A stretch of DNA of 64,000 bases from Cohnella kolymensis (lineage in GTDB: Bacteria > Bacillota > Bacilli > Paenibacillales > Paenibacillaceae): assembly GCF_000829465.1 (NCBI RefSeq), contig NZ_JXAL01000016.1, positions 186,001-250,000 on the forward strand, written 5' to 3'. Numbering within the stretch: position 1 is the stretch's first letter; each line of letters starts with the position of its first letter. The notes beneath the pieces are model-generated. The model did not search any database, had not been told where the DNA came from, and worked only from the letters and a program-made list of their open reading frames with translations. Positions 1-64,000 of this stretch are shown piece by piece. The translations under genes were made by a program, and so were the position numbers.

Positions 1-192
1 TTTAGCTTCTATTGTGTGTTCAATTATGTCCACATAATTCGTCCATGTCGTAAAAATCTCTTCCCTCAAGGCATTATCCGCCTCGGTCACAAACCATACC
101 TCTTCCTGAGACTTTTGCTCTAGCGGATTACAACTTACTAAGAATAGGATCAGTAACAAAGACGTACAAGACAGAAATGTTCTCACAGTCAT
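1..192 (-). CDS. Putative lipoprotein (partial, 3' end outside window)
   Basis: Reverse-strand reading frame of 64 codons open to the left edge. It starts at ATG 192 with a strong GGAGGGG ribosome binding site at 193-200. The N-terminus is a type II signal peptide: a hydrophobic run followed by the lipobox LVSC with Cys at about residue 21, so the product should be lipidated and held at the outer face of the membrane. The visible mature part is acidic and hydrophilic, and I recognise no domain. It lies 14 bp downstream of the membrane-anchored protein at 207-1034 and is probably cotranscribed. Function unknown. Confidence 0.65.
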   Translation of the reverse strand, partial: MTVRTFLSCTSLLLILFLVSCNPLEQKSQEEVWFVTEADNALREEIFTTWTNYVDIIEHTIEAK

Positions 193-206
193 ACCCCTCC
201 GTCGTA

Positions 207-1034
207 TTATGGCAACGAAATAGTGACCGCCCAATGACCTGGCACACCATAAATCCCATCCGGCTTTTGTATATTAATGCTCTCGATCTCAAACGTTACT
301 AGAGATGATGATTTCGGAATAGGAGAAAACGTGAATTGCAGATGTTCCGGTTGCGGCTTCCGTGTCGCGTCCCTTCCGAACTCACGTAATTTCCTGCCAT
401 CTTCCAGACGAAACTCCGAGTAAAACTCTAACACCTGCGGCGAAAATTGCACATCAACGACAACCTTGTCTTCGCTCATGGTCAGCGAGTTTACCGTTAA
501 TGTATAACCTTCCTTTTTCGCAATTTGGTTGATTTCCAATTTTCCGACTCTTAAGGTTCCTGGAGGATGGTTGATCAGCAAATCCGCAGGGGTAGAAAGT
601 TGTGTCCCTCCAATTTGAAACTCAAGTACGACCTGATAATACCCTGCGTCCAGCCCTTTCTCAATGGGTGAAATGCTGAGTTTTTTATCCCGTACTGTCC
701 CTCGCTTTAAGGCAGTGTGACTCCACTCAGGAATGGGAATGTAAAACGCAGGTTCTTGTTTTCCAAGCGGGTAAAAAGCCAACCTTGTAACATCCAGGGT
801 GATATCCTGTTCCGCTGTGAAATTCAAGGTGATTGCAAGCGAGTCCGTCTGATTGATGACGCTCTTGTTCAATGAAATATTTGGGTTTACGTATATTGGT
901 GCAGGACCATGGTTCACGCTGGCATTAGTATTCATTCCGACACCGTATGCCCGAGTCCCGTAAACATAAGCCAAAATTAATAAAAAAAGAACAATGATAA
1001 TGATGATCGAACCGAAATGTTTCCTCAACTGCAT
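207..1034 (-). CDS. Membrane-anchored extracytoplasmic protein of unknown function
   Basis: 275 residues. One N-terminal transmembrane anchor (about residues 9-26, a run of I/V/L) precedes a long extracytoplasmic region rich in alternating hydrophobic residues, suggesting beta-sandwich folds. There are no catalytic motifs I recognise and no Cys residues. It is followed 14 bp downstream by the lipoprotein at 1-192, and the small membrane protein at 1075-1386 lies 40 bp upstream on the same strand, so the three look like a cell-surface operon. Function not assigned. Confidence 0.6.
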   Translation of the reverse strand: MQLRKHFGSIIIIIVLFLLILAYVYGTRAYGVGMNTNASVNHGPAPIYVNPNISLNKSVINQTDSLAITLNFTAEQDITLDVTRLAFYPLGKQEPAFYIPIPEWSHTALKRGTVRDKKLSISPIEKGLDAGYYQVVLEFQIGGTQLSTPADLLINHPPGTLRVGKLEINQIAKKEGYTLTVNSLTMSEDKVVVDVQFSPQVLEFYSEFRLEDGRKLREFGRDATRKPQPEHLQFTFSPIPKSSSLVTFEIESINIQKPDGIYGVPGHWAVTISLP

Positions 1035-1074
1035 GATCCGTTTTCACCACCCATTTCAAAAACGCCGATATTCT

Positions 1075-1386
1075 TCAAGGTGCTCGTTGAAAAAAACTTC
1101 CTGCATCTAGATTGTCTAGTGAATGAAACAGTAAGAACATAAACAATAAATGAGCAATTGAAATGGTCAGCACATTTAACAATGGTATTTTGCTCATTAA
1201 CCTGCAAACAATGTAAAACAGTATTCCAAACATCAATACAAATATTAGATAGTATTGGATAAACACCAACACGCTGTCAATCATAGGTACGTTAGATGCA
1301 AAATTCCAAATGTAATAAACAAAGTATATAAGTGATAAAAACAAGCTAACGGACCACGTTAGGATGTATTGTTGTGATCTTGCCAT
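1075..1386 (-). CDS. Small polytopic membrane protein
   Basis: About 103 residues with three predicted hydrophobic helices (roughly residues 8-28, 38-60 and 66-88) and short charged ends. I chose the ATG at 1386 (MARSQQ) because AGAGGA lies 8 nt upstream of it. The in-frame ATG nine bases further upstream overlaps that ribosome binding site and is unlikely. It is the first gene of the leftward three-gene cluster at the window edge. No family recognised. Confidence 0.55.
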   Translation of the reverse strand: MARSQQYILTWSVSLFLSLIYFVYYIWNFASNVPMIDSVLVFIQYYLIFVLMFGILFYIVCRLMSKIPLLNVLTISIAHLLFMFLLFHSLDNLDAGSFFQRAP

Positions 1387-1494
1387 ATTCACCATCCTCT
1401 AGGTTTTTCCACAACCCCGATGATATATTGACGTAGAACAAGTTCAAATGTTTCTATGTTAGGGTTGAACTCCCACGCGCAGGATCACAAACAA

Positions 1495-1526
1495 CAAAAA
1501 GGACATGCATCCATTCCATGTCCTTG
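1495..1526 (-). terminator. Rho-independent terminator-like hairpin
   Basis: AAGGACATG (1499-1507) pairs with CATGTCCTT (1517-1525) around a 9-nt loop. Read on the reverse strand it is followed by TTTTT. No recognised reverse-strand gene ends just upstream of it, so it may be a relic or belong to an unannotated transcript. Confidence 0.45.
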
Positions 1527-1650
1527 TGTGCTTGCTATGCCCTTCATATAATGTGTAACATGAAATGAAGAGGCTTTTTTACAGGATTAAATGCTGTAGT
1601 TTCTGAGTATGATGGCTATTAGAAACTTGTACAATTGGGAGGTTCCGCCT

Positions 1651-1932
1651 GTGTTGAATACACCGATCGGACGGCTGCGCGCCGTCGGCTTCCTTGAAGC
1701 CGTATCGTTCCTCGTTCTTCTGGCGATTGCGATGCCCCTTAAATATGCTGCCGGTATGCCTTCAGCGGTGACCGTGTTCGGTATGCTGCATGGTGTGCTG
1801 TTCATTCTTTATTTGGCGGCGATCGTGAATGCGTTTTTTGTGCGGGATGTTTCGTTCAAACAATCTCTGCTCGTGGTCGCAGCGGCTTTCGTCCCTTTCG
1901 GCCCTTTCTTGGTCGACCGGAAGATTCGTTGA
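1651..1932 (+). CDS. DUF3817 family integral membrane protein
   Basis: 93 residues, three hydrophobic segments. The opening LRAVGFLEAVSFLVLL, the AMPLKYAAGMP stretch and the MLHGVLFILY segment match the conserved pattern of DUF3817 membrane proteins as I know it. I chose the GTG at 1651 because GGGAGG lies 8 nt upstream and the DUF3817 domain begins right after it. The upstream in-frame ATG at 1609 has no ribosome binding site. It converges on the histidine kinase with a single base between the stop codons. Function of the family is unknown. Confidence 0.75.
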   Translation: MLNTPIGRLRAVGFLEAVSFLVLLAIAMPLKYAAGMPSAVTVFGMLHGVLFILYLAAIVNAFFVRDVSFKQSLLVVAAAFVPFGPFLVDRKIR

Positions 1933-1933
1933 G

Positions 1934-3253
1934 TCAGCCAAGCTTCCTCGATAACGCCAGATCGCCGGTTCCGTGTTCCGCGACAGGAAGCTTGACGTAG
2001 ACGGAGGTGCCTATTTCAAGTTCACTGACGAAGGAAATCTCTCCGCCGTGATTTTCAATGATCTTTTTGCTGACCATTAATCCTAGACCTGTGCCCCCTT
2101 CTTTGGTCGTATAGAAGGGCTCGCCTAGTCTTCGGAGAATATGTTCCGGCATACCGCTTCCTTCGTCCCGGATTTGTACGCACAATACGCTTCCGTCCGA
2201 GGTCAAATCGAGATGAATGGTGCCCCCGCCGTCCATGGATTCCATGGCATTTTTAAAGAGGTTCACAAATACTTGTTTTAATTGATTTTCTTCGCTTCTG
2301 ATCAAAGGCAGATCGGATTCGAATCGGGATCTGATTTGCACATTGTTCATGTTCATCTCCGCTTCCATAAAGGCAGTGACATGATGAACGAGGCTCTTGA
2401 TATCGGTCAGCTTGAACTCTACGGCCTGAGGCTTGGAAAGAACCAGAAATTCACTGACGATAAAATTGATCCGGTCTAGCTCCACAAGGATCAGATCGAC
2501 GTAATGGACGTCAATGCGGTCTCTGAAAAGTTGAATGAACCCCTTGATCGTGGTGAGCGGATTTCTTATTTCGTGCGCCACTCCGGCGGCAAGGCGTCCG
2601 GCTACGGACAGCTTTTCCGATTCGCGGATCCGTTCATCCATCTGCTTGGATTCCGTAATATCTTGAATGATTTCAAGAATTCCCGCCATTTCACCGTCGA
2701 CGACAAGCGGATGAAATTTCGAATGAATGCTCAGTATGCGCCCGTTCTTATGATAGATGGCTGTGTCGAATTCCTGTTCGATCCCGTTCCGGACTTTGTC
2801 GAGATGCTTCAGCTTTTTATCCAGTTCCTCCGGTACCATCACCGAAAGGCATCCCCTGATTTTCAGATCTTCAACCGAATACCCGGACATTTTCTCTACC
2901 GCGGGATTCCCGTCGATCAAATTCCCTTCCAAGTCGAATATTAACAGCGCGTCGGTAATATTGTTGAAAATCAAACGATACCGGTAGCGGTTTTCCTCGA
3001 AAAGCTTCTCGCTCATCGTATTCTTGTATTCGATCAGCTGGAGATTTTCGATTTCCGCACGGTGAAGCTCTTTGCTCTGATATACATACTTGTCGTAAAA
3101 TCGGCCTGCGAACCAAGCGATCGGTCCATAAATGAACACATCGATAAAATCGGTGATCGGGATCTTACTGTACGCCTCATAGAGATACAGCGTTTCGATG
3201 AAAGAAAAGATAATGACCATCATTAGAGCGACGACTCTGCCCGTGTATTTCAT
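1934..3253 (-). CDS. PAS-domain sensor histidine kinase (sporulation-kinase-like)
   Basis: About 439 residues. Two N-terminal hydrophobic segments (about 7-26 and 37-53) are followed by a coiled linker, a PAS domain (about 90-200, ending in the QDITE motif), a HisKA dimerisation domain with the phospho-accepting His at about 227 in AHEIRNPL, and a HATPase domain with N-box (NLFKNAMESM), DEGSGMP and GGTGLGL boxes. The set-up and the HEIRNPLTTIKGFIQL signature resemble KinA/KinB/KinE kinases feeding the Spo0 phosphorelay, so that is the likely output (inference). No response regulator is adjacent, as is usual for those orphans. Start ATG 3253 has GGGTGA upstream; the TTG at 3271 has no site. 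Confidence 0.85.
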   Translation of the reverse strand: MKYTGRVVALMMVIIFSFIETLYLYEAYSKIPITDFIDVFIYGPIAWFAGRFYDKYVYQSKELHRAEIENLQLIEYKNTMSEKLFEENRYRYRLIFNNITDALLIFDLEGNLIDGNPAVEKMSGYSVEDLKIRGCLSVMVPEELDKKLKHLDKVRNGIEQEFDTAIYHKNGRILSIHSKFHPLVVDGEMAGILEIIQDITESKQMDERIRESEKLSVAGRLAAGVAHEIRNPLTTIKGFIQLFRDRIDVHYVDLILVELDRINFIVSEFLVLSKPQAVEFKLTDIKSLVHHVTAFMEAEMNMNNVQIRSRFESDLPLIRSEENQLKQVFVNLFKNAMESMDGGGTIHLDLTSDGSVLCVQIRDEGSGMPEHILRRLGEPFYTTKEGGTGLGLMVSKKIIENHGGEISFVSELEIGTSVYVKLPVAEHGTGDLALSRKLG

Positions 3254-3307
3254 CGAAATCACCCGAATCAAGAGAGGCGGACAGCTTCCGCGCTCTCTAT
3301 ATAATGG

Positions 3308-4210
3308 TTACTTGTTGTTCTGATCTGCGTGGAAGGTTCGGTTAATCCATTGTTCATACACTTGCGCGACAGCGGACAAATCGAGTGTGCCGAGGCCGGA
3401 TTGCTGCGCGGTCTGAAACAGGCTTTTGGCGGCGCTCATCATCGGAGTGGGTACGCCTAGACGGTCTGCGAAGCCGGTTGCCAGCTTAAGATCTTTGAGC
3501 ATCAGCGCGAGTCCGAACTGCACGCTCCAGTCACCGGCTAACAGTTTGGGCCCTTTGATCTCTGCCGCTTTACTGTAGGCGGCGCCTGCCGTGACAACCT
3601 CCAAAAAGCTTTTCGGATCTACGCCGGCAGCGGCGGCAATGGCCATTGCTTCGGCAAGCGCGACGTTGTGAATGGCAACCATCGTGTTGTGGGCAAGCTT
3701 TGTTGCCGCACCGCTTCCATGTGGTCCCATATGTATGATCTTATTGCCCATGGCTTCAAATACATCCCTGTGCTCTTCAATAACGGCAGCGTCACCGCCG
3801 ACCATGAACACCAGCGTTCCGCTTTCGGCGGCTTGTTTGCTTCCGGTAACCGGTGCATCAAGAAAGCGGATAGACGCCTTCGTCAGCCGTTCTCCTAGCT
3901 TGCGCGCCAAATCTGCGGATATGGTACTGCAATCGATGATTGTCGTGCCGGGCCGCGCCTTCGCCAGCAATCCTTCGGTACCGTCATACACTTCGCCGAT
4001 CGCTGCGTCGTCGCTCACCATCGTGATCACCACGTCCGCGTCACTCGCAGCCTCAGCCGGAGTGGAGGCAACAGAGGCGCCTCGTGAAACAAGCTCTTCC
4101 GCACGAGCTTTCGTCCGGTTGAACACAGTCACGCGAAATCCGTTAGCGAGCAAATGCTCGGCCATCGGTTTGCCCATCGTACCCAGCCCTACAAAGCCGA
4201 CATTTTTCAT
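3308..4210 (-). CDS. NAD(P)-dependent beta-hydroxyacid dehydrogenase (3-hydroxyisobutyrate dehydrogenase family)
   Basis: 300 residues, the usual family length. The N-terminus is a Rossmann NAD(P) site (GFVGLGTMG, residues 5-13), followed by an NR dipeptide after beta-2 (VFNRTK), which favours NADPH. The substrate motif DAPVTGS and the catalytic-lysine segment GAATKLAHN match beta-hydroxyacid dehydrogenases (3-hydroxyisobutyrate, tartronate semialdehyde or glyoxylate/succinic semialdehyde reductases). The exact substrate cannot be told from sequence, and no valine-degradation genes lie nearby. It is transcribed leftward as a single gene. Confidence 0.85.
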   Translation of the reverse strand: MKNVGFVGLGTMGKPMAEHLLANGFRVTVFNRTKARAEELVSRGASVASTPAEAASDADVVITMVSDDAAIGEVYDGTEGLLAKARPGTTIIDCSTISADLARKLGERLTKASIRFLDAPVTGSKQAAESGTLVFMVGGDAAVIEEHRDVFEAMGNKIIHMGPHGSGAATKLAHNTMVAIHNVALAEAMAIAAAAGVDPKSFLEVVTAGAAYSKAAEIKGPKLLAGDWSVQFGLALMLKDLKLATGFADRLGVPTPMMSAAKSLFQTAQQSGLGTLDLSAVAQVYEQWINRTFHADQNNK

Positions 4211-4389
4211 TTTGAATACCTCTCATCTGTCTTATTTTTACACCATTATATCAATTTCGTGCCAATATCCAAAAGTGTGCAGAGCGGGTTTCCGGCATTC
4301 CTGGGCGGCGCTTGTGAAGTGGAAACTTTTTCAGTATCCTATATCTAATGTGCACAAGACCTTTGAGGTCTTCGAAAGGGAGTATGGAT

Positions 4390-5739
4390 ATGAGCAAAAG
4401 CATTAAGTTCGACTATTCGAAAGCACTGCAGTTCGTCCATCAGCATGAAATCGACTACCTGGCGCCGGCCGTCAAGCTGGCTCATGAGCAATTACATAAT
4501 GGAACAGGGGCTGGATCGGATTATCTGGGCTGGATCAACCTTCCGTTCGACTACGATAAAGAAGAGTTTTCCCGCATTCAGAAAGCGGCGCAGCAAATCC
4601 GATCCGATTCCGAAGCTCTGGTTGTCATCGGGATCGGCGGCTCCTACCTTGGCGCGCGTGCGGCGATCGAGATGCTTCAACACTCCTTTTACAATACAAT
4701 GCCGAAAGAACGGCGCGGAGCACCGCAAATTTTTTTCGCCGGAAATAACATCAGCTCCACCTTCGTGACTCACCTGCTCCAAGCCTTGGAGGGCAAGGAC
4801 TGGTCAATCAACGTGATCTCCAAATCCGGCACGACGACGGAGCCGGCGATCGCTTTCCGTATTTTCCGCGAGGAGCTTGAGAAGAAATACGGCAAGGAAG
4901 CAGCGCGTAAACGCATCTATGCCACAACCGACAAGGCGCGCGGAGCATTGAAGGTGCTGGCGACGGAAGAAGGCTATGAAACGTTCGTCATTCCCGATGA
5001 CGTTGGCGGCCGATATTCTGTTCTTACAGCAGTAGGTCTGCTGCCGATCGCAACAGCGGGCATCGACATTGAATCGATGATGAAGGGCGCACAGGACGCA
5101 GCCACGCTATATAACAATCCAAACCTGAGCGAGAACCAAGCGTATCAATATGCCGCCGTACGTAACGCGCTTTACCGCAAAGGCAAGGCCGTCGAGATTC
5201 TTGTTAACTACGAGCCGGGGCTGCACTTCGTCTCCGAATGGTGGAAGCAGCTGTACGGCGAGAGCGAAGGCAAAGATTACAAAGGCATTTACCCTGCTTC
5301 CGTCGATTTCACCACGGACCTGCACTCAATGGGGCAATTTATTCAAGAGGGCAGCCGAGTCATTTTTGAAACGGTTCTCCAGGTTGGAGAGGTCGCGGAG
5401 CAAATTACGATCCAACGAACGGACGATGATCTCGACGGCTTGAACTTCCTGGCCGGCAAGACGCTCGATTTCGTTAACAAAAAGGCGTTTGAAGGAACGC
5501 TGCTTGCGCACACGGACGGGGAAGTACCGAACCTGATCGTGGGCCTGCCGGATATAAGCCCATATACCTTCGGCCATATGGTGTATTTCTTCGAAATCGC
5601 CTGCGGAGTGAGCGGGTACTTGCTCGGCGTAAATCCGTTCGACCAGCCGGGCGTTGAAGCTTATAAGAAAAACATGTTCGCGCTGCTCGGCAAACCGGGC
5701 TTTGAGGAGCAGAAGAAAGCATTGGAAGCACGCTTGTAA
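4390..5739 (+). CDS. pgi: Glucose-6-phosphate isomerase
   Basis: 449 residues, matching the compact Bacillus-type enzyme that interconverts glucose-6-phosphate and fructose-6-phosphate in glycolysis. Visible signatures are [12 protein letters not shown] in the N-terminal sugar-phosphate-binding domain, [10 protein letters not shown] for phosphate binding, [17 protein letters not shown], and the QPGVEAYK segment near the C-terminus. The start ATG 4390 follows GGGAG with 7-nt spacing; the ATG at 4384 is too close to the site. The upstream short inverted repeat AAGACC/GGTCTT is of unknown meaning. The gene ends at a strong terminator at 5751-5780. Confidence 0.97.
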
Positions 5740-5750
5740 TGAAGAGAAAT

Positions 5751-5780
5751 AAAGAGTGCTGGAGCAGCACTCTTTATTTA
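5751..5780 (+). terminator. Rho-independent terminator after pgi
   Basis: AAAGAGTGCT (5751-5760) pairs with AGCACTCTTT (5766-5775) with a 5-nt loop, then TTTATTTA. A near-identical hairpin sits at 6744-6764. Confidence 0.85.
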
Positions 5781-5824
5781 TGGAGAAGAGCCGGACGGTT
5801 AGACATCGAAATGGGGGACACGGC

Positions 5825-6718
5825 ATGAGTGCGGAGGCGGCAAAAGTCTCTTCGAGCAGGCGGGGAGGCATTGTCTGGCTGATCGTTGCGTTGCTGGTCG
5901 CATGGGAATGGGGGGCAGACTTCCCTGTCTCAACGACCTGGTTTGCCGGTTGGCTGACGGCAGGGACCGGCTGGATGCTCGTCAAATATGTACGCAGCGT
6001 TCTGAATTTCAAGCATGCCGCGCTGGGAATTTTGCTTTTTGCCGCTTTTACGGGCTTGGCAATGATCTTTTGGGATACGGTTGGAAATCCTGTCTGGCAC
6101 ATGCAAATACATCCGATATTGCTCTGCTTGACAATAAGCCTGCTATTGGCGTGCGGTGTTCTTTTCCTCATGATTTCAATGGTGATACCGAGCCCGCTGC
6201 AAGACGGCAAAGGCTGGCCTCTGGCTGTCATTTCACGAGCAGTCAGCATTTTGCGCAATTGTAAGCCTGTGTGGGCTCAATTCGCTATAGTGGCAAGCGT
6301 ACATTTGATCATGATTGTAATTTGCTATAAGTACGGAGCTGCGGTGCAGATATTGGCGGGTCTAGCGGCAGCTTATACGCAGCTGTTGATGACAGCTGAA
6401 ATGGAACGGACAATCGCCGTAACATCCAATAATCGGCTGTCACCGGCGCACCGGGAACAAACTCACCGGGTGGCGAAGCTGGCCATTTTTACGCTTCATC
6501 TGGTCGTGAGCTTGTTCTACCTTGTATTGGCTTTTGTCGGAGAGTGGAGCTGGAAAGCACAGGCGCTTTATCCGCTAAGCTGGGCCGTCGGGGCCCTTGT
6601 GGCAGTTGTATGTTGGCTCGTCGGCAGGATCCGGCTGCTCTACTATGTCCTGTTATTTGCTTTGCTTGTCGTTAATGCCGCTGTTCTAGGTGCCATTTTC
6701 TTCGTATTTGTGCTATAG
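5825..6718 (+). CDS. Polytopic membrane protein of unknown function
   Basis: 297 residues, mostly hydrophobic, with about eight to nine predicted transmembrane helices and few charged loops. Start ATG 5825 follows GGGGGA with 6-nt spacing; upstream in-frame ATGs fall inside the pgi terminator. I recognise no domain. It stands alone between two almost identical terminators, so it is a monocistronic unit whose promoter must lie within about 45 bp of the start or which depends on read-through from pgi. Confidence 0.65.
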   Translation: MSAEAAKVSSSRRGGIVWLIVALLVAWEWGADFPVSTTWFAGWLTAGTGWMLVKYVRSVLNFKHAALGILLFAAFTGLAMIFWDTVGNPVWHMQIHPILLCLTISLLLACGVLFLMISMVIPSPLQDGKGWPLAVISRAVSILRNCKPVWAQFAIVASVHLIMIVICYKYGAAVQILAGLAAAYTQLLMTAEMERTIAVTSNNRLSPAHREQTHRVAKLAIFTLHLVVSLFYLVLAFVGEWSWKAQALYPLSWAVGALVAVVCWLVGRIRLLYYVLLFALLVVNAAVLGAIFFVFVL

Positions 6719-6741
6719 TGGGATGTGGTTAAATTAGGAAT

Positions 6742-6770
6742 TCAGAGTGCTGAAGCAGCACTCTTTCTTT
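6742..6770 (+). terminator. Rho-independent terminator, twin of the pgi terminator
   Basis: AGAGTGCT (6744-6751) pairs with AGCACTCT (6757-6764), loop GAAGC, then TTCTTT. It matches the hairpin at 5751-5780 at all but one or two positions. Confidence 0.85.
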
Positions 6771-6811
6771 ATGTGTTAAAATAAATGATCAGCTGTTATA
6801 GGAGGATAAAA

Positions 6812-7492
6812 ATGGATACTGAGTGGCTGTTTGGACTTTTAGAAGTAATATTGATCAACATCGTGCTGAGCGGCGACAATGCAGTGGTTATTGCCATGGC
6901 AAGCCGAAAGCTCCCGCCCGCACAGCAGAAAAAGGCGGTGTTCTGGGGTACAATGGGGGCGGTCGTTCTTAGACTCGTCTTAACATTTGTTGCCGTGTGG
7001 CTGCTTCAGATTCCATTGGTCGGAGTTGCCGGCGGTCTCCTGCTGCTTTATATCGCCATGAAGCTTCTGAGCAACGAAGACGAGCACGAAGGGGACACCG
7101 CGGCTTTCTCTATGGGACAAGCTATCAAAACCATTATTCTCGCGGACCTGATTATGAGCCTGGATAACGTAGTGGCTGTTGCGGCTGCAGCCCAAGGAGA
7201 CTGGCTGCTGATCGGAATCGGTCTTGCCTTGAGCATTCCCCTTATCATTTTCTGCAGTCAACTGCTGACGAATCTGATGAAGCGGTATCCGATCATCGTC
7301 TGGCTGGGGGCAGGTCTGCTTGCTTTCACAGCAGGAGAGATGCTCGAGAACGACGACATCCTTCACGGTTTCATGGAAGAATGGTTCCCGGGTAATTTTC
7401 ACGTGCTGCCTGTGCTTTTTATCGTGATTGCGGTTACTTATGGAGTTCTTTCTTTAAGAGGCGCCCGCAAGAGAATGAAAGAAAATCATTAA
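6812..7492 (+). CDS. TerC family integral membrane protein (YjbE-like)
   Basis: 226 residues, seven or so hydrophobic helices. The diagnostic TerC motifs are present: an LSGDNAVVIA segment near the N-terminus and a SLDNVVAVAAAA segment mid-protein, both with buried Asp/Asn that coordinate metal in the family. B. subtilis relatives (YjbE, YkoY, YceF) are linked to manganese export and metalation of secreted proteins, so a metal-ion export role is likely (family knowledge). Start ATG 6812 follows AGGAGG. I see no yybP-ykoY manganese riboswitch in the short leader. Confidence 0.88.
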   Translation: MDTEWLFGLLEVILINIVLSGDNAVVIAMASRKLPPAQQKKAVFWGTMGAVVLRLVLTFVAVWLLQIPLVGVAGGLLLLYIAMKLLSNEDEHEGDTAAFSMGQAIKTIILADLIMSLDNVVAVAAAAQGDWLLIGIGLALSIPLIIFCSQLLTNLMKRYPIIVWLGAGLLAFTAGEMLENDDILHGFMEEWFPGNFHVLPVLFIVIAVTYGVLSLRGARKRMKENH

Positions 7493-7504
7493 AAGCGGGG
7501 ATGT

Positions 7505-8140
7505 ATGATGTTAGCGCGCTATTCGACGGTCAGACAATATGGCGCTCAGGAAATCGTCATCAAGAAATCGCGGTTCATTGGTCACGCCCGGCCTGTCGAG
7601 TCGGAGGAAGAGGCTGTCGCTTTCATCGATGAAATGAAGAAAAAATATTGGGATGCGACGCACAATTGCTCCGCTTATGTGGTGGGCGAACGGGACGAGC
7701 ATCAGAAAGCATTGGACGATGGTGAACCGAGCGGGACGGCGGGTAAACCGATTCTCGAGGTGATCAAGCATCGCGGGTTGAAAAATGCCGCCGTCGTCGT
7801 CACCCGGTATTTCGGCGGAATTATGTTAGGTGCGGGCGGGTTGGTGCGGGCTTACACCGACGGTGCTGTGGCAGGCATCGATGCTGCCGGGCCGATCGTC
7901 AAAGTGCTGCATCGCGCGATCATTGTAGACGTCGACTATACTTGGTACGGTAAGCTCGAGAATGAGCTCAGAGGCAGAGGTTACCGGGTCGGTGACGTCT
8001 CTTTCACCGATCGAGTGCGGGTGATATGCCTGCCTGAGGCCGTCGATGCGGAGCGTTTCCAGGCATGGATCACAGATGTGACACAAGGCCAGGCCATTCT
8101 CGAAGCGGGCGGCGACAGCTATTATATCGAAAGCGAATGA
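7505..8140 (+). CDS. YigZ/IMPACT family protein
   Basis: 211 residues. The N-terminal IMPACT domain is recognisable from KKSRFIGHA, the segment THNCSAYVVGE, the DDGEPSGTAGKPIL motif and RYFGGIMLGAGGLVRAY. The C-terminal DUF1949-like ferredoxin-fold half follows from about residue 140. B. subtilis YvyE is the counterpart. The family is linked to translation or stress responses but its activity is not settled. The gene follows the TerC gene by 12 bp, so they may be cotranscribed. ATG 7505 and 7508 are both possible starts. Confidence 0.88.
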   Translation: MMLARYSTVRQYGAQEIVIKKSRFIGHARPVESEEEAVAFIDEMKKKYWDATHNCSAYVVGERDEHQKALDDGEPSGTAGKPILEVIKHRGLKNAAVVVTRYFGGIMLGAGGLVRAYTDGAVAGIDAAGPIVKVLHRAIIVDVDYTWYGKLENELRGRGYRVGDVSFTDRVRVICLPEAVDAERFQAWITDVTQGQAILEAGGDSYYIESE

Positions 8141-8150
8141 TTAACGTATA

Positions 8151-8195
8151 AGAACCGGAGCGGCCACTTTCAACCACGGCATGCTCCGGTTTTTC
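8151..8195. terminator. Bidirectional terminator between yigZ-type and yjbQ-type genes
   Basis: AACCGGAGC (8153-8161) pairs with GCTCCGGTT (8183-8191), followed by TTTT on the plus strand. It sits between the two convergent genes. Confidence 0.75.
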
Positions 8196-8198
8196 ATT

Positions 8199-8600
8199 TT
8201 AACCTTCAATGAATTTTACATAGTACTCCCGCTGCCGCGGTCCATCGAATTCGCAAAAATAGATGCCTTGCCACCGCCCGAGCAGCAGCTTCCCTTCAGT
8301 GACGATCACCGTCTGGGATGTGCCTGTTGTGATGGCTTTCAGATGGGATGCGGTATTTCCTTCCCCATGGCGGTACTGCGGGTGAGACCATGGGTACACT
8401 TCATCCAGCCGCATAAGGACATCGCGCTTAACATCGGGATCGGCGTTCTCATTAATCGCGATGCCGGCTGTGGTGTGCGGACAATACACAACAATCAGAC
8501 CCTCCTGCATGCCTTGGCGGGATACAAGCGCGGCGACTTGGCGGGTGATATCGATCATTTCGTCACGCCGTGAAGTGCGAAGAGACTCTTTGAACAGCAT
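8199..8600 (-). CDS. YjbQ/UPF0047 family protein
   Basis: 133 residues, the standard length. The hallmark segments [21 protein letters not shown] and SHLKA, plus the [19 protein letters not shown]-terminus, define UPF0047/YjbQ. The family is annotated as a secondary thiamine-phosphate synthase from complementation work, but its physiological role is unclear. ATG 8600 has a CGGAGGG site upstream. It converges on the yigZ-type gene. Confidence 0.88.
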
Positions 8601-8734
8601 GGACAGCCCTCCGTTTTTTTCCTGATTATATACCCAATTGTTTGGTGACTAAAATCCATTTCACCATTGATAAGCAAATTGAATAGGTTAGATTAGATTT
8701 TTTGATAATGGCAAGACGCCTACATGAAAAGGCA

Positions 8735-8764
8735 TTGACTGGAATAGCCATCCTCTGGTAAAGT
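8735..8764 (+). promoter_or_regulatory. Putative sigma-A promoter of the sulfate transporter operon
   Basis: TTGACT (8735-8740) and TAAAGT (8759-8764) are separated by 18 bp. The start codon is about 75 bp downstream. Confidence 0.5.
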
Positions 8765-8766
8765 GT

Positions 8767-8797
8767 TAATACCGAGTAAGTTAATAGGAATAATAAA
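8767..8797 (+). promoter_or_regulatory. Candidate operator in the cysTWA leader (shared motif with cysJI)
   Basis: TAATACCGAGTA (8767-8778) lies just downstream of the -10 box in an AT-rich stretch. Its reverse complement TACTCGGTATTA matches 11 of 12 positions of TACTCGGAATTA at 59218-59229 in front of cysJI. The position and the shared pathway suggest a repressor site, possibly CymR or another cysteine regulator. That assignment is inference. Confidence 0.4.
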
Positions 8798-8837
8798 ATT
8801 TACTTATAGCTCTACGCTTCGGGAGGTACACGTCATC

Positions 8838-9653
8838 GTGAGTTCCATGCTGCAGGGTCGTTGGTGGAGCTGGGGATTTCGCAGCGCCGTAATGATTTAT
8901 TTTATGGTGCTGATCGTACTCCCCATTCTTGGAATTTACGGCCAATCGCTGTCAGCGGGATGGTCGGCGTTCATTGACAATATAACGGAACCGCTGGCCT
9001 GGAAAGCGGTATTCCTAACGGTGAAGCTCGCAATCATTGCTGCTGTAATCAACATTCTCGTGGGCACAATGTCCGCCTGGGTATTAATCCGATATCGGTT
9101 TCCGGGACGGCGGCTGCTGAACAGTCTCGTGGATTTGCCCTTTGCGCTTCCTACAGCGGTGGCGGGATTGATGATCCTGCTGCTGCTCGGTCCTCAGAGC
9201 TTCGTAGGGGAGTGGGCGGATAAGTTCGGGTTTGCGATACTGTTTCACGAGCCCGCGATCGTCATTGCCATGATTTTCGTTACATTTCCTTTTGTTATTC
9301 GTGCCGTTCAGCCTCTGCTGGAAGAGATGGACTCATCCGAGGAGGAAGCGGCCTATACGCTGGGCGCGACCAAAGCGAGAACATTCCTTCGGGTTATCAT
9401 GCCGGGCATGCTTCCGGGGATCGCAAGCGGCGCCATGCTTGCCTTTTCCAGGGCTTTGGCGGAGTTCGGTGCAGTCGTGCTGGTCGCCGGCAATATTCCG
9501 GGGAAGACGCTCATCGCTTCGGTCTACATTTTCGGGGAAATCGAAAGCGACAACGCAGCGGGGGCTACCGCGGTAAGCGTGCTGCTGCTCACCTTCTCTT
9601 TTATCATCTTATGGCTGGTCAACTATGTGCAAATGCGGAGGAAAGGTGTATGA
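8838..9653 (+). CDS. cysT: Sulfate ABC transporter permease CysT
   Basis: 271 residues, about six membrane helices. The MetI-like permease loop that contacts the ATPase is visible as EEAAYTLGATKARTFLRVIMPG, followed by ALAEFGAVVLVAGNIPGKT, which is typical of sulfate/molybdate permeases. Start GTG 8838 follows GGGAGGT with 10-nt spacing; the frame upstream lacks another site. The stop overlaps the cysW start (ATGA), so they are translationally coupled. The operon continues with cysW, cysA and the binding protein, importing sulfate or thiosulfate for cysteine synthesis. Confidence 0.92.
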   Translation: MSSMLQGRWWSWGFRSAVMIYFMVLIVLPILGIYGQSLSAGWSAFIDNITEPLAWKAVFLTVKLAIIAAVINILVGTMSAWVLIRYRFPGRRLLNSLVDLPFALPTAVAGLMILLLLGPQSFVGEWADKFGFAILFHEPAIVIAMIFVTFPFVIRAVQPLLEEMDSSEEEAAYTLGATKARTFLRVIMPGMLPGIASGAMLAFSRALAEFGAVVLVAGNIPGKTLIASVYIFGEIESDNAAGATAVSVLLLTFSFIILWLVNYVQMRRKGV

Positions 9654-10447
9654 GGCGGCTTTTGATCGGATTAACCGCAGTATTCTTCGGATTGCTGCTT
9701 GTCGTGCCTGTCATCCGTATTGCGATGGGTGCCTGGAATGAGGGCTGGACCGGCTTTGCGGGCGGTTTAACGCGGCCGGAAACACTGCATGCCCTGTGGG
9801 TGACCGGCTTGATCGTTGTGGTTGTAACGCTGCTGAACACCGTATTCGGAGTTATGCTTTCCCTTTATCTGGTTCGCGCAACATGGCTGGGTAAAAAACT
9901 GAAGCAGCTTCTCAATAGTCTCGTGGATCTGCCGTTCGCCGTATCTCCCGTCATCGGCGGGTTGATGATTGTGCTGCTTCTAGGTCCCGAGACGGCTCTT
10001 GGAGCCATGTTCAACTGGGCGGGTATCGACATCGTATACGCTTTGCCCGGGATGATTCTCGCTACGTTATTCGTTACATTCCCTTTGCTGGTGCGCGAAG
10101 TGATGCCGGTTCTTCAGGAAATCGGCGCCGGGCAGGAAGAGGCGGCCGCGACGTTAGGCTCATACGCTTGGACCACTTTTTGGCGTGTGACGTGGCCTTC
10201 CATCCGTTGGAGCGTCGTATATGGCGTCGTTCTTACGGTGGCGCGGGCATTAGGCGAGTTCGGCGCGGTGCTCGTCGTGTCAGGCAATATTTTGTTCAAA
10301 ACACAGACGGCCACCACTTTGGTATATCAGGATGTGGAGAATTTTAACCTTACGGCTGCAAATTCGGTAGCTCTCGTACTGGCGGCGGGGTCGGTAGGAC
10401 TGCTGTTATTCATGGAATGGGCCAAATCCCGAAAGGAAGTGCATTGA
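9650..10447 (+). CDS. cysW: Sulfate ABC transporter permease CysW
   Basis: 265 residues with about six helices, a paralogue of the preceding CysT. The EAA loop reads EEAAATLGSYAWTTFWRVTWPS, and the ARALGEFGAVLVVSGNI segment is the sulfate-permease signature. The start ATG 9650 overlaps the cysT stop by four bases and has GGAGG upstream inside cysT. CysT and CysW form the heterodimeric channel driven by CysA. Confidence 0.92.
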   Translation: MRRLLIGLTAVFFGLLLVVPVIRIAMGAWNEGWTGFAGGLTRPETLHALWVTGLIVVVVTLLNTVFGVMLSLYLVRATWLGKKLKQLLNSLVDLPFAVSPVIGGLMIVLLLGPETALGAMFNWAGIDIVYALPGMILATLFVTFPLLVREVMPVLQEIGAGQEEAAATLGSYAWTTFWRVTWPSIRWSVVYGVVLTVARALGEFGAVLVVSGNILFKTQTATTLVYQDVENFNLTAANSVALVLAAGSVGLLLFMEWAKSRKEVH

Positions 10448-10448
10448 G

Positions 10449-11513
10449 ATGCATGTGGAAGTGCGCGGTTTGAATAAAAAATTCGGTAATTTTCAAGCGG
10501 TGCAAGACGTCAATTTCTCCATCGACAAAGGCCAGTTAATCGGTTTGCTAGGCCCGAGCGGCGGCGGTAAAACGTCTATTCTTCGCATGCTGGCGGGACT
10601 CGAATCCGTGGATGAGGGACATATTTATTTTCACGGGAAGCGGGTCAATGATCTGCCCCCTCAAGAGCGCGGGATCGGCTTTGTATTTCAGAACTATGCT
10701 CTGTTCAAACACATGATGGTGACGGAAAATATCGCATTCGGACTCGAAGTTAAAAAATGGCCGAAGGCGAAAATCCGCGAGCGGGTTGCGGAATTGGTGG
10801 AGCTTACGGGTTTGACAGGGTTTGAGAAAAGGTATCCGCATCAGTTGTCCGGAGGACAGCGGCAGCGTGTGGCTTTCGCCCGCGCCTTGGCGCCGGAACC
10901 CCAGCTGCTGCTGCTTGACGAACCGTTCGCGGCCATCGATGCGAAGATTCGACAAGAGCTCCGTTCCTGGCTTCGGGATATGATCGATCGTCTGGGTATC
11001 ACGTCCATATTCGTCACCCATGACCAGGATGAAGCGATTGAAGTCGCCGACGAAATTATGATCATTAACCAAGGCCGCCTCGAGCAAAAGGGTACGCCTT
11101 GGGATATCTATAAAAATCCTGAGACGCCGTTTGTTGCCGGATTTATCGGGGAGTCCACCATTATCGAAGATATCGGTTCATTGCGCGGGTTCGAGACCGC
11201 CCGCATCTGGCCGGACACAAAAGCGCTCATCCGTCCTGAATATGTGGAAATCGGCCAGGCGAGAGAATTTACCGCACTTTCCGCCACCGAGCTGGGGCGT
11301 GTCGGGCACCTCCACTTTCGTGGAAGCGAATGGCTAGTGGAGGTTGAAGTGGCCGGTTCACGTCTCGTAACCTATCGTTCGCTGGAAAAAGAAGTGCTGC
11401 ACCCCGGGGATTTCGTACATGTATTGGTGCACCGGGCTTATCTGTTCAACGACAATGACAGCTGGATCATGGAGAACAATCTCAAGGAAGATCCGATGCC
11501 GGTCCATATATAA
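10449..11513 (+). CDS. cysA: Sulfate/thiosulfate ABC transporter ATP-binding protein
   Basis: 354 residues, one base after the cysW stop. The N-terminal nucleotide-binding domain shows Walker A GPSGGGKTS (35-43), Q-loop FVFQNYALF, signature LSGGQRQRVAFARAL, Walker B LLLLDEPFAAID and switch histidine FVTHDQ. Walker A has Gly and Ser where GSGKTT is commonest, a tolerated variant. From about residue 240 a TOBE-like C-terminal domain follows, as in CysA. It energises CysTW. Confidence 0.93.
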   Translation: MHVEVRGLNKKFGNFQAVQDVNFSIDKGQLIGLLGPSGGGKTSILRMLAGLESVDEGHIYFHGKRVNDLPPQERGIGFVFQNYALFKHMMVTENIAFGLEVKKWPKAKIRERVAELVELTGLTGFEKRYPHQLSGGQRQRVAFARALAPEPQLLLLDEPFAAIDAKIRQELRSWLRDMIDRLGITSIFVTHDQDEAIEVADEIMIINQGRLEQKGTPWDIYKNPETPFVAGFIGESTIIEDIGSLRGFETARIWPDTKALIRPEYVEIGQAREFTALSATELGRVGHLHFRGSEWLVEVEVAGSRLVTYRSLEKEVLHPGDFVHVLVHRAYLFNDNDSWIMENNLKEDPMPVHI

Positions 11514-11555
11514 CCGTTCGGGCGTCAGACTGCACGGGCATCGCAGGAGGTAGGC

Positions 11556-12638
11556 ATGAAAGCGGGAAACCGAAAACATAAATCACGCGTGAATACCGGG
11601 TTAATCGGTATAATGGTATTCCTTATCCTATTTGCCGCCGGCTGCGGCGCGGGGACCACGGCAACGGTCAACGGCACCGCCAGACCTGCGGATCCGTCAG
11701 CAGAAGTCACATTAGTGATCGGTGCCTACTCCGTTGCAAAAGATGCGCTAGGCGATATATTGCCCGCATTTAAGGCGCACTGGAAGGCGCAAACCGGGCA
11801 GGACGTTACGTTCCAGGAGTCTTATGAGGCTTCCGGAACGCAGGCCCGCGCCATTGTCGGAGGGTTCGAGGCGGATGTCACGCTTCTGGCCATGGAAGGC
11901 GACATGGATAAATTGGTCAAAGCGGGACTTTTGCGTGAAGACTGGAATAGTGACGCTAATCGCGGCATGGTGAGCCGGTCGATTGTCGTGCTTGGAACAA
12001 GACCCGGAAATCCGCTCGGGATCCGGGACTTCAACGACCTGACGCGGCCGGGCATCAAGATTCTGTATCCGAATCCCAAGACTTCGGGCGGCGCGCAATG
12101 GGATATTAACGCGATCTATGGTGCCGGGCTGAAGCTGTCCGAAAAAGCAACGGGAACCAAAGATCCTGCGGCTGCGAAGAAGTTTCTGAAGGATATCCAC
12201 CGCAACATTGAATCGATGGACAAAAGCGGCCGCGCTTCGATGGCTGCATTCGAATATGGCGTCGGAGACGTCATTGTCACCTACGAGAACGAGCTGCTGG
12301 CACGTCTCGCGAAAGGTGTGCGATATGATATCGTTGTTCCAAGCAGCACAATCCTGATTGAGAATCCCGCGGCAGTCGTTGACCGGAATGCCGATCGCCA
12401 CGGCGTGCGGGAAGCTGCTGACGGTTTCGTCGAATTCCTGCGGGGGCAGGAAGCGCAGCAGCTATTCGCGAAGCACGGTTTCCGTCCGGTATCGGAGGAA
12501 GCATCGGCACAATGGAAGCACAAGTTTCCGGAGCCTCCGGATTTGTTCGATATCAATTATCTTGGCGGCTGGGATGAAGTGCGCAGCACTCTGTATTCCA
12601 AGCGCGGTGTCTGGTATCAGGTGCTGGCGGGGAACTGA
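11556..12638 (+). CDS. Sulfate-binding lipoprotein of the ABC transporter
   Basis: 360 residues. A signal peptide ends in the lipobox FAAGC with Cys30, so the protein is tethered outside the membrane. The mature part has the sulfate-binding protein pattern: SYEASGTQARAIV, the YPNPKTSGGAQWD motif of the Sbp/CysP family and a C-terminal FRPV segment. It captures sulfate or thiosulfate and delivers it to CysTW. The gene is last in the operon, 42 bp after cysA, with GGAGG upstream; in many genomes it is first. Its final 22 bp overlap a convergent small gene. Confidence 0.92.
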   Translation: MKAGNRKHKSRVNTGLIGIMVFLILFAAGCGAGTTATVNGTARPADPSAEVTLVIGAYSVAKDALGDILPAFKAHWKAQTGQDVTFQESYEASGTQARAIVGGFEADVTLLAMEGDMDKLVKAGLLREDWNSDANRGMVSRSIVVLGTRPGNPLGIRDFNDLTRPGIKILYPNPKTSGGAQWDINAIYGAGLKLSEKATGTKDPAAAKKFLKDIHRNIESMDKSGRASMAAFEYGVGDVIVTYENELLARLAKGVRYDIVVPSSTILIENPAAVVDRNADRHGVREAADGFVEFLRGQEAQQLFAKHGFRPVSEEASAQWKHKFPEPPDLFDINYLGGWDEVRSTLYSKRGVWYQVLAGN

Positions 12639-12829
12639 GTTTGGTCGTAGAGGGTCACCGAGACGGACCACTGTCCTTCATTAACGATCAGATCGGTACT
12701 CTGAATATGATAGGTTATACCGTCAAGGGTCACACCGTTCACGAGTCGAAGCAGCAGCATGAGCTGCTCGATGTCGGGGACGGTGTGTTCGACTTTTTTT
12801 CCATCGGGAAGACGCAAAATGACGTTCAT
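12617..12829 (-). CDS. Small hypothetical protein overlapping the binding-protein gene
   Basis: 70 residues, reverse strand, start ATG 12829 with AGGAGTGG about 10 nt upstream. The predicted fold is mixed alpha/beta with no Cys and no signal peptide. Its last codons overlap the last 22 bp of the sulfate-binding protein gene tail-to-tail. I do not recognise a family. The good ribosome binding site supports it being real. Confidence 0.5.
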   Translation of the reverse strand: MNVILRLPDGKKVEHTVPDIEQLMLLLRLVNGVTLDGITYHIQSTDLIVNEGQWSVSVTLYDQTQFPAST

Positions 12830-12879
12830 GATCCTTCGTCCACTCCTTTTTCATTTGTCATCCGGCAACATCCATATTT

Positions 12880-12930
12880 TAACTTGAATATATTTCAAAT
12901 TTCAAATAAATATATGAATTATCTTCAAGT
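12880..12930 (+). promoter_or_regulatory. AT-rich repeat region, possible autoregulatory operator
   Basis: Two abutting TTTCAAA copies are framed by CTTGAA and TTCAAG, which form an interrupted inverted repeat upstream of the XRE gene. This is suggestive only. Confidence 0.25.
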
Positions 12931-12985
12931 GGATATGGTGCTTTCGACAAATCCCTTATACTGAAACGCAAGAGGGGATGACTGG

Positions 12986-13354
12986 ATGAACACGTTCGGG
13001 ACGCGCTTAAAGCAGGCAAGGACACGAAAAAAGCTGACACAAAATGAAGTCGCTGAGAAGTTGGGAATCGATTATACGACCATTTCAAAATATGAAAATA
13101 ATAAATCGCAGCCCGATAACGAGATATTGCGCGAATTGGCGGATATGTATGAGGTATCGTTGGACTGGCTGATCTTGGGACAATTGGACGGCGGCAGGCC
13201 TTCGAACAAAATATTGGTGGATGGCGTACTGGAGCCTTTGACCGACGAGGAAGCCCGGCACCTGCTGGAAAGCCTGGAGATGTTTCGTTTGCTGCAAGCC
13301 AAGAGGGTGAAGGAATCGCACCACGCAGATAAACAAAAGCCAACTTCTACATAA
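12986..13354 (+). CDS. XRE-family helix-turn-helix regulator
   Basis: 122 residues. The N-terminal Cro/C1-type helix-turn-helix (about 6-60) reads LKQARTRKKLTQNEVAEKLG followed by DYTTISKYENNKSQPD, a textbook XRE domain. The C-terminal half is a short helical region that may dimerise. GAGGGG precedes ATG 12986. The AT-rich upstream region holds TTTCAAATTTCAAA direct repeats that could be its own operator (inference). Target genes are unknown. Confidence 0.85.
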   Translation: MNTFGTRLKQARTRKKLTQNEVAEKLGIDYTTISKYENNKSQPDNEILRELADMYEVSLDWLILGQLDGGRPSNKILVDGVLEPLTDEEARHLLESLEMFRLLQAKRVKESHHADKQKPTST

Positions 13355-13382
13355 GGTCTACATGGTCCGCTTGGTGCGGCAC

Positions 13383-13424
13383 AAAAGATCCCCTCCTGCG
13401 GTTGCCGGAGGGGACCTTTTGACA
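13383..13424. terminator. Bidirectional rho-independent terminator
   Basis: AAAAGATCCCCTCC (13383-13396) pairs with GGAGGGGACCTTTT (13407-13420), one mismatch. It serves the XRE gene and the convergent HAD phosphatase gene. Confidence 0.85.
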
Positions 13425-13431
13425 TAGCAGA

Positions 13432-14234
13432 TCAAACATTCAATACAAACTTCTCAAGTACGTGCTTGACTCCATCTTCATTGTTGCTGAGCGTTACGAA
13501 GTCGGCGATTTCTTTCAAAGCCGGAACGGCATTGCCCATCGCCACGCCAAGGCCTGCAGCTTGCACCATCTCGTGGTCGTTCATCGCATCGCCCAAAGCG
13601 ATCGTTTCTTCCATGGGAATGCCGTAATGAGCGGCAAGGAATCGAAGGGCGTGCCCTTTGGTCCCCTCCGGATGCATAAATTCAAGATAATCGGGCTTCG
13701 ACTTCGTCAAATGCACCTCTGGTCCGAGAAGCTCACGCAGCTCCGGCAGCAGCGCGTCCAGCCGTGCAGGTTCATCGATGATAAGCAGCTTTGTTTGTTT
13801 GTCATGTCCCACAATCTTTTTGAAGTCCGGCTCGACATGGTACGGAATGTTGGATTGCTTGACGTATCCGCGAACGAGCTCGTTGCCTCCGGAACATAGA
13901 GCTTGTCATTGATGTAGCTTTGCAAATGCAGGCCGTGTTCCAAGCAGTATTCATAGAGACGAAGCGCGGCGTGCGCGGGGACGGACCGTTCATAAAGCAC
14001 TTGTTCGTCCAGCAGGTTCTTGATAAGTGAACCTTGATAGGTAATAATCGGCACATTCAGTCCGACCTGGCGGGCGATCTTCTGAGCGGAATCGAACATC
14101 CTTCCGGTGGCGATCGTAATATGGGCGCCGCGCGAGATCGATTCACTCATCGCCAGGCGGGTCGCATCCGATACCTCCAGATCATCCGTTAGGAGAGTAT
14201 CGTCAAGATCAATGGCTATTAGACGGTACGGCAT
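13432..14234 (-). pseudogene. Cof-type HAD-IIB phosphatase, frameshifted
   Basis: Two overlapping frames make one Cof-like sugar-phosphatase. The N-part begins at ATG 14234 after AAAGGAAG with AIDLDDTLL (motif I) and the GRMF segment. The C-part carries TKGHALRFLAAHYG, then LGDAMNDHEM (motif IV) near the C-terminus. The frame changes near 13888-13893, where the N-frame reads KLYVPEA and the other frame continues GGNELVRGYVKQSNIPYHVE. Adding one base there gives 267 residues, the normal size. No stop separates the two frames at the junction. It is most simply a single-base deletion, either an assembly error or a recent lesion. Confidence 0.8.
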
Positions 14235-14323
14235 CGGGGTCTTCCTTTCTGTGCAGGCAGGTATGCATTTTTTTGTCTTATTGTATCCTATACGATCAAT
14301 ATCGAAAAGCTGAACCTGCATGC

Positions 14324-14329
14324 TATAAT
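14324..14329 (+). promoter_or_regulatory. Perfect -10 box (TATAAT) upstream of the oxidoreductase gene
   Basis: TATAAT at 14324-14329, 41 bp before the start codon. No good -35 hexamer at 16-18 bp, so only the -10 is supported. Confidence 0.4.
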
Positions 14330-14369
14330 GATGGCAGTTTGAGACGGAGATGGGGAAGGGGAATGCGGC

Positions 14370-15362
14370 ATGACACGTTTACGTTGGGGAATACTCGGCG
14401 TCGCTGCTATTGGAGATCGCGCGGTTATTCCGGCGATTCAAGCTTCGGAGACGGGACAACTGCTTGCCATTGCCAGCCGGGATGAAAGTAAAGCGCGGAC
14501 GAAGGCGGAGCAATACGGAATTCCCAGATCATACGGGAGTTATCAAGCGCTGTTAGACGACCCTGATATCGATGCGGTATACATTCCGCTGCCCAACCAC
14601 TTACATAAACGATGGACCATAGCGGCAGCGCAAGCAGGAAAGCATGTACTATGCGAAAAGCCGCTGGCGATGAATGCGCAAGAGGCTCAGGAAATTGTGG
14701 AGGCCTGTGCGGCCGCTGGCGTGCATCTGGCCGAAGCGTTCATGTACCGGCATCATCCGAGAATAGCCAGAGTAAAAGAAATCATTGCGGGCGGGGAAAT
14801 CGGACAGCTGCGTGCCATCCGCGGAGTATTCACTTACAACGGCGCAGCATCTAAAGGTGATATCCGTCATGTCAGAGAATGGGGCGGCGGCGCCCTCTAT
14901 GATGTCGGCTGCTATCCGTTAAGCGCTGCCCGGCTCATTATGGGCGTGGAACCTGAGGCGGTAACCGTTCATGCGCTGTTCTCCGAGGAACACGATAATG
15001 TGGATATGATGGCTTCCGGGTTGGTAGAGTTTCCGGGGCATGTGGCTTTGACCTTCGATTGCGGCATGTGGGCGGCACCGCGCAATGAGCTGGAGATCGT
15101 CGGGACGGAAGGACGAATCGTGTTGAATCCGTCTTTCCTTCCTTCCGCCGAGACCGACGATATTGCCGTGTACATCGGAGATTTCAGCCGCAGGGAAGGT
15201 CCGTATGGGGTAGACGCCTATGTGCGCCAATCGGATCAATTCGCAAGAGTTGTGCGGGGAGAAGAACTTCCGGCATACAGACCGGAGGATTCGGTCAACA
15301 ATATGAGACTTATCGATGCTTGTCTCGGATCCGCCCGCACTCGGCAGCGTGTGACTCTGTAA
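14370..15362 (+). CDS. Gfo/Idh/MocA family NAD(P)-dependent oxidoreductase
   Basis: 330 residues. The N-terminal Rossmann domain opens with WGILGVAAIG, and the conserved catalytic-lysine motif CEKPLAMN (about residues 95-102) is intact. The C-terminal alpha/beta domain contains EAFMYRHHP and GGGALYDVGCY, typical of dehydrogenases acting on sugars, inositols or trans-dihydrodiols. The substrate cannot be deduced. GGGGAA lies upstream of ATG 14370. A small hairpin with a T-run ends the gene at about 15391-15412. Confidence 0.87.
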   Translation: MTRLRWGILGVAAIGDRAVIPAIQASETGQLLAIASRDESKARTKAEQYGIPRSYGSYQALLDDPDIDAVYIPLPNHLHKRWTIAAAQAGKHVLCEKPLAMNAQEAQEIVEACAAAGVHLAEAFMYRHHPRIARVKEIIAGGEIGQLRAIRGVFTYNGAASKGDIRHVREWGGGALYDVGCYPLSAARLIMGVEPEAVTVHALFSEEHDNVDMMASGLVEFPGHVALTFDCGMWAAPRNELEIVGTEGRIVLNPSFLPSAETDDIAVYIGDFSRREGPYGVDAYVRQSDQFARVVRGEELPAYRPEDSVNNMRLIDACLGSARTRQRVTL

Positions 15363-15387
15363 TCACCTTCGCTGCGTCAAGAACTGC

Positions 15388-15413
15388 TCGCCTGCCCGGC
15401 GGGCTTTTTATAT
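15388..15413 (+). terminator. Rho-independent terminator
   Basis: GCCTGC and GCGGGC pair around a short loop, followed by TTTTTAT. Short stem, downstream of the oxidoreductase gene. Confidence 0.6.
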
Positions 15414-15522
15414 TGCAACCAAATTCACCGATTTACCGTTGTAATAGGTAGAAGATGACGATGCCGGCAAAGAATGGAAGTCTTCCTTGCCAAGACCGTT
15501 ACAACGAGGAGGCTGTTGCTAT

Positions 15523-16521
15523 ATGAGGAACCGGTTGGTGGTTGTGATATCCGTTATTGCTTTATGTGCTGCCTTGGCCGGCTGCGGTGCCCGGAAGGCG
15601 ACGTCTGATCAGGAAACTCCTGCGCCTTCTGCGGTTTCTCCCATGCCGACGGAAACTTTGACGCCTCCGCCCAGCCCAAGCAGTGATCAAACTCTCATTG
15701 AACAGTTTCGGGCAAAGGCTTTGGCTGATGCTCCGGCACACGAGCTGCTGCAGTCTATGCGCGACATGATGGCAGGGGCAGGACCCGCTCAAGCGGATGA
15801 ATTTATCCGGGTTATGGAGTCCTATTATGAGAAGAACTTGAATGAAGCGGCAGAGAGGCTCCAAGCGGAAAATGTGCAGCAGCAGTTGCTGAAGCTCAGC
15901 TGGCCCTTCACCGAGGATCAATTGACCGGCATTGAAGACAAATCCGTACGAATGCTGGTTGAACAAACATTGGCCGGAGGCTACAAGCTGGACACCGCAG
16001 AAGGAATGGTATTCCCTGTTGTGGACTACGGCAAGCTGCTTATTAACGGAGAACAAGTGTCGACCGCAATGAAGGCCTACTTGTCGCTGATGGCAATGGA
16101 GTCGGACGCCAGATCGGCCAGCGATGCGGCGCTTGTCATTACCTGGGATGAGCTGACCAAGCGTACTCTTGCAGCGGAAAGCTACGTAATGACCTTTCCG
16201 GATTCCCCCGAACGACAGAAAGCGGAGGACCGTTTTATCCAATATCTCCAATACTATTTGACAGGCATGGATAATACTCCGATCTTCGGCACCGGCTACA
16301 AGGTTCTCCCTGACCTGAAAACCCACTATGAACAAACGGCCGTCGCGCATTCCGGAACGATAACCGGGCAGCTTACCCGGGAATTGCTGGACATCCTGAA
16401 CACAACCGGAGATGCCGTAGCGGCCAAAAACAAAAACGGCGACGAAGTCTATGTCGCGGAGTACGCCGCCTTCCGGGATTCACTGGAATCAAAAGCGCGC
16501 GCTGCGCTGCCGGGCAGCTGA
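15523..16521 (+). CDS. Lipoprotein of unknown function
   Basis: 332 residues. The signal peptide ends in LAGC with Cys20, followed by a Pro/Ser/Thr-rich linker (about 28-60) and an alpha-helical globular region with a repeated acidic pattern. No catalytic motif recognised. Start ATG 15523 follows GAGGAGG; the upstream in-frame ATG lacks a site. Likely attached to the outer face of the membrane. Confidence 0.75.
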   Translation: MRNRLVVVISVIALCAALAGCGARKATSDQETPAPSAVSPMPTETLTPPPSPSSDQTLIEQFRAKALADAPAHELLQSMRDMMAGAGPAQADEFIRVMESYYEKNLNEAAERLQAENVQQQLLKLSWPFTEDQLTGIEDKSVRMLVEQTLAGGYKLDTAEGMVFPVVDYGKLLINGEQVSTAMKAYLSLMAMESDARSASDAALVITWDELTKRTLAAESYVMTFPDSPERQKAEDRFIQYLQYYLTGMDNTPIFGTGYKVLPDLKTHYEQTAVAHSGTITGQLTRELLDILNTTGDAVAAKNKNGDEVYVAEYAAFRDSLESKARAALPGS

Positions 16522-16605
16522 CCGCCGATCATCGCGTTTTCCTCCTCATCCATTTTCCGTTACAATAGAGATGATAATGCTGCACAACAAGAGGGGAAAT
16601 ACGTG

Positions 16606-18351
16606 ATGAATGTCGTCGTTGCGACGCTGAACGCTAAATATATTCATACATCGCTCGCCTTGCGCTATTTGAAATCTTTCAGCCAAGGCGAGTTTGACGT
16701 GGGTATTGCAGAGTATACGATCAAAGACCCGGTCATGAGCATTGCCGCTGATTTGTTCTCGCGGAAGCCGGATGTGATCGGATTCTCCTGCTATATCTGG
16801 AACATCGAAGAGACGATCGCGGTTGTCGATATGATTCGCAAGGTATTGCCGGATGTGAAAATCGTGCTGGGCGGACCGGAAGTTTCATATGACACCGGGG
16901 AATGGATGGACAGGCTGCAGGCCGTGGATTTCATCGTCATGGGCGAAGGGGAGGAAACCTTCCGGGATTTGCTCCGGCAGATCGCCGGTGAGCAAAAATA
17001 CCACTTTGTCTTCGGAATGGCTTACCGTAAAGACAGAGAGGTTGTGATCACACCGCCTCGTCCGAAATTGGATCTGAACGTCATCCCGTCTCCGCACCGG
17101 TTCGAGCAGGATATTCCTTCTCTGCGCAATCGTGTGGTCTATTTTGAGACAAGCCGCGGATGTCCGTTCAGCTGCCAGTTTTGCTTGTCCAGTATTGAGG
17201 TGGGCGTCCGCTATTTCGATATGGAGCGGGTTAAGGCCGATTTGACTTACTTGATAGACAGCGGCGCCAAGCTGATCAAGTTTGTGGACCGTACTTTTAA
17301 CATCAAACGCGAATATGCGATGGAAATTTTCCAATTCCTGATCGACAACCACAGGGGATGTGTTTTCCAGTTCGAGATCACGGCGGATATTATGCGGCCC
17401 GAAGTGCTCGACTTCCTTGCGGAGAATGCGCCTGCAGGCGTGTTTCGATTCGAGATCGGCGTGCAGTCTACGAATGATCCGACCAATTTGGCGGTTCAAC
17501 GCAGACAGAACTTTGCCAAGCTGACCCGTACGGTGACGAAGGTGAAGGAAAGCGGCAAAATCGATCAGCATCTCGATCTGATCGCCGGGCTGCCTCATGA
17601 AGACTATGACACTTTCCGAAAAACGTTTAACGATGTATTCGCGCTGCGTCCGGAAGAGCTTCAGCTCGGCTTTCTCAAAATGCTGCGCGGCACCGGTTTG
17701 CGAAATGACGCCGATAAATACGGATATATTTATATGGAACGTGCGCCGTACGAAATGCTGGGCAACGATCTCATGCCTTTCGGCGATATTGTAAGGATTA
17801 AACGTGTGGAGGATGTGCTGGAAAAATTCTGGAACGCGCACCGCATGGATCGGACGATGGAATACCTGATTGAACAGGCTTACCCATCTCCCTTCGATTT
17901 TTTCCAGGCGTTCGGGGATTATTGGGAGTCCAAAGGCTGGAGCCGGATTGGGCATCAGCTCGAGGATTTATTCTCGCGCTTATGGGAATTCCTGCAGGCC
18001 GATGCGCCTGAGAATTTGGATCTGGATGTGGCGTTCGGTCTATTAAAGATCGACTACTATCTCCAGCACAAGTACAAGCCGCGGAAGCTGTGGTGGGAAG
18101 AACGTCTGGATAAAAAAGCTTGGACGACCGGCTTGAAGGACGCCGCACTACGGCTCGGTATGGATGAGCGCGATCTGCAAAAGAAAGCGGTGCTGGACCG
18201 GCTTACTTTTGATTACGCAGCCTGGATGGAAGAGGGCCGTGTGGATCGTGCCAACCCGACGGCGCTTGTCGTTCTGTACTCCGGTGAAGAGGCGCCTCCT
18301 CAGTTCGTCGCGCTGCCGCAGCCGGACGGGCAAGCGGCAGCTGCCAAATAA
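16606..18351 (+). CDS. B12-binding-domain radical SAM protein with DUF4080-type C-terminus
   Basis: 581 residues. The N-terminal cobalamin-binding-like domain (about 1-135) lacks an obvious DxHxxG cobalamin His motif and shows VLGGPEVSYD, as in this class. The radical SAM core follows with the cluster motif CPFSCQFC (Cys186, 190, 193). The long C-terminal part (from about 370) matches DUF4080. Related proteins are found in many Firmicutes but have no firm substrate. GAGGGG precedes GTG 16603/ATG 16606. It is followed 23 bp later by an aldo-keto reductase gene, possibly cotranscribed. Confidence 0.85.
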   Translation: MNVVVATLNAKYIHTSLALRYLKSFSQGEFDVGIAEYTIKDPVMSIAADLFSRKPDVIGFSCYIWNIEETIAVVDMIRKVLPDVKIVLGGPEVSYDTGEWMDRLQAVDFIVMGEGEETFRDLLRQIAGEQKYHFVFGMAYRKDREVVITPPRPKLDLNVIPSPHRFEQDIPSLRNRVVYFETSRGCPFSCQFCLSSIEVGVRYFDMERVKADLTYLIDSGAKLIKFVDRTFNIKREYAMEIFQFLIDNHRGCVFQFEITADIMRPEVLDFLAENAPAGVFRFEIGVQSTNDPTNLAVQRRQNFAKLTRTVTKVKESGKIDQHLDLIAGLPHEDYDTFRKTFNDVFALRPEELQLGFLKMLRGTGLRNDADKYGYIYMERAPYEMLGNDLMPFGDIVRIKRVEDVLEKFWNAHRMDRTMEYLIEQAYPSPFDFFQAFGDYWESKGWSRIGHQLEDLFSRLWEFLQADAPENLDLDVAFGLLKIDYYLQHKYKPRKLWWEERLDKKAWTTGLKDAALRLGMDERDLQKKAVLDRLTFDYAAWMEEGRVDRANPTALVVLYSGEEAPPQFVALPQPDGQAAAAK

Positions 18352-18374
18352 TAGAGGCGAGAGGTGACGGTTCA

Positions 18375-19364
18375 ATGGTTTATAAAGCAAGCTCCGAACG
18401 CTACGCAACGATGAAGTACAACCGCTGCGGACGCTCGGGTCTGAAGCTGCCTGCTGTTTCACTGGGATTATGGCATAATTTCGGAGGCATCGACACGTTC
18501 GAGAATGGCCGGAATTTAGTTATGCATGCATTCGATCTGGGCATCACTCATTTTGACCTGGCGAACAATTACGGACCGCCTCCGGGTTCGGCAGAAGAAA
18601 TGTTCGGACGGTTGATGGCCTCCGATATGAAGCCTTACCGCGACGAAATGGTCATCTCCACGAAAGCCGGCTACTATATGTGGGAAGGGCCTTACGGGGA
18701 ATGGGGATCGCGCAAGTATTTAGTCTCCAGCCTGGATCAAAGCTTGCGGCGGATGGGACTCAACTACGTCGATATTTTTTATCATCACCGCCCTGATCCT
18801 GAAACGCCTTTGGAAGAGACGATGGCGGCATTGGATCACATTGTGCGCTCCGGCAAAGCATTGTACGTCGGCATCTCCAACTATCGTGAGCCTCAAGCGA
18901 GAGAAGCTATCGCCATACTTAAGCAGTTGGGCACGCCATTGCTCATCCACCAGCCTCGCTACAGCATGTTCGATCGCTGGATCGAAGACGGACTTCAAGA
19001 TTTATTAGAAGAGAATGGAGTAGGCTCGATCGTCTTTTCTCCATTGGAACAGGGACTTCTTACCAATCGATATCTTGAGGGGATTCCGAAAGACTCCCGT
19101 GCCGGCGGCGCTTCCGTTTTCTTAAGCGAGAGCAGCATTACGCCTGAAAAGATGGACAAGGTCCGCCGCTTAAACGACATCGCAGCGGAACGCGGCCAGA
19201 CTTTGGCGCAAATGGCGCTCGCCTGGGTGCTGCGCGGCGGGCGGGTAACGAGTGTGCTCATCGGCGCAAGCAGGGTCAGCCAGCTCGACGACAACGTGGC
19301 CGCGCTTGACCGCTTGGATTTCACCGGCGATGAACTTGACCGTATCGAGGCTGTATTGAAGTAA
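18375..19364 (+). CDS. Aldo-keto reductase, L-glyceraldehyde-3-phosphate reductase type (YghZ-like)
   Basis: 329 residues. The sequence tracks the AKR14/YghZ group closely: CGRSGLKLPAVSLGLWHNFG, THFDLANNYGPPPGSAE, ISTKAGY, and YVDIFYHHRPDPETPLEET. The catalytic tetrad (Asp/Tyr in DLANNYG, Lys in STKAG, His in YHHR) is present. E. coli YghZ reduces L-glyceraldehyde-3-phosphate and methylglyoxal, so aldehyde detoxification is likely. GAGGTGAC precedes ATG 18375. It ends at the strong bidirectional terminator at 19371-19424. Confidence 0.9.
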   Translation: MVYKASSERYATMKYNRCGRSGLKLPAVSLGLWHNFGGIDTFENGRNLVMHAFDLGITHFDLANNYGPPPGSAEEMFGRLMASDMKPYRDEMVISTKAGYYMWEGPYGEWGSRKYLVSSLDQSLRRMGLNYVDIFYHHRPDPETPLEETMAALDHIVRSGKALYVGISNYREPQAREAIAILKQLGTPLLIHQPRYSMFDRWIEDGLQDLLEENGVGSIVFSPLEQGLLTNRYLEGIPKDSRAGGASVFLSESSITPEKMDKVRRLNDIAAERGQTLAQMALAWVLRGGRVTSVLIGASRVSQLDDNVAALDRLDFTGDELDRIEAVLK

Positions 19365-19370
19365 CGCAAT

Positions 19371-19424
19371 AAAATAGGGTTGTGCTTAACGCGATAATCG
19401 CTGTAAGCACAACCTTCTATTTTT
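19371..19424. terminator. Bidirectional terminator
   Basis: GGTTGTGCTTA pairs with TAAGCACAACC, flanked by AAAATAG and CTATTTTT. Lies between the convergent aldo-keto reductase and moaB. Confidence 0.85.
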
Positions 19425-19427
19425 CTG

Positions 19428-19949
19428 CTATTTATCCTTATACAGCTCCCGCATTACGTGTCCAAGCTCCGGCAGGATCAACCGTGTCATGGCGAGGCGG
19501 ACGGCACCGGTCGATCCGGGCATCGAGAATACCGCTGTTGTGCCCATTGTGCCTGCAATCGCGCGGGAAAGAATAGCTGCCGGCCCGATATCCTCAGCAA
19601 AGCTGAGATAACGGAAAATCTCCCCGAAGCCGGGCATCTCCTTGTTCAAGCTGTCACGCACCGCCTCATACGTTGTGTCGCGTTCGGCTATTCCGGTGCC
19701 GCCGTTCAGCAGCACCGCTTCTATATCGGGATTCTGCGCCGCGCTGTGAAGCAGCTCCTTAATGCCCTCATATTCATCGCGAACGATTGCGTACGCGGCG
19801 ACCGTAAAACCTTTTTCCTCCAATAAGGTCCGAATAAGGCTGCCGCTTTTATCCGTCTCCTCGTTGCGCGTATCGGACACTGTAATCACCATGCAGGATA
19901 CGCTCGCCGGCGCCTCACGCCGATGCTGTTCGGTCGATGCGGACATCAT
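19428..19949 (-). CDS. moaB: Molybdenum cofactor biosynthesis protein MoaB
   Basis: 173 residues, normal length. Signatures are VITVSDTR near the N-terminus, LNGGTGIAERDTTYEAV (molybdopterin-binding loop), and a GxPGS-like segment SMPGSTGAVRLA. It belongs to the MogA/MoaB fold that adenylylates molybdopterin before metal insertion. GGGAGG precedes the tandem ATGs at 19949/19946. A molybdoenzyme gene (46068-46658) is a potential user. No other Mo-cofactor genes are adjacent. Confidence 0.92.
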   Translation of the reverse strand: MMSASTEQHRREAPASVSCMVITVSDTRNEETDKSGSLIRTLLEEKGFTVAAYAIVRDEYEGIKELLHSAAQNPDIEAVLLNGGTGIAERDTTYEAVRDSLNKEMPGFGEIFRYLSFAEDIGPAAILSRAIAGTMGTTAVFSMPGSTGAVRLAMTRLILPELGHVMRELYKDK

Positions 19950-19967
19950 ATATTCCTCCCAAGTAGA

Positions 19968-19993
19968 ACGGCGAACCCTGAAGGGTTCGCCGC
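19968..19993 (-). terminator. Hairpin between the membrane-protein gene and moaB
   Basis: GGCGAACCC (19970-19978) and GGGTTCGCC (19983-19991) form a perfect 9-bp stem with a TGAA loop. The T-tract on the reverse strand is weak, so it may only partly terminate before moaB. Confidence 0.5.
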
Positions 19994-20008
19994 CGTCTAA
20001 GTTCGTTG

Positions 20009-20518
20009 TTACTCTGTGGCATCCGACTGCAAGGCCGGGGAGTCCGCTGGGTTCATGGAAGATTCGGACTGAACATCCGATTTGTCGACTTGTCGAAGCG
20101 ATTCTCTGACCAAACGATCCATGACCGCCGGCACAACCAAGGCAAGCGCAAAGGCGAGTGTCATCCAGACAGTGAAAGCGTGGTGCTGGCCTTCGCTGAA
20201 CGCGGGAAACACAGCTTGTCTATGCCATACAACCGCCGTATTCAAAAGCAATCCCACTGCAGTGGCAACAAAGGCGAATCGCGTGGCCGAGCCGCGCTCG
20301 TGGAACAATTTCAGCCTTACGACCAAAGCCATGCCGATCAGTAGCAAAAAGGCTAACATTTCTAACAGAAACAGTGAAGCACCGAAATACGGATCTCCCA
20401 CTTCCAGCAGCACGTAATCTCCGAACAGCACGAAAAAAAGTATGGCCACAGCCCAAACACCGATTCCCAATCCCGCCAATACCATCCATTGACGCACGAG
20501 ACCCCGTCCTTTCGACAT
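20009..20518 (-). CDS. Four-helix membrane protein (possibly DUF5367-like)
   Basis: 169 residues with four hydrophobic segments (about 11-30, 42-62, 79-95 and 112-130) and a hydrophilic acidic tail rich in Asp/Ser. The spacing and the VWAVAILFFVLFGDY opening resemble DUF5367 membrane proteins, but I am unsure. The ribosome binding site before ATG 20518 is weak. It lies upstream of moaB on the same strand. Confidence 0.55.
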   Translation of the reverse strand: MSKGRGLVRQWMVLAGLGIGVWAVAILFFVLFGDYVLLEVGDPYFGASLFLLEMLAFLLLIGMALVVRLKLFHERGSATRFAFVATAVGLLLNTAVVWHRQAVFPAFSEGQHHAFTVWMTLAFALALVVPAVMDRLVRESLRQVDKSDVQSESSMNPADSPALQSDATE

Positions 20519-20573
20519 TACGCATCATCCGGTTCCTGTTCATTACATTCGACAAAACAGGAGCAATCTCCTT

Positions 20574-21545
20574 TTATGGTACTTGGCTGCGGAGCACCGT
20601 CATTGAACCTTCCAATGTATATTGCCCCAAGTTGGCGGGAAGCAAGAAGCAGTCTCCCGCCTTGGCGTCGACGCGGCCGGCGGACCATTCGATGCTGCCC
20701 GAGTCTTCACCGACGATAATAACGACAAAACTCTCGCCGGTGGTCGTGAGCCGCCACTCTCCGCGTACGACTCCTTTTTCGGTGGTGAAGTAAGGAGAAG
20801 ATGCGAGTGCAAGCCACTCTCCCGGCTTAGCATTGTCCGTAGCCATTCGGGTTGCGCCTGAGCCTTCGTAGGCGATGACATTCAGGGAATCCTCAATGTG
20901 TAATTCACGCGGTTTACCGTCTAGTCCGGGCCGATTGTAGTCATACAACCGGTACGTGGTGTCGGAATTCTGCTGGATTTCAGCAACGAGGACACCTGCG
21001 CACAAAGCGTGAACGGTGCCGGCCGGAATGTAGAAAGTGTCGCCGGCTCGAACGTTTACTTCCTGAAGGCAATCCATAATGCGGCCTTCATCTATGGCTT
21101 TCGCCAGTGAGGCGCGATCGACGCCTTGTTCCAGCCCGTATATGATTTTAGCTCCGGGTTTGGCGTCAAGCACGTACCACATTTCGGTTTTGCCGAGCTC
21201 ACCTGCGGGAAGCCTCTCGTAATGATCATTCGGATGTACCTGGACAGAGAGGTCGTCGTTGCAGTCGAGCAGCTTAATCAATAGAGGGAAACGGCCGTTA
21301 TTGGAGCTGCCGCCTTTTGATCCGAACCACGTGTCCCCGAATAACTCGCGAATTTCGTCGAGCCCTTTTCCAGCCAATGCGCCGTTCGTCACATGAGAAA
21401 CCCCGTTCGGATGATCGGCGATCATCCACCCTTCCCCGATCGCTCCTTGAGGGACATCGAATCCGAAGCGTTCCAACGCCCGGCCGCCCCAAACCCGCTC
21501 TTTGAACTCCGGTTTAAAATGCAGAGGATAAGGTTGTATGCTCAT
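20574..21545 (-). CDS. manA: Mannose-6-phosphate isomerase, class I
   Basis: 323 residues. The cupin-type zinc enzyme interconverts mannose-6-phosphate and fructose-6-phosphate. Visible features are the FKPEFKERVWGG opening, the zinc-binding VQVHPND and TEMWYVL segments, and the FYIPAGTVHAL motif. AGGAGG lies 12 nt before ATG 21545 and only 3 nt before ATG 21554; I prefer 21545. It is the last gene of a leftward run ytqA-mnmM-VOC-manA with gaps of 1 to 12 bp, so it is probably cotranscribed with them. Confidence 0.92.
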   Translation of the reverse strand: MSIQPYPLHFKPEFKERVWGGRALERFGFDVPQGAIGEGWMIADHPNGVSHVTNGALAGKGLDEIRELFGDTWFGSKGGSSNNGRFPLLIKLLDCNDDLSVQVHPNDHYERLPAGELGKTEMWYVLDAKPGAKIIYGLEQGVDRASLAKAIDEGRIMDCLQEVNVRAGDTFYIPAGTVHALCAGVLVAEIQQNSDTTYRLYDYNRPGLDGKPRELHIEDSLNVIAYEGSGATRMATDNAKPGEWLALASSPYFTTEKGVVRGEWRLTTTGESFVVIIVGEDSGSIEWSAGRVDAKAGDCFLLPANLGQYTLEGSMTVLRSQVP

Positions 21546-21550
21546 ACCGA

Positions 21551-21949
21551 TCATTTGCCTCCTCTCGCACACTGGAAAAATTCCACCGCTTCTCCGTCAG
21601 GACCGGCGAAAAAGAAGTAACGGCTGCCATTGGGCAATGTCGTAATCTCCTCGTCGAGGCCTTCAACGCCCAGCGAGCGGATACGTTTATATTCTTCTTC
21701 AATATTGTCTACGGTAAAAGCGACATGGTGAACACGTCCCGCACTCGCCAGCTCACCGGCAAAGCCTTCGATCAATTCGATTTCAGTATCGCGGGAACCC
21801 GGGAACGAGAGAAAAGCAAGGCGAATCACTCCGTTCGTATGGGTGTTCGTCTCCAGATGCTCCATACCCGCTACTGATTCATAAAAAGGGATCGATTTGT
21901 CCAGAGAGTTTACCATAATGCCGACATGCTCGATTTTGCGGACTGCCAT
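21551..21949 (-). CDS. VOC (glyoxalase-like) family protein, methylmalonyl-CoA-epimerase-like
   Basis: 132 residues with the paired beta-alpha-beta-beta-beta modules of the vicinal oxygen chelate fold. Metal ligands are suggested by His8 in IEHVGIMV, Glu58 in TEIELIEG, His in GRVHHVAFTVDN and the Glu of GEAVEFFQ. The arrangement is close to methylmalonyl-CoA epimerase or glyoxalase I-like proteins. AGGAGG precedes ATG 21949. It is inserted between mnmM and manA; the substrate is unknown. Confidence 0.85.
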   Translation of the reverse strand: MAVRKIEHVGIMVNSLDKSIPFYESVAGMEHLETNTHTNGVIRLAFLSFPGSRDTEIELIEGFAGELASAGRVHHVAFTVDNIEEEYKRIRSLGVEGLDEEITTLPNGSRYFFFAGPDGEAVEFFQCARGGK

Positions 21950-21961
21950 TCTGTGATCCTC

Positions 21962-22540
21962 CTATCGTTTGTTCAGCGCCACCAGGAAAGGGGCAGCTTG
22001 TTTTTGCGGAAATCGGTAAATAACGCTTTGTGCGGTTAAAGAGGAAACCCCTGATGCCCAAGCCTCAACGGCTTGCGCTTCCTCATCTCCACCCTGATGG
22101 CCGGGGTAGACGATAGCTGTGAGTATTCCGCCGGTACGCAGCAGCTTCAATGCCGCCTGCAGAGCGATCAATGTAGTGGGAGGCATCGTCGTAACCGAAT
22201 GCTCCCCGCCCGGAAGGTAGCCGAGGTTAAACATGACGGCTGCGACCTGTCCGTGACAGGTGTCCGGGATGCTTTCGGCGATGTGCTCATGACCCGTGTG
22301 CAGCAGAGTGACGGGAGCAAGCGCCTCCTGATCCCGCACCGATTCCAGCCGCTTACGCGTGTGTTCAAGTGCATCCGGCTGCACATCAAACGCAAACACC
22401 TTGCCCCCGGCACCGACAAGCTTGGACAGGAACAAGGTGTCAACACCGTTACCCGCCGTTGCATCAATGACAATGTCGCCCGGACGTACCCGCTCCGTTA
22501 CAAATCGCTGAGCTTGGCTCAACACAGAGAGGAAACCCAA
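21962..22540 (-). CDS. mnmM: tRNA wobble-uridine methyltransferase MnmM (YtqB)
   Basis: 192 residues. A class I SAM-dependent methyltransferase with motif I DATAGNGVDTLFL (from Asp26), an FDVQ acidic loop, and VMFNLGYLPGG, the NLGYLPGG signature of the YtqB family. B. subtilis YtqB has been identified as MnmM, which completes 5-methylaminomethyl-2-thiouridine at the tRNA wobble position. Start is TTG 22540 behind GGAGGGGGA. The ytqA-ytqB gene pair is kept as in Bacillus. Confidence 0.85.
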   Translation of the reverse strand: MGFLSVLSQAQRFVTERVRPGDIVIDATAGNGVDTLFLSKLVGAGGKVFAFDVQPDALEHTRKRLESVRDQEALAPVTLLHTGHEHIAESIPDTCHGQVAAVMFNLGYLPGGEHSVTTMPPTTLIALQAALKLLRTGGILTAIVYPGHQGGDEEAQAVEAWASGVSSLTAQSVIYRFPQKQAAPFLVALNKR

Positions 22541-22541
22541 A

Positions 22542-23501
22542 TTAGCTCCCCCTCCAAGCTTTACCCTGCCAGCTGTTGCGGCGAACCAGCTCGGCGTCGA
22601 TGGCGTTCAGCACTTCCCATTTTCTGAGGCTCCACATCGGCCCGATCAGCAGGTCGCGAGGAGCATCTCCGGTGAGGCGATGAACAATCATCTGAGGCGG
22701 AAGCATCTCCAAAGTATCCACGACCAGGTTGATATACTCATCCATATCCAGGAATCTCAGCAATCCATCCCGCCACTGCCGTACCATCGGGGTTTTTCGC
22801 ATAAGATGAAGAAGATGAACTTTGATGCCTTGCACATCCATCTCTGCCGCCTGGCGGGCTGTTTCCAGCATCATTTCGCGGGATTCTCCCGGCAAGCCGT
22901 GGATAATATGGGTACAGACCCGGATGCCCTTGGCTCTCAGGCGGTTCACCGCGTCTCGGAAGCAATCCGTATCATGCGCCCGATTGATCAATTGCGAAGT
23001 CGATTCATGAACCGTCTGCAATCCCATTTCGATCCACAGGTAAGTTCGCTTGTTCAGTTCGGCGAGATAATCAACGACATCATCGGGGAGGCAATCGGGA
23101 CGAGTCGCGATGGATAATCCTACAACACCGGGCTGCTCCAAAATGACCTCATAATATTCCCGCAAGGTTTCCAGAGGCGCGTAAGTGTTCGTATAGGCTT
23201 GAAAATAACCGATATATTTGGCTTCCGGCCACTTGAGATGCTGGCGGTCCCGGACTTCATTGAATTGGGTAACCAGATCGTTGCGGCGGCTGCCCGCGAA
23301 ATCGCCGGAACCGCGCGCGCTGCAGAACGTGCAGCCGCCGGCTGCTATGCTCCCGTCCCGATTGGGACAAGTGAAGCCGGCATCCAGCATTACTTTGAAT
23401 GTTTTGGTGCCGAACGTTTCCCGCATTTCGTAATTCCACGTATGAAATCTCTTATCTCCCCACGTCATGGGGGTTTGAATATCTAATTGATCCGTTGCCA
23501 T
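22542..23501 (-). CDS. ytqA: TIGR01212 family radical SAM protein YtqA
   Basis: 319 residues. The radical SAM cluster motif is the unusual spacing C-x11-C-x2-C (Cys45, 57, 60 in TCPNRDGSIAAGGCTFC), characteristic of TIGR01212/Elp3-like proteins. Later segments GYFQAYTNTYAP, IATRPDCL and WIEMGLQT are family hallmarks. Its substrate is not established, but the constant coupling to mnmM suggests tRNA modification (inference). ATG 23501 follows AAAGGA; the longer upstream frame has no site. Stop and the mnmM start are separated by one base. Confidence 0.87.
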   Translation of the reverse strand: MATDQLDIQTPMTWGDKRFHTWNYEMRETFGTKTFKVMLDAGFTCPNRDGSIAAGGCTFCSARGSGDFAGSRRNDLVTQFNEVRDRQHLKWPEAKYIGYFQAYTNTYAPLETLREYYEVILEQPGVVGLSIATRPDCLPDDVVDYLAELNKRTYLWIEMGLQTVHESTSQLINRAHDTDCFRDAVNRLRAKGIRVCTHIIHGLPGESREMMLETARQAAEMDVQGIKVHLLHLMRKTPMVRQWRDGLLRFLDMDEYINLVVDTLEMLPPQMIVHRLTGDAPRDLLIGPMWSLRKWEVLNAIDAELVRRNSWQGKAWRGS

Positions 23502-23645
23502 GCTGCATCCGTCCTTTAATGAAGTCATAATTAATTGTAGCGAAAAGAGGGGGAAATTGCGAGGCAGGCGGGTGCTCATGCATGAAACGAATAAATGCAT
23601 GCCTTTCTTATGCAGAACAAACATTAAAAATAAAGCGTTTCCAAC

Positions 23646-23674
23646 TTGAAATACCTAACATGGTATGTTATATT
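23646..23674 (+). promoter_or_regulatory. Sigma-A-type promoter for the 61-residue protein
   Basis: TTGAAA (23646-23651), 17-bp spacer, TATATT (23669-23674). The stretch 23502-23799 holds no gene besides this leader of about 115 nt. Confidence 0.7.
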
Positions 23675-23799
23675 AGAAATGCGCCAAACCCGTATAAACT
23701 CACACCTTTATTATGGATCATCTGGCAGTAGAATTCACACCATTTCCATCTCACGTGCCGGCTATACCCAGTGTAAATCGAATTGGAGAGGTGAGTTAC

Positions 23800-23985
23800 A
23801 TGAATTCAGTTCGCATCCCGCAAGGTGACGATACCGTGAAGGTCGAGCTTACTCTCAAAGAAGTCATGGCTCTATCGGGTATCAAGTTTTACAACAACCA
23901 TGATATCGAAGTGTCGGCGAAGAAGAAGCTGAACAACGCACTGCAAGGCCAGTATCAATTGAATGAGTACCGTCCTATGAATTAA
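23800..23985 (+). CDS. Small hypothetical protein (61 residues)
   Basis: 61 residues, slightly acidic then basic, no Cys and no membrane segment. It reads as a small soluble alpha/beta protein. Start ATG 23800 is preceded by GGAGAGGTGA; the longer frame upstream covers the leader and is not needed. It has its own strong promoter (23646-23674) and terminator (24009-24041), so it is a well-formed monocistronic gene. I do not recognise the family. Confidence 0.7.
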   Translation: MNSVRIPQGDDTVKVELTLKEVMALSGIKFYNNHDIEVSAKKKLNNALQGQYQLNEYRPMN

Positions 23986-24008
23986 GATTCCCGCATTCGA
24001 CGCGTTAC

Positions 24009-24041
24009 ACCGGCTGCCCGCAGAGGGTGCCGGTTTTTTTG
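24009..24041 (+). terminator. Rho-independent terminator
   Basis: ACCGGC (24009-24014) pairs with GCCGGT (24029-24034) with inner GCCC/GGG pairs, then seven T. Confidence 0.85.
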
Positions 24042-24144
24042 TGTTTGACGGATGGACGAAAACCTCCTTTACAAGCGGGCGCACTTTGGGCAAAATAGGA
24101 TGCATTGACGTTAATGCAACCTAGTGTTGCGGGAGGGATGAGGA

Positions 24145-24921
24145 ATGCGACTTCGCGGCAGGAAAAATATACGGGAAAGCTTGGAGCAGCAGCCGGACCT
24201 TGTAGTGCTGGAGCCGCATAAGCTCAAAGGGCGGTGGCACGAGTTTTTCGGGAACGACCAACCGATCCATATTGAATGCGGCATGGGAAAAGGACAATTC
24301 ATCAGTAGAATGAGCGCTAATAATCCCGGGATCAACTATATCGGCATGGACATATACGACGAGCTTCTCCGCAGGGGCAGTGAAAAAGCGCGGGCACTAT
24401 GGAAAGAGGAAAAAGGGCTCGATGAAGTGCCCAATCTGGCGCTTGTGCGGGGCAATGTGGAGGAGCTTGAATTGATGTTCGAGCCGGGCGAGCTGGAGCG
24501 TATTTATTTGAATTTCAGCGACCCTTGGCCGAAATCGAAGCATGCGAGACGCCGCCTCACACATCCGCGTTTCCTGATGAAATATAAATATGTGCTGAGT
24601 GATATCGGTGAAATTCATTTTAAGACCGACTCGCTGTCATTATTCGAGTTTTCTCTGAACAGCTTCTCCGACATCGAGATTCAAATGCGCAACATCTCGC
24701 TGGATCTGCATCGGCACGGGGTCCGACATGACCTCGTCTTAACGGAGTACGAGACCAAGTTCGTAGCCCAGGGAATGCCGATCTACCGGCTGGAAGCCGT
24801 GATCGGCGCCAAGGTGCGCGATCAGCACCGGCTTGTGGTAGCTCAGGACTTGGCCGAGCAATCCCGCCGGGCAGACGCGAAGGAACCTTCGCCGGTAGTT
24901 GATCCGGAGCCGGCTGATTGA
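24145..24921 (+). CDS. trmB: tRNA (guanine-N7-)-methyltransferase
   Basis: 258 residues, longer than the usual 215-220 because of a charged C-terminal tail after about 225. SAM-binding motif IECGMGKGQF and the diagnostic catalytic loop FSDPWPKSKHARRRLTHP are intact, as is the NVEEL segment. It methylates G46 of tRNA at N7. GGGAGGGATGAGG precedes ATG 24145. It is followed by the 52-bp repeat arrays, with no clear terminator in between. Confidence 0.95.
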   Translation: MRLRGRKNIRESLEQQPDLVVLEPHKLKGRWHEFFGNDQPIHIECGMGKGQFISRMSANNPGINYIGMDIYDELLRRGSEKARALWKEEKGLDEVPNLALVRGNVEELELMFEPGELERIYLNFSDPWPKSKHARRRLTHPRFLMKYKYVLSDIGEIHFKTDSLSLFEFSLNSFSDIEIQMRNISLDLHRHGVRHDLVLTEYETKFVAQGMPIYRLEAVIGAKVRDQHRLVVAQDLAEQSRRADAKEPSPVVDPEPAD

Positions 24922-24980
24922 TGAGGACATGGACCTAGTCCGAATGTATGTAATTGCGCTGCCTGTTTGGGCGCTACGGG

Positions 24981-25163
24981 CGAGATCGTCTAAAATTTGA
25001 ACTAACGTAAGGTGTTTGAGCGATCGAATGGCCGAGATCGTCTAAAATTTGCACTAACGCGTCGTGTTTTTTGGCTCGTGCGGGCGAGATCGTCTAGAAA
25101 TTGAACTAACGCACCGTATTGTGAGGCTCAACTTGGCGAGATCGTCTAAAATTTGACCTAACG
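24981..25163. repeat. Tandem array A: four 27-bp cores at an exact 52-bp period
   Basis: Core GATCGTCTAAAATTTGAACT is repeated with 0-3 differences inside 27-bp units starting at 24981, 25033, 25085 and 25137, always 52 bp apart. The 25-bp intervals are poorly conserved but share a T/G-rich middle. No ORF, promoter or strong hairpin explains it. It follows trmB. Confidence 0.9.
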
Positions 25164-25192
25164 AACGTCTGGACTATTCGGGGAAGTGATGT

Positions 25193-25316
25193 CCGGAAAA
25201 ACCGATTAACTCGATGCTCGCGGCTACTCGGACGGGGGAATTAGTCGGAAAAACCGGTTAACTCGGCGCTCTCGCCCACTGGACCGGACTAGTTACCCGG
25301 CAAAACCGGCTCAACT
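25193..25316. repeat. Tandem array B: three related units, also at 52-bp period
   Basis: Cores like GGAAAAACCGATTAACTCG start at 25195, 25247 and 25299, again exactly 52 bp apart. The third copy is the most diverged. Array B begins one period after the last copy of array A and its AAAA...AACT...CG skeleton is loosely alignable with core A, so both may descend from one 52-bp unit. Confidence 0.8.
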
Positions 25317-25340
25317 GCGCACACACAGACACAATAACCG

Positions 25341-25375
25341 AAATGAGACTGCCGCAGGCAGTCTCATTCTTTTAA
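25341..25375. terminator. Bidirectional terminator after the PAP2 gene
   Basis: AATGAGACTGCC (25342-25353) and GGCAGTCTCATT (25357-25368) pair perfectly with a 3-nt loop, T-run on both strands. Confidence 0.8.
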
Positions 25376-25384
25376 CAGCACATA

Positions 25385-25908
25385 CTATATCCATATCGCG
25401 GCAAGCAGCGCGGTTCCCGTTCCCAGCAGGGCGCCTGCAACGGTGTCGCTTGGAAAGTGCAGTCCGAAGTAAATACGGGATAAGGCGACACCGATTGCAA
25501 TCGGCAGCAGTGCCGGGATGAGCAGCGGCTCCATGTGCATCCACGGGGTTAACATGGCGAAAGCTGCGGTAGTGTGCCCCGAAGGGAAGGACGGGTCCAT
25601 CAACGGCCGACGGTTCGTTCTGATTTGTGGGAATACTTGATGCGGACGGAGCTTGGTGCGCTCTTCTTGGCGATTGCTACTGGAATATGGCTGACGACAA
25701 TGGCCGCCAGCGCCTGCCAGCCGGCCGTACTCCACGGTTCCGGAGCAAATAGCGCACAGGCGATCGAGAAGCAAAGGCTAAAGGACGCACCGGCAACAAA
25801 GGACATCACGTGAAAAATCCAACTCAACACGGCATGATTCCAACGACTGTTAACGTGCAGGAACAACGGACGCTCCACTTCCTGAAGCATTCGATATATT
25901 CTGCTCAA
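25385..25908 (-). pseudogene. PAP2-family membrane phosphatase, frameshifted
   Basis: Two overlapping reverse-strand frames form a PAP2 lipid phosphatase. The first frame (TTG 25908, AAAGGAGATGA upstream) gives the N-terminal helices up to AIAKKSAP. The second supplies the acid-phosphatase motifs LRPHQVFP, DPSFPSGHTTAAF and SRIYFGLHFPSD. The break is at about 25650-25655. Restoring one G in CCAAG(G)CTCCG reads KKSAPRLRPHQ and completes the K-x6-RP motif, giving 174 residues. Such enzymes dephosphorylate undecaprenyl pyrophosphate or phosphatidate. Catalytic residues are all there, so an assembly indel is likely. Confidence 0.8.
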
Positions 25909-26392
25909 TAAGTCATCTCCTTTTCGCGGCCGTGAATTTGCCGGCCCGGCGTAGTCGGTCTATTTCAATTTTATAACGCATTTGTTACGTATGTATTAAT
26001 TCGGCGTTAACTCGTACCTCTTTTTGCGTTTTACATTGTACAGCGGATGGGTAAACTTTTTTATGGAGATATTTACAATGTTTCACGAAACCTTTTGCTC
26101 GCTTCCAGCGTCACAATCGTGTGGAATAACTAGGACTTCGGAAGTAAAACGAGTGTAAACCGGCGAAAACAGACAGCATAGCGAGGAAATCCGGTTATGC
26201 AGGAACGCTCTGCTTGTGAGAACAGCGGATGCCCGGGGAATGCCGCGAATATGACGATTCCATGCTTTTGACAAACGGTACAAAACCGAACACAATCAAG
26301 GATGTGCCTTCGGCTCCCGACCGAAGAGAGATAGACATGCAGCGTATAGAGAGAAAAAGGGTATGAAAATAGGGTTAGGGGTACAACTGAAT
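25909..26392. other. Long intergenic region upstream of the glycosyltransferase
   Basis: About 480 bp with no convincing gene. It contains a possible promoter, TTGACA (26268-26273) and CACAAT (26291-26296) with 17-bp spacing. I found no riboswitch I could name. Short reading frames on either strand lack ribosome binding sites. Confidence 0.5.
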
Positions 26393-27631
26393 ATGTTAAA
26401 CACTTTTCTTCTCGTCATTCAGGTGTTGTTTTTCCTGATCGGCACGTATCAGGTCGTGCTGTCGTTCTTCGGCTGGTACCGCAAGAAGGAACGGATCACG
26501 CACAAGCCAACAAAATCGTTCGCACTGCTCGTCGCCGCTCATAATGAAGAAGCTGTTGTCGGCGCACTGATTGAAAACCTTTTAAAAATGGATTATCCTC
26601 GTGAACTGTTTGATATTTTCGTAATCTGTGACAACTGTACGGACGGAACGGCTGACGTCGTACGCAAATATCCTGGCGTATTCGCTTGCGAACGTTTTAA
26701 CCCTCACCAACGCGGAAAAGGGTATGCGATTGAGTGGATGCTCAAGGAGATGTGGAACCGCCCTCGCCAATACGATTCAATCGTCATGTTCGACGCCGAC
26801 AACCTGGTTGCCACAAACTTCCTGCAATATATGAATGAGGATCTTTGCAACGGACACCGTGTTATCCAAGGGTACTTGGACACTAAAAACCCGCACGACT
26901 CATGGGTGAGCGCTGCGAACGGAATTACTTATTGGTTCTGTAACCGTTTATGGCAGATGCCTCGTTACAACCTGGGGCTCTCCAACTTCCTCGGCGGCAC
27001 GGGAATGTGCTTTGATACCGCACTCCTGAAGGAAATGGGCTGGGGAGCTACGAGCCTGGTTGAGGATCTGGAATTTACGATCCGCTGCATTCAACGTAAT
27101 ATTTACCCTAAATTTAATTATGAAGCACGTGTGTTCGACGAGAAGCCGATCTCGTTCAAGGCTTCCTCCCGCCAGCGGCTGCGTTGGATGCAAGGGCATT
27201 TCGACGTATCCCGGCGTTACATGCTCCCGCTTTTATGGCAGGGCATCAAAGAACGAAGCTGGGCCAAAATCGACGCCGCGTTTTATGTATTTAACGCCTA
27301 CAATTTCTTGCTCGGTTTCTTGATTACCGTCACGCTTTGGTTCGATTTGCTCCTGCCGGGCAATCCGTATTTCGATTCCATCTATTCACTTGCACCGGCA
27401 TGGCTGGCGATTCCGATATCGATATACATCTACATGCAGACACCGCTTGCTATGCTGCTCGAAAAAGTCGATTGGCGGATGTATCTCAAGCTGGTTCTGT
27501 TCCCGATTTTCTTCTTCACTTGGTGGCCGATCACGTTCTGGGCATTTTTCACGCAAAACAACAAAACTTGGAGTCACACCCAGCATACGCGCGTTCTTCG
27601 CTTGGAAGAAGTTCAAGGCAAACAGATGTAG
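26393..27631 (+). CDS. Processive-type glycosyltransferase family 2 membrane protein
   Basis: 412 residues from ATG 26393, or 422 from ATG 26363; neither site is strong and I prefer the shorter because the first helix starts right there. Helix 1 (about 3-25), a cytosolic GT2 domain with LVAAHNEE, the DNCTDGT motif, MFDADN (DxD) and QRLRWMQGH (QxxRW), then three or four C-terminal helices. This layout matches polysaccharide synthases or glycolipid-forming transferases such as N-acetylglucosaminyl transferases. No partner polysaccharide genes are adjacent, so the sugar and the acceptor are unknown. Confidence 0.85.
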   Translation: MLNTFLLVIQVLFFLIGTYQVVLSFFGWYRKKERITHKPTKSFALLVAAHNEEAVVGALIENLLKMDYPRELFDIFVICDNCTDGTADVVRKYPGVFACERFNPHQRGKGYAIEWMLKEMWNRPRQYDSIVMFDADNLVATNFLQYMNEDLCNGHRVIQGYLDTKNPHDSWVSAANGITYWFCNRLWQMPRYNLGLSNFLGGTGMCFDTALLKEMGWGATSLVEDLEFTIRCIQRNIYPKFNYEARVFDEKPISFKASSRQRLRWMQGHFDVSRRYMLPLLWQGIKERSWAKIDAAFYVFNAYNFLLGFLITVTLWFDLLLPGNPYFDSIYSLAPAWLAIPISIYIYMQTPLAMLLEKVDWRMYLKLVLFPIFFFTWWPITFWAFFTQNNKTWSHTQHTRVLRLEEVQGKQM

Positions 27632-27640
27632 GATCCGCTT

Positions 27641-27660
27641 CCCCGGGCACTGTCCCGGGG
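27641..27660 (+). terminator. GC-rich hairpin after the glycosyltransferase gene
   Basis: CCCCGGG (27641-27647) and CCCGGGG (27654-27660). Only ATTGTT follows, so termination may be weak. Confidence 0.45.
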
Positions 27661-27679
27661 ATTGTTCCGTCACTTGTCG

Positions 27680-27708
27680 TTGACATCCCGATATGCGCAT
27701 GGTATAGT
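27680..27708 (+). promoter_or_regulatory. Sigma-A promoter of infC-rpmI-rplT
   Basis: TTGACA (27680-27685), 17-bp spacer, TATAGT (27703-27708): near consensus. Confidence 0.85.
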
Positions 27709-27892
27709 GTTCGTTGTGACTGATTCAGAATATTATTCAGCACGCGCAAGCAGAAGCACCCGCTTCTCACCTGATCGGCTTTGGCTGACGGGTATGGCGT
27801 AGCCCACGGAACACGGATTACAGGCCGCAGTGCCTTGTAACACCGTATACGTTAGGACTAGGATGCGGGTCAATGCGGCTCGCATTTTTTTG
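27709..27892 (+). promoter_or_regulatory. L20-type autoregulatory leader with attenuator
   Basis: The 5' untranslated region is about 220 nt and ends in a strong terminator: ATGCGGGTC (27863-27871) pairs with GGCTCGCAT (27877-27885) around a 5-nt loop, then seven T, still 42 nt before infC. In B. subtilis this operon is controlled by transcription attenuation when L20 binds the leader. Position and architecture fit that element; I did not verify the L20-binding fold. Confidence 0.7.
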
Positions 27893-27934
27893 TTTGCAAA
27901 TAACTCAAACGACATTTCAATTCGGAGGTGGAAC

Positions 27935-28453
27935 ATTATTAGCAAGGATCATCAAATCAACGAGGAAATTCGGGCGAAGGAAGTCCGGCTCGTAGGCTCT
28001 GAAGGCGAACAACTCGGCATCAAGCCGTTCCGTGAAGCAATGCAGATGGCCATTGACGCGAATCTTGACTTGGTTAACGTAGCACCGCAGGCGAAACCGC
28101 CGGTGTGCCGCATTATGGACTACGGCAAATTCCGTTACGAGCAGCAGAAGAAGGAAAAGGAAGCCCGGAAGAATCAGAAGATTGTCGACCTCAAAGAAGT
28201 ATGGTTTCGTGCGAACATCGAGGAACATGACTACCAGACGAAGTTTCGTAACGTGATCAAGTTTTTGAATGAGGGCGACAAGGTGAAATGTTCCGTGCGG
28301 TTCCGTGGTCGTGAAATAACTCACTCCAAACTCGGTCAGAAGATTCTGGAGCGTGTCGCGAACGAAGTCGGTGAGCTTTGTGTCGTCGAACGCATGCCGA
28401 AGCTTGAAGGCCGCAGCATGATAATGATTTTGGCTCCGAAACAAAGCCACTGA
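27935..28453 (+). CDS. infC: Translation initiation factor IF-3
   Basis: 172 residues. IF-3 keeps ribosomal subunits apart and proofreads initiator tRNA. Hallmarks are INEEIRAKEVRLVG, KPPVCRIMDYGKF in the linker, and FRGREITHSKLGQ in the C-domain. The start codon is ATT (27935), with GGAGG 6 nt upstream, giving an N-terminus like B. subtilis IF-3. Use of the rare ATT is the known self-regulation device of infC. The ATT at 27938 is a less likely alternative. First gene of the infC-rpmI-rplT operon. Confidence 0.95.
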   Translation: MISKDHQINEEIRAKEVRLVGSEGEQLGIKPFREAMQMAIDANLDLVNVAPQAKPPVCRIMDYGKFRYEQQKKEKEARKNQKIVDLKEVWFRANIEEHDYQTKFRNVIKFLNEGDKVKCSVRFRGREITHSKLGQKILERVANEVGELCVVERMPKLEGRSMIMILAPKQSH

Positions 28454-28469
28454 CAGGAGGATATAACTG

Positions 28470-28670
28470 ATGCCTAAGATGAAAACACATAGCAGCTTGA
28501 AAGACCGTTTCAAAATTACCGGAACAGGTAAAGTGAAACGCCATAAAGCTTACAAGAACCACTTGCTGTCCCACAAATCGGGACGCCAGAAGCGCGTGTT
28601 GGGAAGCCAACCGATGATGGCGAAAGGCGACGTAAACCGTATGAAACAACAACTCGCAAACTTGAAATAA
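28470..28670 (+). CDS. rpmI: 50S ribosomal protein L35
   Basis: 66 residues, very basic, opening MPKMKTHSSLKDRFKITGTG and the KAYKNHLLSHKS segment, the L35 signature. AGGAGG precedes ATG 28470. It is 16 bp after infC in the conserved operon order. Confidence 0.97.
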   Translation: MPKMKTHSSLKDRFKITGTGKVKRHKAYKNHLLSHKSGRQKRVLGSQPMMAKGDVNRMKQQLANLK

Positions 28671-28702
28671 TCGTCATAGAAACTTCCGGGAGGTAATGAA
28701 TC

Positions 28703-29063
28703 ATGGCAAGAGTCAAGGGCGGATTCGTAACACGCCGCCGTCGCAATAGAATGTTGAAACTCGCTAAAGGTTACTGGGGCGCGAAGCATCGCCTGTTTAA
28801 AAAAAGCAAAAGAACAGGTAATGAAGTCCCTCATGTACGCATACCGCGACCGTCGTCAGACGAAGCGGAACTTCCGCAAGCTTTGGATCGTGCGGATCAA
28901 CGCGGCAGCCCGCCAGAACGGCCTGTCCTACAGCAAGATGATGTACGGCTTGAAATTGGCCGGCATCGAAGTGAACCGCAAAATGCTCGCCGATCTGGCC
29001 GTGAACGACATCAACGCGTTCAACTCGCTGGCCGGCGCTGCCAAAGAAAAAATCAACGCGTAA
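28703..29063 (+). pseudogene. rplT: 50S ribosomal protein L20 gene with an apparent frameshift
   Basis: The first frame (ATG 28703, GGGAGG upstream) gives [20 protein letters not shown] through HRLFKK. After the run of seven A at 28799-28805 the L20 sequence continues in the +1 frame ([15 protein letters not shown] to the stop at 29063). Removing one A yields [13 protein letters not shown] and exactly 119 residues, the B. subtilis length. L20 is needed for 50S assembly and autoregulates this operon, so a true null is implausible. An over-called A or transcriptional slippage on the A7 run is more likely. Confidence 0.93.
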
Positions 29064-29069
29064 TGACAG

Positions 29070-29097
29070 AGGCTCCGGGCAACCGGAGCTTTTTTTA
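29070..29097 (+). terminator. Terminator of the infC-rpmI-rplT operon
   Basis: GCTCCGG (29072-29078) pairs with CCGGAGC (29083-29089), GCAA loop, then seven T. Confidence 0.9.
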
Positions 29098-29149
29098 TTG
29101 CGCCCGATAGCTGAGCCCCATTTCCCCTAAGTAGGACAAAGGTGCAAGC

Positions 29150-29168
29150 CGCAAGGCTTTTTTTGTCA
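29150..29168 (+). terminator. Short hairpin with T-run
   Basis: AAGCC-GCAA-GGCTT followed by TTTTT, between rplT and the 79-residue gene. Short stem; a second-line terminator or leader element. Confidence 0.4.
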
Positions 29169-29242
29169 TAACTTAAAGGACCACGAGGATGACGGCGAAC
29201 GGGGCACCTCTTCCGTCGGCATCTAGAAAGGAGGGGTTAACT

Positions 29243-29482
29243 ATGGCGCATGTTAGTCGTTCACAAGTCCGTGAGATGGTGGGTCAGCGGATCTATGCAA
29301 TGCGCAAAGACGGTTCGGTTGTCTCAGGTAAGCTGATCGGCATTAGAGGCAATGAGTTGATCATGGAGGAACCGAAAGGCAAAGCTCATACCCAAGCTTT
29401 TTTACCGCTAGTGTTGTTTGATTTGCTTGCGATAGGAACTACTCCGTTTTTCGGATTCGGATTCGACGGATTCTTTTGGTAA
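29243..29482 (+). CDS. Small hypothetical protein (79 residues)
   Basis: 79 residues. The first about 50 residues look like a small beta-barrel (QRIYAMRKDGSVVSGKLIGI, then ELIMEEP), reminiscent of SH3-like or Sm-like folds. The C-terminus is hydrophobic and rich in Phe/Gly. GAAAGGAGGGG precedes ATG 29243, a very strong site. It ends at the terminator at 29501-29534. I cannot name a family; the Sm-like idea is only a fold guess. Confidence 0.6.
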   Translation: MAHVSRSQVREMVGQRIYAMRKDGSVVSGKLIGIRGNELIMEEPKGKAHTQAFLPLVLFDLLAIGTTPFFGFGFDGFFW

Positions 29483-29500
29483 AAGGTTATACAAGAAGAC

Positions 29501-29536
29501 AAACGGGACCGTGCTTTACGCGGTCCCGTTTTTTAC
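29501..29536. terminator. Bidirectional terminator
   Basis: AACGGGACCG pairs with CGGTCCCGTT with a 9-nt loop and T-runs on both sides. Between convergent genes. Confidence 0.85.
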
Positions 29537-29988
29537 GACCAGAAGCGTTGCAAAGACTTAATCAGCTCATTGACCTTTAGCTCTTTGATATGGCTCACTT
29601 TGGTGTAGCCGAGTCGTTCGTAGAATCGCAGACCTTTGCTGTTGCTTTCATCAACATACACGCGCGCGATTGTGCATCCTTGCTCGCGTCCGTATTGCTC
29701 CGCCTCATTCATCAGCTCAGAACCCCAATGCTTATTCTGGAAGCTGCCGTCAACCGCCAGCAAATCGATGAACAGGGTCGTTCCCTGAAGTTCCATGTGG
29801 AGAAATCCGAATGGACTGCTATCACGGCTTCGGGATGCCACCAAGGTCGGACCGCGCCGGAGCCGGTTTTTAATATCTTCACTCAAGCGGCTTTCCGGAG
29901 GATGCTGCCACGGGGAAATAGGGACCAACTGCGTGCGGACAAGCTCTACAATAGCTTTATCATCGGCCGATTGCCTCCAACGGATCAT
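29533..29988 (-). CDS. GNAT family N-acetyltransferase
   Basis: 151 residues. The acetyl-CoA fold is seen in LAVDGSFQNKHWGSELMNEAE (motif A, with the usual RGxGxG loop degenerate here) and FYERLGYTKV near the C-terminus. ATG 29988 follows GGGAGGA; the upstream frame has no better site. The loop NKHWGS departs from the Q/RxxGxG/A consensus, retaining only one Gly. Substrate unknown. Confidence 0.8.
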   Translation of the reverse strand: MIRWRQSADDKAIVELVRTQLVPISPWQHPPESRLSEDIKNRLRRGPTLVASRSRDSSPFGFLHMELQGTTLFIDLLAVDGSFQNKHWGSELMNEAEQYGREQGCTIARVYVDESNSKGLRFYERLGYTKVSHIKELKVNELIKSLQRFWS

Positions 29989-30094
29989 CAGGAGTTCCTC
30001 CCGAATTTCAGTATATTCAATGCTCCCCTTAGCGAATGTATCCGTTACTAACATATGAACAAGTTAAAACCCCGGTAACGGCGAACATTGCGTA

Positions 30095-30123
30095 TTGACG
30101 GATGCCTTGGTGAATAATATAAT
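30095..30123 (+). promoter_or_regulatory. Sigma-A promoter of the ilv-leu cluster
   Basis: TTGACG (30095-30100), 17-bp spacer, TATAAT (30118-30123). Confidence 0.85.
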
Positions 30124-30129
30124 TGATGC

Positions 30130-30466
30130 TAATCGAAAGAACGCAAACAGCCGTGAAGAGGAAAAAGCGATAGGGCTCTTTTGCTCAGAGAGTATCGGAA
30201 TAGCTGAGACCGATGCCTTAATCCCTGTACGCGACGTCTCCTCGGAGCTGTTCGCCTGAACCGCCGAACCGGGCGCATTAGGGTGAATCGGGTTCGCGCA
30301 CGTTATTGCGCTGAGGTATGACATCATATCCGTACATAGCACGGTGGAATCATACTTCTGAAGGCCGCTACTGCGAAGTGCGCGGCAAACTCGGGTGGTA
30401 CCGCGGAAGGAACAGCCTTTCGTCCCAGACAGCCAGAATTGGCGTCGGGGATGAAAGGCTTTTTTG
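30130..30466 (+). promoter_or_regulatory. T-box leader upstream of ilvB
   Basis: The conserved T-box GGGTGGTACCGCGG is at 30393-30406, followed by a terminator (AGCCTTTC at 30414-30421 region pairing with GAAAGGCT before TTTTTT, ending near 30466). Stem I lies at about 30140-30230 with GCGATAGGG pairing to CCCTGTACGC. The leader reads uncharged tRNA and allows transcription when the cognate amino acid is scarce. The specifier codon is in the segment before CCCTGT; TTA (Leu) and ATC (Ile) are both possible and I could not decide. Confidence 0.9.
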
Positions 30467-30469
30467 TAT

Positions 30470-30569
30470 CGTGACGAACGATGCGTGACGCCAAAGGCGC
30501 ACTCCATTGTTCGCACGTTCGTGACGAACAACCCGTGACGCCAAAGGCGCACTCCATTGTTCGCACGTT
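30470..30569 (+). repeat. Two tandem copies of a 50-bp unit between T-box and ilvB
   Basis: The segment with GTGACGAAC and CCAAAGGCGCACTCCATTGT occurs at 30470-30519 and again at 30520-30569 with only a few differences clustered near the GATG/AACC position. It lies after the T-box terminator and right before the ilvB ribosome binding site. Confidence 0.9.
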
Positions 30570-30585
30570 GAAAGGAGGAAGAAAG

Positions 30586-32326
30586 ATGAGCGCACTGAAC
30601 GCCGCGTTGAAATCCAAAGAAGAATTGATTCAAAAATGGAGTAAGCCTGAAGTCATCACAGGGTCCGATATCCTGCTCCGCAGTTTGTTAATCGAGGGAG
30701 TCGAATGCGTGTTCGGCTACCCGGGTGGCGCTGTACTGTACATTTATGATGCGATGCACGGTTTCTCGGATTTCCATCATCTGCTGACACGGCATGAGCA
30801 GGGGGCAATCCACGCCGCTGACGGATATGCGCGTTCAACCGGCAAGGTGGGTGTCTGTATCGCCACTTCCGGACCGGGAGCCACGAACCTTGTGACGGGC
30901 ATTGCCACGGCGTATATGGATTCGGTGCCGCTGGTCGTTATCACAGGTAACGTAGCGACAAGCCTGATCGGTACGGATGCTTTCCAGGAAGCGGATATCG
31001 TCGGGATCACGATGCCGATCACCAAGCACAGCTATCTGGTCCGCAAGGCGGAAGATTTGCCGCGCATCATCCATGAAGCATTCCACATTGCGAACAGCGG
31101 ACGTAAAGGGCCGGTGCTGATCGATATTCCGAAAGACGTGTCCGCAGAGAAAATTTTATTTCAGCCTGTCGATCAGGTGGAGCTGCGCGGCTACAACCCG
31201 ACGGTTCAGCCGAACAGGAATCAACTGGACAAAATGATTCGCGCCATTGAAAAGGCGGAGCGGCCTTTGCTGCTGGTTGGCGGCGGTACGATCTATTCCG
31301 GCGCCCATGAGGAACTGTACGAATTCGTTACCAAGACCGGAATTCCGATAACGACGACTCTGCTGGGTCTTGGCGCATTTCCGAGCGGTAACGATCTTCA
31401 CGTTGGCCTGCCGGGTATGCATGGAACGTGGACAGCGAATACAGCCATTCAGAATGCCGATTTGCTGATCAATATCGGCGCTCGTTTCGACGATCGCGTA
31501 ACCGGCAAGCTGGATGGGTTCGCGCCGAAAGCGAAAATCGTTCATATCGATATCGACCTGCGGAGATCGGCAAGAATGTGCAGACCGATATCCCGATCGT
31601 CGGAGATGTCAGGGCGGTCTTGCAAATTGCCAATACACTGGCGAAACGCGCCGAGAACGCGGATGCCTGGCGCGCTCAGCTGAGCGAATGGAAAGCTGCC
31701 AAGCCGTTCAAATATATCGATTCCGACACCGAACTTAAGCCGCAATGGGTCGTATCGATGATTCACGAAACGACGAATGGCGATGCGATCGTGACGACCG
31801 ACGTCGGCCAGCACCAGATGTGGGCTGCGCAATATTATCCGTTCAACAAGCCGCGTTCATGGGTTACATCAGGCGGACTCGGCACGATGGGCTTCGGTTT
31901 CCCATCGGCCATCGGCGCACAGATGGGAAATCCGGACCGCACGGTTGTCTCGATCAACGGTGACGGCGGCATGCAGATGTGCGCGCAGGAACTCGCAGTT
32001 TGTGCGATCAACAATATCCCTGTTAAAGTTGCCATTCTCAACAACCAAGTGCTCGGCATGGTGCGGCAATGGCAGGAACTCATTTACGACAATCGCTACA
32101 GTCATATCGACCTGTCCGGCAGCCCGGACTTCGTCAAACTGTCGGAGGCATACGGCGTCAAAGCTTTCCGCGCCTCAAACAAGGAAGAAGCGCGGAGCGC
32201 ATGGGAGGAAGCATTACGGCATCCGGGTCCGGCTGTAGTGGAATTCGTGGTCCGCAAGCATGAGAATGTGTATCCGATGGTTACTCAAGGTAGCACGATC
32301 GATCAAATGATCATGGGGGATGCCGA

Positions 32327-32330
<4 letters not shown>
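30586..32330 (+). pseudogene. ilvB: Acetolactate synthase large subunit gene with an apparent frameshift
   Basis: ThDP-dependent enzyme for the first common step of valine, leucine and isoleucine synthesis. The N-part (ATG 30586, AAAGGAGG upstream) has [12 protein letters not shown], the ThDP-activating Glu in [15 protein letters not shown], and the FAD/mid domain. The frame breaks at 31557-31558 in HIDID. Restoring a C in GACC(C)TGCGG reads [18 protein letters not shown] and continues through the ThDP site GDGGMQMCAQEL to the stop at 32330, giving 581 residues. Active-site parts are intact. The stop overlaps ilvN. Confidence 0.92.
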
Positions 32331-34055
<1,725 letters not shown>

Positions 34056-34076
34056 TAAAGCCTAGGCTCGTTATGC

Positions 34077-34082
34077 TATAAT
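34077..34082 (+). promoter_or_regulatory. Extended -10 box upstream of leuA
   Basis: TATGCTATAAT gives TATAAT at 34077-34082 with a TG one base upstream. The -35 candidate CTTAAA is weak. It suggests separate transcription of leuA. Confidence 0.5.
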
Positions 34083-34132
34083 TTTTAAAAAGCCGATTTG
34101 CCCTTCAGGAGGTGTGCGGGTTCAGCCCTGCT

Positions 34133-35683
34133 ATGCGAAAAATTTATATTTTCGATACGACGCTGCGAGACGGTGAGCAATCGCCCGGCGTTAACCTTAA
34201 CACGCAAGAAAAAGTGGAAATCGCGCTGCAGTTGGAAAAGCTGGGCGTAGACCGGATTGAGGCGGGATTCCCCGCAGCATCCCCAGGTGATCTGGCTGCG
34301 GTTAACGCAGTTGCTCGCGCTGTGAAGAATGCTACAATCGTCGGCCTGGCCCGTTCGCGGGAGCCGGATATCGATGCTGTAAAAGAAGCTCTTATAGGCG
34401 CGCAAGATCCGTGTATTCATCTTTTCCTCGCAACGTCGCCGATCCACCGCAAGCATAAGCTGCGCATGGAGAAGGAACAGGTGCTTGAGAATGCGGAACG
34501 CGCGATCCGTTATGCAAAGCAGTATTTTGATAAAATCGAATTTTCTCCTGAGGATGCCGGGCGTACGGAACTGGAATTTCTGTGCGAGGTTACGGAGATG
34601 GCTATTAACGCGGGCGCGACGGTTGTCAATATACCGGATACGGTCGGTTATATGACTCCGCAGGAATTCGGGAACATTTTCAAGACGTTAAAAGAAAAAG
34701 TGCCCGGGATAGAACGTATTCAACTGTCGGCACACTGTCATGACGACTTAGGCATGGCAACCGCCAATGCGCTAGCTGCTATCTTGAACGGCGCCGATCA
34801 AATTGAAGGTACGATCAACGGCATCGGTGAGCGTGCAGGCAACACGGCATTGGAAGAAGTGGCGTTAACTCTGGAGACGAGAGCCGAGTTTTTCCAAGCG
34901 AAGACCTCGCTGCATCTTTCGGAAATCGCCAGAACGAGCCGGTTGGTAAGCAAGCTGACGGGTATGGTCGTTCCCGGCAACAAGGCGATTGTCGGCGCGA
35001 ATGCTTTTGCTCATGAATCCGGTATCCATCAAGACGGGATGCTTAAAGAGAAGAGCACTTACGAGATCATGTCACCGGATACGATCGGCCTGAAAGAGAG
35101 CAAGCTGGTACTGGGCAAACATTCCGGCCGTCACGCATTCCGTGAGAAGCTGATCGACCTTGGCTACGAACAGTTGACCGAGGATCAAGTGAATGCCGCC
35201 TTCGGCAAGTTCAAAGACATCGCCGACCGGAAGAAAACCGTCACTGACGAGGATCTGAGGGCGCTGTTGGAAGAGAAAATGATCGACACGCCTGAAGTGT
35301 TTGCTTTGCAACAGTTAATCGTATCCTTCGATACTCATACTACGCCAACCGCCAAGGTTAAGCTGAAGACTGTCAAGGGGCTTGTGGAACACAAAGCCGA
35401 AGGTAACGGCTCAGTGGATGCGATATATCAGGCCATTGACGCGTTGACAGGTGAAACCGTAGAGCTGGACGACTATTCGATCAAATCCGTAACCGATGGA
35501 ACCGATGCGCTCGGCGAAGTGCATGTGGTCCTCAAACAGGGCGACAACAGTGCGCAGGGCCGCGGTGTCAGTACCGATATTCTGGAAGCAAGCGCACGTG
35601 CATACGTGGATGCCTTGAACCGGCTCATCGATAAGCGTAACGCGCCGGCCCGCAATCGTCGCGATAACGTAACTTTGATCTAA
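34133..35683 (+). CDS. leuA: 2-isopropylmalate synthase
   Basis: 516 residues. It condenses acetyl-CoA with 2-ketoisovalerate, the first leucine-specific step. The TIM-barrel starts IFDTTLRDGEQSPGVNL with metal and substrate residues, followed by GFPAASPGD, LSAHCHDDLGMATANAL and NGIGERAGN. From about 390 the LeuA allosteric dimer domain binds leucine. ATG 34133 fits the family start, but AGGAGG is about 20 nt away. The GTG at 34112 overlaps that site, so initiation is somewhat unusual. Confidence 0.95.
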   Translation: MRKIYIFDTTLRDGEQSPGVNLNTQEKVEIALQLEKLGVDRIEAGFPAASPGDLAAVNAVARAVKNATIVGLARSREPDIDAVKEALIGAQDPCIHLFLATSPIHRKHKLRMEKEQVLENAERAIRYAKQYFDKIEFSPEDAGRTELEFLCEVTEMAINAGATVVNIPDTVGYMTPQEFGNIFKTLKEKVPGIERIQLSAHCHDDLGMATANALAAILNGADQIEGTINGIGERAGNTALEEVALTLETRAEFFQAKTSLHLSEIARTSRLVSKLTGMVVPGNKAIVGANAFAHESGIHQDGMLKEKSTYEIMSPDTIGLKESKLVLGKHSGRHAFREKLIDLGYEQLTEDQVNAAFGKFKDIADRKKTVTDEDLRALLEEKMIDTPEVFALQQLIVSFDTHTTPTAKVKLKTVKGLVEHKAEGNGSVDAIYQAIDALTGETVELDDYSIKSVTDGTDALGEVHVVLKQGDNSAQGRGVSTDILEASARAYVDALNRLIDKRNAPARNRRDNVTLI

Positions 35684-35704
35684 GAGCGAAATGGGGAAAT
35701 AAAG

Positions 35705-36901
35705 ATGAACTACCGGTTTTCCGCCAGATTAGGTACGTTCTCATCTTCGGCGGTTCGTGAAATTTTAAAGCTGACGCAGAAAAAATCGGTGATATCGTTC
35801 GCAGGCGGGCTGCCGGCTGAAGAGCATTTCCCGGTCGCTGCCGTAAGGAATGCTTTTGAACGAGTGATGGCAGAGGGCAATAAGGCGCTGCAATATGGTC
35901 TGACTGAAGGCTATTTGCCGCTGCGGGAAAGTATCTGCCGCTGGATGACACGCAAAGGCGTGTCCGTCACGCCGGATGACATGCTCTTGACCACCGGTTC
36001 GCAGCAAGCGATCGATCTGTTAACCCGCATTTATATTGATCCGGGCGATGTGATCCTGGTGGAGCGGCCGACTTATTTGTCAGCTCTGCAAGTGTTCCGT
36101 TCTTACGGAGCATCGCTGATTTCGGTAAAAACGGACGCCGAAGGCATGGATCTCGAGGATTTGGCGGCCAAGATCAAGCAGTACCGCCCCAAAATGGTCT
36201 ACGTCATCCCGACCTTCTCCAATCCGACCGGTAAAGCATGGAGCCTGGACCGGCGTAAGGGAGTCTTGAAATTGTGCCGGGAAAACGATGCCCTTATTCT
36301 TGAGGATGATCCTTATGGCGAGCTAAAATTCGGGGATGCTGCGGTGACTTACCCGTCCATCTTTTCTCTGGATCAGCACCCTGCAGGCTCCTGTGTGGTG
36401 TACACCAGCACATTCTCCAAAACCGTCGCTCCTGCGCTTCGTACCGGCTGGGTGATGGCCGATCCGGATATCATTCGCCATATGGCCCGTGCGAAGCAAG
36501 CTGCTGATTTGCACTCCAGTTCTTTGGACCAGCAAACCCTTTATCAATTGATGGAGCATTTCGATCTTGATGCGCATATCTCCTTCGTCCGTAAAGAGTA
36601 TGAGAAGCGGATGCGGCAGATGGCAGACTTGCTCGAGCAGCAGCAATGGCCGGGTGTCAAATGGACGGAGCCCAAAGGCGGTATGTTCTTTTGGCTGGAG
36701 CTCCCCGCGCAGATCGACACGGCCGAGCTGCTCAAGACGGCCGTCGATCTGGGTGTGGCCTTTGTTCCGGGTGCCACCTTCTATGCCGAGAATCCGCAGC
36801 ACAATACGATGCGCTTGAACTTCACGCATACCGACTTCGAAGGTACGATTACCGGAATGTGCCGTTTGTCGCAGGCTTTGGAAAGCGTGTTGGTTCGTTA
36901 A
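35705..36901 (+). CDS. PLP-dependent aminotransferase (fold type I, LysN/AspC-like)
   Basis: 398 residues. The PLP lysine is in STFSKTVAPALRTGW, and the cofactor residues are in TTGSQQAIDL, PTFSNPTG and LEDDPYGEL. The family contains 2-aminoadipate, aromatic and branched-chain aminotransferases related to MocR effector domains, here without a DNA-binding domain. The position 21 bp after leuA and before leuB suggests that it transaminates 2-ketoisocaproate to leucine or acts on related keto acids (inference). Confidence 0.87.
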   Translation: MNYRFSARLGTFSSSAVREILKLTQKKSVISFAGGLPAEEHFPVAAVRNAFERVMAEGNKALQYGLTEGYLPLRESICRWMTRKGVSVTPDDMLLTTGSQQAIDLLTRIYIDPGDVILVERPTYLSALQVFRSYGASLISVKTDAEGMDLEDLAAKIKQYRPKMVYVIPTFSNPTGKAWSLDRRKGVLKLCRENDALILEDDPYGELKFGDAAVTYPSIFSLDQHPAGSCVVYTSTFSKTVAPALRTGWVMADPDIIRHMARAKQAADLHSSSLDQQTLYQLMEHFDLDAHISFVRKEYEKRMRQMADLLEQQQWPGVKWTEPKGGMFFWLELPAQIDTAELLKTAVDLGVAFVPGATFYAENPQHNTMRLNFTHTDFEGTITGMCRLSQALESVLVR

Positions 36902-36912
36902 TTGTTCTTGTT

Positions 36913-36948
36913 AAGGGGGGCATGCAGCGTGCATGGCCCCCTTTTTTG
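36913..36948 (+). terminator. Terminator after the aminotransferase gene
   Basis: GGGGGGCATGC pairs with GTGCATGGCCCCC, then six T. Confidence 0.85.
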
Positions 36949-37070
36949 CTCGTCTCATAGCTCAATCCTATTGAACTCATAGCAATTATCTATTTTGCCT
37001 CTTGCCGAAAATGTGCTAAAACTGAGAAAGAGATCAGAGCGACAAAACCTATTCGGGAGTGAACATATTT

Positions 37071-38150
37071 ATGGCTGAAGTTAAAAAAATTGCCGTGATC
37101 GCAGGCGACGGGATTGGTCCTGAAGTCGTTGCGGAAGCGGAAAAAGTATTGAAACGTACGGAAGAATTGTTCGGCTATCAGTTTGAGCTGGAGCGCGGCT
37201 TGTTCGGCGGAATCGCGATTGATGAGAGAGGAACTCCGCTTCCGGACGATACCCTGGAGATGTGCCGCAGAGCGGACGCCGTTCTGCTTGGCGCTGTAGG
37301 CGGCCCTAAGTGGGACAACAATCCGAAGGAATTGCGTCCGGAGACAGGGCTGTTAGGGATTCGCAAGGCGCTCGGGCTGTTCTCCAACATTCGTCCGGCG
37401 GTCGTGTTCGACTGTCTCAAGGATGCCTCCACCCTGAAGCCTGAAGTTCTCGAAGGCACGGATCTGATCGTGATTCGGGAATTAACGGGCGGGATCTACT
37501 TCGGAGATAAATTCCGCCGCGATTCCGAGAACGGCCGGGAAGCCGTCGACACTTGCGTGTACAACGAAACGGAAATCGAGCGCATCGTGCATCAAGGGTT
37601 TGAAGTTGCACAAAAGCGCCGTAAAAAATTGGCTTCCGTCGATAAAGCGAACGTATTGGAAACTTCAAGGCTGTGGCGGGAAACCGTTAACCGGATTGCC
37701 CCGGAATATCCCGATGTCGAAGTGGAGCATGTGCTGGTCGATAACTGTGCCATGCAGCTTCTCCGCCGTCCGTCGAGCTTTGATGTTATCGTAACGGAGA
37801 ATATGTTCGGAGATATCCTCAGTGATGAAGCGGCAATGCTCACCGGATCCATCGGAATGCTGTCATCCGCTTCGCTCGGTGAAGGAAGCTTCGGGCTGTA
37901 CGAGCCGGTTCATGGCTCCGCACCGGACATTGCAGGTCAGGGGATCGCAAACCCGATTGCAACGATTTTGTCGGTAGCGTTGATGTTCCGCCTCACTCTG
38001 GGCTATGAAGAAGCGGCGGATGTGATCGAGCGTGCCGTCAAAAACGTGCTGGATGCCGGACATCGCACCGGAGACATCGCGGTAGACAAGAGTAAAGCGA
38101 TTGGCACGACGGCAATGGGCGATCTAATTGTGGCAGCAATGTTACGATAA
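37071..38150 (+). CDS. leuB: 3-isopropylmalate dehydrogenase
   Basis: 359 residues. It oxidatively decarboxylates 3-isopropylmalate in leucine synthesis. Visible are [13 protein letters not shown], the [15 protein letters not shown] substrate loop, VDNCAMQL, the metal/NAD segment [18 protein letters not shown] and [19 protein letters not shown] lies 11 nt before ATG 37071. leuC and leuD are not in this window, and a terminator separates it from the aminotransferase gene. Confidence 0.95.
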
Positions 38151-38160
38151 AAACCTTTAT

Positions 38161-38175
38161 TTATAACGATTCTAA
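38161..38175 (+). promoter_or_regulatory. PerR/Fur-like box upstream of the peroxiredoxin gene
   Basis: TTATAACGATTCTAA matches the PerR consensus TTATAATNATTATAA at 12 of 14 defined positions. It lies 20 bp before the -35 hexamer. Confidence 0.5.
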
Positions 38176-38194
38176 AAAAAGAATTGCTATCGTC

Positions 38195-38223
38195 TTGACT
38201 AGCCTGTCCTCGAATGGTACCAT
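38195..38223 (+). promoter_or_regulatory. Promoter of the peroxiredoxin gene
   Basis: TTGACT (38195-38200), 17-bp spacer, TACCAT (38218-38223). Confidence 0.6.
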
Positions 38224-38285
38224 TTTTTAAGTGAACATTATGGTACCGGCTGCAGAGGCCGGACTGACAGGAGGGTATTACAAAG

Positions 38286-38834
38286 ATGGCAGAACGTATG
38301 GTTGGACGTCCCGCACCGGACTTCACGATGGAGACTGCGCTGGGCAACGGTCAGGACTTCGGAAACGTATCTTTGGCAGATTATCGCGGCAAATGGCTCG
38401 TATTTTTCTTCTACCCGCTCGACTTCACTTTCGTATGTCCGACGGAAATCACTGCGCTTTCCGAAGCGTATGATGAGTTCAAGAAAATGGATGCGGAAGT
38501 TCTCGGCGTCAGCGTAGACAGCAAACACAGCCACCGCGCTTGGATTAATACACCTAGAAACGACAACGGCCTCGGCCAATTGAACTTCCCGCTTGCTTCG
38601 GATATTACGAAACAAGTTGCACGCGATTATGGTGTTCTGATTGAAGAAGAAGGCGTCGCTTTGCGCGGTCTGTTCATTATCAGCCCTGAAGGTGAATTGA
38701 AATATCAAGTGGTTAACCACAACGATATCGGCCGCAGCGTAGAGGAAACTGTCCGTGTACTTTCCGCTCTGCAATCCGGCGGATTGTGCCCGATGAACTG
38801 GAAAGCTGGAGACAAGAACCTCGTCGCGAAATAA
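38286..38834 (+). CDS. Typical 2-Cys peroxiredoxin (AhpC/TSA family)
   Basis: 182 residues. The peroxidatic Cys51 is in FTFVCPTE and the resolving Cys168 in GGLCPMNW, so it is a typical 2-Cys thiol peroxidase that reduces hydrogen peroxide and organic peroxides. It resembles B. subtilis YkuU more than AhpC with AhpF, since no ahpF is adjacent. AGGAGG precedes ATG 38286. A PerR-like box and a promoter lie upstream, fitting oxidative-stress control. Confidence 0.92.
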   Translation: MAERMVGRPAPDFTMETALGNGQDFGNVSLADYRGKWLVFFFYPLDFTFVCPTEITALSEAYDEFKKMDAEVLGVSVDSKHSHRAWINTPRNDNGLGQLNFPLASDITKQVARDYGVLIEEEGVALRGLFIISPEGELKYQVVNHNDIGRSVEETVRVLSALQSGGLCPMNWKAGDKNLVAK

Positions 38835-38856
38835 TCAAATCGGACAAGCCTATAAC

Positions 38857-38897
38857 ACGCTCCCCGGAACCATCTTCCGGGGAGCGCTGTTTTTTTC
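38857..38897 (+). terminator. Terminator after the peroxiredoxin gene
   Basis: GCTCCCCGGA pairs with TTCCGGGGAGC, then GCTGTTTTTTT. Confidence 0.9.
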
Positions 38898-39007
38898 TTA
38901 AAAAATTGTAACTTTTTTGGGTATCGGTCGGCGGCAGGAATTGTGTTTGTGAGTAGAGAATATAGTGTGTAGAATTAAAGGCGCACCACTGAAGGAGGGG
39001 AAGAGCG

Positions 39008-39433
39008 ATGAGCTTCTGCTGCGGAGCCAGCATGATTGGGACGAAAGGCACGTTGAAACATTATCGGACACGGATTCATAACGTGCCCATTATGTTTTGT
39101 CCCGTTTGTCACAGAGTCGAGGTCCACTATCTGGTTGAGAACGAATACGAAATATTGGCCGAGTATGCGCATGGCGACGGAGCGTCTGAAGTCGACTTCC
39201 ACGACTATGTGGATGAGTCGGACAAAGCCCTCCATGAGAATTGCGTGAACAATGAAGATGAAGATCCGATGGTTATCGTACAGAGCCAAATCGATCTTTC
39301 ACTTGACTTGCTCTCCTTTGCGAAGCAAATCGAAGACGCCGAATGGCAGCAGCAGCTCAAGAAACGCCTTGGGGTACTGAGTCAAAGGCGCCACAAGCTG
39401 CGTATGAAGAAAACGTCCGGGGGCGCAATCTGA
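39008..39433 (+). CDS. YgiT-type zinc-finger domain protein
   Basis: 141 residues. The N-terminal 45 residues carry CC near the start and CPVC at about 31-34, with the YgiT-type layout before VEVHYLVENEYE. The remainder is acidic and then basic helical. YgiT-type fingers occur in MqsA antitoxins and stand-alone proteins; no toxin or HTH partner is seen here. GAAGGAGGGG precedes ATG 39008. It lies directly upstream of the sigI-rsgI unit. Confidence 0.65.
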   Translation: MSFCCGASMIGTKGTLKHYRTRIHNVPIMFCPVCHRVEVHYLVENEYEILAEYAHGDGASEVDFHDYVDESDKALHENCVNNEDEDPMVIVQSQIDLSLDLLSFAKQIEDAEWQQQLKKRLGVLSQRRHKLRMKKTSGGAI

Positions 39434-39531
39434 CTTGCTTCATACCGTCCTATCCGAATCGGTTAATACGAGGACTGCCCCTCAAGCAGATCACAGTCTG
39501 CCAGGGTCAGTCCCTTTATATTTTCAGGGAT

Positions 39532-39560
39532 ACCCCCTCAAATCATCGGGGCGTTCCGAA
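39532..39560 (+). promoter_or_regulatory. Candidate SigI-dependent autoregulatory promoter
   Basis: ACCCCC (39532-39537) and CGAA (39557-39560), 19 bp apart, resemble the SigI promoter elements described in Bacillus and Clostridium. They sit 23 bp before the sigI start codon. Confidence 0.55.
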
Positions 39561-39583
39561 TTTTATGAACGTGGGGTGAGCGG

Positions 39584-40381
39584 GTGCTGCTCGTACTATG
39601 GAAAAAATGGCTGAACGCGCCGGATAACGCTGCTCGCGCTTCTATAGAAGAAACGCCGGAACAATGGGTGGAAAACATCCAGGACGGTGACAGTGAGCTT
39701 CGCAACCAGCTGATTCAGAAGTATCATCCATACATATTGAAGACAACAAGCCGATTTTTCCGCCGGTATATCGATCCGCAGCGTGATGACGAATTCAGTG
39801 TTGCATTGTCGGCTTTCGATGAGGCCATCTCCCGGTATTCCCCGGAGGGCGGGCGGTTGTTTTTGGGTTTTGCGGAAACGGTCATGAGGCGCAGGCTTAT
39901 CGATTATGTGCGGCAAGAAAAGAAACATGCGGCTTCGGTCCCTTACAGCGCATTCGATACCGAAAGTGATGACGGCGCCCCCATGAACCGAATTGAAGTC
40001 ACTCAGGCGCTTGAAGTCTACAATCAGGAGTTGACGGCGGACGAACGAAGAATGGAGATCCTGTCGCTGACGGAAGAGTTGGCCGTATTCGGCATAACAT
40101 TCGCTGATCTGGCGGATCATTCTCCGCGGCATCAGGACTCACGCCGCACGCTTCTGTCAATGGGCAAACGTCTTGCTCTTAACGATAAGTTATTTCATAC
40201 GCTGCGCGATAAAAGGCAGCTTCCCATTAAAGAACTATGCGAGAACGAAACGGTGTCAAGGAAAACGATAGAACGGCACCGGAAGTATTTGATCGCCATT
40301 TCACTCATAGTTCATGGAGTTTACCCGTATTTGCAGGAGTATATCGGGCTGGATGGATTAGGGAAGGAGGAGTCGCTATGA
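39584..40381 (+). CDS. sigI: RNA polymerase sigma factor SigI
   Basis: 265 residues. The SigI family is recognisable from NQLIQKYHPYILKTTSRFFRRYID and the DDEFSVALSAFDEAISRYS segment in region 2, with a C-terminal HTH-like ETVSRKTIERHRKYLIA. SigI responds to heat or cell-envelope and carbohydrate signals via RsgI. Start is GTG 39584 after GGGGTGAG. The last four bases overlap rsgI. Confidence 0.93.
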   Translation: MLLVLWKKWLNAPDNAARASIEETPEQWVENIQDGDSELRNQLIQKYHPYILKTTSRFFRRYIDPQRDDEFSVALSAFDEAISRYSPEGGRLFLGFAETVMRRRLIDYVRQEKKHAASVPYSAFDTESDDGAPMNRIEVTQALEVYNQELTADERRMEILSLTEELAVFGITFADLADHSPRHQDSRRTLLSMGKRLALNDKLFHTLRDKRQLPIKELCENETVSRKTIERHRKYLIAISLIVHGVYPYLQEYIGLDGLGKEESL

Positions 40382-41610
40382 ACCGGGGAACCGTAATGGA
40401 ACTCGGCAGGAAGAACACGGTAGTGCTTACGCCGGATGGACAATTTGTGCATATAAGAAAAGAAACGCATCATCGGATCGGTACAGAGACTGCCTTTTCC
40501 ACCGAAGCGCATTTGCGCATGGGCAGGCATTGGATCGCTTCAGGATTGTCGGCAGCCGCACTGCTTCTTCTTTTTCTCGGATTGTGGACCTTCTGGACTC
40601 CTCCCGTCGTCGCCTATGTCACTATGGATATTAACCCGAGCGTAGAATTGGGGCTGGATGCGAAAGAGCGCGTGCGAGAAGTCAGGGCCGTTAATGACGA
40701 TGCGGACTTTATTGTTGAAGGTCTGAGTTATCGCGGTCGTGATCTAGAGTCTGTCATGGCCGAGATTGCGAAGAAACTGGTTGCCAAGAACCTGTTGACG
40801 ATGACCGACGGACAGATCGTCATCGCAAGTGTGCCGGTGAAAGCTTTGGATGCCGGCTGGGAAACAGAAGTGACGTACAAAATGAAGCAAGTCCTTCTTG
40901 AGGCAGCAGGGCAGGGCAATGTGCAAGCCGCTCAGAGCCTTCACATCACCACCGTTTCACTGCCGGCCGAAGTGCGTGAAGAAGCGGAAGCTAACGGGGT
41001 CTCATCCGGCAAAATGGCTTTCTGGCTCATTGCCGACAGCCAAGGGCATGAACTCTCCATTGATACGTTAAAAAGCGAATCGCTCAAGAACATTGCGGCA
41101 TCTTGGGGTAAAGTAGATGAAATCATGAGCGATCATGAACAGAGTAAAGAGACCAAACATGCATGGAAGAAGCTTCTCAAGCAAGCTAAAAAGAATAAAA
41201 AACTGACGGCCGAATCCGAGCGGAACTCTCCGGCACCCAGCGGTGAAGAAGAAACCGTGGAACCGACACCGTCAGAAAAACCGGATGCCTCCGACAAACC
41301 GCAAGGATCGGATAAACCGAAACAAGCGGGCGAAGGGGAAGATGGCAAGAAATCCGGAGATATCGATAAACCCGGGCGCTCCGGACAGGACAAGCCTAAG
41401 GATCGACAAGGTAATGACGATGACAAAGATGATGAGGATAAAGTAGACGACGGAAAGCAAGACAAAGTTCGCGACAAAGACGGCAAAGTGAAAACAGACG
41501 ACCGTAAAAAGTCGGATGCCGCTCAGAAATGGCAAACCAAACGAGACCAAAATTCCGGGAAAAACGACGATCCTGATCATGATGACGACGACAGAGACAC
41601 CGATGAATAA
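40378..41610 (+). CDS. rsgI: Anti-sigma-I factor RsgI
   Basis: 410 residues. An N-terminal cytosolic RsgI domain (about 1-50) holds SigI. A single helix (about 60-77) is followed by the conserved periplasmic-side YVTMDINPSVELGL, whose Asn-Pro is the reported self-cleavage site in RsgI proteins. The last about 130 residues are a low-complexity Lys/Asp/Glu/Pro tail, likely spanning or touching the wall, with no carbohydrate-binding domain. It starts at ATG 40378 (AAGGAGG upstream), overlapping sigI, so both are coupled. Confidence 0.93.
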   Translation: MNRGTVMELGRKNTVVLTPDGQFVHIRKETHHRIGTETAFSTEAHLRMGRHWIASGLSAAALLLLFLGLWTFWTPPVVAYVTMDINPSVELGLDAKERVREVRAVNDDADFIVEGLSYRGRDLESVMAEIAKKLVAKNLLTMTDGQIVIASVPVKALDAGWETEVTYKMKQVLLEAAGQGNVQAAQSLHITTVSLPAEVREEAEANGVSSGKMAFWLIADSQGHELSIDTLKSESLKNIAASWGKVDEIMSDHEQSKETKHAWKKLLKQAKKNKKLTAESERNSPAPSGEEETVEPTPSEKPDASDKPQGSDKPKQAGEGEDGKKSGDIDKPGRSGQDKPKDRQGNDDDKDDEDKVDDGKQDKVRDKDGKVKTDDRKKSDAAQKWQTKRDQNSGKNDDPDHDDDDRDTDE

Positions 41611-41670
41611 GAAAGATTTGAAAAGGTTCTGCTTTCGACAACAGCTGTTATCTATCGACAACATCTCCCG

Positions 41671-41700
41671 TTGACAGGTTTGCCGCGCAATGACTATGAT
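41671..41700 (+). promoter_or_regulatory. Promoter of the second histidine kinase gene
   Basis: TTGACA (41671-41676), 18-bp spacer, TATGAT (41695-41700). Confidence 0.7.
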
Positions 41701-41751
41701 TAACTTGGCTTTTTGTCATTGCATGGCATCTCTGTAGGAGGGGCGTGTCGT

Positions 41752-43131
41752 ATGGATGGGTGGAGAGCACAGTATTTTCCGATTCTTGCCGATTTTGTCC
41801 GTAACAGCGGTCAATCGGGTCGTCTTGAGACCGAACCGCTGCGACAGCAGCTAAGCGGAGTGCCGATCGACGACATCCTGGAACATCACGAAGAGAGTGT
41901 TAAATTCCTACTCTCCTATGCGGATTCTGAAGACCGGATGACGTTCGTTCATCGGTCTCTTTTGTTTATTACGGAGCTTCTTTTAGCGCTGCGCTTGCCT
42001 GAAGCTGCGGCGGCGAGCGATGGCATGTATGCGGAACATTTGCTCAAAGTGATCCATACGCCGCCGATCGAGGAAGAACGCCCGAACAAATTTGAAACCG
42101 TTCTCCAACATATGGACAGCGGAGTTGCCTTGTTCGACGGGGCAGGTAATTTGCGGTTTTTGAACGTCCAAATGTCACGCATGCTGCAAGCACCCCGCAA
42201 ATCGCTCATCGGCAGTACGCTGTTTCAGCTGTTTTTCCATAGGAATCTTCGGCTTCCGATCCGGAGAATGTTTCTGCGCATGTATAAAGAAATGACGCTT
42301 TACCGCCGGTTTCACGGGGAATTTCAGGATGTGAACGGCCGATGCCTTCTTGTCAGCATCTCGAAGATGGAAGAACTGGATGGAGATTACCTGGTCAGCG
42401 TCAAGGACGTTTCGGAGTACAAGCAAATCGAGCAAAGCGCTCTTCAGAACGACAAGCTCGCGATGCTCGGTAAAATTGCCGCGGCCATCGCGCATGAAAT
42501 CCGCAATCCGCTTACTTCCATTAGAGGATTTATTCAACTGCTGAATCCGTTCCTCAAGGAAGTCGGCAAGGAGGAATACGGACGGATTATCCTTTCCGAA
42601 ATCGACCGGGCTAACGACATCATTTTCGAGTTTCTTAATTCCTCGAAGCCTTCGGATCCGATGAAACAGAAAGTCGTGGTCGGCATGCTTCTCAAGGAAA
42701 CTATCATGTTGTCGGAAAGCGAGGCATTAATGAGAGGGTGCGAGCTTCATTGTGAAGTGTTTGACCCAGATCTCACGGTAGCCATTGATGTGAAACAGGT
42801 AAAACAAGTATTGCTCAATATCGTTAAAAATGCGTTGGATGCCATTTCAGAGGTTAAAGAAAAACGTAAGGGACGCATCGATATTTGTGCGCGGCGCGAG
42901 GGGAAATATGCGCTGATTTCAATTCGGGATAACGGTAAGGGCATGGAACGCGCCATTTTAAATAGATTGTTCGATCCGTTCTTCACGACCAAAGAAGCGG
43001 GAACAGGCTTGGGGCTCTCCGTCAGCTCCCGCATTATCTGCAATCACGGAGGGACGATTGAAGTGGACAGCACAGTGAATGAAGGCACGGAATTTATGAT
43101 CTATTTGCCTTTTGCGGAAGGAAAAGAGTAG
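41752..43131 (+). CDS. Cytosolic PAS sensor histidine kinase (sporulation-kinase-like)
   Basis: 459 residues with no membrane segment. An N-terminal helical domain (1-100) precedes a PAS domain (about 115-225), HisKA with phospho-His at about 248 in AIAHEIRNPLTSI, and a HATPase domain (NIVKNALDAI, DNGKGM, GTGLGLS). It is the second orphan kinase of the KinA-like type in this window. GGAGGGG precedes ATG 41752. No response regulator is adjacent, which fits a phosphorelay input kinase. Confidence 0.85.
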   Translation: MDGWRAQYFPILADFVRNSGQSGRLETEPLRQQLSGVPIDDILEHHEESVKFLLSYADSEDRMTFVHRSLLFITELLLALRLPEAAAASDGMYAEHLLKVIHTPPIEEERPNKFETVLQHMDSGVALFDGAGNLRFLNVQMSRMLQAPRKSLIGSTLFQLFFHRNLRLPIRRMFLRMYKEMTLYRRFHGEFQDVNGRCLLVSISKMEELDGDYLVSVKDVSEYKQIEQSALQNDKLAMLGKIAAAIAHEIRNPLTSIRGFIQLLNPFLKEVGKEEYGRIILSEIDRANDIIFEFLNSSKPSDPMKQKVVVGMLLKETIMLSESEALMRGCELHCEVFDPDLTVAIDVKQVKQVLLNIVKNALDAISEVKEKRKGRIDICARREGKYALISIRDNGKGMERAILNRLFDPFFTTKEAGTGLGLSVSSRIICNHGGTIEVDSTVNEGTEFMIYLPFAEGKE

Positions 43132-43176
43132 AATCGGGATAAATACACATCCGCATAAGGTGGGACCCATTCACTC

Positions 43177-44714
43177 ATGTTATGGAAAGCATGGCCGGTT
43201 AAATGGAAATCCGTCGCTTCCGGTGAACTGCAGGACAGTTCGGCCGATGTAATTATCGTGCTGGTCGATACCGGCATTAAGGACGGCAGCACAGCAATCT
43301 TGCATCCGGTATTGGATGAAGCGCTTCGCGACTTAGCGGGCCGCGGCGTTATTGAAGGGAAGCCGGCTGAGACGGCATTGTTGCCTACTTTGGGATTGCT
43401 CCCGCAGAAATACGCTTTATTCGCAGGCTGTGAAGCTGCGCCTTATACGTCCAAAGCTCTGCGCAATGCCGCAGGGAGCATCGGCAGTAAGCTGCTCGAG
43501 TTGAAGATCAGGACGGCGCACGTTATCGTACCTGCCGGATTATCGATGTCGATGGTCGAGAGGCAGTTATCGATTGCAGCTCCGCTTTCGTTGAAGGACT
43601 TTTGTTAAGCCTGTACCGCCGCGACACCCTGGAGAAATCCGGCCGCGTGCAAGCCGCACTCGAAGAAGTTGTCTTTGTTCTTGAAGATCAGCAATATATT
43701 GCGGATTGGAATCAAGGTGTGGAGCATGGCAGACAGGTGGCTGACGCAGTCTGTTACGCTCGGGAGCTGACGAACAAGCCGTCTAATCTGTTGACACCTC
43801 AGGTGTTGGCCGAGCAGGCCCAGTCATTATCGGACCAATACGGCTTTGAGTGCCGTATTTATAATGAGGAAGAAGCTGCCAAAGAGGAAATGGGCGGCTT
43901 GTTAGCCGTTGGCGGAGGCAGTATAAATCCGCCTCGAATGATTGTGATGCGTTATACGGGTGCGCCTGATTCCAAAGAAATTCTAGGCCTGGTGGGCAAA
44001 GGCATCACTTTCGACGCCGGCGGAATATCTCTGAAGCCGTCGCATGGCATGGAAGAGTTTATTTCAGACATGGGCGGCGCTGCGGCGGTATTCGGCGTTA
44101 TGAGAGGACTCGGCTCGTTAAAGCCGCCGATCAATGTCGCAGCCGTCGTTGCAGCTGCTGAAAATATGCCGTCCGGCAGCGCCTATAAGCCTGGCGATGT
44201 AATAACGACCTATAGCGGAAAAACCATCGAGGTGCTTAACACCGATGCCGAAGGGCGCATCGTTCTGGCGGATGCAATGACAACCGCGATTCGAGCCGGC
44301 GCTACACAGCTCGTGGATATCGCAACCTTGACGGGCGCGGTAATGCATGCGTTGGGCGATCTTACCACCGGCGCTTTTACGAACGAGGACGCTTTTCTGC
44401 AGAGCTTTATTCAAGCCGGGAACCGGGCGGGTGAGTACGTATGGCCGCTGCCTTTGCATCCTGAATACCGCAGCTTGATCAAAAGCGAAGTTGCCGATAT
44501 GAAAAACCACGGCGGACCTTGGGCAGGCGCGATTGCAGGCGCATTGCTGATCGGCGCGTTCGCGGAGGAACGTCCATGGATTCATCTCGATATCGGCGGA
44601 ACAACCTGGATGTGGAGCGATCGGGGATTCGAGAGCAAAGGCGGAACGGGTGTTATGGTCCGGACGCTGCTTGAATATATTCGATACGAAACGGAACATC
44701 GTAGAATGACATAA
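43177..44714 (+). pseudogene. pepA: Leucyl aminopeptidase (M17) gene with an apparent frameshift
   Basis: Two frames, 43177-43608 and 43602-44714, make one M17 aminopeptidase. The N-domain runs to ERQLSIAA. The catalytic domain begins EGLLLSLYRRD and contains VGKGITFDAGGISLKP, the NTDAEGRIVLADA metal motif and TLTGAVMHALG. The break is at about 43580-43590. One added base gives 512 residues, close to family size. For example GCT(G)CCGC would read AAAAFVEGLLLSLY. All metal ligands are encoded, so the peptidase is probably functional in the cell. Confidence 0.88.
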
Positions 44715-44742
44715 TTTTTTACACAACATGGGGGAACTTCGG

Positions 44743-46071
44743 ATGCTGAATTCATTTCTTCAAGGTTTCCGGCGGACGATGGGCATTCGCCAGATTGAGT
44801 CTGTGAACCGCAAAGGTTTACGCACTGCGTTAATTGAAGGAATACCTGCCAATATCATTGCGAACCTGCTTGGCGGACCGTTGCAGACGATTTACCTGAC
44901 TTATCTCGGTTTCACAGCGGTCCATATCGGGCTTGTGTTGGCAATTCCTCCATTTGCGATGCTCATTCAGATAGTTATTGCAATTGCCATGCAGAAGTGG
45001 CATAACCGTAAATTATTTTTGTCCTTTTTTGCCATTGCCCATCGGGCTTTATGGGTCTGTACAGGACTTATTCCGCTATTCTTCTCGCAAGATGCTTGGA
45101 TTCCCGTTTATATTGCTTTGTGGCTCGTTTCCTTTCTCGCTGCTCATTCCAGCGGGGTGATCTGGACGTCTTTAATGGCGGATCTCGTACCCAAATCAGT
45201 CAGGGGCAAATATTTCGGTATCCGCAACACGATACATTGGGCCGTCGTGTGCGTCACGCTGTTCGCCGGCGGTCAAATCATGGAGTGGCTTCCCGGGACA
45301 ACGGGGTTCATCATCCTGTTCTCAATCAGCGGGATCTGCGTCATTTGGAACGCATGGGAGCTGTCCCGCTATCCGAATCCACCGTTTCAGCCTTCGGACA
45401 GCGGTACGTCGTATCGAATGCTGTTTAGGCCGTTTTCGGACAAGCTTTTCTTGTCGTCCACTTTGTTCATCTCCGTATTTATCCTTGTGGAGAACGTCGT
45501 TATTCCGCTTTTCGCGTATGTCATGCTTGAAGTGATGAACCTCAGCACCACGATGGTTACGTTAATCGCAGTTCTGCAGAATTTGGTGATGATGGTCAGC
45601 TACTACTATTGGGGAATTCTAAACGGCAGATATTCTACGAACACTTTGCTTTTATGGACGTTTCCGATCATTGCCCTGTCCTGTGTCGTATGGGCCGGGA
45701 TGGTGATCCTGCCTGCTCTTCTGATTCTTGTGGTCGTTCATATCATGCTTGGTTTCGGTCTTGCCGGCTATAACCTGCTTGTATTCAATTTTCTTATCGG
45801 GGACTCTCCGAAATCGGAGCGTCCTATGTATATTGCCGTGTTCTCCGCATTCACCGGAATTGCCGGGTTTATCGGCCCGATTGCCGGAGGCTGGTTATAC
45901 GATCAGGCGGATACCGGTCCTCGCTGGCTGCAGACGTATGGGATGACTTCTATCGCCGGGGCGGCCATGCTGCTCTTAGCCCTTGGCATTGCTCCGTTTG
46001 TGTTCAGTCATCGGCGGGGGCATTCTAGAGTTAACATGAAGGTGAAGGAAGGGGCGAAACTTAAAGCATGA
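44743..46071 (+). CDS. Major facilitator superfamily transporter
   Basis: 442 residues, twelve predicted helices. MFS features include the loop after helix 2-3 and a GKYFGIRNTIHW segment mid-protein. GGGGGA precedes ATG 44743. It is 28 bp after pepA and overlaps the following molybdoenzyme gene by 4 bp, so the three may be cotranscribed. Substrate unknown. Confidence 0.85.
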   Translation: MLNSFLQGFRRTMGIRQIESVNRKGLRTALIEGIPANIIANLLGGPLQTIYLTYLGFTAVHIGLVLAIPPFAMLIQIVIAIAMQKWHNRKLFLSFFAIAHRALWVCTGLIPLFFSQDAWIPVYIALWLVSFLAAHSSGVIWTSLMADLVPKSVRGKYFGIRNTIHWAVVCVTLFAGGQIMEWLPGTTGFIILFSISGICVIWNAWELSRYPNPPFQPSDSGTSYRMLFRPFSDKLFLSSTLFISVFILVENVVIPLFAYVMLEVMNLSTTMVTLIAVLQNLVMMVSYYYWGILNGRYSTNTLLLWTFPIIALSCVVWAGMVILPALLILVVVHIMLGFGLAGYNLLVFNFLIGDSPKSERPMYIAVFSAFTGIAGFIGPIAGGWLYDQADTGPRWLQTYGMTSIAGAAMLLLALGIAPFVFSHRRGHSRVNMKVKEGAKLKA

Positions 46072-46658
46072 GTATAGACGATACAACGAAGCTGCAGGAA
46101 CGGGTGCCTCCGGGGCAAAGACTGACGGAGGGCTTCCCCGTGCTGCATCATGGGGACACAATTGAATATGGAGATTTGAGCAGGTGGGATTTCAGGGTAT
46201 TCGGTCTTGTCGAGGAACAGGTATTTCTATCTTACGATGAGTTCATGAGCCTTCCTCGCCGGGAGTACACTAACGATATCCATTGCGTTACGACTTGGTC
46301 CAAGCTGGACAATGTATGGGAAGGCGTGCCGGTCTCGGCCGTAATGGAACGTGTTAAACTGAAGCTCGAAGCTAAATATGTCATGCTGCACGCCGAACAA
46401 GGATGGACAACCAACCTGCCGCTGGAAGATTTTCTTCGCGATACGTCCTTTTTCGGGATCAAGCATAACGGAGAGCCGCTCACGCCGGAACATGGATTTC
46501 CCGTACGCATGGTTGTGCCGCACCTCTACTTCTGGAAAAGCGCGAAATGGCTCAGAGGAATCGAGTTCATGGCAAAGGACAAGCCCGGCTTCTGGGAGCG
46601 CAACGGCTACAGCATGTACGGCGACCCGTGGCTAAGCCAACGTTACGATTTTGATTAA
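46068..46658 (+). CDS. YuiH-like molybdopterin-dependent oxidoreductase (sulfite oxidase fold)
   Basis: 196 residues, the short cytoplasmic form. The conserved cofactor cysteine is in NDIHCVTTWSKLD, followed by GVPVSAVMERV, the GWTTNLPLEDFL segment and the FPVRMVVPHLYFWKSAKW signature. B. subtilis YuiH and the MsrP catalytic subunit share this domain. There is no Tat signal, so it acts in the cytosol. Its start overlaps the transporter stop (ATGA). Needs Mo-cofactor, for which moaB is in this window. Confidence 0.88.
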   Translation: MSIDDTTKLQERVPPGQRLTEGFPVLHHGDTIEYGDLSRWDFRVFGLVEEQVFLSYDEFMSLPRREYTNDIHCVTTWSKLDNVWEGVPVSAVMERVKLKLEAKYVMLHAEQGWTTNLPLEDFLRDTSFFGIKHNGEPLTPEHGFPVRMVVPHLYFWKSAKWLRGIEFMAKDKPGFWERNGYSMYGDPWLSQRYDFD

Positions 46659-46660
46659 AG

Positions 46661-46690
46661 TTAAAGGCGGCAATTAAGCCGCCTTATTTC
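46661..46690 (+). terminator. Terminator after the molybdoenzyme gene
   Basis: AAGGCGGC (46664-46671) pairs with GCCGCCTT (46678-46685), then ATTT. Confidence 0.8.
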
Positions 46691-46869
46691 GTTGTTATTG
46701 ATACGATTTTACAAGGCGTTCTGCGTCCTGGGCCGCCAATAGCTGGCCCTGTGGCATCCACAATAATTTCCTTAAACAAGGATTGAACAGCGAGCTTCTT
46801 GTGAGACATTTCGAAGTACTCCCAGTTCTTTTTCAAGTCCTTGGCGAAATTCACCACGTCAGAAACCAT
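46684..46869 (-). pseudogene. C-terminal fragment resembling a serine recombinase
   Basis: 61 residues, reverse strand. The pattern KNWEYFEMSHKKLAVQSLFKEIIV followed by a GGPGRRTPCKIVSI ending resembles the extreme C-terminus of large phage or transposon serine recombinases, where a helix is followed by a short beta segment. No ribosome binding site precedes ATG 46869 and the catalytic domain is absent. It is a relic whose 5' part was lost at about 46870. Confidence 0.45.
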
Positions 46870-46871
46870 TC

Positions 46872-47018
46872 GCGGAAAAATTGGAAATCAGCCAAACAAC
46901 GCTGAGCTTATTAGTGAATAATCGTTCGCTGCCAACACTGGAAATGGCCTATCGGATCTCTGAGGAATTGAACTTGAGCGTGCATGATATTTGGATAAAA
47001 GAAATAGAACAACCATAA
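46872..47018 (+). pseudogene. 5'-truncated XRE regulator fragment
   Basis: 48 codons reading AEKLEISQTTLSLLVNNRS, then LPTLEMAYRISEELNLSVHDIW and a stop at 47016-47018. This is the second half of an XRE helix-turn-helix. No start codon with a site is present; the frame begins at the same point where the recombinase fragment on the other strand begins. It looks like a deletion remnant. Confidence 0.5.
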
Positions 47019-47060
47019 CCATTCATACTTATAAACAAAAATCTGAAAGGTGTGGTTCTT

Positions 47061-47282
47061 ATGGGTGTTCGTAACACACTCAGAGATTTACGCTTCGAAA
47101 TGAAGATGGATCAGAAGGACTTCGCGGAATTTCTTGGGGTTAATGCAAGCACATACAGCCGATGGGAGAGTAACAACCAGCAGCCTTCAATGGAATGGGC
47201 GCTGAAGATAGCCTCTAAAACCGGAAGAACAGTGGAGGCATTTATGTTGTTGGACAATCAGGGAATAATCTCGCTTGATTAG
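47061..47282 (+). CDS. XRE-family helix-turn-helix protein
   Basis: 73 residues, almost entirely an XRE domain: LRDLRFEMKMDQKDFAEFLG, NASTYSRWESNNQQPSMEWAL. ATG 47061 follows AAAGGTG. Close to the truncated XRE fragment and to a phage-type gene, so it is likely a mobile-element regulator. Confidence 0.75.
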   Translation: MGVRNTLRDLRFEMKMDQKDFAEFLGVNASTYSRWESNNQQPSMEWALKIASKTGRTVEAFMLLDNQGIISLD

Positions 47283-47345
47283 AGTGTCAATTTTAATGTT
47301 GCCGGCATAACATGTGCTATCCAAATCAACAGGAGGATGGTACAA

Positions 47346-47729
47346 ATGGGTGCTATGCCGTATCATGTACGTCTCGCTGAATTGTTTCTGCACCAACGTC
47401 AAAGAACTCTCTCCGATTCCGAAGTCATGGAGATGACGCATTGTTTAGCGGCCAACGCAAGTTATTGTTGGGAACTGGTTATGTTGCAGAATTGTTCACA
47501 GGTCGCATACGAAGTCGGGGATATGGAATGGCTCCATGAAATCTGTGCAAAGATCGAGGCTCTGGAAATGGGTGGAGAGAAAAAGAAAAAAGACGGACAA
47601 AAAGAGCCCGCCACAGGTCTAATTCATAATGGTTACATTGTCTTATGCGCGGCGACCCTTGGAAAGAGCAACGGTATGATTTTGACTAACACAAAGGAGA
47701 CGCTTATACAGCGTCTCCTTTGTGTTTGA
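47346..47729 (+). CDS. Small phage-type protein (DUF7667-like)
   Basis: 127 residues. The opening YHVRLAELFLHQRQRTLSDSEVMEMTHCLAANASYCWEL and the HEICAKIEAL segment resemble short proteins common in Paenibacillus and Bacillus prophages (DUF7667-like, from memory). AGGAGG precedes ATG 47346. The last 13 codons run through a strong terminator hairpin (47689-47725), so the annotated C-terminus may be off or the gene may have lost its original stop. Confidence 0.55.
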   Translation: MGAMPYHVRLAELFLHQRQRTLSDSEVMEMTHCLAANASYCWELVMLQNCSQVAYEVGDMEWLHEICAKIEALEMGGEKKKKDGQKEPATGLIHNGYIVLCAATLGKSNGMILTNTKETLIQRLLCV

Positions 47730-47730
47730 G
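47689..47730 (+). terminator. Strong terminator overlapping the 3' end of the phage-type gene
   Basis: ACACAAAGGAGACGC (47689-47703) pairs with GCGTCTCCTTTGTGT (47711-47725), then TTGAG. Confidence 0.8.
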
Positions 47731-47819
47731 TTTGGATAGCTCAAAGTAATTTTTTGATTATTGTAAAATAAAATATAATTGGTATCTCGTTATAACTGAG
47801 AGGTGAGTTTGTCACTATA

Positions 47820-47942
47820 CTAAAGAAAAAAGCAAGTTGGTCAAAATACCATGCTAGTCGTTTAATTGGGCGTAAAAAGGTGGACTGGTCGATATTTGAA
47901 GACGGTTTTTTTGCCGGCGCTTCAAGATTTGGTGAGGTTTAC
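47820..47942 (+). other. Possible 5' fragment of a lost gene
   Basis: After GAGAGGTGAG, a frame reads KKKASWSKYHASRLIGRKK and VDWSIFEDGFFAGASRF before running into the 3' end of hicB on the other strand. It looks protein-like but has no clean start codon and is cut short. I do not recognise it. Confidence 0.3.
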
Positions 47943-48397
47943 ATTTTAATCATTACGGATTCACTTCGTTTGTTTTCGACGATACCCAGGGCATCCTTAA
48001 TACCTTCTTGCAGGATCATCGAGAAATTAAGCTTGGCGTTTTGTGCGGCAGCTTTTAAAATGCTCCGCAGGGTGCAGTTGACACGTTCGACGGCTTCGTT
48101 ATATCTATTCGCTAGGAAGCGAGTCGTCACGAGCGATACGAACCACTCACAAGGACCATCGTCGGGATCCGGTACGAATTTAACCTCGTTAATCGGAGTT
48201 GGCTTAGGAAGCTCATTCCCGGATGCGTATTCATGGTAGAGTACGCTCGAAAGCAACTCGGTAGCCATGCGGAACGCTTCGGGAACGTCGTTGCCTCCGG
48301 TAGCTGCGAATTGAATGTCGGGGAAGTGAACGCCGTACCTTCCCTCGTCGTCCTCGTACTTCGTGAAAATAGCTAGGTAGATAATGTCTTTCATCAT
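47939..48397 (-). CDS. HicB-family antitoxin-like protein (no HicA seen)
   Basis: 152 residues. The N-terminal half has the HicB RNase-H-like fold pattern: YLAIFTKYEDDEGRYGVHFPDI followed by ATGGNDVPEAFRMATELLSSVL. The C-terminal half (from about 95) looks like a DNA-binding segment. In HicAB modules a short double-stranded-RNA-binding toxin is adjacent, but no such frame lies within several hundred bases. It could act alone as a regulator or be an orphan left after deletion. ATG 48397 has a weak AAAGG site. Confidence 0.7.
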   Translation of the reverse strand: MMKDIIYLAIFTKYEDDEGRYGVHFPDIQFAATGGNDVPEAFRMATELLSSVLYHEYASGNELPKPTPINEVKFVPDPDDGPCEWFVSLVTTRFLANRYNEAVERVNCTLRSILKAAAQNAKLNFSMILQEGIKDALGIVENKRSESVMIKM

Positions 48398-48450
48398 GTC
48401 AGAACCTTTTACTTGAACACCGTATTCTTTTAATCAGAGAAATGTATCAA

Positions 48451-49146
48451 TTACATTTTCGTCGCTACCCACCCTCGGAGCAGATATGAGCCGTAGAATG
48501 TGAGGACATTGCCAAATCCAGCGGTCTGTAAAAGATCGAGCACTCGGCTTTCTGGTACTATTGGTGTGGCTCCCATGCGCTTCATCCCGCACCCGATGAT
48601 TTCCGGGGATAGCCCAACCAGCTCCCTGTGCTTTGACAACGCAGCCATTTGCCTGCTGTGCTCAGGACTCCCATGCTCACCAACCATACACGCAAGGATG
48701 AGAGGAGCTTCCGGCTTCAAACGTTTTGCAATTCCTTTCAGGATAGAGAGCTTTGAACCATCATCAGGTATGAAATGTAAAACTAATAGGCATGTTGCGG
48801 CGTCAAATGGCTCAGCATCTACAAGTTCTTCCACGATTCCCTTGTAAAGGCTTACTCGATCCTCAAATCCCAATGATTCAGCTCGCTTCTTTGCAATTTC
48901 AAGCATTTGACCAGAAGGATCAACTCCGGTGAATGTCCATTTAGGATTAGGAGGACCAAAGGCCGATAGTTCCTTGCCACCCCCGACGCCGACGACAAGT
49001 AGCCTTGCACTATCTTCAAGTGTAGTTTTGAGGAATGCGTAACACATATCGAACAACTGATCATAAGTGGGGATAAGTTTCTTGATTTGCTGTTCATATT
49101 CCTGCCCGTATTCGCCATCGAAGTCTACAATTTGCGTATCCGTCAA
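48451..49146 (-). CDS. Class I SAM-dependent methyltransferase
   Basis: 231 residues. Motif I is LLVVGVGGGKEL, motif II FTGVDPSG, with LHFIPDDG after strand 4. The architecture is close to CmoA/UbiE-like small-molecule or tRNA methyltransferases, without a clear assignment. Start is TTG 49146 with GGAGAGG 6 nt upstream. Single gene in the accessory patch. Confidence 0.82.
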   Translation of the reverse strand: MTDTQIVDFDGEYGQEYEQQIKKLIPTYDQLFDMCYAFLKTTLEDSARLLVVGVGGGKELSAFGPPNPKWTFTGVDPSGQMLEIAKKRAESLGFEDRVSLYKGIVEELVDAEPFDAATCLLVLHFIPDDGSKLSILKGIAKRLKPEAPLILACMVGEHGSPEHSRQMAALSKHRELVGLSPEIIGCGMKRMGATPIVPESRVLDLLQTAGFGNVLTFYGSYLLRGWVATKM

Positions 49147-49236
49147 GTATATCCTCTCCCTATTGGCTTCGAACGGTCTACCCTATGGCCACCATGCTAC
49201 AACCCTAAAGGTAGAACTATTAGCGGAGAGCAATGA

Positions 49237-49842
49237 TCATGGGGCCGTTGCGAACTCGTTGGCTGTGGTGAGGGTGGCGAGAGAGCCCAGAATGTTCTGG
49301 ACAGAGAAGCTGTGCAACTCCTCGTTGAAGCTGCCGCAGCAGTCCTGGAGGACGACCAGTGTATAGCCGAGGTCGGCGGCGTCGCGGGTGGTCGCCTCGA
49401 CAACCCAGTTCGTGGCTACGCCAGCGAGGACGAGCGTTTGGATGCCTTTGAAGGTGAGGTAGCGAGCGAGCTCGGTGTCGTTGAACGCGCTGACGCCGCG
49501 TTTTATCATCACGACTTCGTTCTCGACCGGAGCCAACGCCTTTAGGAACTCAGTCCCCCAGGTGCCTTCGACCAAAGCATCGCCCTGTATGACTCCAGCC
49601 CAGAACGGGACATCCCCATTCAGCTCTCGGTGACCGGGCCTGAAGGCGACGCGGACGTGGATGACCGGCAAGCCCTTGGTGCGGGCAGCAACGAGCGCTT
49701 TCTCGGCGTTCTCGATTGTGCGGGTTTGCTCCAGATGTGCGGCGACTCCCATCGCGGCAAACTTACCCTCGGGATGAACCACGTCGTTGACGAAATCCAT
49801 GAAAAGAATGGCGGTCTTGCCTAGGTCGATGCTTTTCAACAT
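49237..49842 (-). CDS. Isochorismatase-like cysteine hydrolase lacking the catalytic Cys
   Basis: 201 residues. The family fold is clear (ILFMDFVND with catalytic-type Asp16, MIKRGVSAF with Lys114, GVATNWVVEATTRDAADLG). At the nucleophile position, where active members have Cys (as in ATDVCV or TDMCV), this protein has Val147. It is therefore probably not a classic hydrolase. The gene is richer in G+C than its neighbours, suggesting acquisition from another lineage. ATG 49842 has GGAGGA upstream. Confidence 0.8.
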   Translation of the reverse strand: MLKSIDLGKTAILFMDFVNDVVHPEGKFAAMGVAAHLEQTRTIENAEKALVAARTKGLPVIHVRVAFRPGHRELNGDVPFWAGVIQGDALVEGTWGTEFLKALAPVENEVVMIKRGVSAFNDTELARYLTFKGIQTLVLAGVATNWVVEATTRDAADLGYTLVVLQDCCGSFNEELHSFSVQNILGSLATLTTANEFATAP

Positions 49843-50082
49843 CAGTTCCTCCTCTACATGAGTGATGACAGGCCGGCCAACCCGGCCACCGCAAAATAGG
49901 CGGCTTTAGTATTATACGATATTATTCTATTATATACCTTATTTTATAAGTATTACCATTTTTTTCTTTGATGGACAGGATCTGCGTACAACCACCACAA
50001 TGGGTTAATTGACTAGCGCGACAAGCGGCGCAGTGACATTCGGGAACGGCGCAGCGAAATGGCTGAGATGCTTGGTATCAAT

Positions 50083-50544
50083 TTATGGTTCCCGTTGTGG
50101 CCATATCGTTTCTAGTATAATGCCGATGTTGTCGGTGAACTGCATGAGGTTTAAGGTTCCTTGTTTGATGATGGGAGTCATGGGTACACCGAAGCGGTCC
50201 AGCCTACTTCTGAATGCAGAAGCTGACTCTTCGTCGGGGAGCCCGAAGGAAATGTGCTGCAGGGCACCGGAGACAAAGACCATTTTCTGCAATACTTCGG
50301 GATGGGTATGAATGAGGGCGTCTGCCTGTTCGACAAAATGCAAGCCCCATGATTCGCACGAACCAGGTTTGATCATTGCATGTCTACCGTGAAGGGGATT
50401 TGCCGGTCTGATCCCTGCCTCATGCAGTTCCATGCCTAGTACATTTACATAAAAGCTCACTGTTTCGTCCAAATTTGACGTAATCAATGCGATATGATGG
50501 AATCCTTGCCACGGGGGCGTTATTTCAAGATGCTCCTCTCCCAT
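50083..50544 (-). CDS. VOC family dioxygenase-like protein
   Basis: 153 residues. His in FHHIALITSNLDETVSFYVNVLG, HFVEQAD and GIILETIWP give the vicinal oxygen chelate metal ligands. The length suggests one two-module VOC unit, as in lactoylglutathione lyase or extradiol dioxygenase relatives; the substrate is unknown. AGGAGG lies 10 nt before ATG 50544; earlier in-frame ATGs are too close. Confidence 0.8.
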   Translation of the reverse strand: MGEEHLEITPPWQGFHHIALITSNLDETVSFYVNVLGMELHEAGIRPANPLHGRHAMIKPGSCESWGLHFVEQADALIHTHPEVLQKMVFVSGALQHISFGLPDEESASAFRSRLDRFGVPMTPIIKQGTLNLMQFTDNIGIILETIWPQREP

Positions 50545-50553
50545 TACCATCAT

Positions 50554-51110
50554 TCCTCCTAAGAATATAAAGGACCATAAACTATTTTATGACGGTAGTG
50601 ATCATCAGTATTACGCTAACGGGAACGATAGCTCAACGATGATCACGCTTCTTTTGTGTAACGTGGATGCGCCGTTCGTAAGTTAGCGACAGCTCTCGAG
50701 TTCCACCGCCATTCGAAAGGCTTCGACATATTGTTGCCGAGGCTTTTTTCGGTTAAATACGGACCGCTATCGGGAACTGACACATGACAGGCGAAAGGCC
50801 GCGGCAGCAGCCGGCTCACAGTTACACGTCGGCCCGGTGTGCGATTACACATTTAGGCGTTGTAAACAGACGCTAATCTGCGTGAAATGGCGTGGAAGCT
50901 GCGTGGCTGTAAGCGCAAATCCGTTATCGGGAGTTTACATCTGTTTACCTGACGAGGGAGAGCAGACATATCTTGCGCTCGTTTTTATAACGCTGAAAGT
51001 GACGAATAGATAGCAAAGGGTTACACGAACAATTATTTTAATCTATAATAATAGTAATAAGCTTTGTTAGGGTTATGGTATGCAATTCTTAGGTTATAAG
51101 GAAGGTAAAA
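50554..51110. other. Intergenic region upstream of mqo
   Basis: About 560 bp without a convincing gene. A reverse-strand frame of 69 codons (50643-50852) lacks a ribosome binding site and family signal. The right end holds a good promoter (51021-51049). Confidence 0.5.
51021..51049 (+). promoter_or_regulatory. Promoter of mqo
   Basis: TTACAC (51021-51026), 17-bp spacer, TATAAT (51044-51049). Confidence 0.7.
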
Positions 51111-52629
51111 ATGATCAACAAACAAACTAGAACAGACGTAATCTTAATTGGTGCCGGAATTATGAGTGCGACTTTGGGATCACTGTTGAAAGAATTAGCA
51201 CCGGACTGGAAAATCACAGTGTTTGAGAAGCTCGCAAACGCGGGTGAGGAAAGCTCTAACGAATGGAATAATGCGGGCACGGGGCATTCGGCACTCTGCG
51301 AACTCAACTACACCGTCGAAAAACCGGACGGATCCATAGATATTAGCAAAGCTATACAAATTAATGAACAGTTTCAGGATTCAAGGCAGTTTTGGTCTTA
51401 TCTTGTAAACAGAAATCTGATACGTAAACCGCAGGACTTTATCATGCCATTGCCTCATATGAGCTTAGTACAAGGGGAACAAGATGTAACGTTCTTAAAA
51501 AAACGGTTTGAAGCGCTGTCTAACAATCCCCTGTTTCAAGGGATGGAATTTTCCGATGACCCGGAAAAACTGATGGAATGGCTTCCGATTATGATGAAAG
51601 ACCGTACATCGGATGAACCTATAGCGGCAACAAAAATCGACTCTGGCACTGATGTCAACTTTGGCGCTTTAACGCGCATGATGTTTGACCATTTAAAGAG
51701 TAAAAACGTCGATATAAAATTCAACCATAATGTTGATGATATTAAACGTACCAGCGACGGCTCGTGGGAATTGAAAGTGCGGAATGTCGATAGCGGTACT
51801 GTCGAACACCATACTGCAAAATTCGTCTTTGTCGGCGGCGGCGGAGGAAGCCTGCATTTGCTGCAAAAATCCGGTATTCCTGAGGGAAAACATATTGGAG
51901 GTTTTCCGGTAAGCGGACTATTTATGGTATGTAACAATCCGGATATTGTAGCGCAGCATCATGCAAAAGTATACGGCAAAGCGCCGGTTGGTGCTCCTCC
52001 AATGTCTGTTCCGCATCTTGACACAAGATTTATCGACAACAAAAAATCGTTGCTCTTTGGACCGTTTGCCGGCTTCTCACCAAAGTTTTTAAAAACCGGT
52101 TCAATGTTTGATTTGTTAACTTCCGTAAAACCGAATAATCTCGTAACGATGTTGGCGGCAGGCGCAAAAAACGTTTCATTGACAAAATACCTGATTCAGC
52201 AAGTAATGTTATCGAAAGAAAAGCGCATGGAAGCTTTACGGGAGTTTGTCCCGAACGCCAAAAGCGAGGATTGGGATTTAGTGGTAGCGGGTCAACGTGT
52301 GCAGGTTATCAAAGATACTGATGCCGGAAAAGGAACGCTTCAATTTGGTACGGAAGTTATTAGTGCCGCTGATGGCTCGATCGCTGCATTGCTCGGCGCT
52401 TCTCCGGGTGCTTCTACCGCCGTTTCCGTCATGCTTGACGTAATAAAAAAAATGCTTTCCGCAACATATAAAAGCGTGGGAGCCGAAAATAAAAGAAATG
52501 ATTCCTTCTTATGGCGTGTCACTGTTGAAAAACCCAGAGCTTATCCGCGAAATTTATACTTCAACAGTGCGAACCCTTGGTCTTAGCGAAAACTTGCCGT
52601 TACAGATAGCACGCCGAACCGTATCATAA
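51111..52629 (+). pseudogene. mqo: Malate:quinone oxidoreductase gene with an apparent frameshift
   Basis: FAD-dependent, membrane-associated enzyme that oxidises malate and passes electrons to quinone. The N-terminus has [17 protein letters not shown] (FAD site), [24 protein letters not shown] and [18 protein letters not shown]. The frame breaks at the A4 run 52486-52489. Dropping one A reads [20 protein letters not shown] and continues to a stop at 52629, giving 505 residues. Without this the C-terminus is garbled and short. AAGGAAGG precedes ATG 51111. The gene is more A/T-rich than most neighbours. Confidence 0.9.
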
Positions 52630-52816
52630 ATAACGAATTTTCTATGCTAGCGGATACGATAACTCAATACACAGAAGGCTGCTTTGGTAGCCTTTTCAGC
52701 TAATTGGCAGGATACTTGCCTACAGGAACAAATGTTCGGTTATAATGTGAGAAAAGAGTAAGCGTGTTTACGTAGACTCTAAATTAGACACGAGCAACTT
52801 CCTGGAGGATATTATT

Positions 52817-52953
52817 ATGCCTATCCGCAACTTCAACAAAAAACTGAAATGAAAGTTATCGAGTGCTTCAATTGTGTAACAGCATATCCAGTACCGGTTA
52901 ATGTCGGATGTGCGATTTGTCCTACTTGTGGTCAGAAATCTTGCTCCGAGTAA
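52817..52953 (+). CDS. Tiny overlapping ORF pair ending in a Cys-rich (zinc-ribbon-like) peptide
   Basis: An 11-codon frame (ATG 52817, TGGAGG upstream) ends in ATGA that overlaps the start of a 34-codon frame (52849-52953) reading CFNC, then CAICPTCGQKSC. The paired cysteines suggest a small metal-binding knuckle. Either it is a translationally coupled leader and mini-protein or a single gene broken by an indel. The 52630-53122 stretch holds no other supported gene. Confidence 0.35.
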
Positions 52954-53122
52954 TGCGACACTGTGAAATCTGAATGAATCATGATCCACATGAAGAGCTG
53001 CGTTATCGAAGGTGTGATTGATTTTAACGATCCTGCTGCGGGAAAATTCGCTGTCGACGGCGAATGGATTTTTAGCTTTATGCCTATCCACGTCATATGA
53101 TGAAATCGGGAGGCGAATGCTC

Positions 53123-53293
53123 ATGTACAAAACAATGTATGACCTTGCTGCTGAAATAGCTCAGGATGTTATAAAAGCAAGAGGGGAAGCCATTGATGGC
53201 CAGAAAGAGTTAATCGAAGCTTACCTTAGTGATGAAGCAATTACGGAGTTATACAAAAAAATCTTTAGTGTTTTATGTAATCCATTAAAATAG
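53123..53293 (+). CDS. Small helical hypothetical protein (56 residues)
   Basis: 56 residues, predicted all-helical, no Cys. GGGAGG lies 9 nt before ATG 53123. Short but well-spaced. No family recognised. It converges on the oxalate decarboxylase gene 10 bp away. Confidence 0.45.
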   Translation: MYKTMYDLAAEIAQDVIKARGEAIDGQKELIEAYLSDEAITELYKKIFSVLCNPLK

Positions 53294-53302
53294 GATTCAA
53301 GT

Positions 53303-54480
53303 TCAGAGCCCCGGGTATTTGACCACGGGCCATTTCTCCTTGCGCAGTGCGTTCATAAGCTCTGATCCTGCATTTAAATTGTCCTGTACCAATTGACGAG
53401 GAGTCAGTGCCATCCACTGGTTCAACGACACGTCTTCAAATCGGTCACTTTTGAAAATTTCCAGAAACCAAAGGGTTTGGTTCCCGGTGTTCTGAATGTA
53501 GTGCCCGTACGCGAATGGTACGTATCCTACGTCACCCGCTCGGTAATCGAATGTTCGGGCCGTACCATTGGATGCGAAGACCGTCATGCGTCCCATACCC
53601 GTGAGGTAATACTGCACTCATCGTTATTCGGGTGCCAATGCATTTCTCTCATTCCGCCCGGTTCAATTTCAACCAGCGCCGCCGCAATCCTGGTGGATAT
53701 GGGGAAGTTGGTTGAATCAACGATACGCACCGTCCCGCCGGGAGTTCTTATCGGATTTTGCGCAAGCAGCCGATGTGTGAGAGTCTTCGGCACTGTACCA
53801 TAAGGATCCGGTACTTTCTGGCTTTCCATTGTGCCAGGCACCTCCGCTTGGAATATATATCGCTGCTTGGTGGGGATGTTCGCAAAGGCGGTTTCCGGTA
53901 CGCCGAAATTCGCCGAGAGCACGTCCCTTGGCGTATGAGCGAACCAATCGGAGATGGAGAAGGTGTTCAGGTCCGAGAAGCTCCCGTCGTCGAAGACAAG
54001 CAAAAACTCGCAGCCTTCCTCCAGCCCTTGTATGGAATGAGGAATGCCGGGGGGGAAATACCAGAGATCGCCTGCGCCTACATCGGCGATAAAGTTCCGT
54101 CCGTTCTGGTCAACGGCAGTAATGCGTGCCTTCCCCAAAATCATGAACGCCCATTCCGCTTGCTGATGCCAATGTAACTCACGAACACCCCCGGGGGTGA
54201 GACGCATATTAACGCCTGCAAGACTAGTGGCGATAGGCAGTTGTCTAACCGTCACTTGCCGGGACCAGCCGCCGTGGCTTAATTCCATATGAGTGTCGGA
54301 AAATGAAAACTTCAAGTTAGGGACCGTTCCGGCATCGGTAGCCGGCGGAACCAGCAGGTCGGGGTTCTCAAGATCCCTCATGACGTCCCGGGGACCGAAA
54401 TCAGTTGCGCCTGCGCCATCTTTCCTGATGGGATGCGGAACATTAACCATGCCGAATGGATGAGGTCCGTACTGCATCAT
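53303..54480 (-). pseudogene. Bicupin oxalate decarboxylase-like gene with an apparent frameshift
   Basis: Bicupin like B. subtilis OxdC/OxdD. Cupin 1 has His103, His105, Glu109 ([12 protein letters not shown]) and His148 (PPGIPHSI). Cupin 2 has [13 protein letters not shown] after correcting a G loss at about 53613, and [11 protein letters not shown]. Uncorrected, the first frame ends at 53584. With one G added it is 392 residues. The lid, SENST in OxdC with the catalytic Glu, reads SDLNT here (169-173). Start ATG 54480 follows GAGGGGAG. It may convert oxalate to formate and CO2, or favour oxidation. Confidence 0.85.
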
Positions 54481-54605
54481 ACAAGCTCCCCTCGTATTGA
54501 CTTGCTGTGAAACGAATTTATGCCTCCAATTACAATTTAATGACGAAGAGATCATTTATATGTCGGGGAGCGGGCAATACATAATGATTCCTAGCATAAT
54601 AATCC

Positions 54606-54797
54606 CTATTCCAATTGGTACGGATACTTGTTTATCGGAAATCCCAACCTATCGAATATGTAAAACAGCAACCCGACTGCTAAGCCAAACACTATGGATT
54701 TAAATACTGCTGGTCCAGGCCATTCAAAAGAAACCATGTCATTTAAGTAAAGTAATAAGCAGATTATCGTGAAGAGTAATGGAAAACGAAGTTTCAC
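54606..54797 (-). CDS. Small two-helix membrane protein
   Basis: 63 residues with hydrophobic helices at about 5-18 and 31-47. Start would be GTG 54797 with only a weak site. The amino-acid composition is typical of a real small membrane protein, but support is modest. Confidence 0.4.
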   Translation of the reverse strand: MKLRFPLLFTIICLLLYLNDMVSFEWPGPAVFKSIVFGLAVGLLFYIFDRLGFPINKYPYQLE

Positions 54798-54945
54798 TGT
54801 GTTTCGCCAACTGCTAAGTTTCGATTATTGCATGGTTGAATAAGATACCTTCGCTATTTTAATATGATTTCACTTGTTCAGGAACATATGTTCTAATATA
54901 ATGGGAAAGGAAATAAATTCCTTACTTGAGATGAGGGCCTTATAT

Positions 54946-55479
54946 ATGAAAATCGATACTGCTTTGCTGGTAATTGATGTTCAAGCCGCCATGTTTCCGG
55001 AAACAGACCCTGTTTACGACGCCGATGGGTTGCTTGCGCGCATTAGCGGCCTTATCGCGAAAGCAAGAGCCTGCCATGTTCCCGTCATTTATGTCCAACA
55101 CAGTGAAGACGAAGGTGAACCGTTAGAAACAAACAGTCCAGGCTGGTACATACACCCTGCAGTTGAGCCTGCTGCCGGAGACCTCATCATTCAAAAGCAT
55201 ACTCCAGACTCATTCCACGAAACGAATCTGCAGCACGAATTAGCGGAGCTAAGAATTAAAAAAGTGGTCCTGACGGGCATTCAAACCGATATGTGTGTCG
55301 ATGCAACATGCCGGCGAGCCGGTGATTTGGGTTTTGAAGTGCTCGTTGCCGAAGACGCTCACAGTACCTGGGGCCAATCGAATCAAAGCGCATCGGAAAT
55401 CATTGAGCAATACAACGAGCAGTTTCGGTCTTTCGCAGACACCCGGGAATCCTCGAAAATCGAATTTTGCTCAGCGTAA
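54946..55479 (+). CDS. Isochorismatase-family cysteine hydrolase
   Basis: 177 residues. The triad is intact: Asp11 (LLVIDVQ), Lys84 (IIQKHTPDSF) and nucleophile Cys117 (GIQTDMCVDATCRRA). Such enzymes hydrolyse amides or vinyl ethers, as in nicotinamidase-like proteins; the substrate is unknown. It contrasts with the Cys-less paralogue at 49237-49842. ATG 54946 follows GAGGG; the upstream frame extension covers the leader. Confidence 0.85.
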   Translation: MKIDTALLVIDVQAAMFPETDPVYDADGLLARISGLIAKARACHVPVIYVQHSEDEGEPLETNSPGWYIHPAVEPAAGDLIIQKHTPDSFHETNLQHELAELRIKKVVLTGIQTDMCVDATCRRAGDLGFEVLVAEDAHSTWGQSNQSASEIIEQYNEQFRSFADTRESSKIEFCSA

Positions 55480-55564
55480 ACAAAGTTCTTGCCTCCCGTT
55501 TCGATTCAAAGGCCTGGATAATGAGCACAATAATGTGTATTCAGCCAACGGGTGGTGACTTTCG

Positions 55565-55822
55565 GTGGAGGATGAAAAGAAGAGAGACCTTATAACGGTT
55601 GAGGATGCGGAAGGTAAAACCAAGCAGCTTGCAGTCGAAGCACTGTTCGACATGAATGACAGTACTTATGCGCTGTTGAAATCAACGGATGACATCATTC
55701 TGATGCGCGTGGTCGGCAACGAAGCCGGCGAACAATATTTGGAAGGCATCGACAATGAGGAAGAGGCGAATTCCATACTGGATGCTTATCAGATTGCGAT
55801 CGACGCGGCGCCTGCAGAGTAA
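55565..55822 (+). CDS. DUF1292 family protein
   Basis: 85 residues, acidic. The pattern ITVEDAEGKTKQLAVEALFDM and a NEEEANSILDAYQ C-terminus fit DUF1292 proteins (YrzB-like) of Firmicutes. GTG 55565 follows GGGTGGTGA. Followed by a strong terminator at 55838-55883. Role unknown. Confidence 0.75.
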   Translation: MEDEKKRDLITVEDAEGKTKQLAVEALFDMNDSTYALLKSTDDIILMRVVGNEAGEQYLEGIDNEEEANSILDAYQIAIDAAPAE

Positions 55823-55837
55823 TTATCATCAATGATG

Positions 55838-55885
55838 AAAAAAAATCGAGTGCACGGCTAAATGCCGGCACTCGATTTTTTTTGT
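55838..55885. terminator. Strong terminator
   Basis: AAAAATCGAGTGC pairs with GCACTCGATTTTT, with an inner CGGC/GCCG pair and T-runs on both strands. Confidence 0.9.
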
Positions 55886-55993
55886 TTAGTTTGGCTTTTG
55901 CATCAATATTAACTTGATAAAAAATGGCACGTTTTTCTGTTTTTAATTTGGTATGATTCAGTTATCGGACAAACGACGGGAAAGAGGGTGGAC

Positions 55994-57337
55994 ATGGAAG
56001 CAGTTAAAGCCGTACAGCAAGCGATCGACTATATGGAGGAACATCTCTGCGAACGGATGGAACCGAATCGAATTGCCGAAGCCGCATTAATGTCGCTGCC
56101 GAATCTGTACCGTGTTTTCTATGCCCTGACAGGCCATCCTCTCATGGAATATATACGGAAAAGGCGTGTCAATCGGGCGGCTCATTGTCTGCGTTACTCC
56201 GAATCGCCCATTCTGGATATCGCTTTTGAAAGCGGATTTGATTCTTACCGGACTTTTGCGGCCGTATTCAAAAAGGCAACCGGTTTAACGCCAGGGATGT
56301 ATCGCAAGGCCAGTTTGTATTATAGTTTCGAACGAGTAAATCTACTGGAAAGAGTCAGTTATCTGGAAGAAAGGGAGTTATCCCACCGGTTTCCGGATGT
56401 AAAGGTTGTACGGCTCGCAGCGCAGCCGGCAATCGCTTACCGCCATGGTTCCTCCGTAAGGGAGGGTTTGGAAGACGAGGCCTTTCGGCTTTTTTACAAA
56501 ATGCTGGCGAGCGCTGGAATAGAAATGGAGCGAACCAGGTTGTTTGGATTCGATGCCCCGTTGTCAGACAGTCCTTCTGATCTTCACGAATACGTCATCA
56601 TGGCTCCGATTGAGCTGCCTGCAGCGATCCGACATCCGGACCTTTTCGTAACAAAGCTGCCGGGAGGACTCTACGCAGAGGGTAAGGCGCCCGCTGCACC
56701 CGCTTCGGCCATCATTGCAGCCTGGAACCGGATTGTGGCCGAATGGCTCCCGCGCAGTAGCTTCAAGCTCGGCTCCCATCCGTTCGTAGAGGAGTTCTTC
56801 CATCATCGGGGCAGGATTACACGCATGAAGCTGTTTTTGCCGGTATCGAAGAAACATGAACAGGAAACGATCGAAGTTGCCGCTCTTCCCCGCAGCCGGA
56901 TACTTGCTTTTAGAGCGGGCGGGATTCATGCCCAATCGTTGGCAGACGATCAATTGACTGCATGGTTGAATCAGCAAGCAGTGGTCGGTGATATTCGTCG
57001 TTCACTTTATATGTCTTATAGCTACGGCATCACTGAGTGTGACGACTCATGGTACGAACTTGGGATAGCGGCTCCAGATGACATCCATATCACTGGGGAA
57101 GATGCGGGACGAGTCAAATGGTTGGGCGGGGGACTTTACGCGTCCGTAAGCACCGTGGCATATGGCGTGATGACGGGTGTGCTGGATCTGCTTCACGAGT
57201 GGCTCTGTCAAACGGATGATTACTGTCTTGACGAAACACGCTCGTGGTTCGCCGAATATTTGCCGGCGAGCGGCCCGGAAGCGGAAAGATCTACAACCGT
57301 TATCTGTTATCTCCCCGTAATTAGAAGCAATGTGTAG
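55994..57337 (+). CDS. AraC-family regulator with GyrI-like effector domains
   Basis: 447 residues. The N-terminal AraC HTH pair (about 1-108) reads YMEEHLCERMEPNRIAEAA, then DIAFESGFDSYRTFAAVFKKATG. Two GyrI-like small-molecule-binding domains follow (about 130-285 and 300-447), recognisable from the weakly repeated beta-alpha-beta pattern with LPGGLYA and WLGGGLYAS. Proteins of this shape sense hydrophobic compounds and activate nearby genes. Start ATG 55994 has AAAGAGG 6 nt upstream. Confidence 0.85.
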   Translation: MEAVKAVQQAIDYMEEHLCERMEPNRIAEAALMSLPNLYRVFYALTGHPLMEYIRKRRVNRAAHCLRYSESPILDIAFESGFDSYRTFAAVFKKATGLTPGMYRKASLYYSFERVNLLERVSYLEERELSHRFPDVKVVRLAAQPAIAYRHGSSVREGLEDEAFRLFYKMLASAGIEMERTRLFGFDAPLSDSPSDLHEYVIMAPIELPAAIRHPDLFVTKLPGGLYAEGKAPAAPASAIIAAWNRIVAEWLPRSSFKLGSHPFVEEFFHHRGRITRMKLFLPVSKKHEQETIEVAALPRSRILAFRAGGIHAQSLADDQLTAWLNQQAVVGDIRRSLYMSYSYGITECDDSWYELGIAAPDDIHITGEDAGRVKWLGGGLYASVSTVAYGVMTGVLDLLHEWLCQTDDYCLDETRSWFAEYLPASGPEAERSTTVICYLPVIRSNV

Positions 57338-57486
57338 AGTCATCAAGTGCGAAAGGATAGATCGCGATGTCTGAGAACGCAAAGAAGCACCGTGGTAAGT
57401 CTGGATTTACGATAAGGAGAAAAGTCCATGGTTATAAACCGCTGATCATACCTAAAGCGGCCAAGATCTTATTTGGAGGAATCGCT

Positions 57487-57891
57487 ATGAGAAATGTTGA
57501 TCACAAGCTGTCGGAAGTTGTCACAAGCCCCGTCAAGAACAAAGTCGGCAGCATATTTATCCCCGTGCGGAACATCGAACAGTCACGTGAATGGTACTGC
57601 AGGCTGCTTGGGCTGCCGACAGACTGTCCGATCATGAACGGTCATTTATGCCCGCTGCCGATGGATGGAACAGGCCTTATTCTAGACACGATGCCGATGT
57701 GGGGTGGCAATGAGCCCGGAGGCGCCCCGAATCTTAAGACTCCGGCTTTTATGCTGGTAACGGACGACCTGCAGGTATCTTACGAGTTCGCCAAAACTAA
57801 CAACATCAATATCGTCACCGATATTCAATACGATCATTGGTTCATTATCAAAGACCCTGACGAAAATATGTTGATGATATGCCGCCAGTGA
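57487..57891 (+). CDS. VOC family protein
   Basis: 134 residues. A VOC-type module with IFIPVRNIEQSREWYCRLLGL and DPDENMLMICRQ at the C-terminus. TTGGAGG precedes ATG 57487. A longer frame from 57367 also has an AAAGGA site; I prefer the shorter start because the VOC domain begins soon after it. It follows the AraC-GyrI regulator gene and could be its target. Confidence 0.75.
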   Translation: MRNVDHKLSEVVTSPVKNKVGSIFIPVRNIEQSREWYCRLLGLPTDCPIMNGHLCPLPMDGTGLILDTMPMWGGNEPGGAPNLKTPAFMLVTDDLQVSYEFAKTNNINIVTDIQYDHWFIIKDPDENMLMICRQ

Positions 57892-57933
57892 TCTCTTTGT
57901 TCGGATCGAAGGAGATTTGAATGTCAGTATGCA

Positions 57934-57962
57934 AAAAGAGCGCTGTTAGGCGCTCTTTTGTC
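57934..57962. terminator. Rho-independent terminator
   Basis: AAAAGAGCGC pairs with GCGCTCTTTT with a 6-nt loop. Confidence 0.85.
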
Positions 57963-57982
57963 TTATCAATTCCCATCTTCTC

Positions 57983-58594
57983 TCATGTTCTTTTACGTTT
58001 AAGCATGAGCACCGCGGTGATTGCTGTTAGAGCAAACAGAGCAATACCGCCTACGATAATGAACGGAAGATAACTCATTCCAGCCGATGCTTTGATCGGC
58101 TCGGCAGTTGCGGTCTTTGTACTGATCGAGACAGCTGCCTCTTTCGCAGGCGCCTGTTTTTGTTTCTCCATGAACGCTCCGCTATTTATAAATTGTTGCA
58201 ATCGTTCCCTGATGCCATCATGTTCTACTGCACGGGCGATCTTCAGTGTACGATAATCGGGAGAATCCACTTTGTACACTCCGTACGCTGATTTATAATG
58301 GTCGTCATCCTCATCAAGTGAAAATAATCCATAATCACCGGCAGCAGGTTCTACTGAATTCGGGTTGTGAGGAAATGCTATCTTTATCTTTTTTTCTTCC
58401 ATCGTGCCCATCAACGTGTTCTGGACATCGACTGTGTACATGCCATCCTTGTAGGAGGTAACTTTCCCGATAACAAGTGCGTCTTGATCGCCTCGTGCAA
58501 TCCACTGATCGGTGTCTCCTGCGTATGCGGCCGGAGCGAGCAACATAAACGCCATAAAAAGAATCGATAGCTGTGTCAAAATTTTTGCTCTCAT
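57983..58594 (-). CDS. Secreted or surface-anchored protein with C-terminal helix
   Basis: 203 residues. Cleavable signal peptide (LLAPAAYAG, cut at about 25), an extracytoplasmic beta-rich domain, a Lys/Ala/Thr linker and a C-terminal helix (about 175-197) followed by KRKRT. It lacks an LPxTG motif, so it is probably held by the membrane helix. GGGAG precedes ATG 58594. Function unknown. Confidence 0.7.
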   Translation of the reverse strand: MRAKILTQLSILFMAFMLLAPAAYAGDTDQWIARGDQDALVIGKVTSYKDGMYTVDVQNTLMGTMEEKKIKIAFPHNPNSVEPAAGDYGLFSLDEDDDHYKSAYGVYKVDSPDYRTLKIARAVEHDGIRERLQQFINSGAFMEKQKQAPAKEAAVSISTKTATAEPIKASAGMSYLPFIIVGGIALFALTAITAVLMLKRKRT

Positions 58595-58715
58595 GCGTGC
58601 ACACTCCCAAGATCGTTTCGCAATTGTTATGTTTAGACTCTATCCGCGAGGGAAAGTTGTGGTCCTTTTATATAGACGCAGTGCATGCAAGACGGCCTCG
58701 TATGACGGCCAAACG

Positions 58716-58744
58716 TTGACAGGCTTACGCTCCTGCCTTAATAT
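58716..58744 (+). promoter_or_regulatory. Promoter of the 97-residue protein
   Basis: TTGACA (58716-58721), 17-bp spacer, TAATAT (58739-58744). Confidence 0.7.
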
Positions 58745-58773
58745 CGGAGATGAGATAGGAGGAGGGACGCAGC

Positions 58774-59067
58774 ATGATAAACCAGGCAGCGATCGGTTAC
58801 GCGATGATGGCGGCAAAAGCACAAAGACTCTCTGATATCGAGATCAAGGCACTGTGTCAAGCAATGCACGATATTATGCACTTCGTTAATGAAAGAGTCG
58901 CTACGGAGGCATACGGTGAGCTGGAGTTACAGCCATACAATGACGATTACGACGGCAGCCAGATGGCTCTCGACGCGGATGTATACGCATTTTGGCTTAA
59001 CGATATGGACGAGGAATACGAGCGGAAGTACCGGGCGGAATTCGATGCAGTGAAGAGTAGAAAGTGA
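58774..59067 (+). CDS. Small acidic hypothetical protein (97 residues)
   Basis: 97 residues, helical, acidic (many Asp/Glu in YNDDYDGSQMALDADVY), no Cys. TAGGAGGAGGG precedes ATG 58774, and it has its own promoter and terminator (59067-59093). Family not recognised. Confidence 0.65.
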   Translation: MINQAAIGYAMMAAKAQRLSDIEIKALCQAMHDIMHFVNERVATEAYGELELQPYNDDYDGSQMALDADVYAFWLNDMDEEYERKYRAEFDAVKSRK

Positions 59068-59095
59068 CCGGCGGCCTTACGGCCGTCTTTTTGTT
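59067..59095 (+). terminator. Rho-independent terminator
   Basis: GCGGCC and GGCCGT pair around TTAC, followed by CTTTTTG. Confidence 0.75.
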
Positions 59096-59159
59096 TGCAT
59101 AAGCACGCCATTATTTTCCTTTATCAATTTCACTGATGAATCATATAAGGTCATTCTAT

Positions 59160-59188
59160 TTGACCCTTATCGCTTGCTATGGTACGGT
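59160..59188 (+). promoter_or_regulatory. Promoter of cysJI
   Basis: TTGACC (59160-59165), 17-bp spacer, TACGGT (59183-59188). Confidence 0.6.
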
Positions 59189-59217
59189 CAAGAGAGCAAA
59201 TATAAATTTGATAAGAA

Positions 59218-59229
59218 TACTCGGAATTA
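59218..59229 (+). promoter_or_regulatory. Candidate operator in the cysJI leader
   Basis: TACTCGGAATTA; the inverted counterpart is at 8767-8778 in the cysTWA leader. See that entry. Confidence 0.4.
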
Positions 59230-59259
59230 GATGATCACATGCTGCGCGAGGTGGTATTA

Positions 59260-61080
59260 TTGGAACTTCATGTTACGAACAGTCCTTTTAATCAAGATCA
59301 AGTTGATCTGCTCAATCGCCTGCTGCCAATGCTGACGGAAGCACAGCGGATGTGGCTGAGCGGTTATCTTGCAGCTTTGCCCGGAACTGCTATGCCGGCG
59401 GCGTCCGGCGCTGCACCTGCTTCGGCTTCGGCGGGGAATGTGATCGCAGCCTCCAACGAGGTGACCGTGCTTTTCGGATCACAGACAGGCAACTGTCATG
59501 GCTTGGCGAAAAAAGTGGCTAAAAAGCTCGAACAGCAAGGGGTTCACGTTACGCTGTCGTCGATGGCGGACTTCAAGCCGAACGGCTTAAAGAAGGTTCA
59601 AAACCTGCTTTTACTGGTGAGCACTCATGGTGAAGGGGAGCCGCCGGACAACGCTATTGCTTTCTATGAATTCCTTCACAGCAAGAGAGCGCCGCAATTG
59701 GACGATCTGCGGTATTCCGTGCTGGCGCTCGGGGATACGTCCTATGAGTTTTTCTGCCAAACAGGCAAGGACTTTGACCAGCGTCTGGAACAGCTGGGCG
59801 GTAAGCGTCTTGCCCCGCGTGCGGATTGTGATGTCGATTTTGAGGAAGCGGCTTCGGAGTGGATGAATAAAGTTGCTGAGACGCTAACTGAGGCGTCCGC
59901 CTCCCCGGCAAATACAAGTATTGTGAGCGCTACAACCGAGAGTGCAGCCGAATCGGAGTACTCAAGGTCAAATCCGTTCCAGGCCGAGGTTCTGGAGAAT
60001 TTGAATTTGAACGGCCGAGGGTCTGCCCGGGAAACTCGCCATCTCGAAATTTCCCTGGAGGGATCGAATCTTCAATACGAACCTGGTGACAGCTTGGGCA
60101 TCTACCCGGAAAACCATCCGCGCCTTGTGGATGAGCTGATCGAAGCTATGGGCTGGACAGCTGAGCAGCTAGTTACCGTTAAGAATGGCGATCAGCGCAC
60201 GTTGAGAGAGGCGCTGCTGCGAAATTATGAGATTACCGTGTTGACCAAGCCGTTATTGGAGCAAGCATCAAAGCTTACGACGGATAGTCGCCTGAAAGAG
60301 CTCTTGAATCCGGGACGCGAAAAGGAACTAAGGGCGTATATTGGCGGTCGGGATCTATTGGATCTGGTGCAGGATTATTCTCTTAAGGGAGTGCCTGCAG
60401 ATGAATTCGTATCGTTCCTGCGCAAGATTCCTGGTCGCCTATACTCGATCGCAAGCAGCTCGAAAGCTTTTCCGGATGAGGTTCACGTTACTGTGCGTAC
60501 GGTGCGCTACGAGACCCATGGACGTAATCGATACGGCGTATGCTCCTCTCAGCTTGCGGAGCGTGTGCAGCCTGGCGACACTCTGCCGGTATATATTCAG
60601 CACAACCCGAATTTCAAGCTTCCGGACAATCCGGATACTCCAATCATTATGATTGGGCCGGGCACGGGCGTTGCTCCTTTCAGGGCGTTCCTGGGAGAAC
60701 GGGAAGAGACCGGAGCGCAGGGAAAAACGTGGCTTTTCTACGGCGATCAGCATTTCTCCACAGACTTCCTGTATCAGGTTGAATGGCAGCGTTGGCTCAA
60801 GGACGGCGTGCTGACACGCATGGATGTGGCATTCTCCCGCGATACCGACCATAAGGTGTACGTACAGCACCGGATGCTGGAGAAGAGCCGCGACCTGTAC
60901 CAATGGCTGCAGGAGGGGGCGTGTGTGTATGTTTGCGGTGACGAAAACAAGATGGCGCATGACGTCCACGCAGCGCTGGCCGATATCCTCGAGAAAGAGG
61001 GCGGCTTGAGCGCGGATGAGGCTGCGGAATATTTGAGCCGTATGCAGCAGCAGAAACGTTATCAGCGGGATGTTTACTAA
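59260..61080 (+). CDS. cysJ: Sulfite reductase [NADPH] flavoprotein component
   Basis: 606 residues. The N-terminal flavodoxin domain has [16 protein letters not shown] (FMN loop) and [12 protein letters not shown]. The FAD domain has RLYSIASS and the NADPH domain [14 protein letters not shown] and [11 protein letters not shown]. It feeds electrons from NADPH to CysI. Start TTG 59260 follows GAGGTGG and gives the [18 protein letters not shown] opening that resembles B. subtilis CysJ. The upstream ATG 59239 lacks a site. Confidence 0.95.
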
Positions 61081-61115
61081 GTAAAGTCCTTAAGGTTGCG
61101 AGAGGGGTAATGCAA

Positions 61116-62840
61116 ATGTCCGACAATCATTTACTTTCATCGAATAGTGCGCCGCACAGTGACGTTGAGGATATTAAGAGAAGAAGCAATTATTTGCGGG
61201 GAAGTCTTGCAGAGACATTGGAAGATGTCATTACCGGGTCCATACCCGAGGATGATAACCGGTTAATGAAGCATCATGGCAGCTATATGCAGGATGACAG
61301 GGATCTGAGGAACGAGAGGCAAAAACAGAAGCTGGAACCGGCGTATCAGTTTATGCTGCGCGTGCGTGCGGCGGGCGGGGTAGTGACGCCTGAACAGTGG
61401 TTGATGATGGACCGGATCGCGCAGAAAAATGCCAACGGAACGATTCGTCTGACGACTCGCCAGTCCTTTCAGCTGCATGGTGTGATCAAGTGGAACATGA
61501 AGAAGACGATCCGGGAAGTGAACGACGCTCTTCTAACCACGCTGGCAGCTTGCGGCGACGTGAACCGCAACGTCATGGCCAACCCGAATCCGTACCAGTC
61601 GGAAGTTCACTCGGAAGTATATGAGTGGGCCGGCAGGCTCAGCGAGCATCTGAATCCTCGGACCAAAGCCTATCATGAAATCTGGCTTGACGGTGAGAAG
61701 GTGGTCGACAGCCAGGATACCGAAGGCGAGCAAGAGCCGATCTATGGGCCTGTCTATTTGCCGCGAAAATTTAAAATCGCTATAGCCGTTCCTCCTTCTA
61801 ACGATGTGGACGTATTCTCGCAAGATCTGGGCTTGATCGCGATCGTCGAAGACGGGCGCCTGCAAGGCTTCAACGTTACTGTAGGCGGCGGTATGGGAAT
61901 GACGCACGGCGATCCGAGCACTTATCCTCAGCTTGGCCAAGTGATCGGGTTCTGCACACCGGATCAGATCATCGATGTCGCGGAAAAGACAGTCACCATC
62001 CAACGCGATTACGGCGATCGCTCGGTGCGTAAGCACGCGCGGTTCAAGTACACGATCGACGATCGCGGGATCGAGTGGTTCATTGCTGAACTAAGCCATC
62101 GATTAGGCTGGCAGCTAGAGGAAGCACGCCCGTTCCATTTTGATCATAACGGGGATCGCTATGGCTGGGTGAAGGGCATCAACGGGAAATGGCACTTGAC
62201 CCTCTTCATCCAGAACGGGCGGGTGAAAGACGAAGACAACCTTCTCCTCATGACGGGCCTGCGGGAGATCGCCAAGATCCATACCGGCGATTTCCGGCTG
62301 ACACCGAACCAGAACCTGATCATAGGAAGCGTAAGCAGCGAGAAAAAGAAAAGGATCGAAGAATTGGTCAAGGAATACGGGCTCACCGATGGGGCTCACC
62401 ACTCGGCATTGCGGAGAAATTCCATGGCGTGCGTGGCTTTCCCCACCTGCGGATTGGCGATGGCCGAATCGGAGCGCTACCTTCCTTCGCTGCTGGATAA
62501 GATCGAGCCTATGCTTGCTGAAGCGGGGCTGCGGGACGAGGAAATCGTGATCCGTATGACCGGCTGTCCGAATGGTTGTGCCCGGCCGATGCTGGCGGAA
62601 ATCGCGTTCATCGGTAAAGCGCCCGGCAAATATAACATGTATTTGGGCGGAGGTTTTGCCGGAAACCGGCTGAACAAGCTGTACAAGGAAAATATCGGCG
62701 AAGCCGAGATTCTGGAGTCGCTGCAACCGATTATCGATCACTATGCGAAGGAACGGCAGGAAGCCGAGCACTTCGGTGATTTTGTCATCCGCGCGGGCTA
62801 CGTAAGAGAAGTTCGTTCGGGTCAGGACTTTCATTCATAA
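61116..62840 (+). CDS. cysI: Sulfite reductase hemoprotein component
   Basis: 574 residues. It reduces sulfite to sulfide with siroheme and a 4Fe-4S cluster. The cluster cysteines are in [16 protein letters not shown] and [11 protein letters not shown], and the siroheme segment [10 protein letters not shown] is intact. ATG 61116 is placed 8 nt after GAGAGGGG; ATG 61110 is too close. It lies 35 bp after cysJ in one operon and ends at a clear terminator. Confidence 0.95.
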
Positions 62841-62865
62841 TGCTGGCAGCAATCACACTCTTGTA

Positions 62866-62896
62866 AAGCCGGATCCCAATGGGATTCGGCTTTTTC
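62866..62896 (+). terminator. Terminator of cysJI
   Basis: AAGCCGGATCCC pairs with GGGATTCGGCTT with a 3-nt loop, then TTTCTC. Confidence 0.85.
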
Positions 62897-63034
62897 TCGT
62901 TTTCACGAGCGGATGCAGAGTCGTGTATAGCGGGCTGATGCAGCGTTGTGGAAGAAAAAGGCTGATGCGAGCTAGTGAGCTTGCGGTGTGAAAACGGGTA
63001 AGAAAGAGGATGTCTGTATCAGGAGGAATGAAAG

Positions 63035-63559
63035 GTGACCGAAACACAGCGTGCACACTCTGTCTCTGATCCGGAACCGCAATCGGAAGAGCTCCTTATG
63101 CAGGAATTGGAAAAATACCCTAAACATAAAATGAACAAGGATGACGTGTATCGGGTTGCCCGAATGGTAAATGAATACCAGGGAAAAATCAAAGCGCATT
63201 TGCACGAGCAGCAGGAAAAGAAGGCCGGCCGTATGGACCGTTTTGCTGACAGGGTAGCCAATTTTGGCGGCAGCTGGCGGTTTGTCGCCGCACTGACTGT
63301 CATCCTGACCGTATGGCTGATCTGGGACCACGGCCGGCTCTCACTGTTTATGCTCAGCTTCAGCCTCTCTATATTTACTGTCTTTCAAGCGGCGCTCATC
63401 CAGATGAGCCAAAACCGGCAGGCCATGAAGGATAAGCAGGAGCAAATGCTCGATATTGCTATCAATTATACGGCAGAACAGGAAAATTTAGAGATCCAAA
63501 AGCGGCTGACACATATTGATAAGCGGCTGCACGGGTTGGAGAAGAACGGGGATGGCTAA
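63035..63559 (+). CDS. DUF1003 family membrane protein
   Basis: 174 residues. DUF1003 signature: RFADRVANFGGSWRFV then a helix pair (about 85-103 and 108-127) and QAALIQMSQNRQAMKDK. The C-terminus is a coiled coil. The first cytosolic part is longer than in most members. Start GTG 63035 has AGGAGGAA upstream. Function unknown. Confidence 0.85.
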   Translation: MTETQRAHSVSDPEPQSEELLMQELEKYPKHKMNKDDVYRVARMVNEYQGKIKAHLHEQQEKKAGRMDRFADRVANFGGSWRFVAALTVILTVWLIWDHGRLSLFMLSFSLSIFTVFQAALIQMSQNRQAMKDKQEQMLDIAINYTAEQENLEIQKRLTHIDKRLHGLEKNGDG

Positions 63560-63597
63560 AACCGATAACTTAGAATTCAGTTATAGATATCCTTGTT

Positions 63598-63630
63598 GCA
63601 GCCCCTTCAAGGGCTGCTTTTTGTTTTCCC
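63598..63630 (+). terminator. Terminator after the DUF1003 gene
   Basis: GCAGCCC pairs with GGGCTGC around CTTCAA, then TTTTTGTTTT. Confidence 0.85.
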
Positions 63631-63645
63631 GGGACTAAATCACTA

Positions 63646-63661
63646 ATTGTTATATAACAAT
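63646..63661 (+). promoter_or_regulatory. Operator-like palindrome 1
   Basis: ATTGTTATATAACAAT is a perfect 16-bp palindrome, upstream of the -35 box. Confidence 0.6.
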
Positions 63662-63683
63662 AAAATAATTTAAAAAACAGTAT

Positions 63684-63712
63684 TGCAACAGTTTTAGATA
63701 TTGTTATATAAT
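63684..63712 (+). promoter_or_regulatory. Promoter of the multi-CxxC gene, overlapping palindrome 2
   Basis: TTGCAA (63684-63689), 17-bp spacer, TATAAT (63707-63712). The half-conserved palindrome TGTTATATAATG (63702-63713) covers the -10. Confidence 0.75.
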
Positions 63713-63731
63713 GACATCACATTAATAAATC

Positions 63732-63743
63732 TGTTATACAACA
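63732..63743 (+). promoter_or_regulatory. Operator-like palindrome 3
   Basis: TGTTATACAACA, one mismatch from the palindrome 1 core, in the untranslated leader about 20 bp after the -10. Confidence 0.5.
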
Positions 63744-63765
63744 GATAACCTCGGGGGTGAAACGG

Positions 63766-63939
63766 ATGGACTGTCCGATGTGTCACGGTAATGGAGAACT
63801 GGATTGCCATGATTGCGAATCCGTAGAGCAGATGGAGAGAAGCGCCCCTGCAGAATTCCGGTGTGAGCGGTGCAATGACACGCACATCGTATCTTGTTAC
63901 CGCTGTGCGGGAAGCGGATTCCTCGAACAGTATGCGTAG
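63766..63939 (+). CDS. Small multi-CxxC (DnaJ-zinc-finger-like) protein
   Basis: 57 residues with four CxxC motifs: CPMCHGNG, CHDC, CERC and CYRCAGSG. The first and last match the CxxCxGxG repeats of the DnaJ central zinc domain, enough for two zinc ions. There is no J-domain. ATG 63766 follows GGGGGTG with good spacing. It has its own well-formed, palindrome-flanked promoter. The role may be in metal handling or as a small chaperone-like zinc protein (inference). Confidence 0.75.
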   Translation: MDCPMCHGNGELDCHDCESVEQMERSAPAEFRCERCNDTHIVSCYRCAGSGFLEQYA

Positions 63940-63983
63940 GCAAGGTCATTAGAAGAAGAGTCGTCAGATCTCAGGGAGAGGAA

Positions 63984-64000
63984 GATGCCGAGTGTTGAAG
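63984..64000 (+). CDS. Start of a further gene cut by the window edge
   Basis: ATG 63984 is preceded by GGGAGAGG. Only MPSVE is visible. It may be cotranscribed with the multi-CxxC gene. Confidence 0.4.

Follow-up and report, generated by a model that had tools for sequence, protein, structure and literature searches.

In some endosymbiotic bacteria slippage of RNA polymerase at poly(A) tracts has been reported, A/T runs being sites at which slippage takes place. Single-base gains and losses that break reading frames are also a described product of the Ion Torrent PGM sequencing platform. The sections of the study by Bragg et al. 2013 (PMC3623719) drawn upon here describe a class of high-frequency indels (HFI), errors that occur 'most commonly as insertions of A/T or deletions of C/G', at about one per 1000-2000 bp, and that give frame-shifts in the assembly. 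According to the same sections only 29% of the single-base HFI are in homopolymers, the strand-asymmetric HFI are mainly losses of C and G, with 82% of them in runs of two to three, and the ordinary flow-call errors of the platform under-call long homopolymers (PMC3623719). In the part of a study of Listeria genomes that is used here, Ion Torrent indels were found in homopolymers of mean length 5.5, with adenine as the most affected base, and Ion Torrent genomes made up a disproportionate share of those kept out of RefSeq because of many frameshifted proteins (PMC12046094).

We analyzed a window of DNA, i.e. a whole stretch of 64,000 nucleotides, on contig C16 of an assembly of Cohnella kolymensis. 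The first-pass annotation of this window had described eight genes, each split into two pieces by a single frame change and attributable to systematic indels, and all eight are found in the sequence at the places it gave. The indel sites were placed by frame-aware protein-to-DNA alignment of the proteins of relatives against the window DNA, and are as follows, with the number of sources, among those available for the gene, that show the window copy to be broken:

13438..14234, minus strand: HAD-type phosphatase (PF08282); one base too few at 13884-13892; 4 of 4 sources
25388..25908, minus strand: PAP2-family phosphatase (PF01569); one base too few at 25651-25653; 5 of 5 sources
28703..29063, plus strand: rplT, ribosomal protein L20; extra base in the A7 run at 28799-28805; 4 of 4 sources in the multi-genome count, 5 of 5 in the frame-aware alignment
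30586..32330, plus strand: ilvB, acetolactate synthase large subunit; one base too few at 31555-31558; 5 of 5 sources
32982..33975, plus strand: ilvC, ketol-acid reductoisomerase; extra base in the A7 run at 33795-33801; 5 of 5 sources
43177..44714, plus strand: pepA, M17 aminopeptidase; one base too few within 43534-43584; 3 of 3 sources
51111..52629, plus strand: mqo, malate:quinone oxidoreductase; extra base in the A8 run at 52445-52452; 7 of 7 sources
53303..54480, minus strand: oxdC-like bicupin oxalate decarboxylase (TIGR03404); one base too few at 53614-53616; 7 of 7 sources

The losses in the HAD, PAP2, ilvB, pepA and oxdC genes are all at sites where the runs are one or two bases long. 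In the frame-aware alignment one of the four sources for the HAD gene is off by six bases, and the pepA site is not sharp, in that its three sources disagree and two of them give 43573-43584.

In seven of the eight genes the profile searches assign the two pieces to one family or enzyme, at positions that complement each other. Thus, the HAD pieces cover positions 1-112 and 127-255 of PF08282, those of L20 1-38 and 30-114 of TIGR01032, those of IlvB 2-301 and 300-555 of TIGR00118, those of IlvC 2-277 and 275-330 of NF004017, those of Mqo 1-455 and 449-496 of NF003604, and those of OxdC 1-269 and 270-367 of the 367-position model TIGR03404. In PepA the M17 N-terminal domain lies in one frame (E 6e-5, 23.3 bits, just under the cut-off of 23.4) and the M17 catalytic domain in the other. 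The first piece of the PAP2 protein has no match of its own, and the split in this gene rests on the relatives because only the second piece matches Pfam. For six of the eight genes, matches were obtained in the corresponding syntenic regions of 3 to 5 relatives of the same genus, and every source calls for a frame change in the window copy. The relatives' own proteins cross the break site in one frame, both in these six syntenic genes and in mqo and oxdC (seven proteins each), with the exception of ilvC in the relative G015, which is itself broken, but at a different place than the ilvC of the window. Hence, a split frame at the same site, which would be expected of programmed frameshifting or slippage, is not conserved in the relatives. 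The tail of the mqo ORF (residues 446-491) has a match in eight of 24 relatives, always in the second frame, and none in the remaining 16 searched, while oxdC has a long match in 16 of 24 relatives, in frames of 393-476 codons, versus a frame of 323 codons and a separate one of 104 in the window. The family lengths of 119 residues for L20 and 330 for IlvC, to which correction of the frames had been said to lead, can be set beside those of the relatives: L20 has 119 amino acids in five of five and IlvC 330 in three of five, the other two having 340 and, in the broken G015 gene, 267.

To place these breaks in context we used one pipeline to compare the proteins of five relatives with each other and with about a fifth of the genome (876 kb, with 50.6% G+C), in which usable synteny was available on contigs C16, C3, C14, C6 and C1 and 127 kb of genes could be checked; the stretches taken from other contigs contributed no gene. 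To enter the count a gene needed two or more sources with 80% coverage of it at 50% identity; genes with a single source (15 in the Cohnella kolymensis genome and 11 to 20 per relative) were dropped before counting, and mqo and oxdC, which had been identified separately, stand outside this count. By this measure 16 of 140 homology-checked genes, or about one in nine, are frame-broken, all 16 of them in every source and each by one frame change, which amounts to approximately one frame break per 8 kb of checked gene. The corresponding figures for the relatives are 2/161 (G022), 0/121 (G020), 0/148 (G003), 2/126 (G023) and 5/108 (G015), and the excess is strongly significant both against the first four (4/556; Fisher p 8e-9) and with G015 included (9/664; p 1.6e-7). 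Moreover, every source agreed on just one of the four breaks counted in G022 and G023. The broken genes are distributed over the window (6 of 38), the rest of contig C16 (4 of 30), C3 (3 of 29), C14 (2 of 22) and C6 (1 of 5), i.e. four of the five contigs with usable synteny, and none was found among the 16 genes checked in the C1 stretch. Both C14 genes are short and weakly conserved, with no sharp placement of the break, and their removal leaves 14 of 138. For two of the 16 broken genes most sources also reveal an in-frame stop within the aligned pieces, which is perhaps overhang past the break.

The excess was likewise seen in an earlier, narrower set of genes chosen by conservation with at least two sources, with 10 of 68 broken in the Cohnella kolymensis genome versus 2/100, 5/108, 0/54, 0/95 and 0/64 in the relatives; it is this set that was later widened to other contigs to give the count of 16 in 140. 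A reference-free periodic Markov model with a strict limit yielded 19 events in 716 kb of the Cohnella kolymensis genome versus 8 in 797 kb of the relatives, and with a looser limit 40 versus 21, the rates per 100 kb then being 6.3 on C16 and 5.0 elsewhere; the sensitivity of this model is low, as it finds three of the eight known breaks. The window is thus fairly representative of a defect that affects several contigs. The reading of the indels in the window as systematic is supported, but the window itself is not special in this respect, and the indel in pepA cannot be placed to one run. A count in which the longest ORFs stood in for genes suffered from antisense shadow ORFs (majority breaks in 14 of 78 genes of the Cohnella kolymensis genome and 5, 12, 5, 1 and 1 in the relatives) and was rejected. 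One such shadow ORF is present among the 38 window genes, at 28425-28652, where by its position it is antisense to rpmI.

Inclusion of mqo and oxdC brings the number of breaks to 18, of which 16 could be placed, the two on C14 not being placeable; for two genes on C16 one of three sources gave a spread placement in each case, and the other two sources were used. The placed indels comprise seven gains and nine losses, which differ sharply in their sequence context: all seven gains are in A or T runs of 5-8, and the runs left by the nine losses are of one or two bases in every case, so that A/T runs of at least five hold 7/7 gains versus 0/9 losses (exact test p 9e-5). The longest run at the site of the loss is of C or G in five of the nine (the HAD gene, ilvB and three on C16), and at the remaining four (PAP2, pepA, oxdC and one on C3) C or G cannot be assigned as the lost base. 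The first-pass annotation had assigned the gains to A runs and the clear losses (ilvB, PAP2 and oxdC) to short C or G runs. With regard to the gains this is accurate for the A7 runs of rplT and ilvC, but the run in mqo is A8 rather than A4; with regard to the losses the runs are indeed of one or two, with C or G in the HAD gene and ilvB, but the base lost from PAP2, pepA and oxdC is not assignable. This pattern of gains and losses largely extends to the other contigs. The checked genes of the Cohnella kolymensis genome contain 26 A/T runs of 7 or 8, and because breaks were placed in only five of these the remaining 21 read in frame as written.

The assembly has 4,344,717 bases in 34 contigs, the largest seen being of 765,106. 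The published draft of "Cohnella kolymensis" B-2846 (JXAL01) consists of 34 contigs ranging from 1 to 765 kb, totals 4,344,717 bp with 50.5% G+C, and was sequenced at 17.92x on a 314v2 chip of the Ion Torrent PGM, the final draft being a merge of SPAdes and CLC contigs by means of CISA (PMC4714128). The total length, the number of contigs and the largest contig therefore coincide with the published draft, and the PGM origin of our sequence is deduced from this agreement of figures; that length and contig number should match exactly by accident is scarcely to be expected. The same report gives 4,731 gene calls by RAST as against 3,851 by NCBI's pipeline (PMC4714128); this gap of 880 is consistent with many split genes, the paper being silent on the reason. 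In the genome announcement and the other papers naming Cohnella kolymensis that were searched, we found no remark that the B-2846 assembly is frame-broken.

Given that the figures of the PGM draft match, that the breaks are widespread, that conservation of the broken genes is not lowered and that the pattern fits the published PGM error class, read-error indels are by far the best explanation, as the first-pass annotation had proposed in preference to decay. We consider it almost certain that consensus errors of one base each, in a draft made on the Ion Torrent PGM, account for the eight frameshifts; this draft is in all likelihood that of B-2846, and the splits are most likely a matter of data quality and not new biology. 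Two kinds of error would be involved, namely an extra base in A/T runs of 5-8, and a missing base at sites with one or two identical bases, often C or G. Both would correspond to the commonest forms of the PGM HFI, which in a given run turn up repeatedly among the reads that cover a site and could thereby survive into a low-coverage consensus. We infer that the reads themselves carry these errors and that the organism's own genes are presumably intact. As expected of HFI, all seven placed gains are in A/T runs, and in the fifth of the genome that was taken the breaks are spread over several contigs (16 of 140 genes, four of the five contigs with usable synteny). The gains in A7-A8 runs would fit the HFI class only, because the ordinary flow-call errors, in the sections cited, under-call long runs.

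The likeness to the HFI, as these are presented in the sections cited, extends to single-base A/T gains, to losses at C/G for five of the nine placed losses, and to frame-shifts in assemblies (PMC3623719). There are also differences: the rate of one per 1000-2000 bp applies to reads, whereas here frame breaks are found in a consensus at a spacing of approximately 8 kb of checked gene; 29% of the single-base HFI are in homopolymers, as against 7/7 gains here; and HFI are defined by replicate runs, whereas here the likeness is known from one consensus alone. The Listeria Ion Torrent assemblies, in the part of that study used here, similarly have single-base indels in homopolymers, mostly of adenine, but their mean of 14.5 allele differences over 1,748 loci is far below one gene in nine, and their figures come from comparison with Illumina data for the same isolates, in contrast to the relatives' proteins used here (PMC12046094).

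The alternatives to consensus error chiefly concern real changes in the genome. The breaks could be true frameshift mutations, reflecting gene loss in this strain or having arisen in culture or as permafrost damage over thousands of years, a proposal that we regard as highly improbable. Replication slippage favours long A/T runs, in which all the gains do lie, and not runs of one or two, such as are left by nine of the 16 placed indels. Decay of pseudogenes would further entail relaxed selection, of which the broken genes bear no sign: their median identity to relatives is 71 versus 75 for the intact genes (Mann-Whitney p 0.90), and identity is nearly equal before and after the break (73.4% versus 76.1% over 42 comparisons). 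Mutation would also have had to affect about one checked gene in nine, including rplT, which is essential or nearly so, as well as ilvB and ilvC, which make branched-chain amino acids, whereas the platform accounts for the whole pattern. The gains in the A7 runs of rplT and ilvC and the A8 run of mqo might instead be real and corrected by RNA polymerase slippage or programmed ribosomal frameshifting, as the location of all seven gains in A/T runs, where slippage occurs, would allow. This appears scarcely credible in light of the nine losses that offer no long run to slip on, the lack of a break in 21 of the 26 A/T runs of 7-8 that the checked genes contain, and the relatives, in which the six syntenic genes read in one frame except for the G015 ilvC, broken elsewhere. 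Breaks in A runs of conserved genes are shared with the poly(A) transcriptional slippage of endosymbionts, from which the present case differs in that 9/16 placed breaks are losses leaving runs of one or two, and in its G+C of 50.6%. A mixed version, in which the three gains are real and a full-length protein is made through polymerase slippage at A7-A8 in a bacterium that is free-living and has about 50% G+C, the losses being sequencing errors, has in our view a barely perceptible chance of being correct. Taken together, real mutation, slippage or programmed frameshifting are very unlikely as the cause.

A different kind of artifact would be the placement of damaged second copies in the window by the CISA merge of two assemblies. 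The draft did merge SPAdes and CLC contigs (PMC4714128), and the contamination estimate of the assembly is 2.42%. Against this, 38 genes over most of the window match inside the syntenic stretches of the relatives, each break consists of one frame change, and no second close copy was found of leuA, mqo or oxdC, the three genes searched genome-wide; we accordingly give a faulty merge hardly any weight relative to single-base errors in the consensus.

If the observed rate of such consensus errors (16 per 127 kb of checked gene) is scaled to 4.34 Mb, assuming 85% coding, about 450 genes would be split on paper (Poisson range about 260-750). Should this rate hold, gene counts, pseudogene counts and pangenomes derived from the assembly would be wrong, as would claims that this permafrost strain cannot make branched-chain amino acids or has no intact gene for L20. 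This genome represents its species in the collection searched. Caution is called for in mining such drafts. Separately, the LeuA of this genome is 91% identical to the LeuA of a Cohnella.

In the checked genes (those covered over at least 80% of their length at 50% identity by at least two relative sources), G/C runs of six occur at 0.8 per 100 kb in the Cohnella kolymensis assembly as against 5.8-11.5 in five relatives of the same genus, and across all the fetched DNA the corresponding densities are 7.6 versus 8.6-14.2 per 100 kb. One possible cause of this scarcity is that long G/C runs were under-called. Elsewhere in this genome two further LeuA-like genes, on the contig bearing the window (C16) and on another contig (C3), match in two pieces and are perhaps additional breaks of the same kind as those splitting genes in the window:

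C16:4972-6467, LeuA-like gene, matching in two pieces
C3:73195-74657, LeuA-like gene, matching in two pieces

The same pipeline found 5 of 108 checked genes to be frame-broken in the relative G015, the assembly of which is a single complete contig of 6,408,853 bases. Among these broken genes are the following neighbours, named from position and length:

L136-L141, ilvN (two changes) and ilvC

Given that the G015 ilvC frame starts late, yielding 267 aa, its break site differs from that of the window ilvC.

The rplT and ilvB genes of the window are preceded by candidate RNA leaders, both of which score below the Rfam gathering cut-offs and are therefore not reported by a default scan:

27742-27897, L20 leader upstream of rplT (50.1 bits; cut-off 58.7)
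30144-30430, T-box leader preceding ilvB (71.5 bits; cut-off 93)

The gap before the 3' end of the PAP2 gene contains a repeat, for which a search allowing up to three mismatches recovered no other site in this genome:

24980-25163, repeat unit of 28 bases (GCGAGATCGTCTAAAATTTG..CTAACG), present four times

Visual inspection also picked out a direct repeat roughly 36 bases long (30485-30570) in the stretch that separates the T-box from the start of ilvB.
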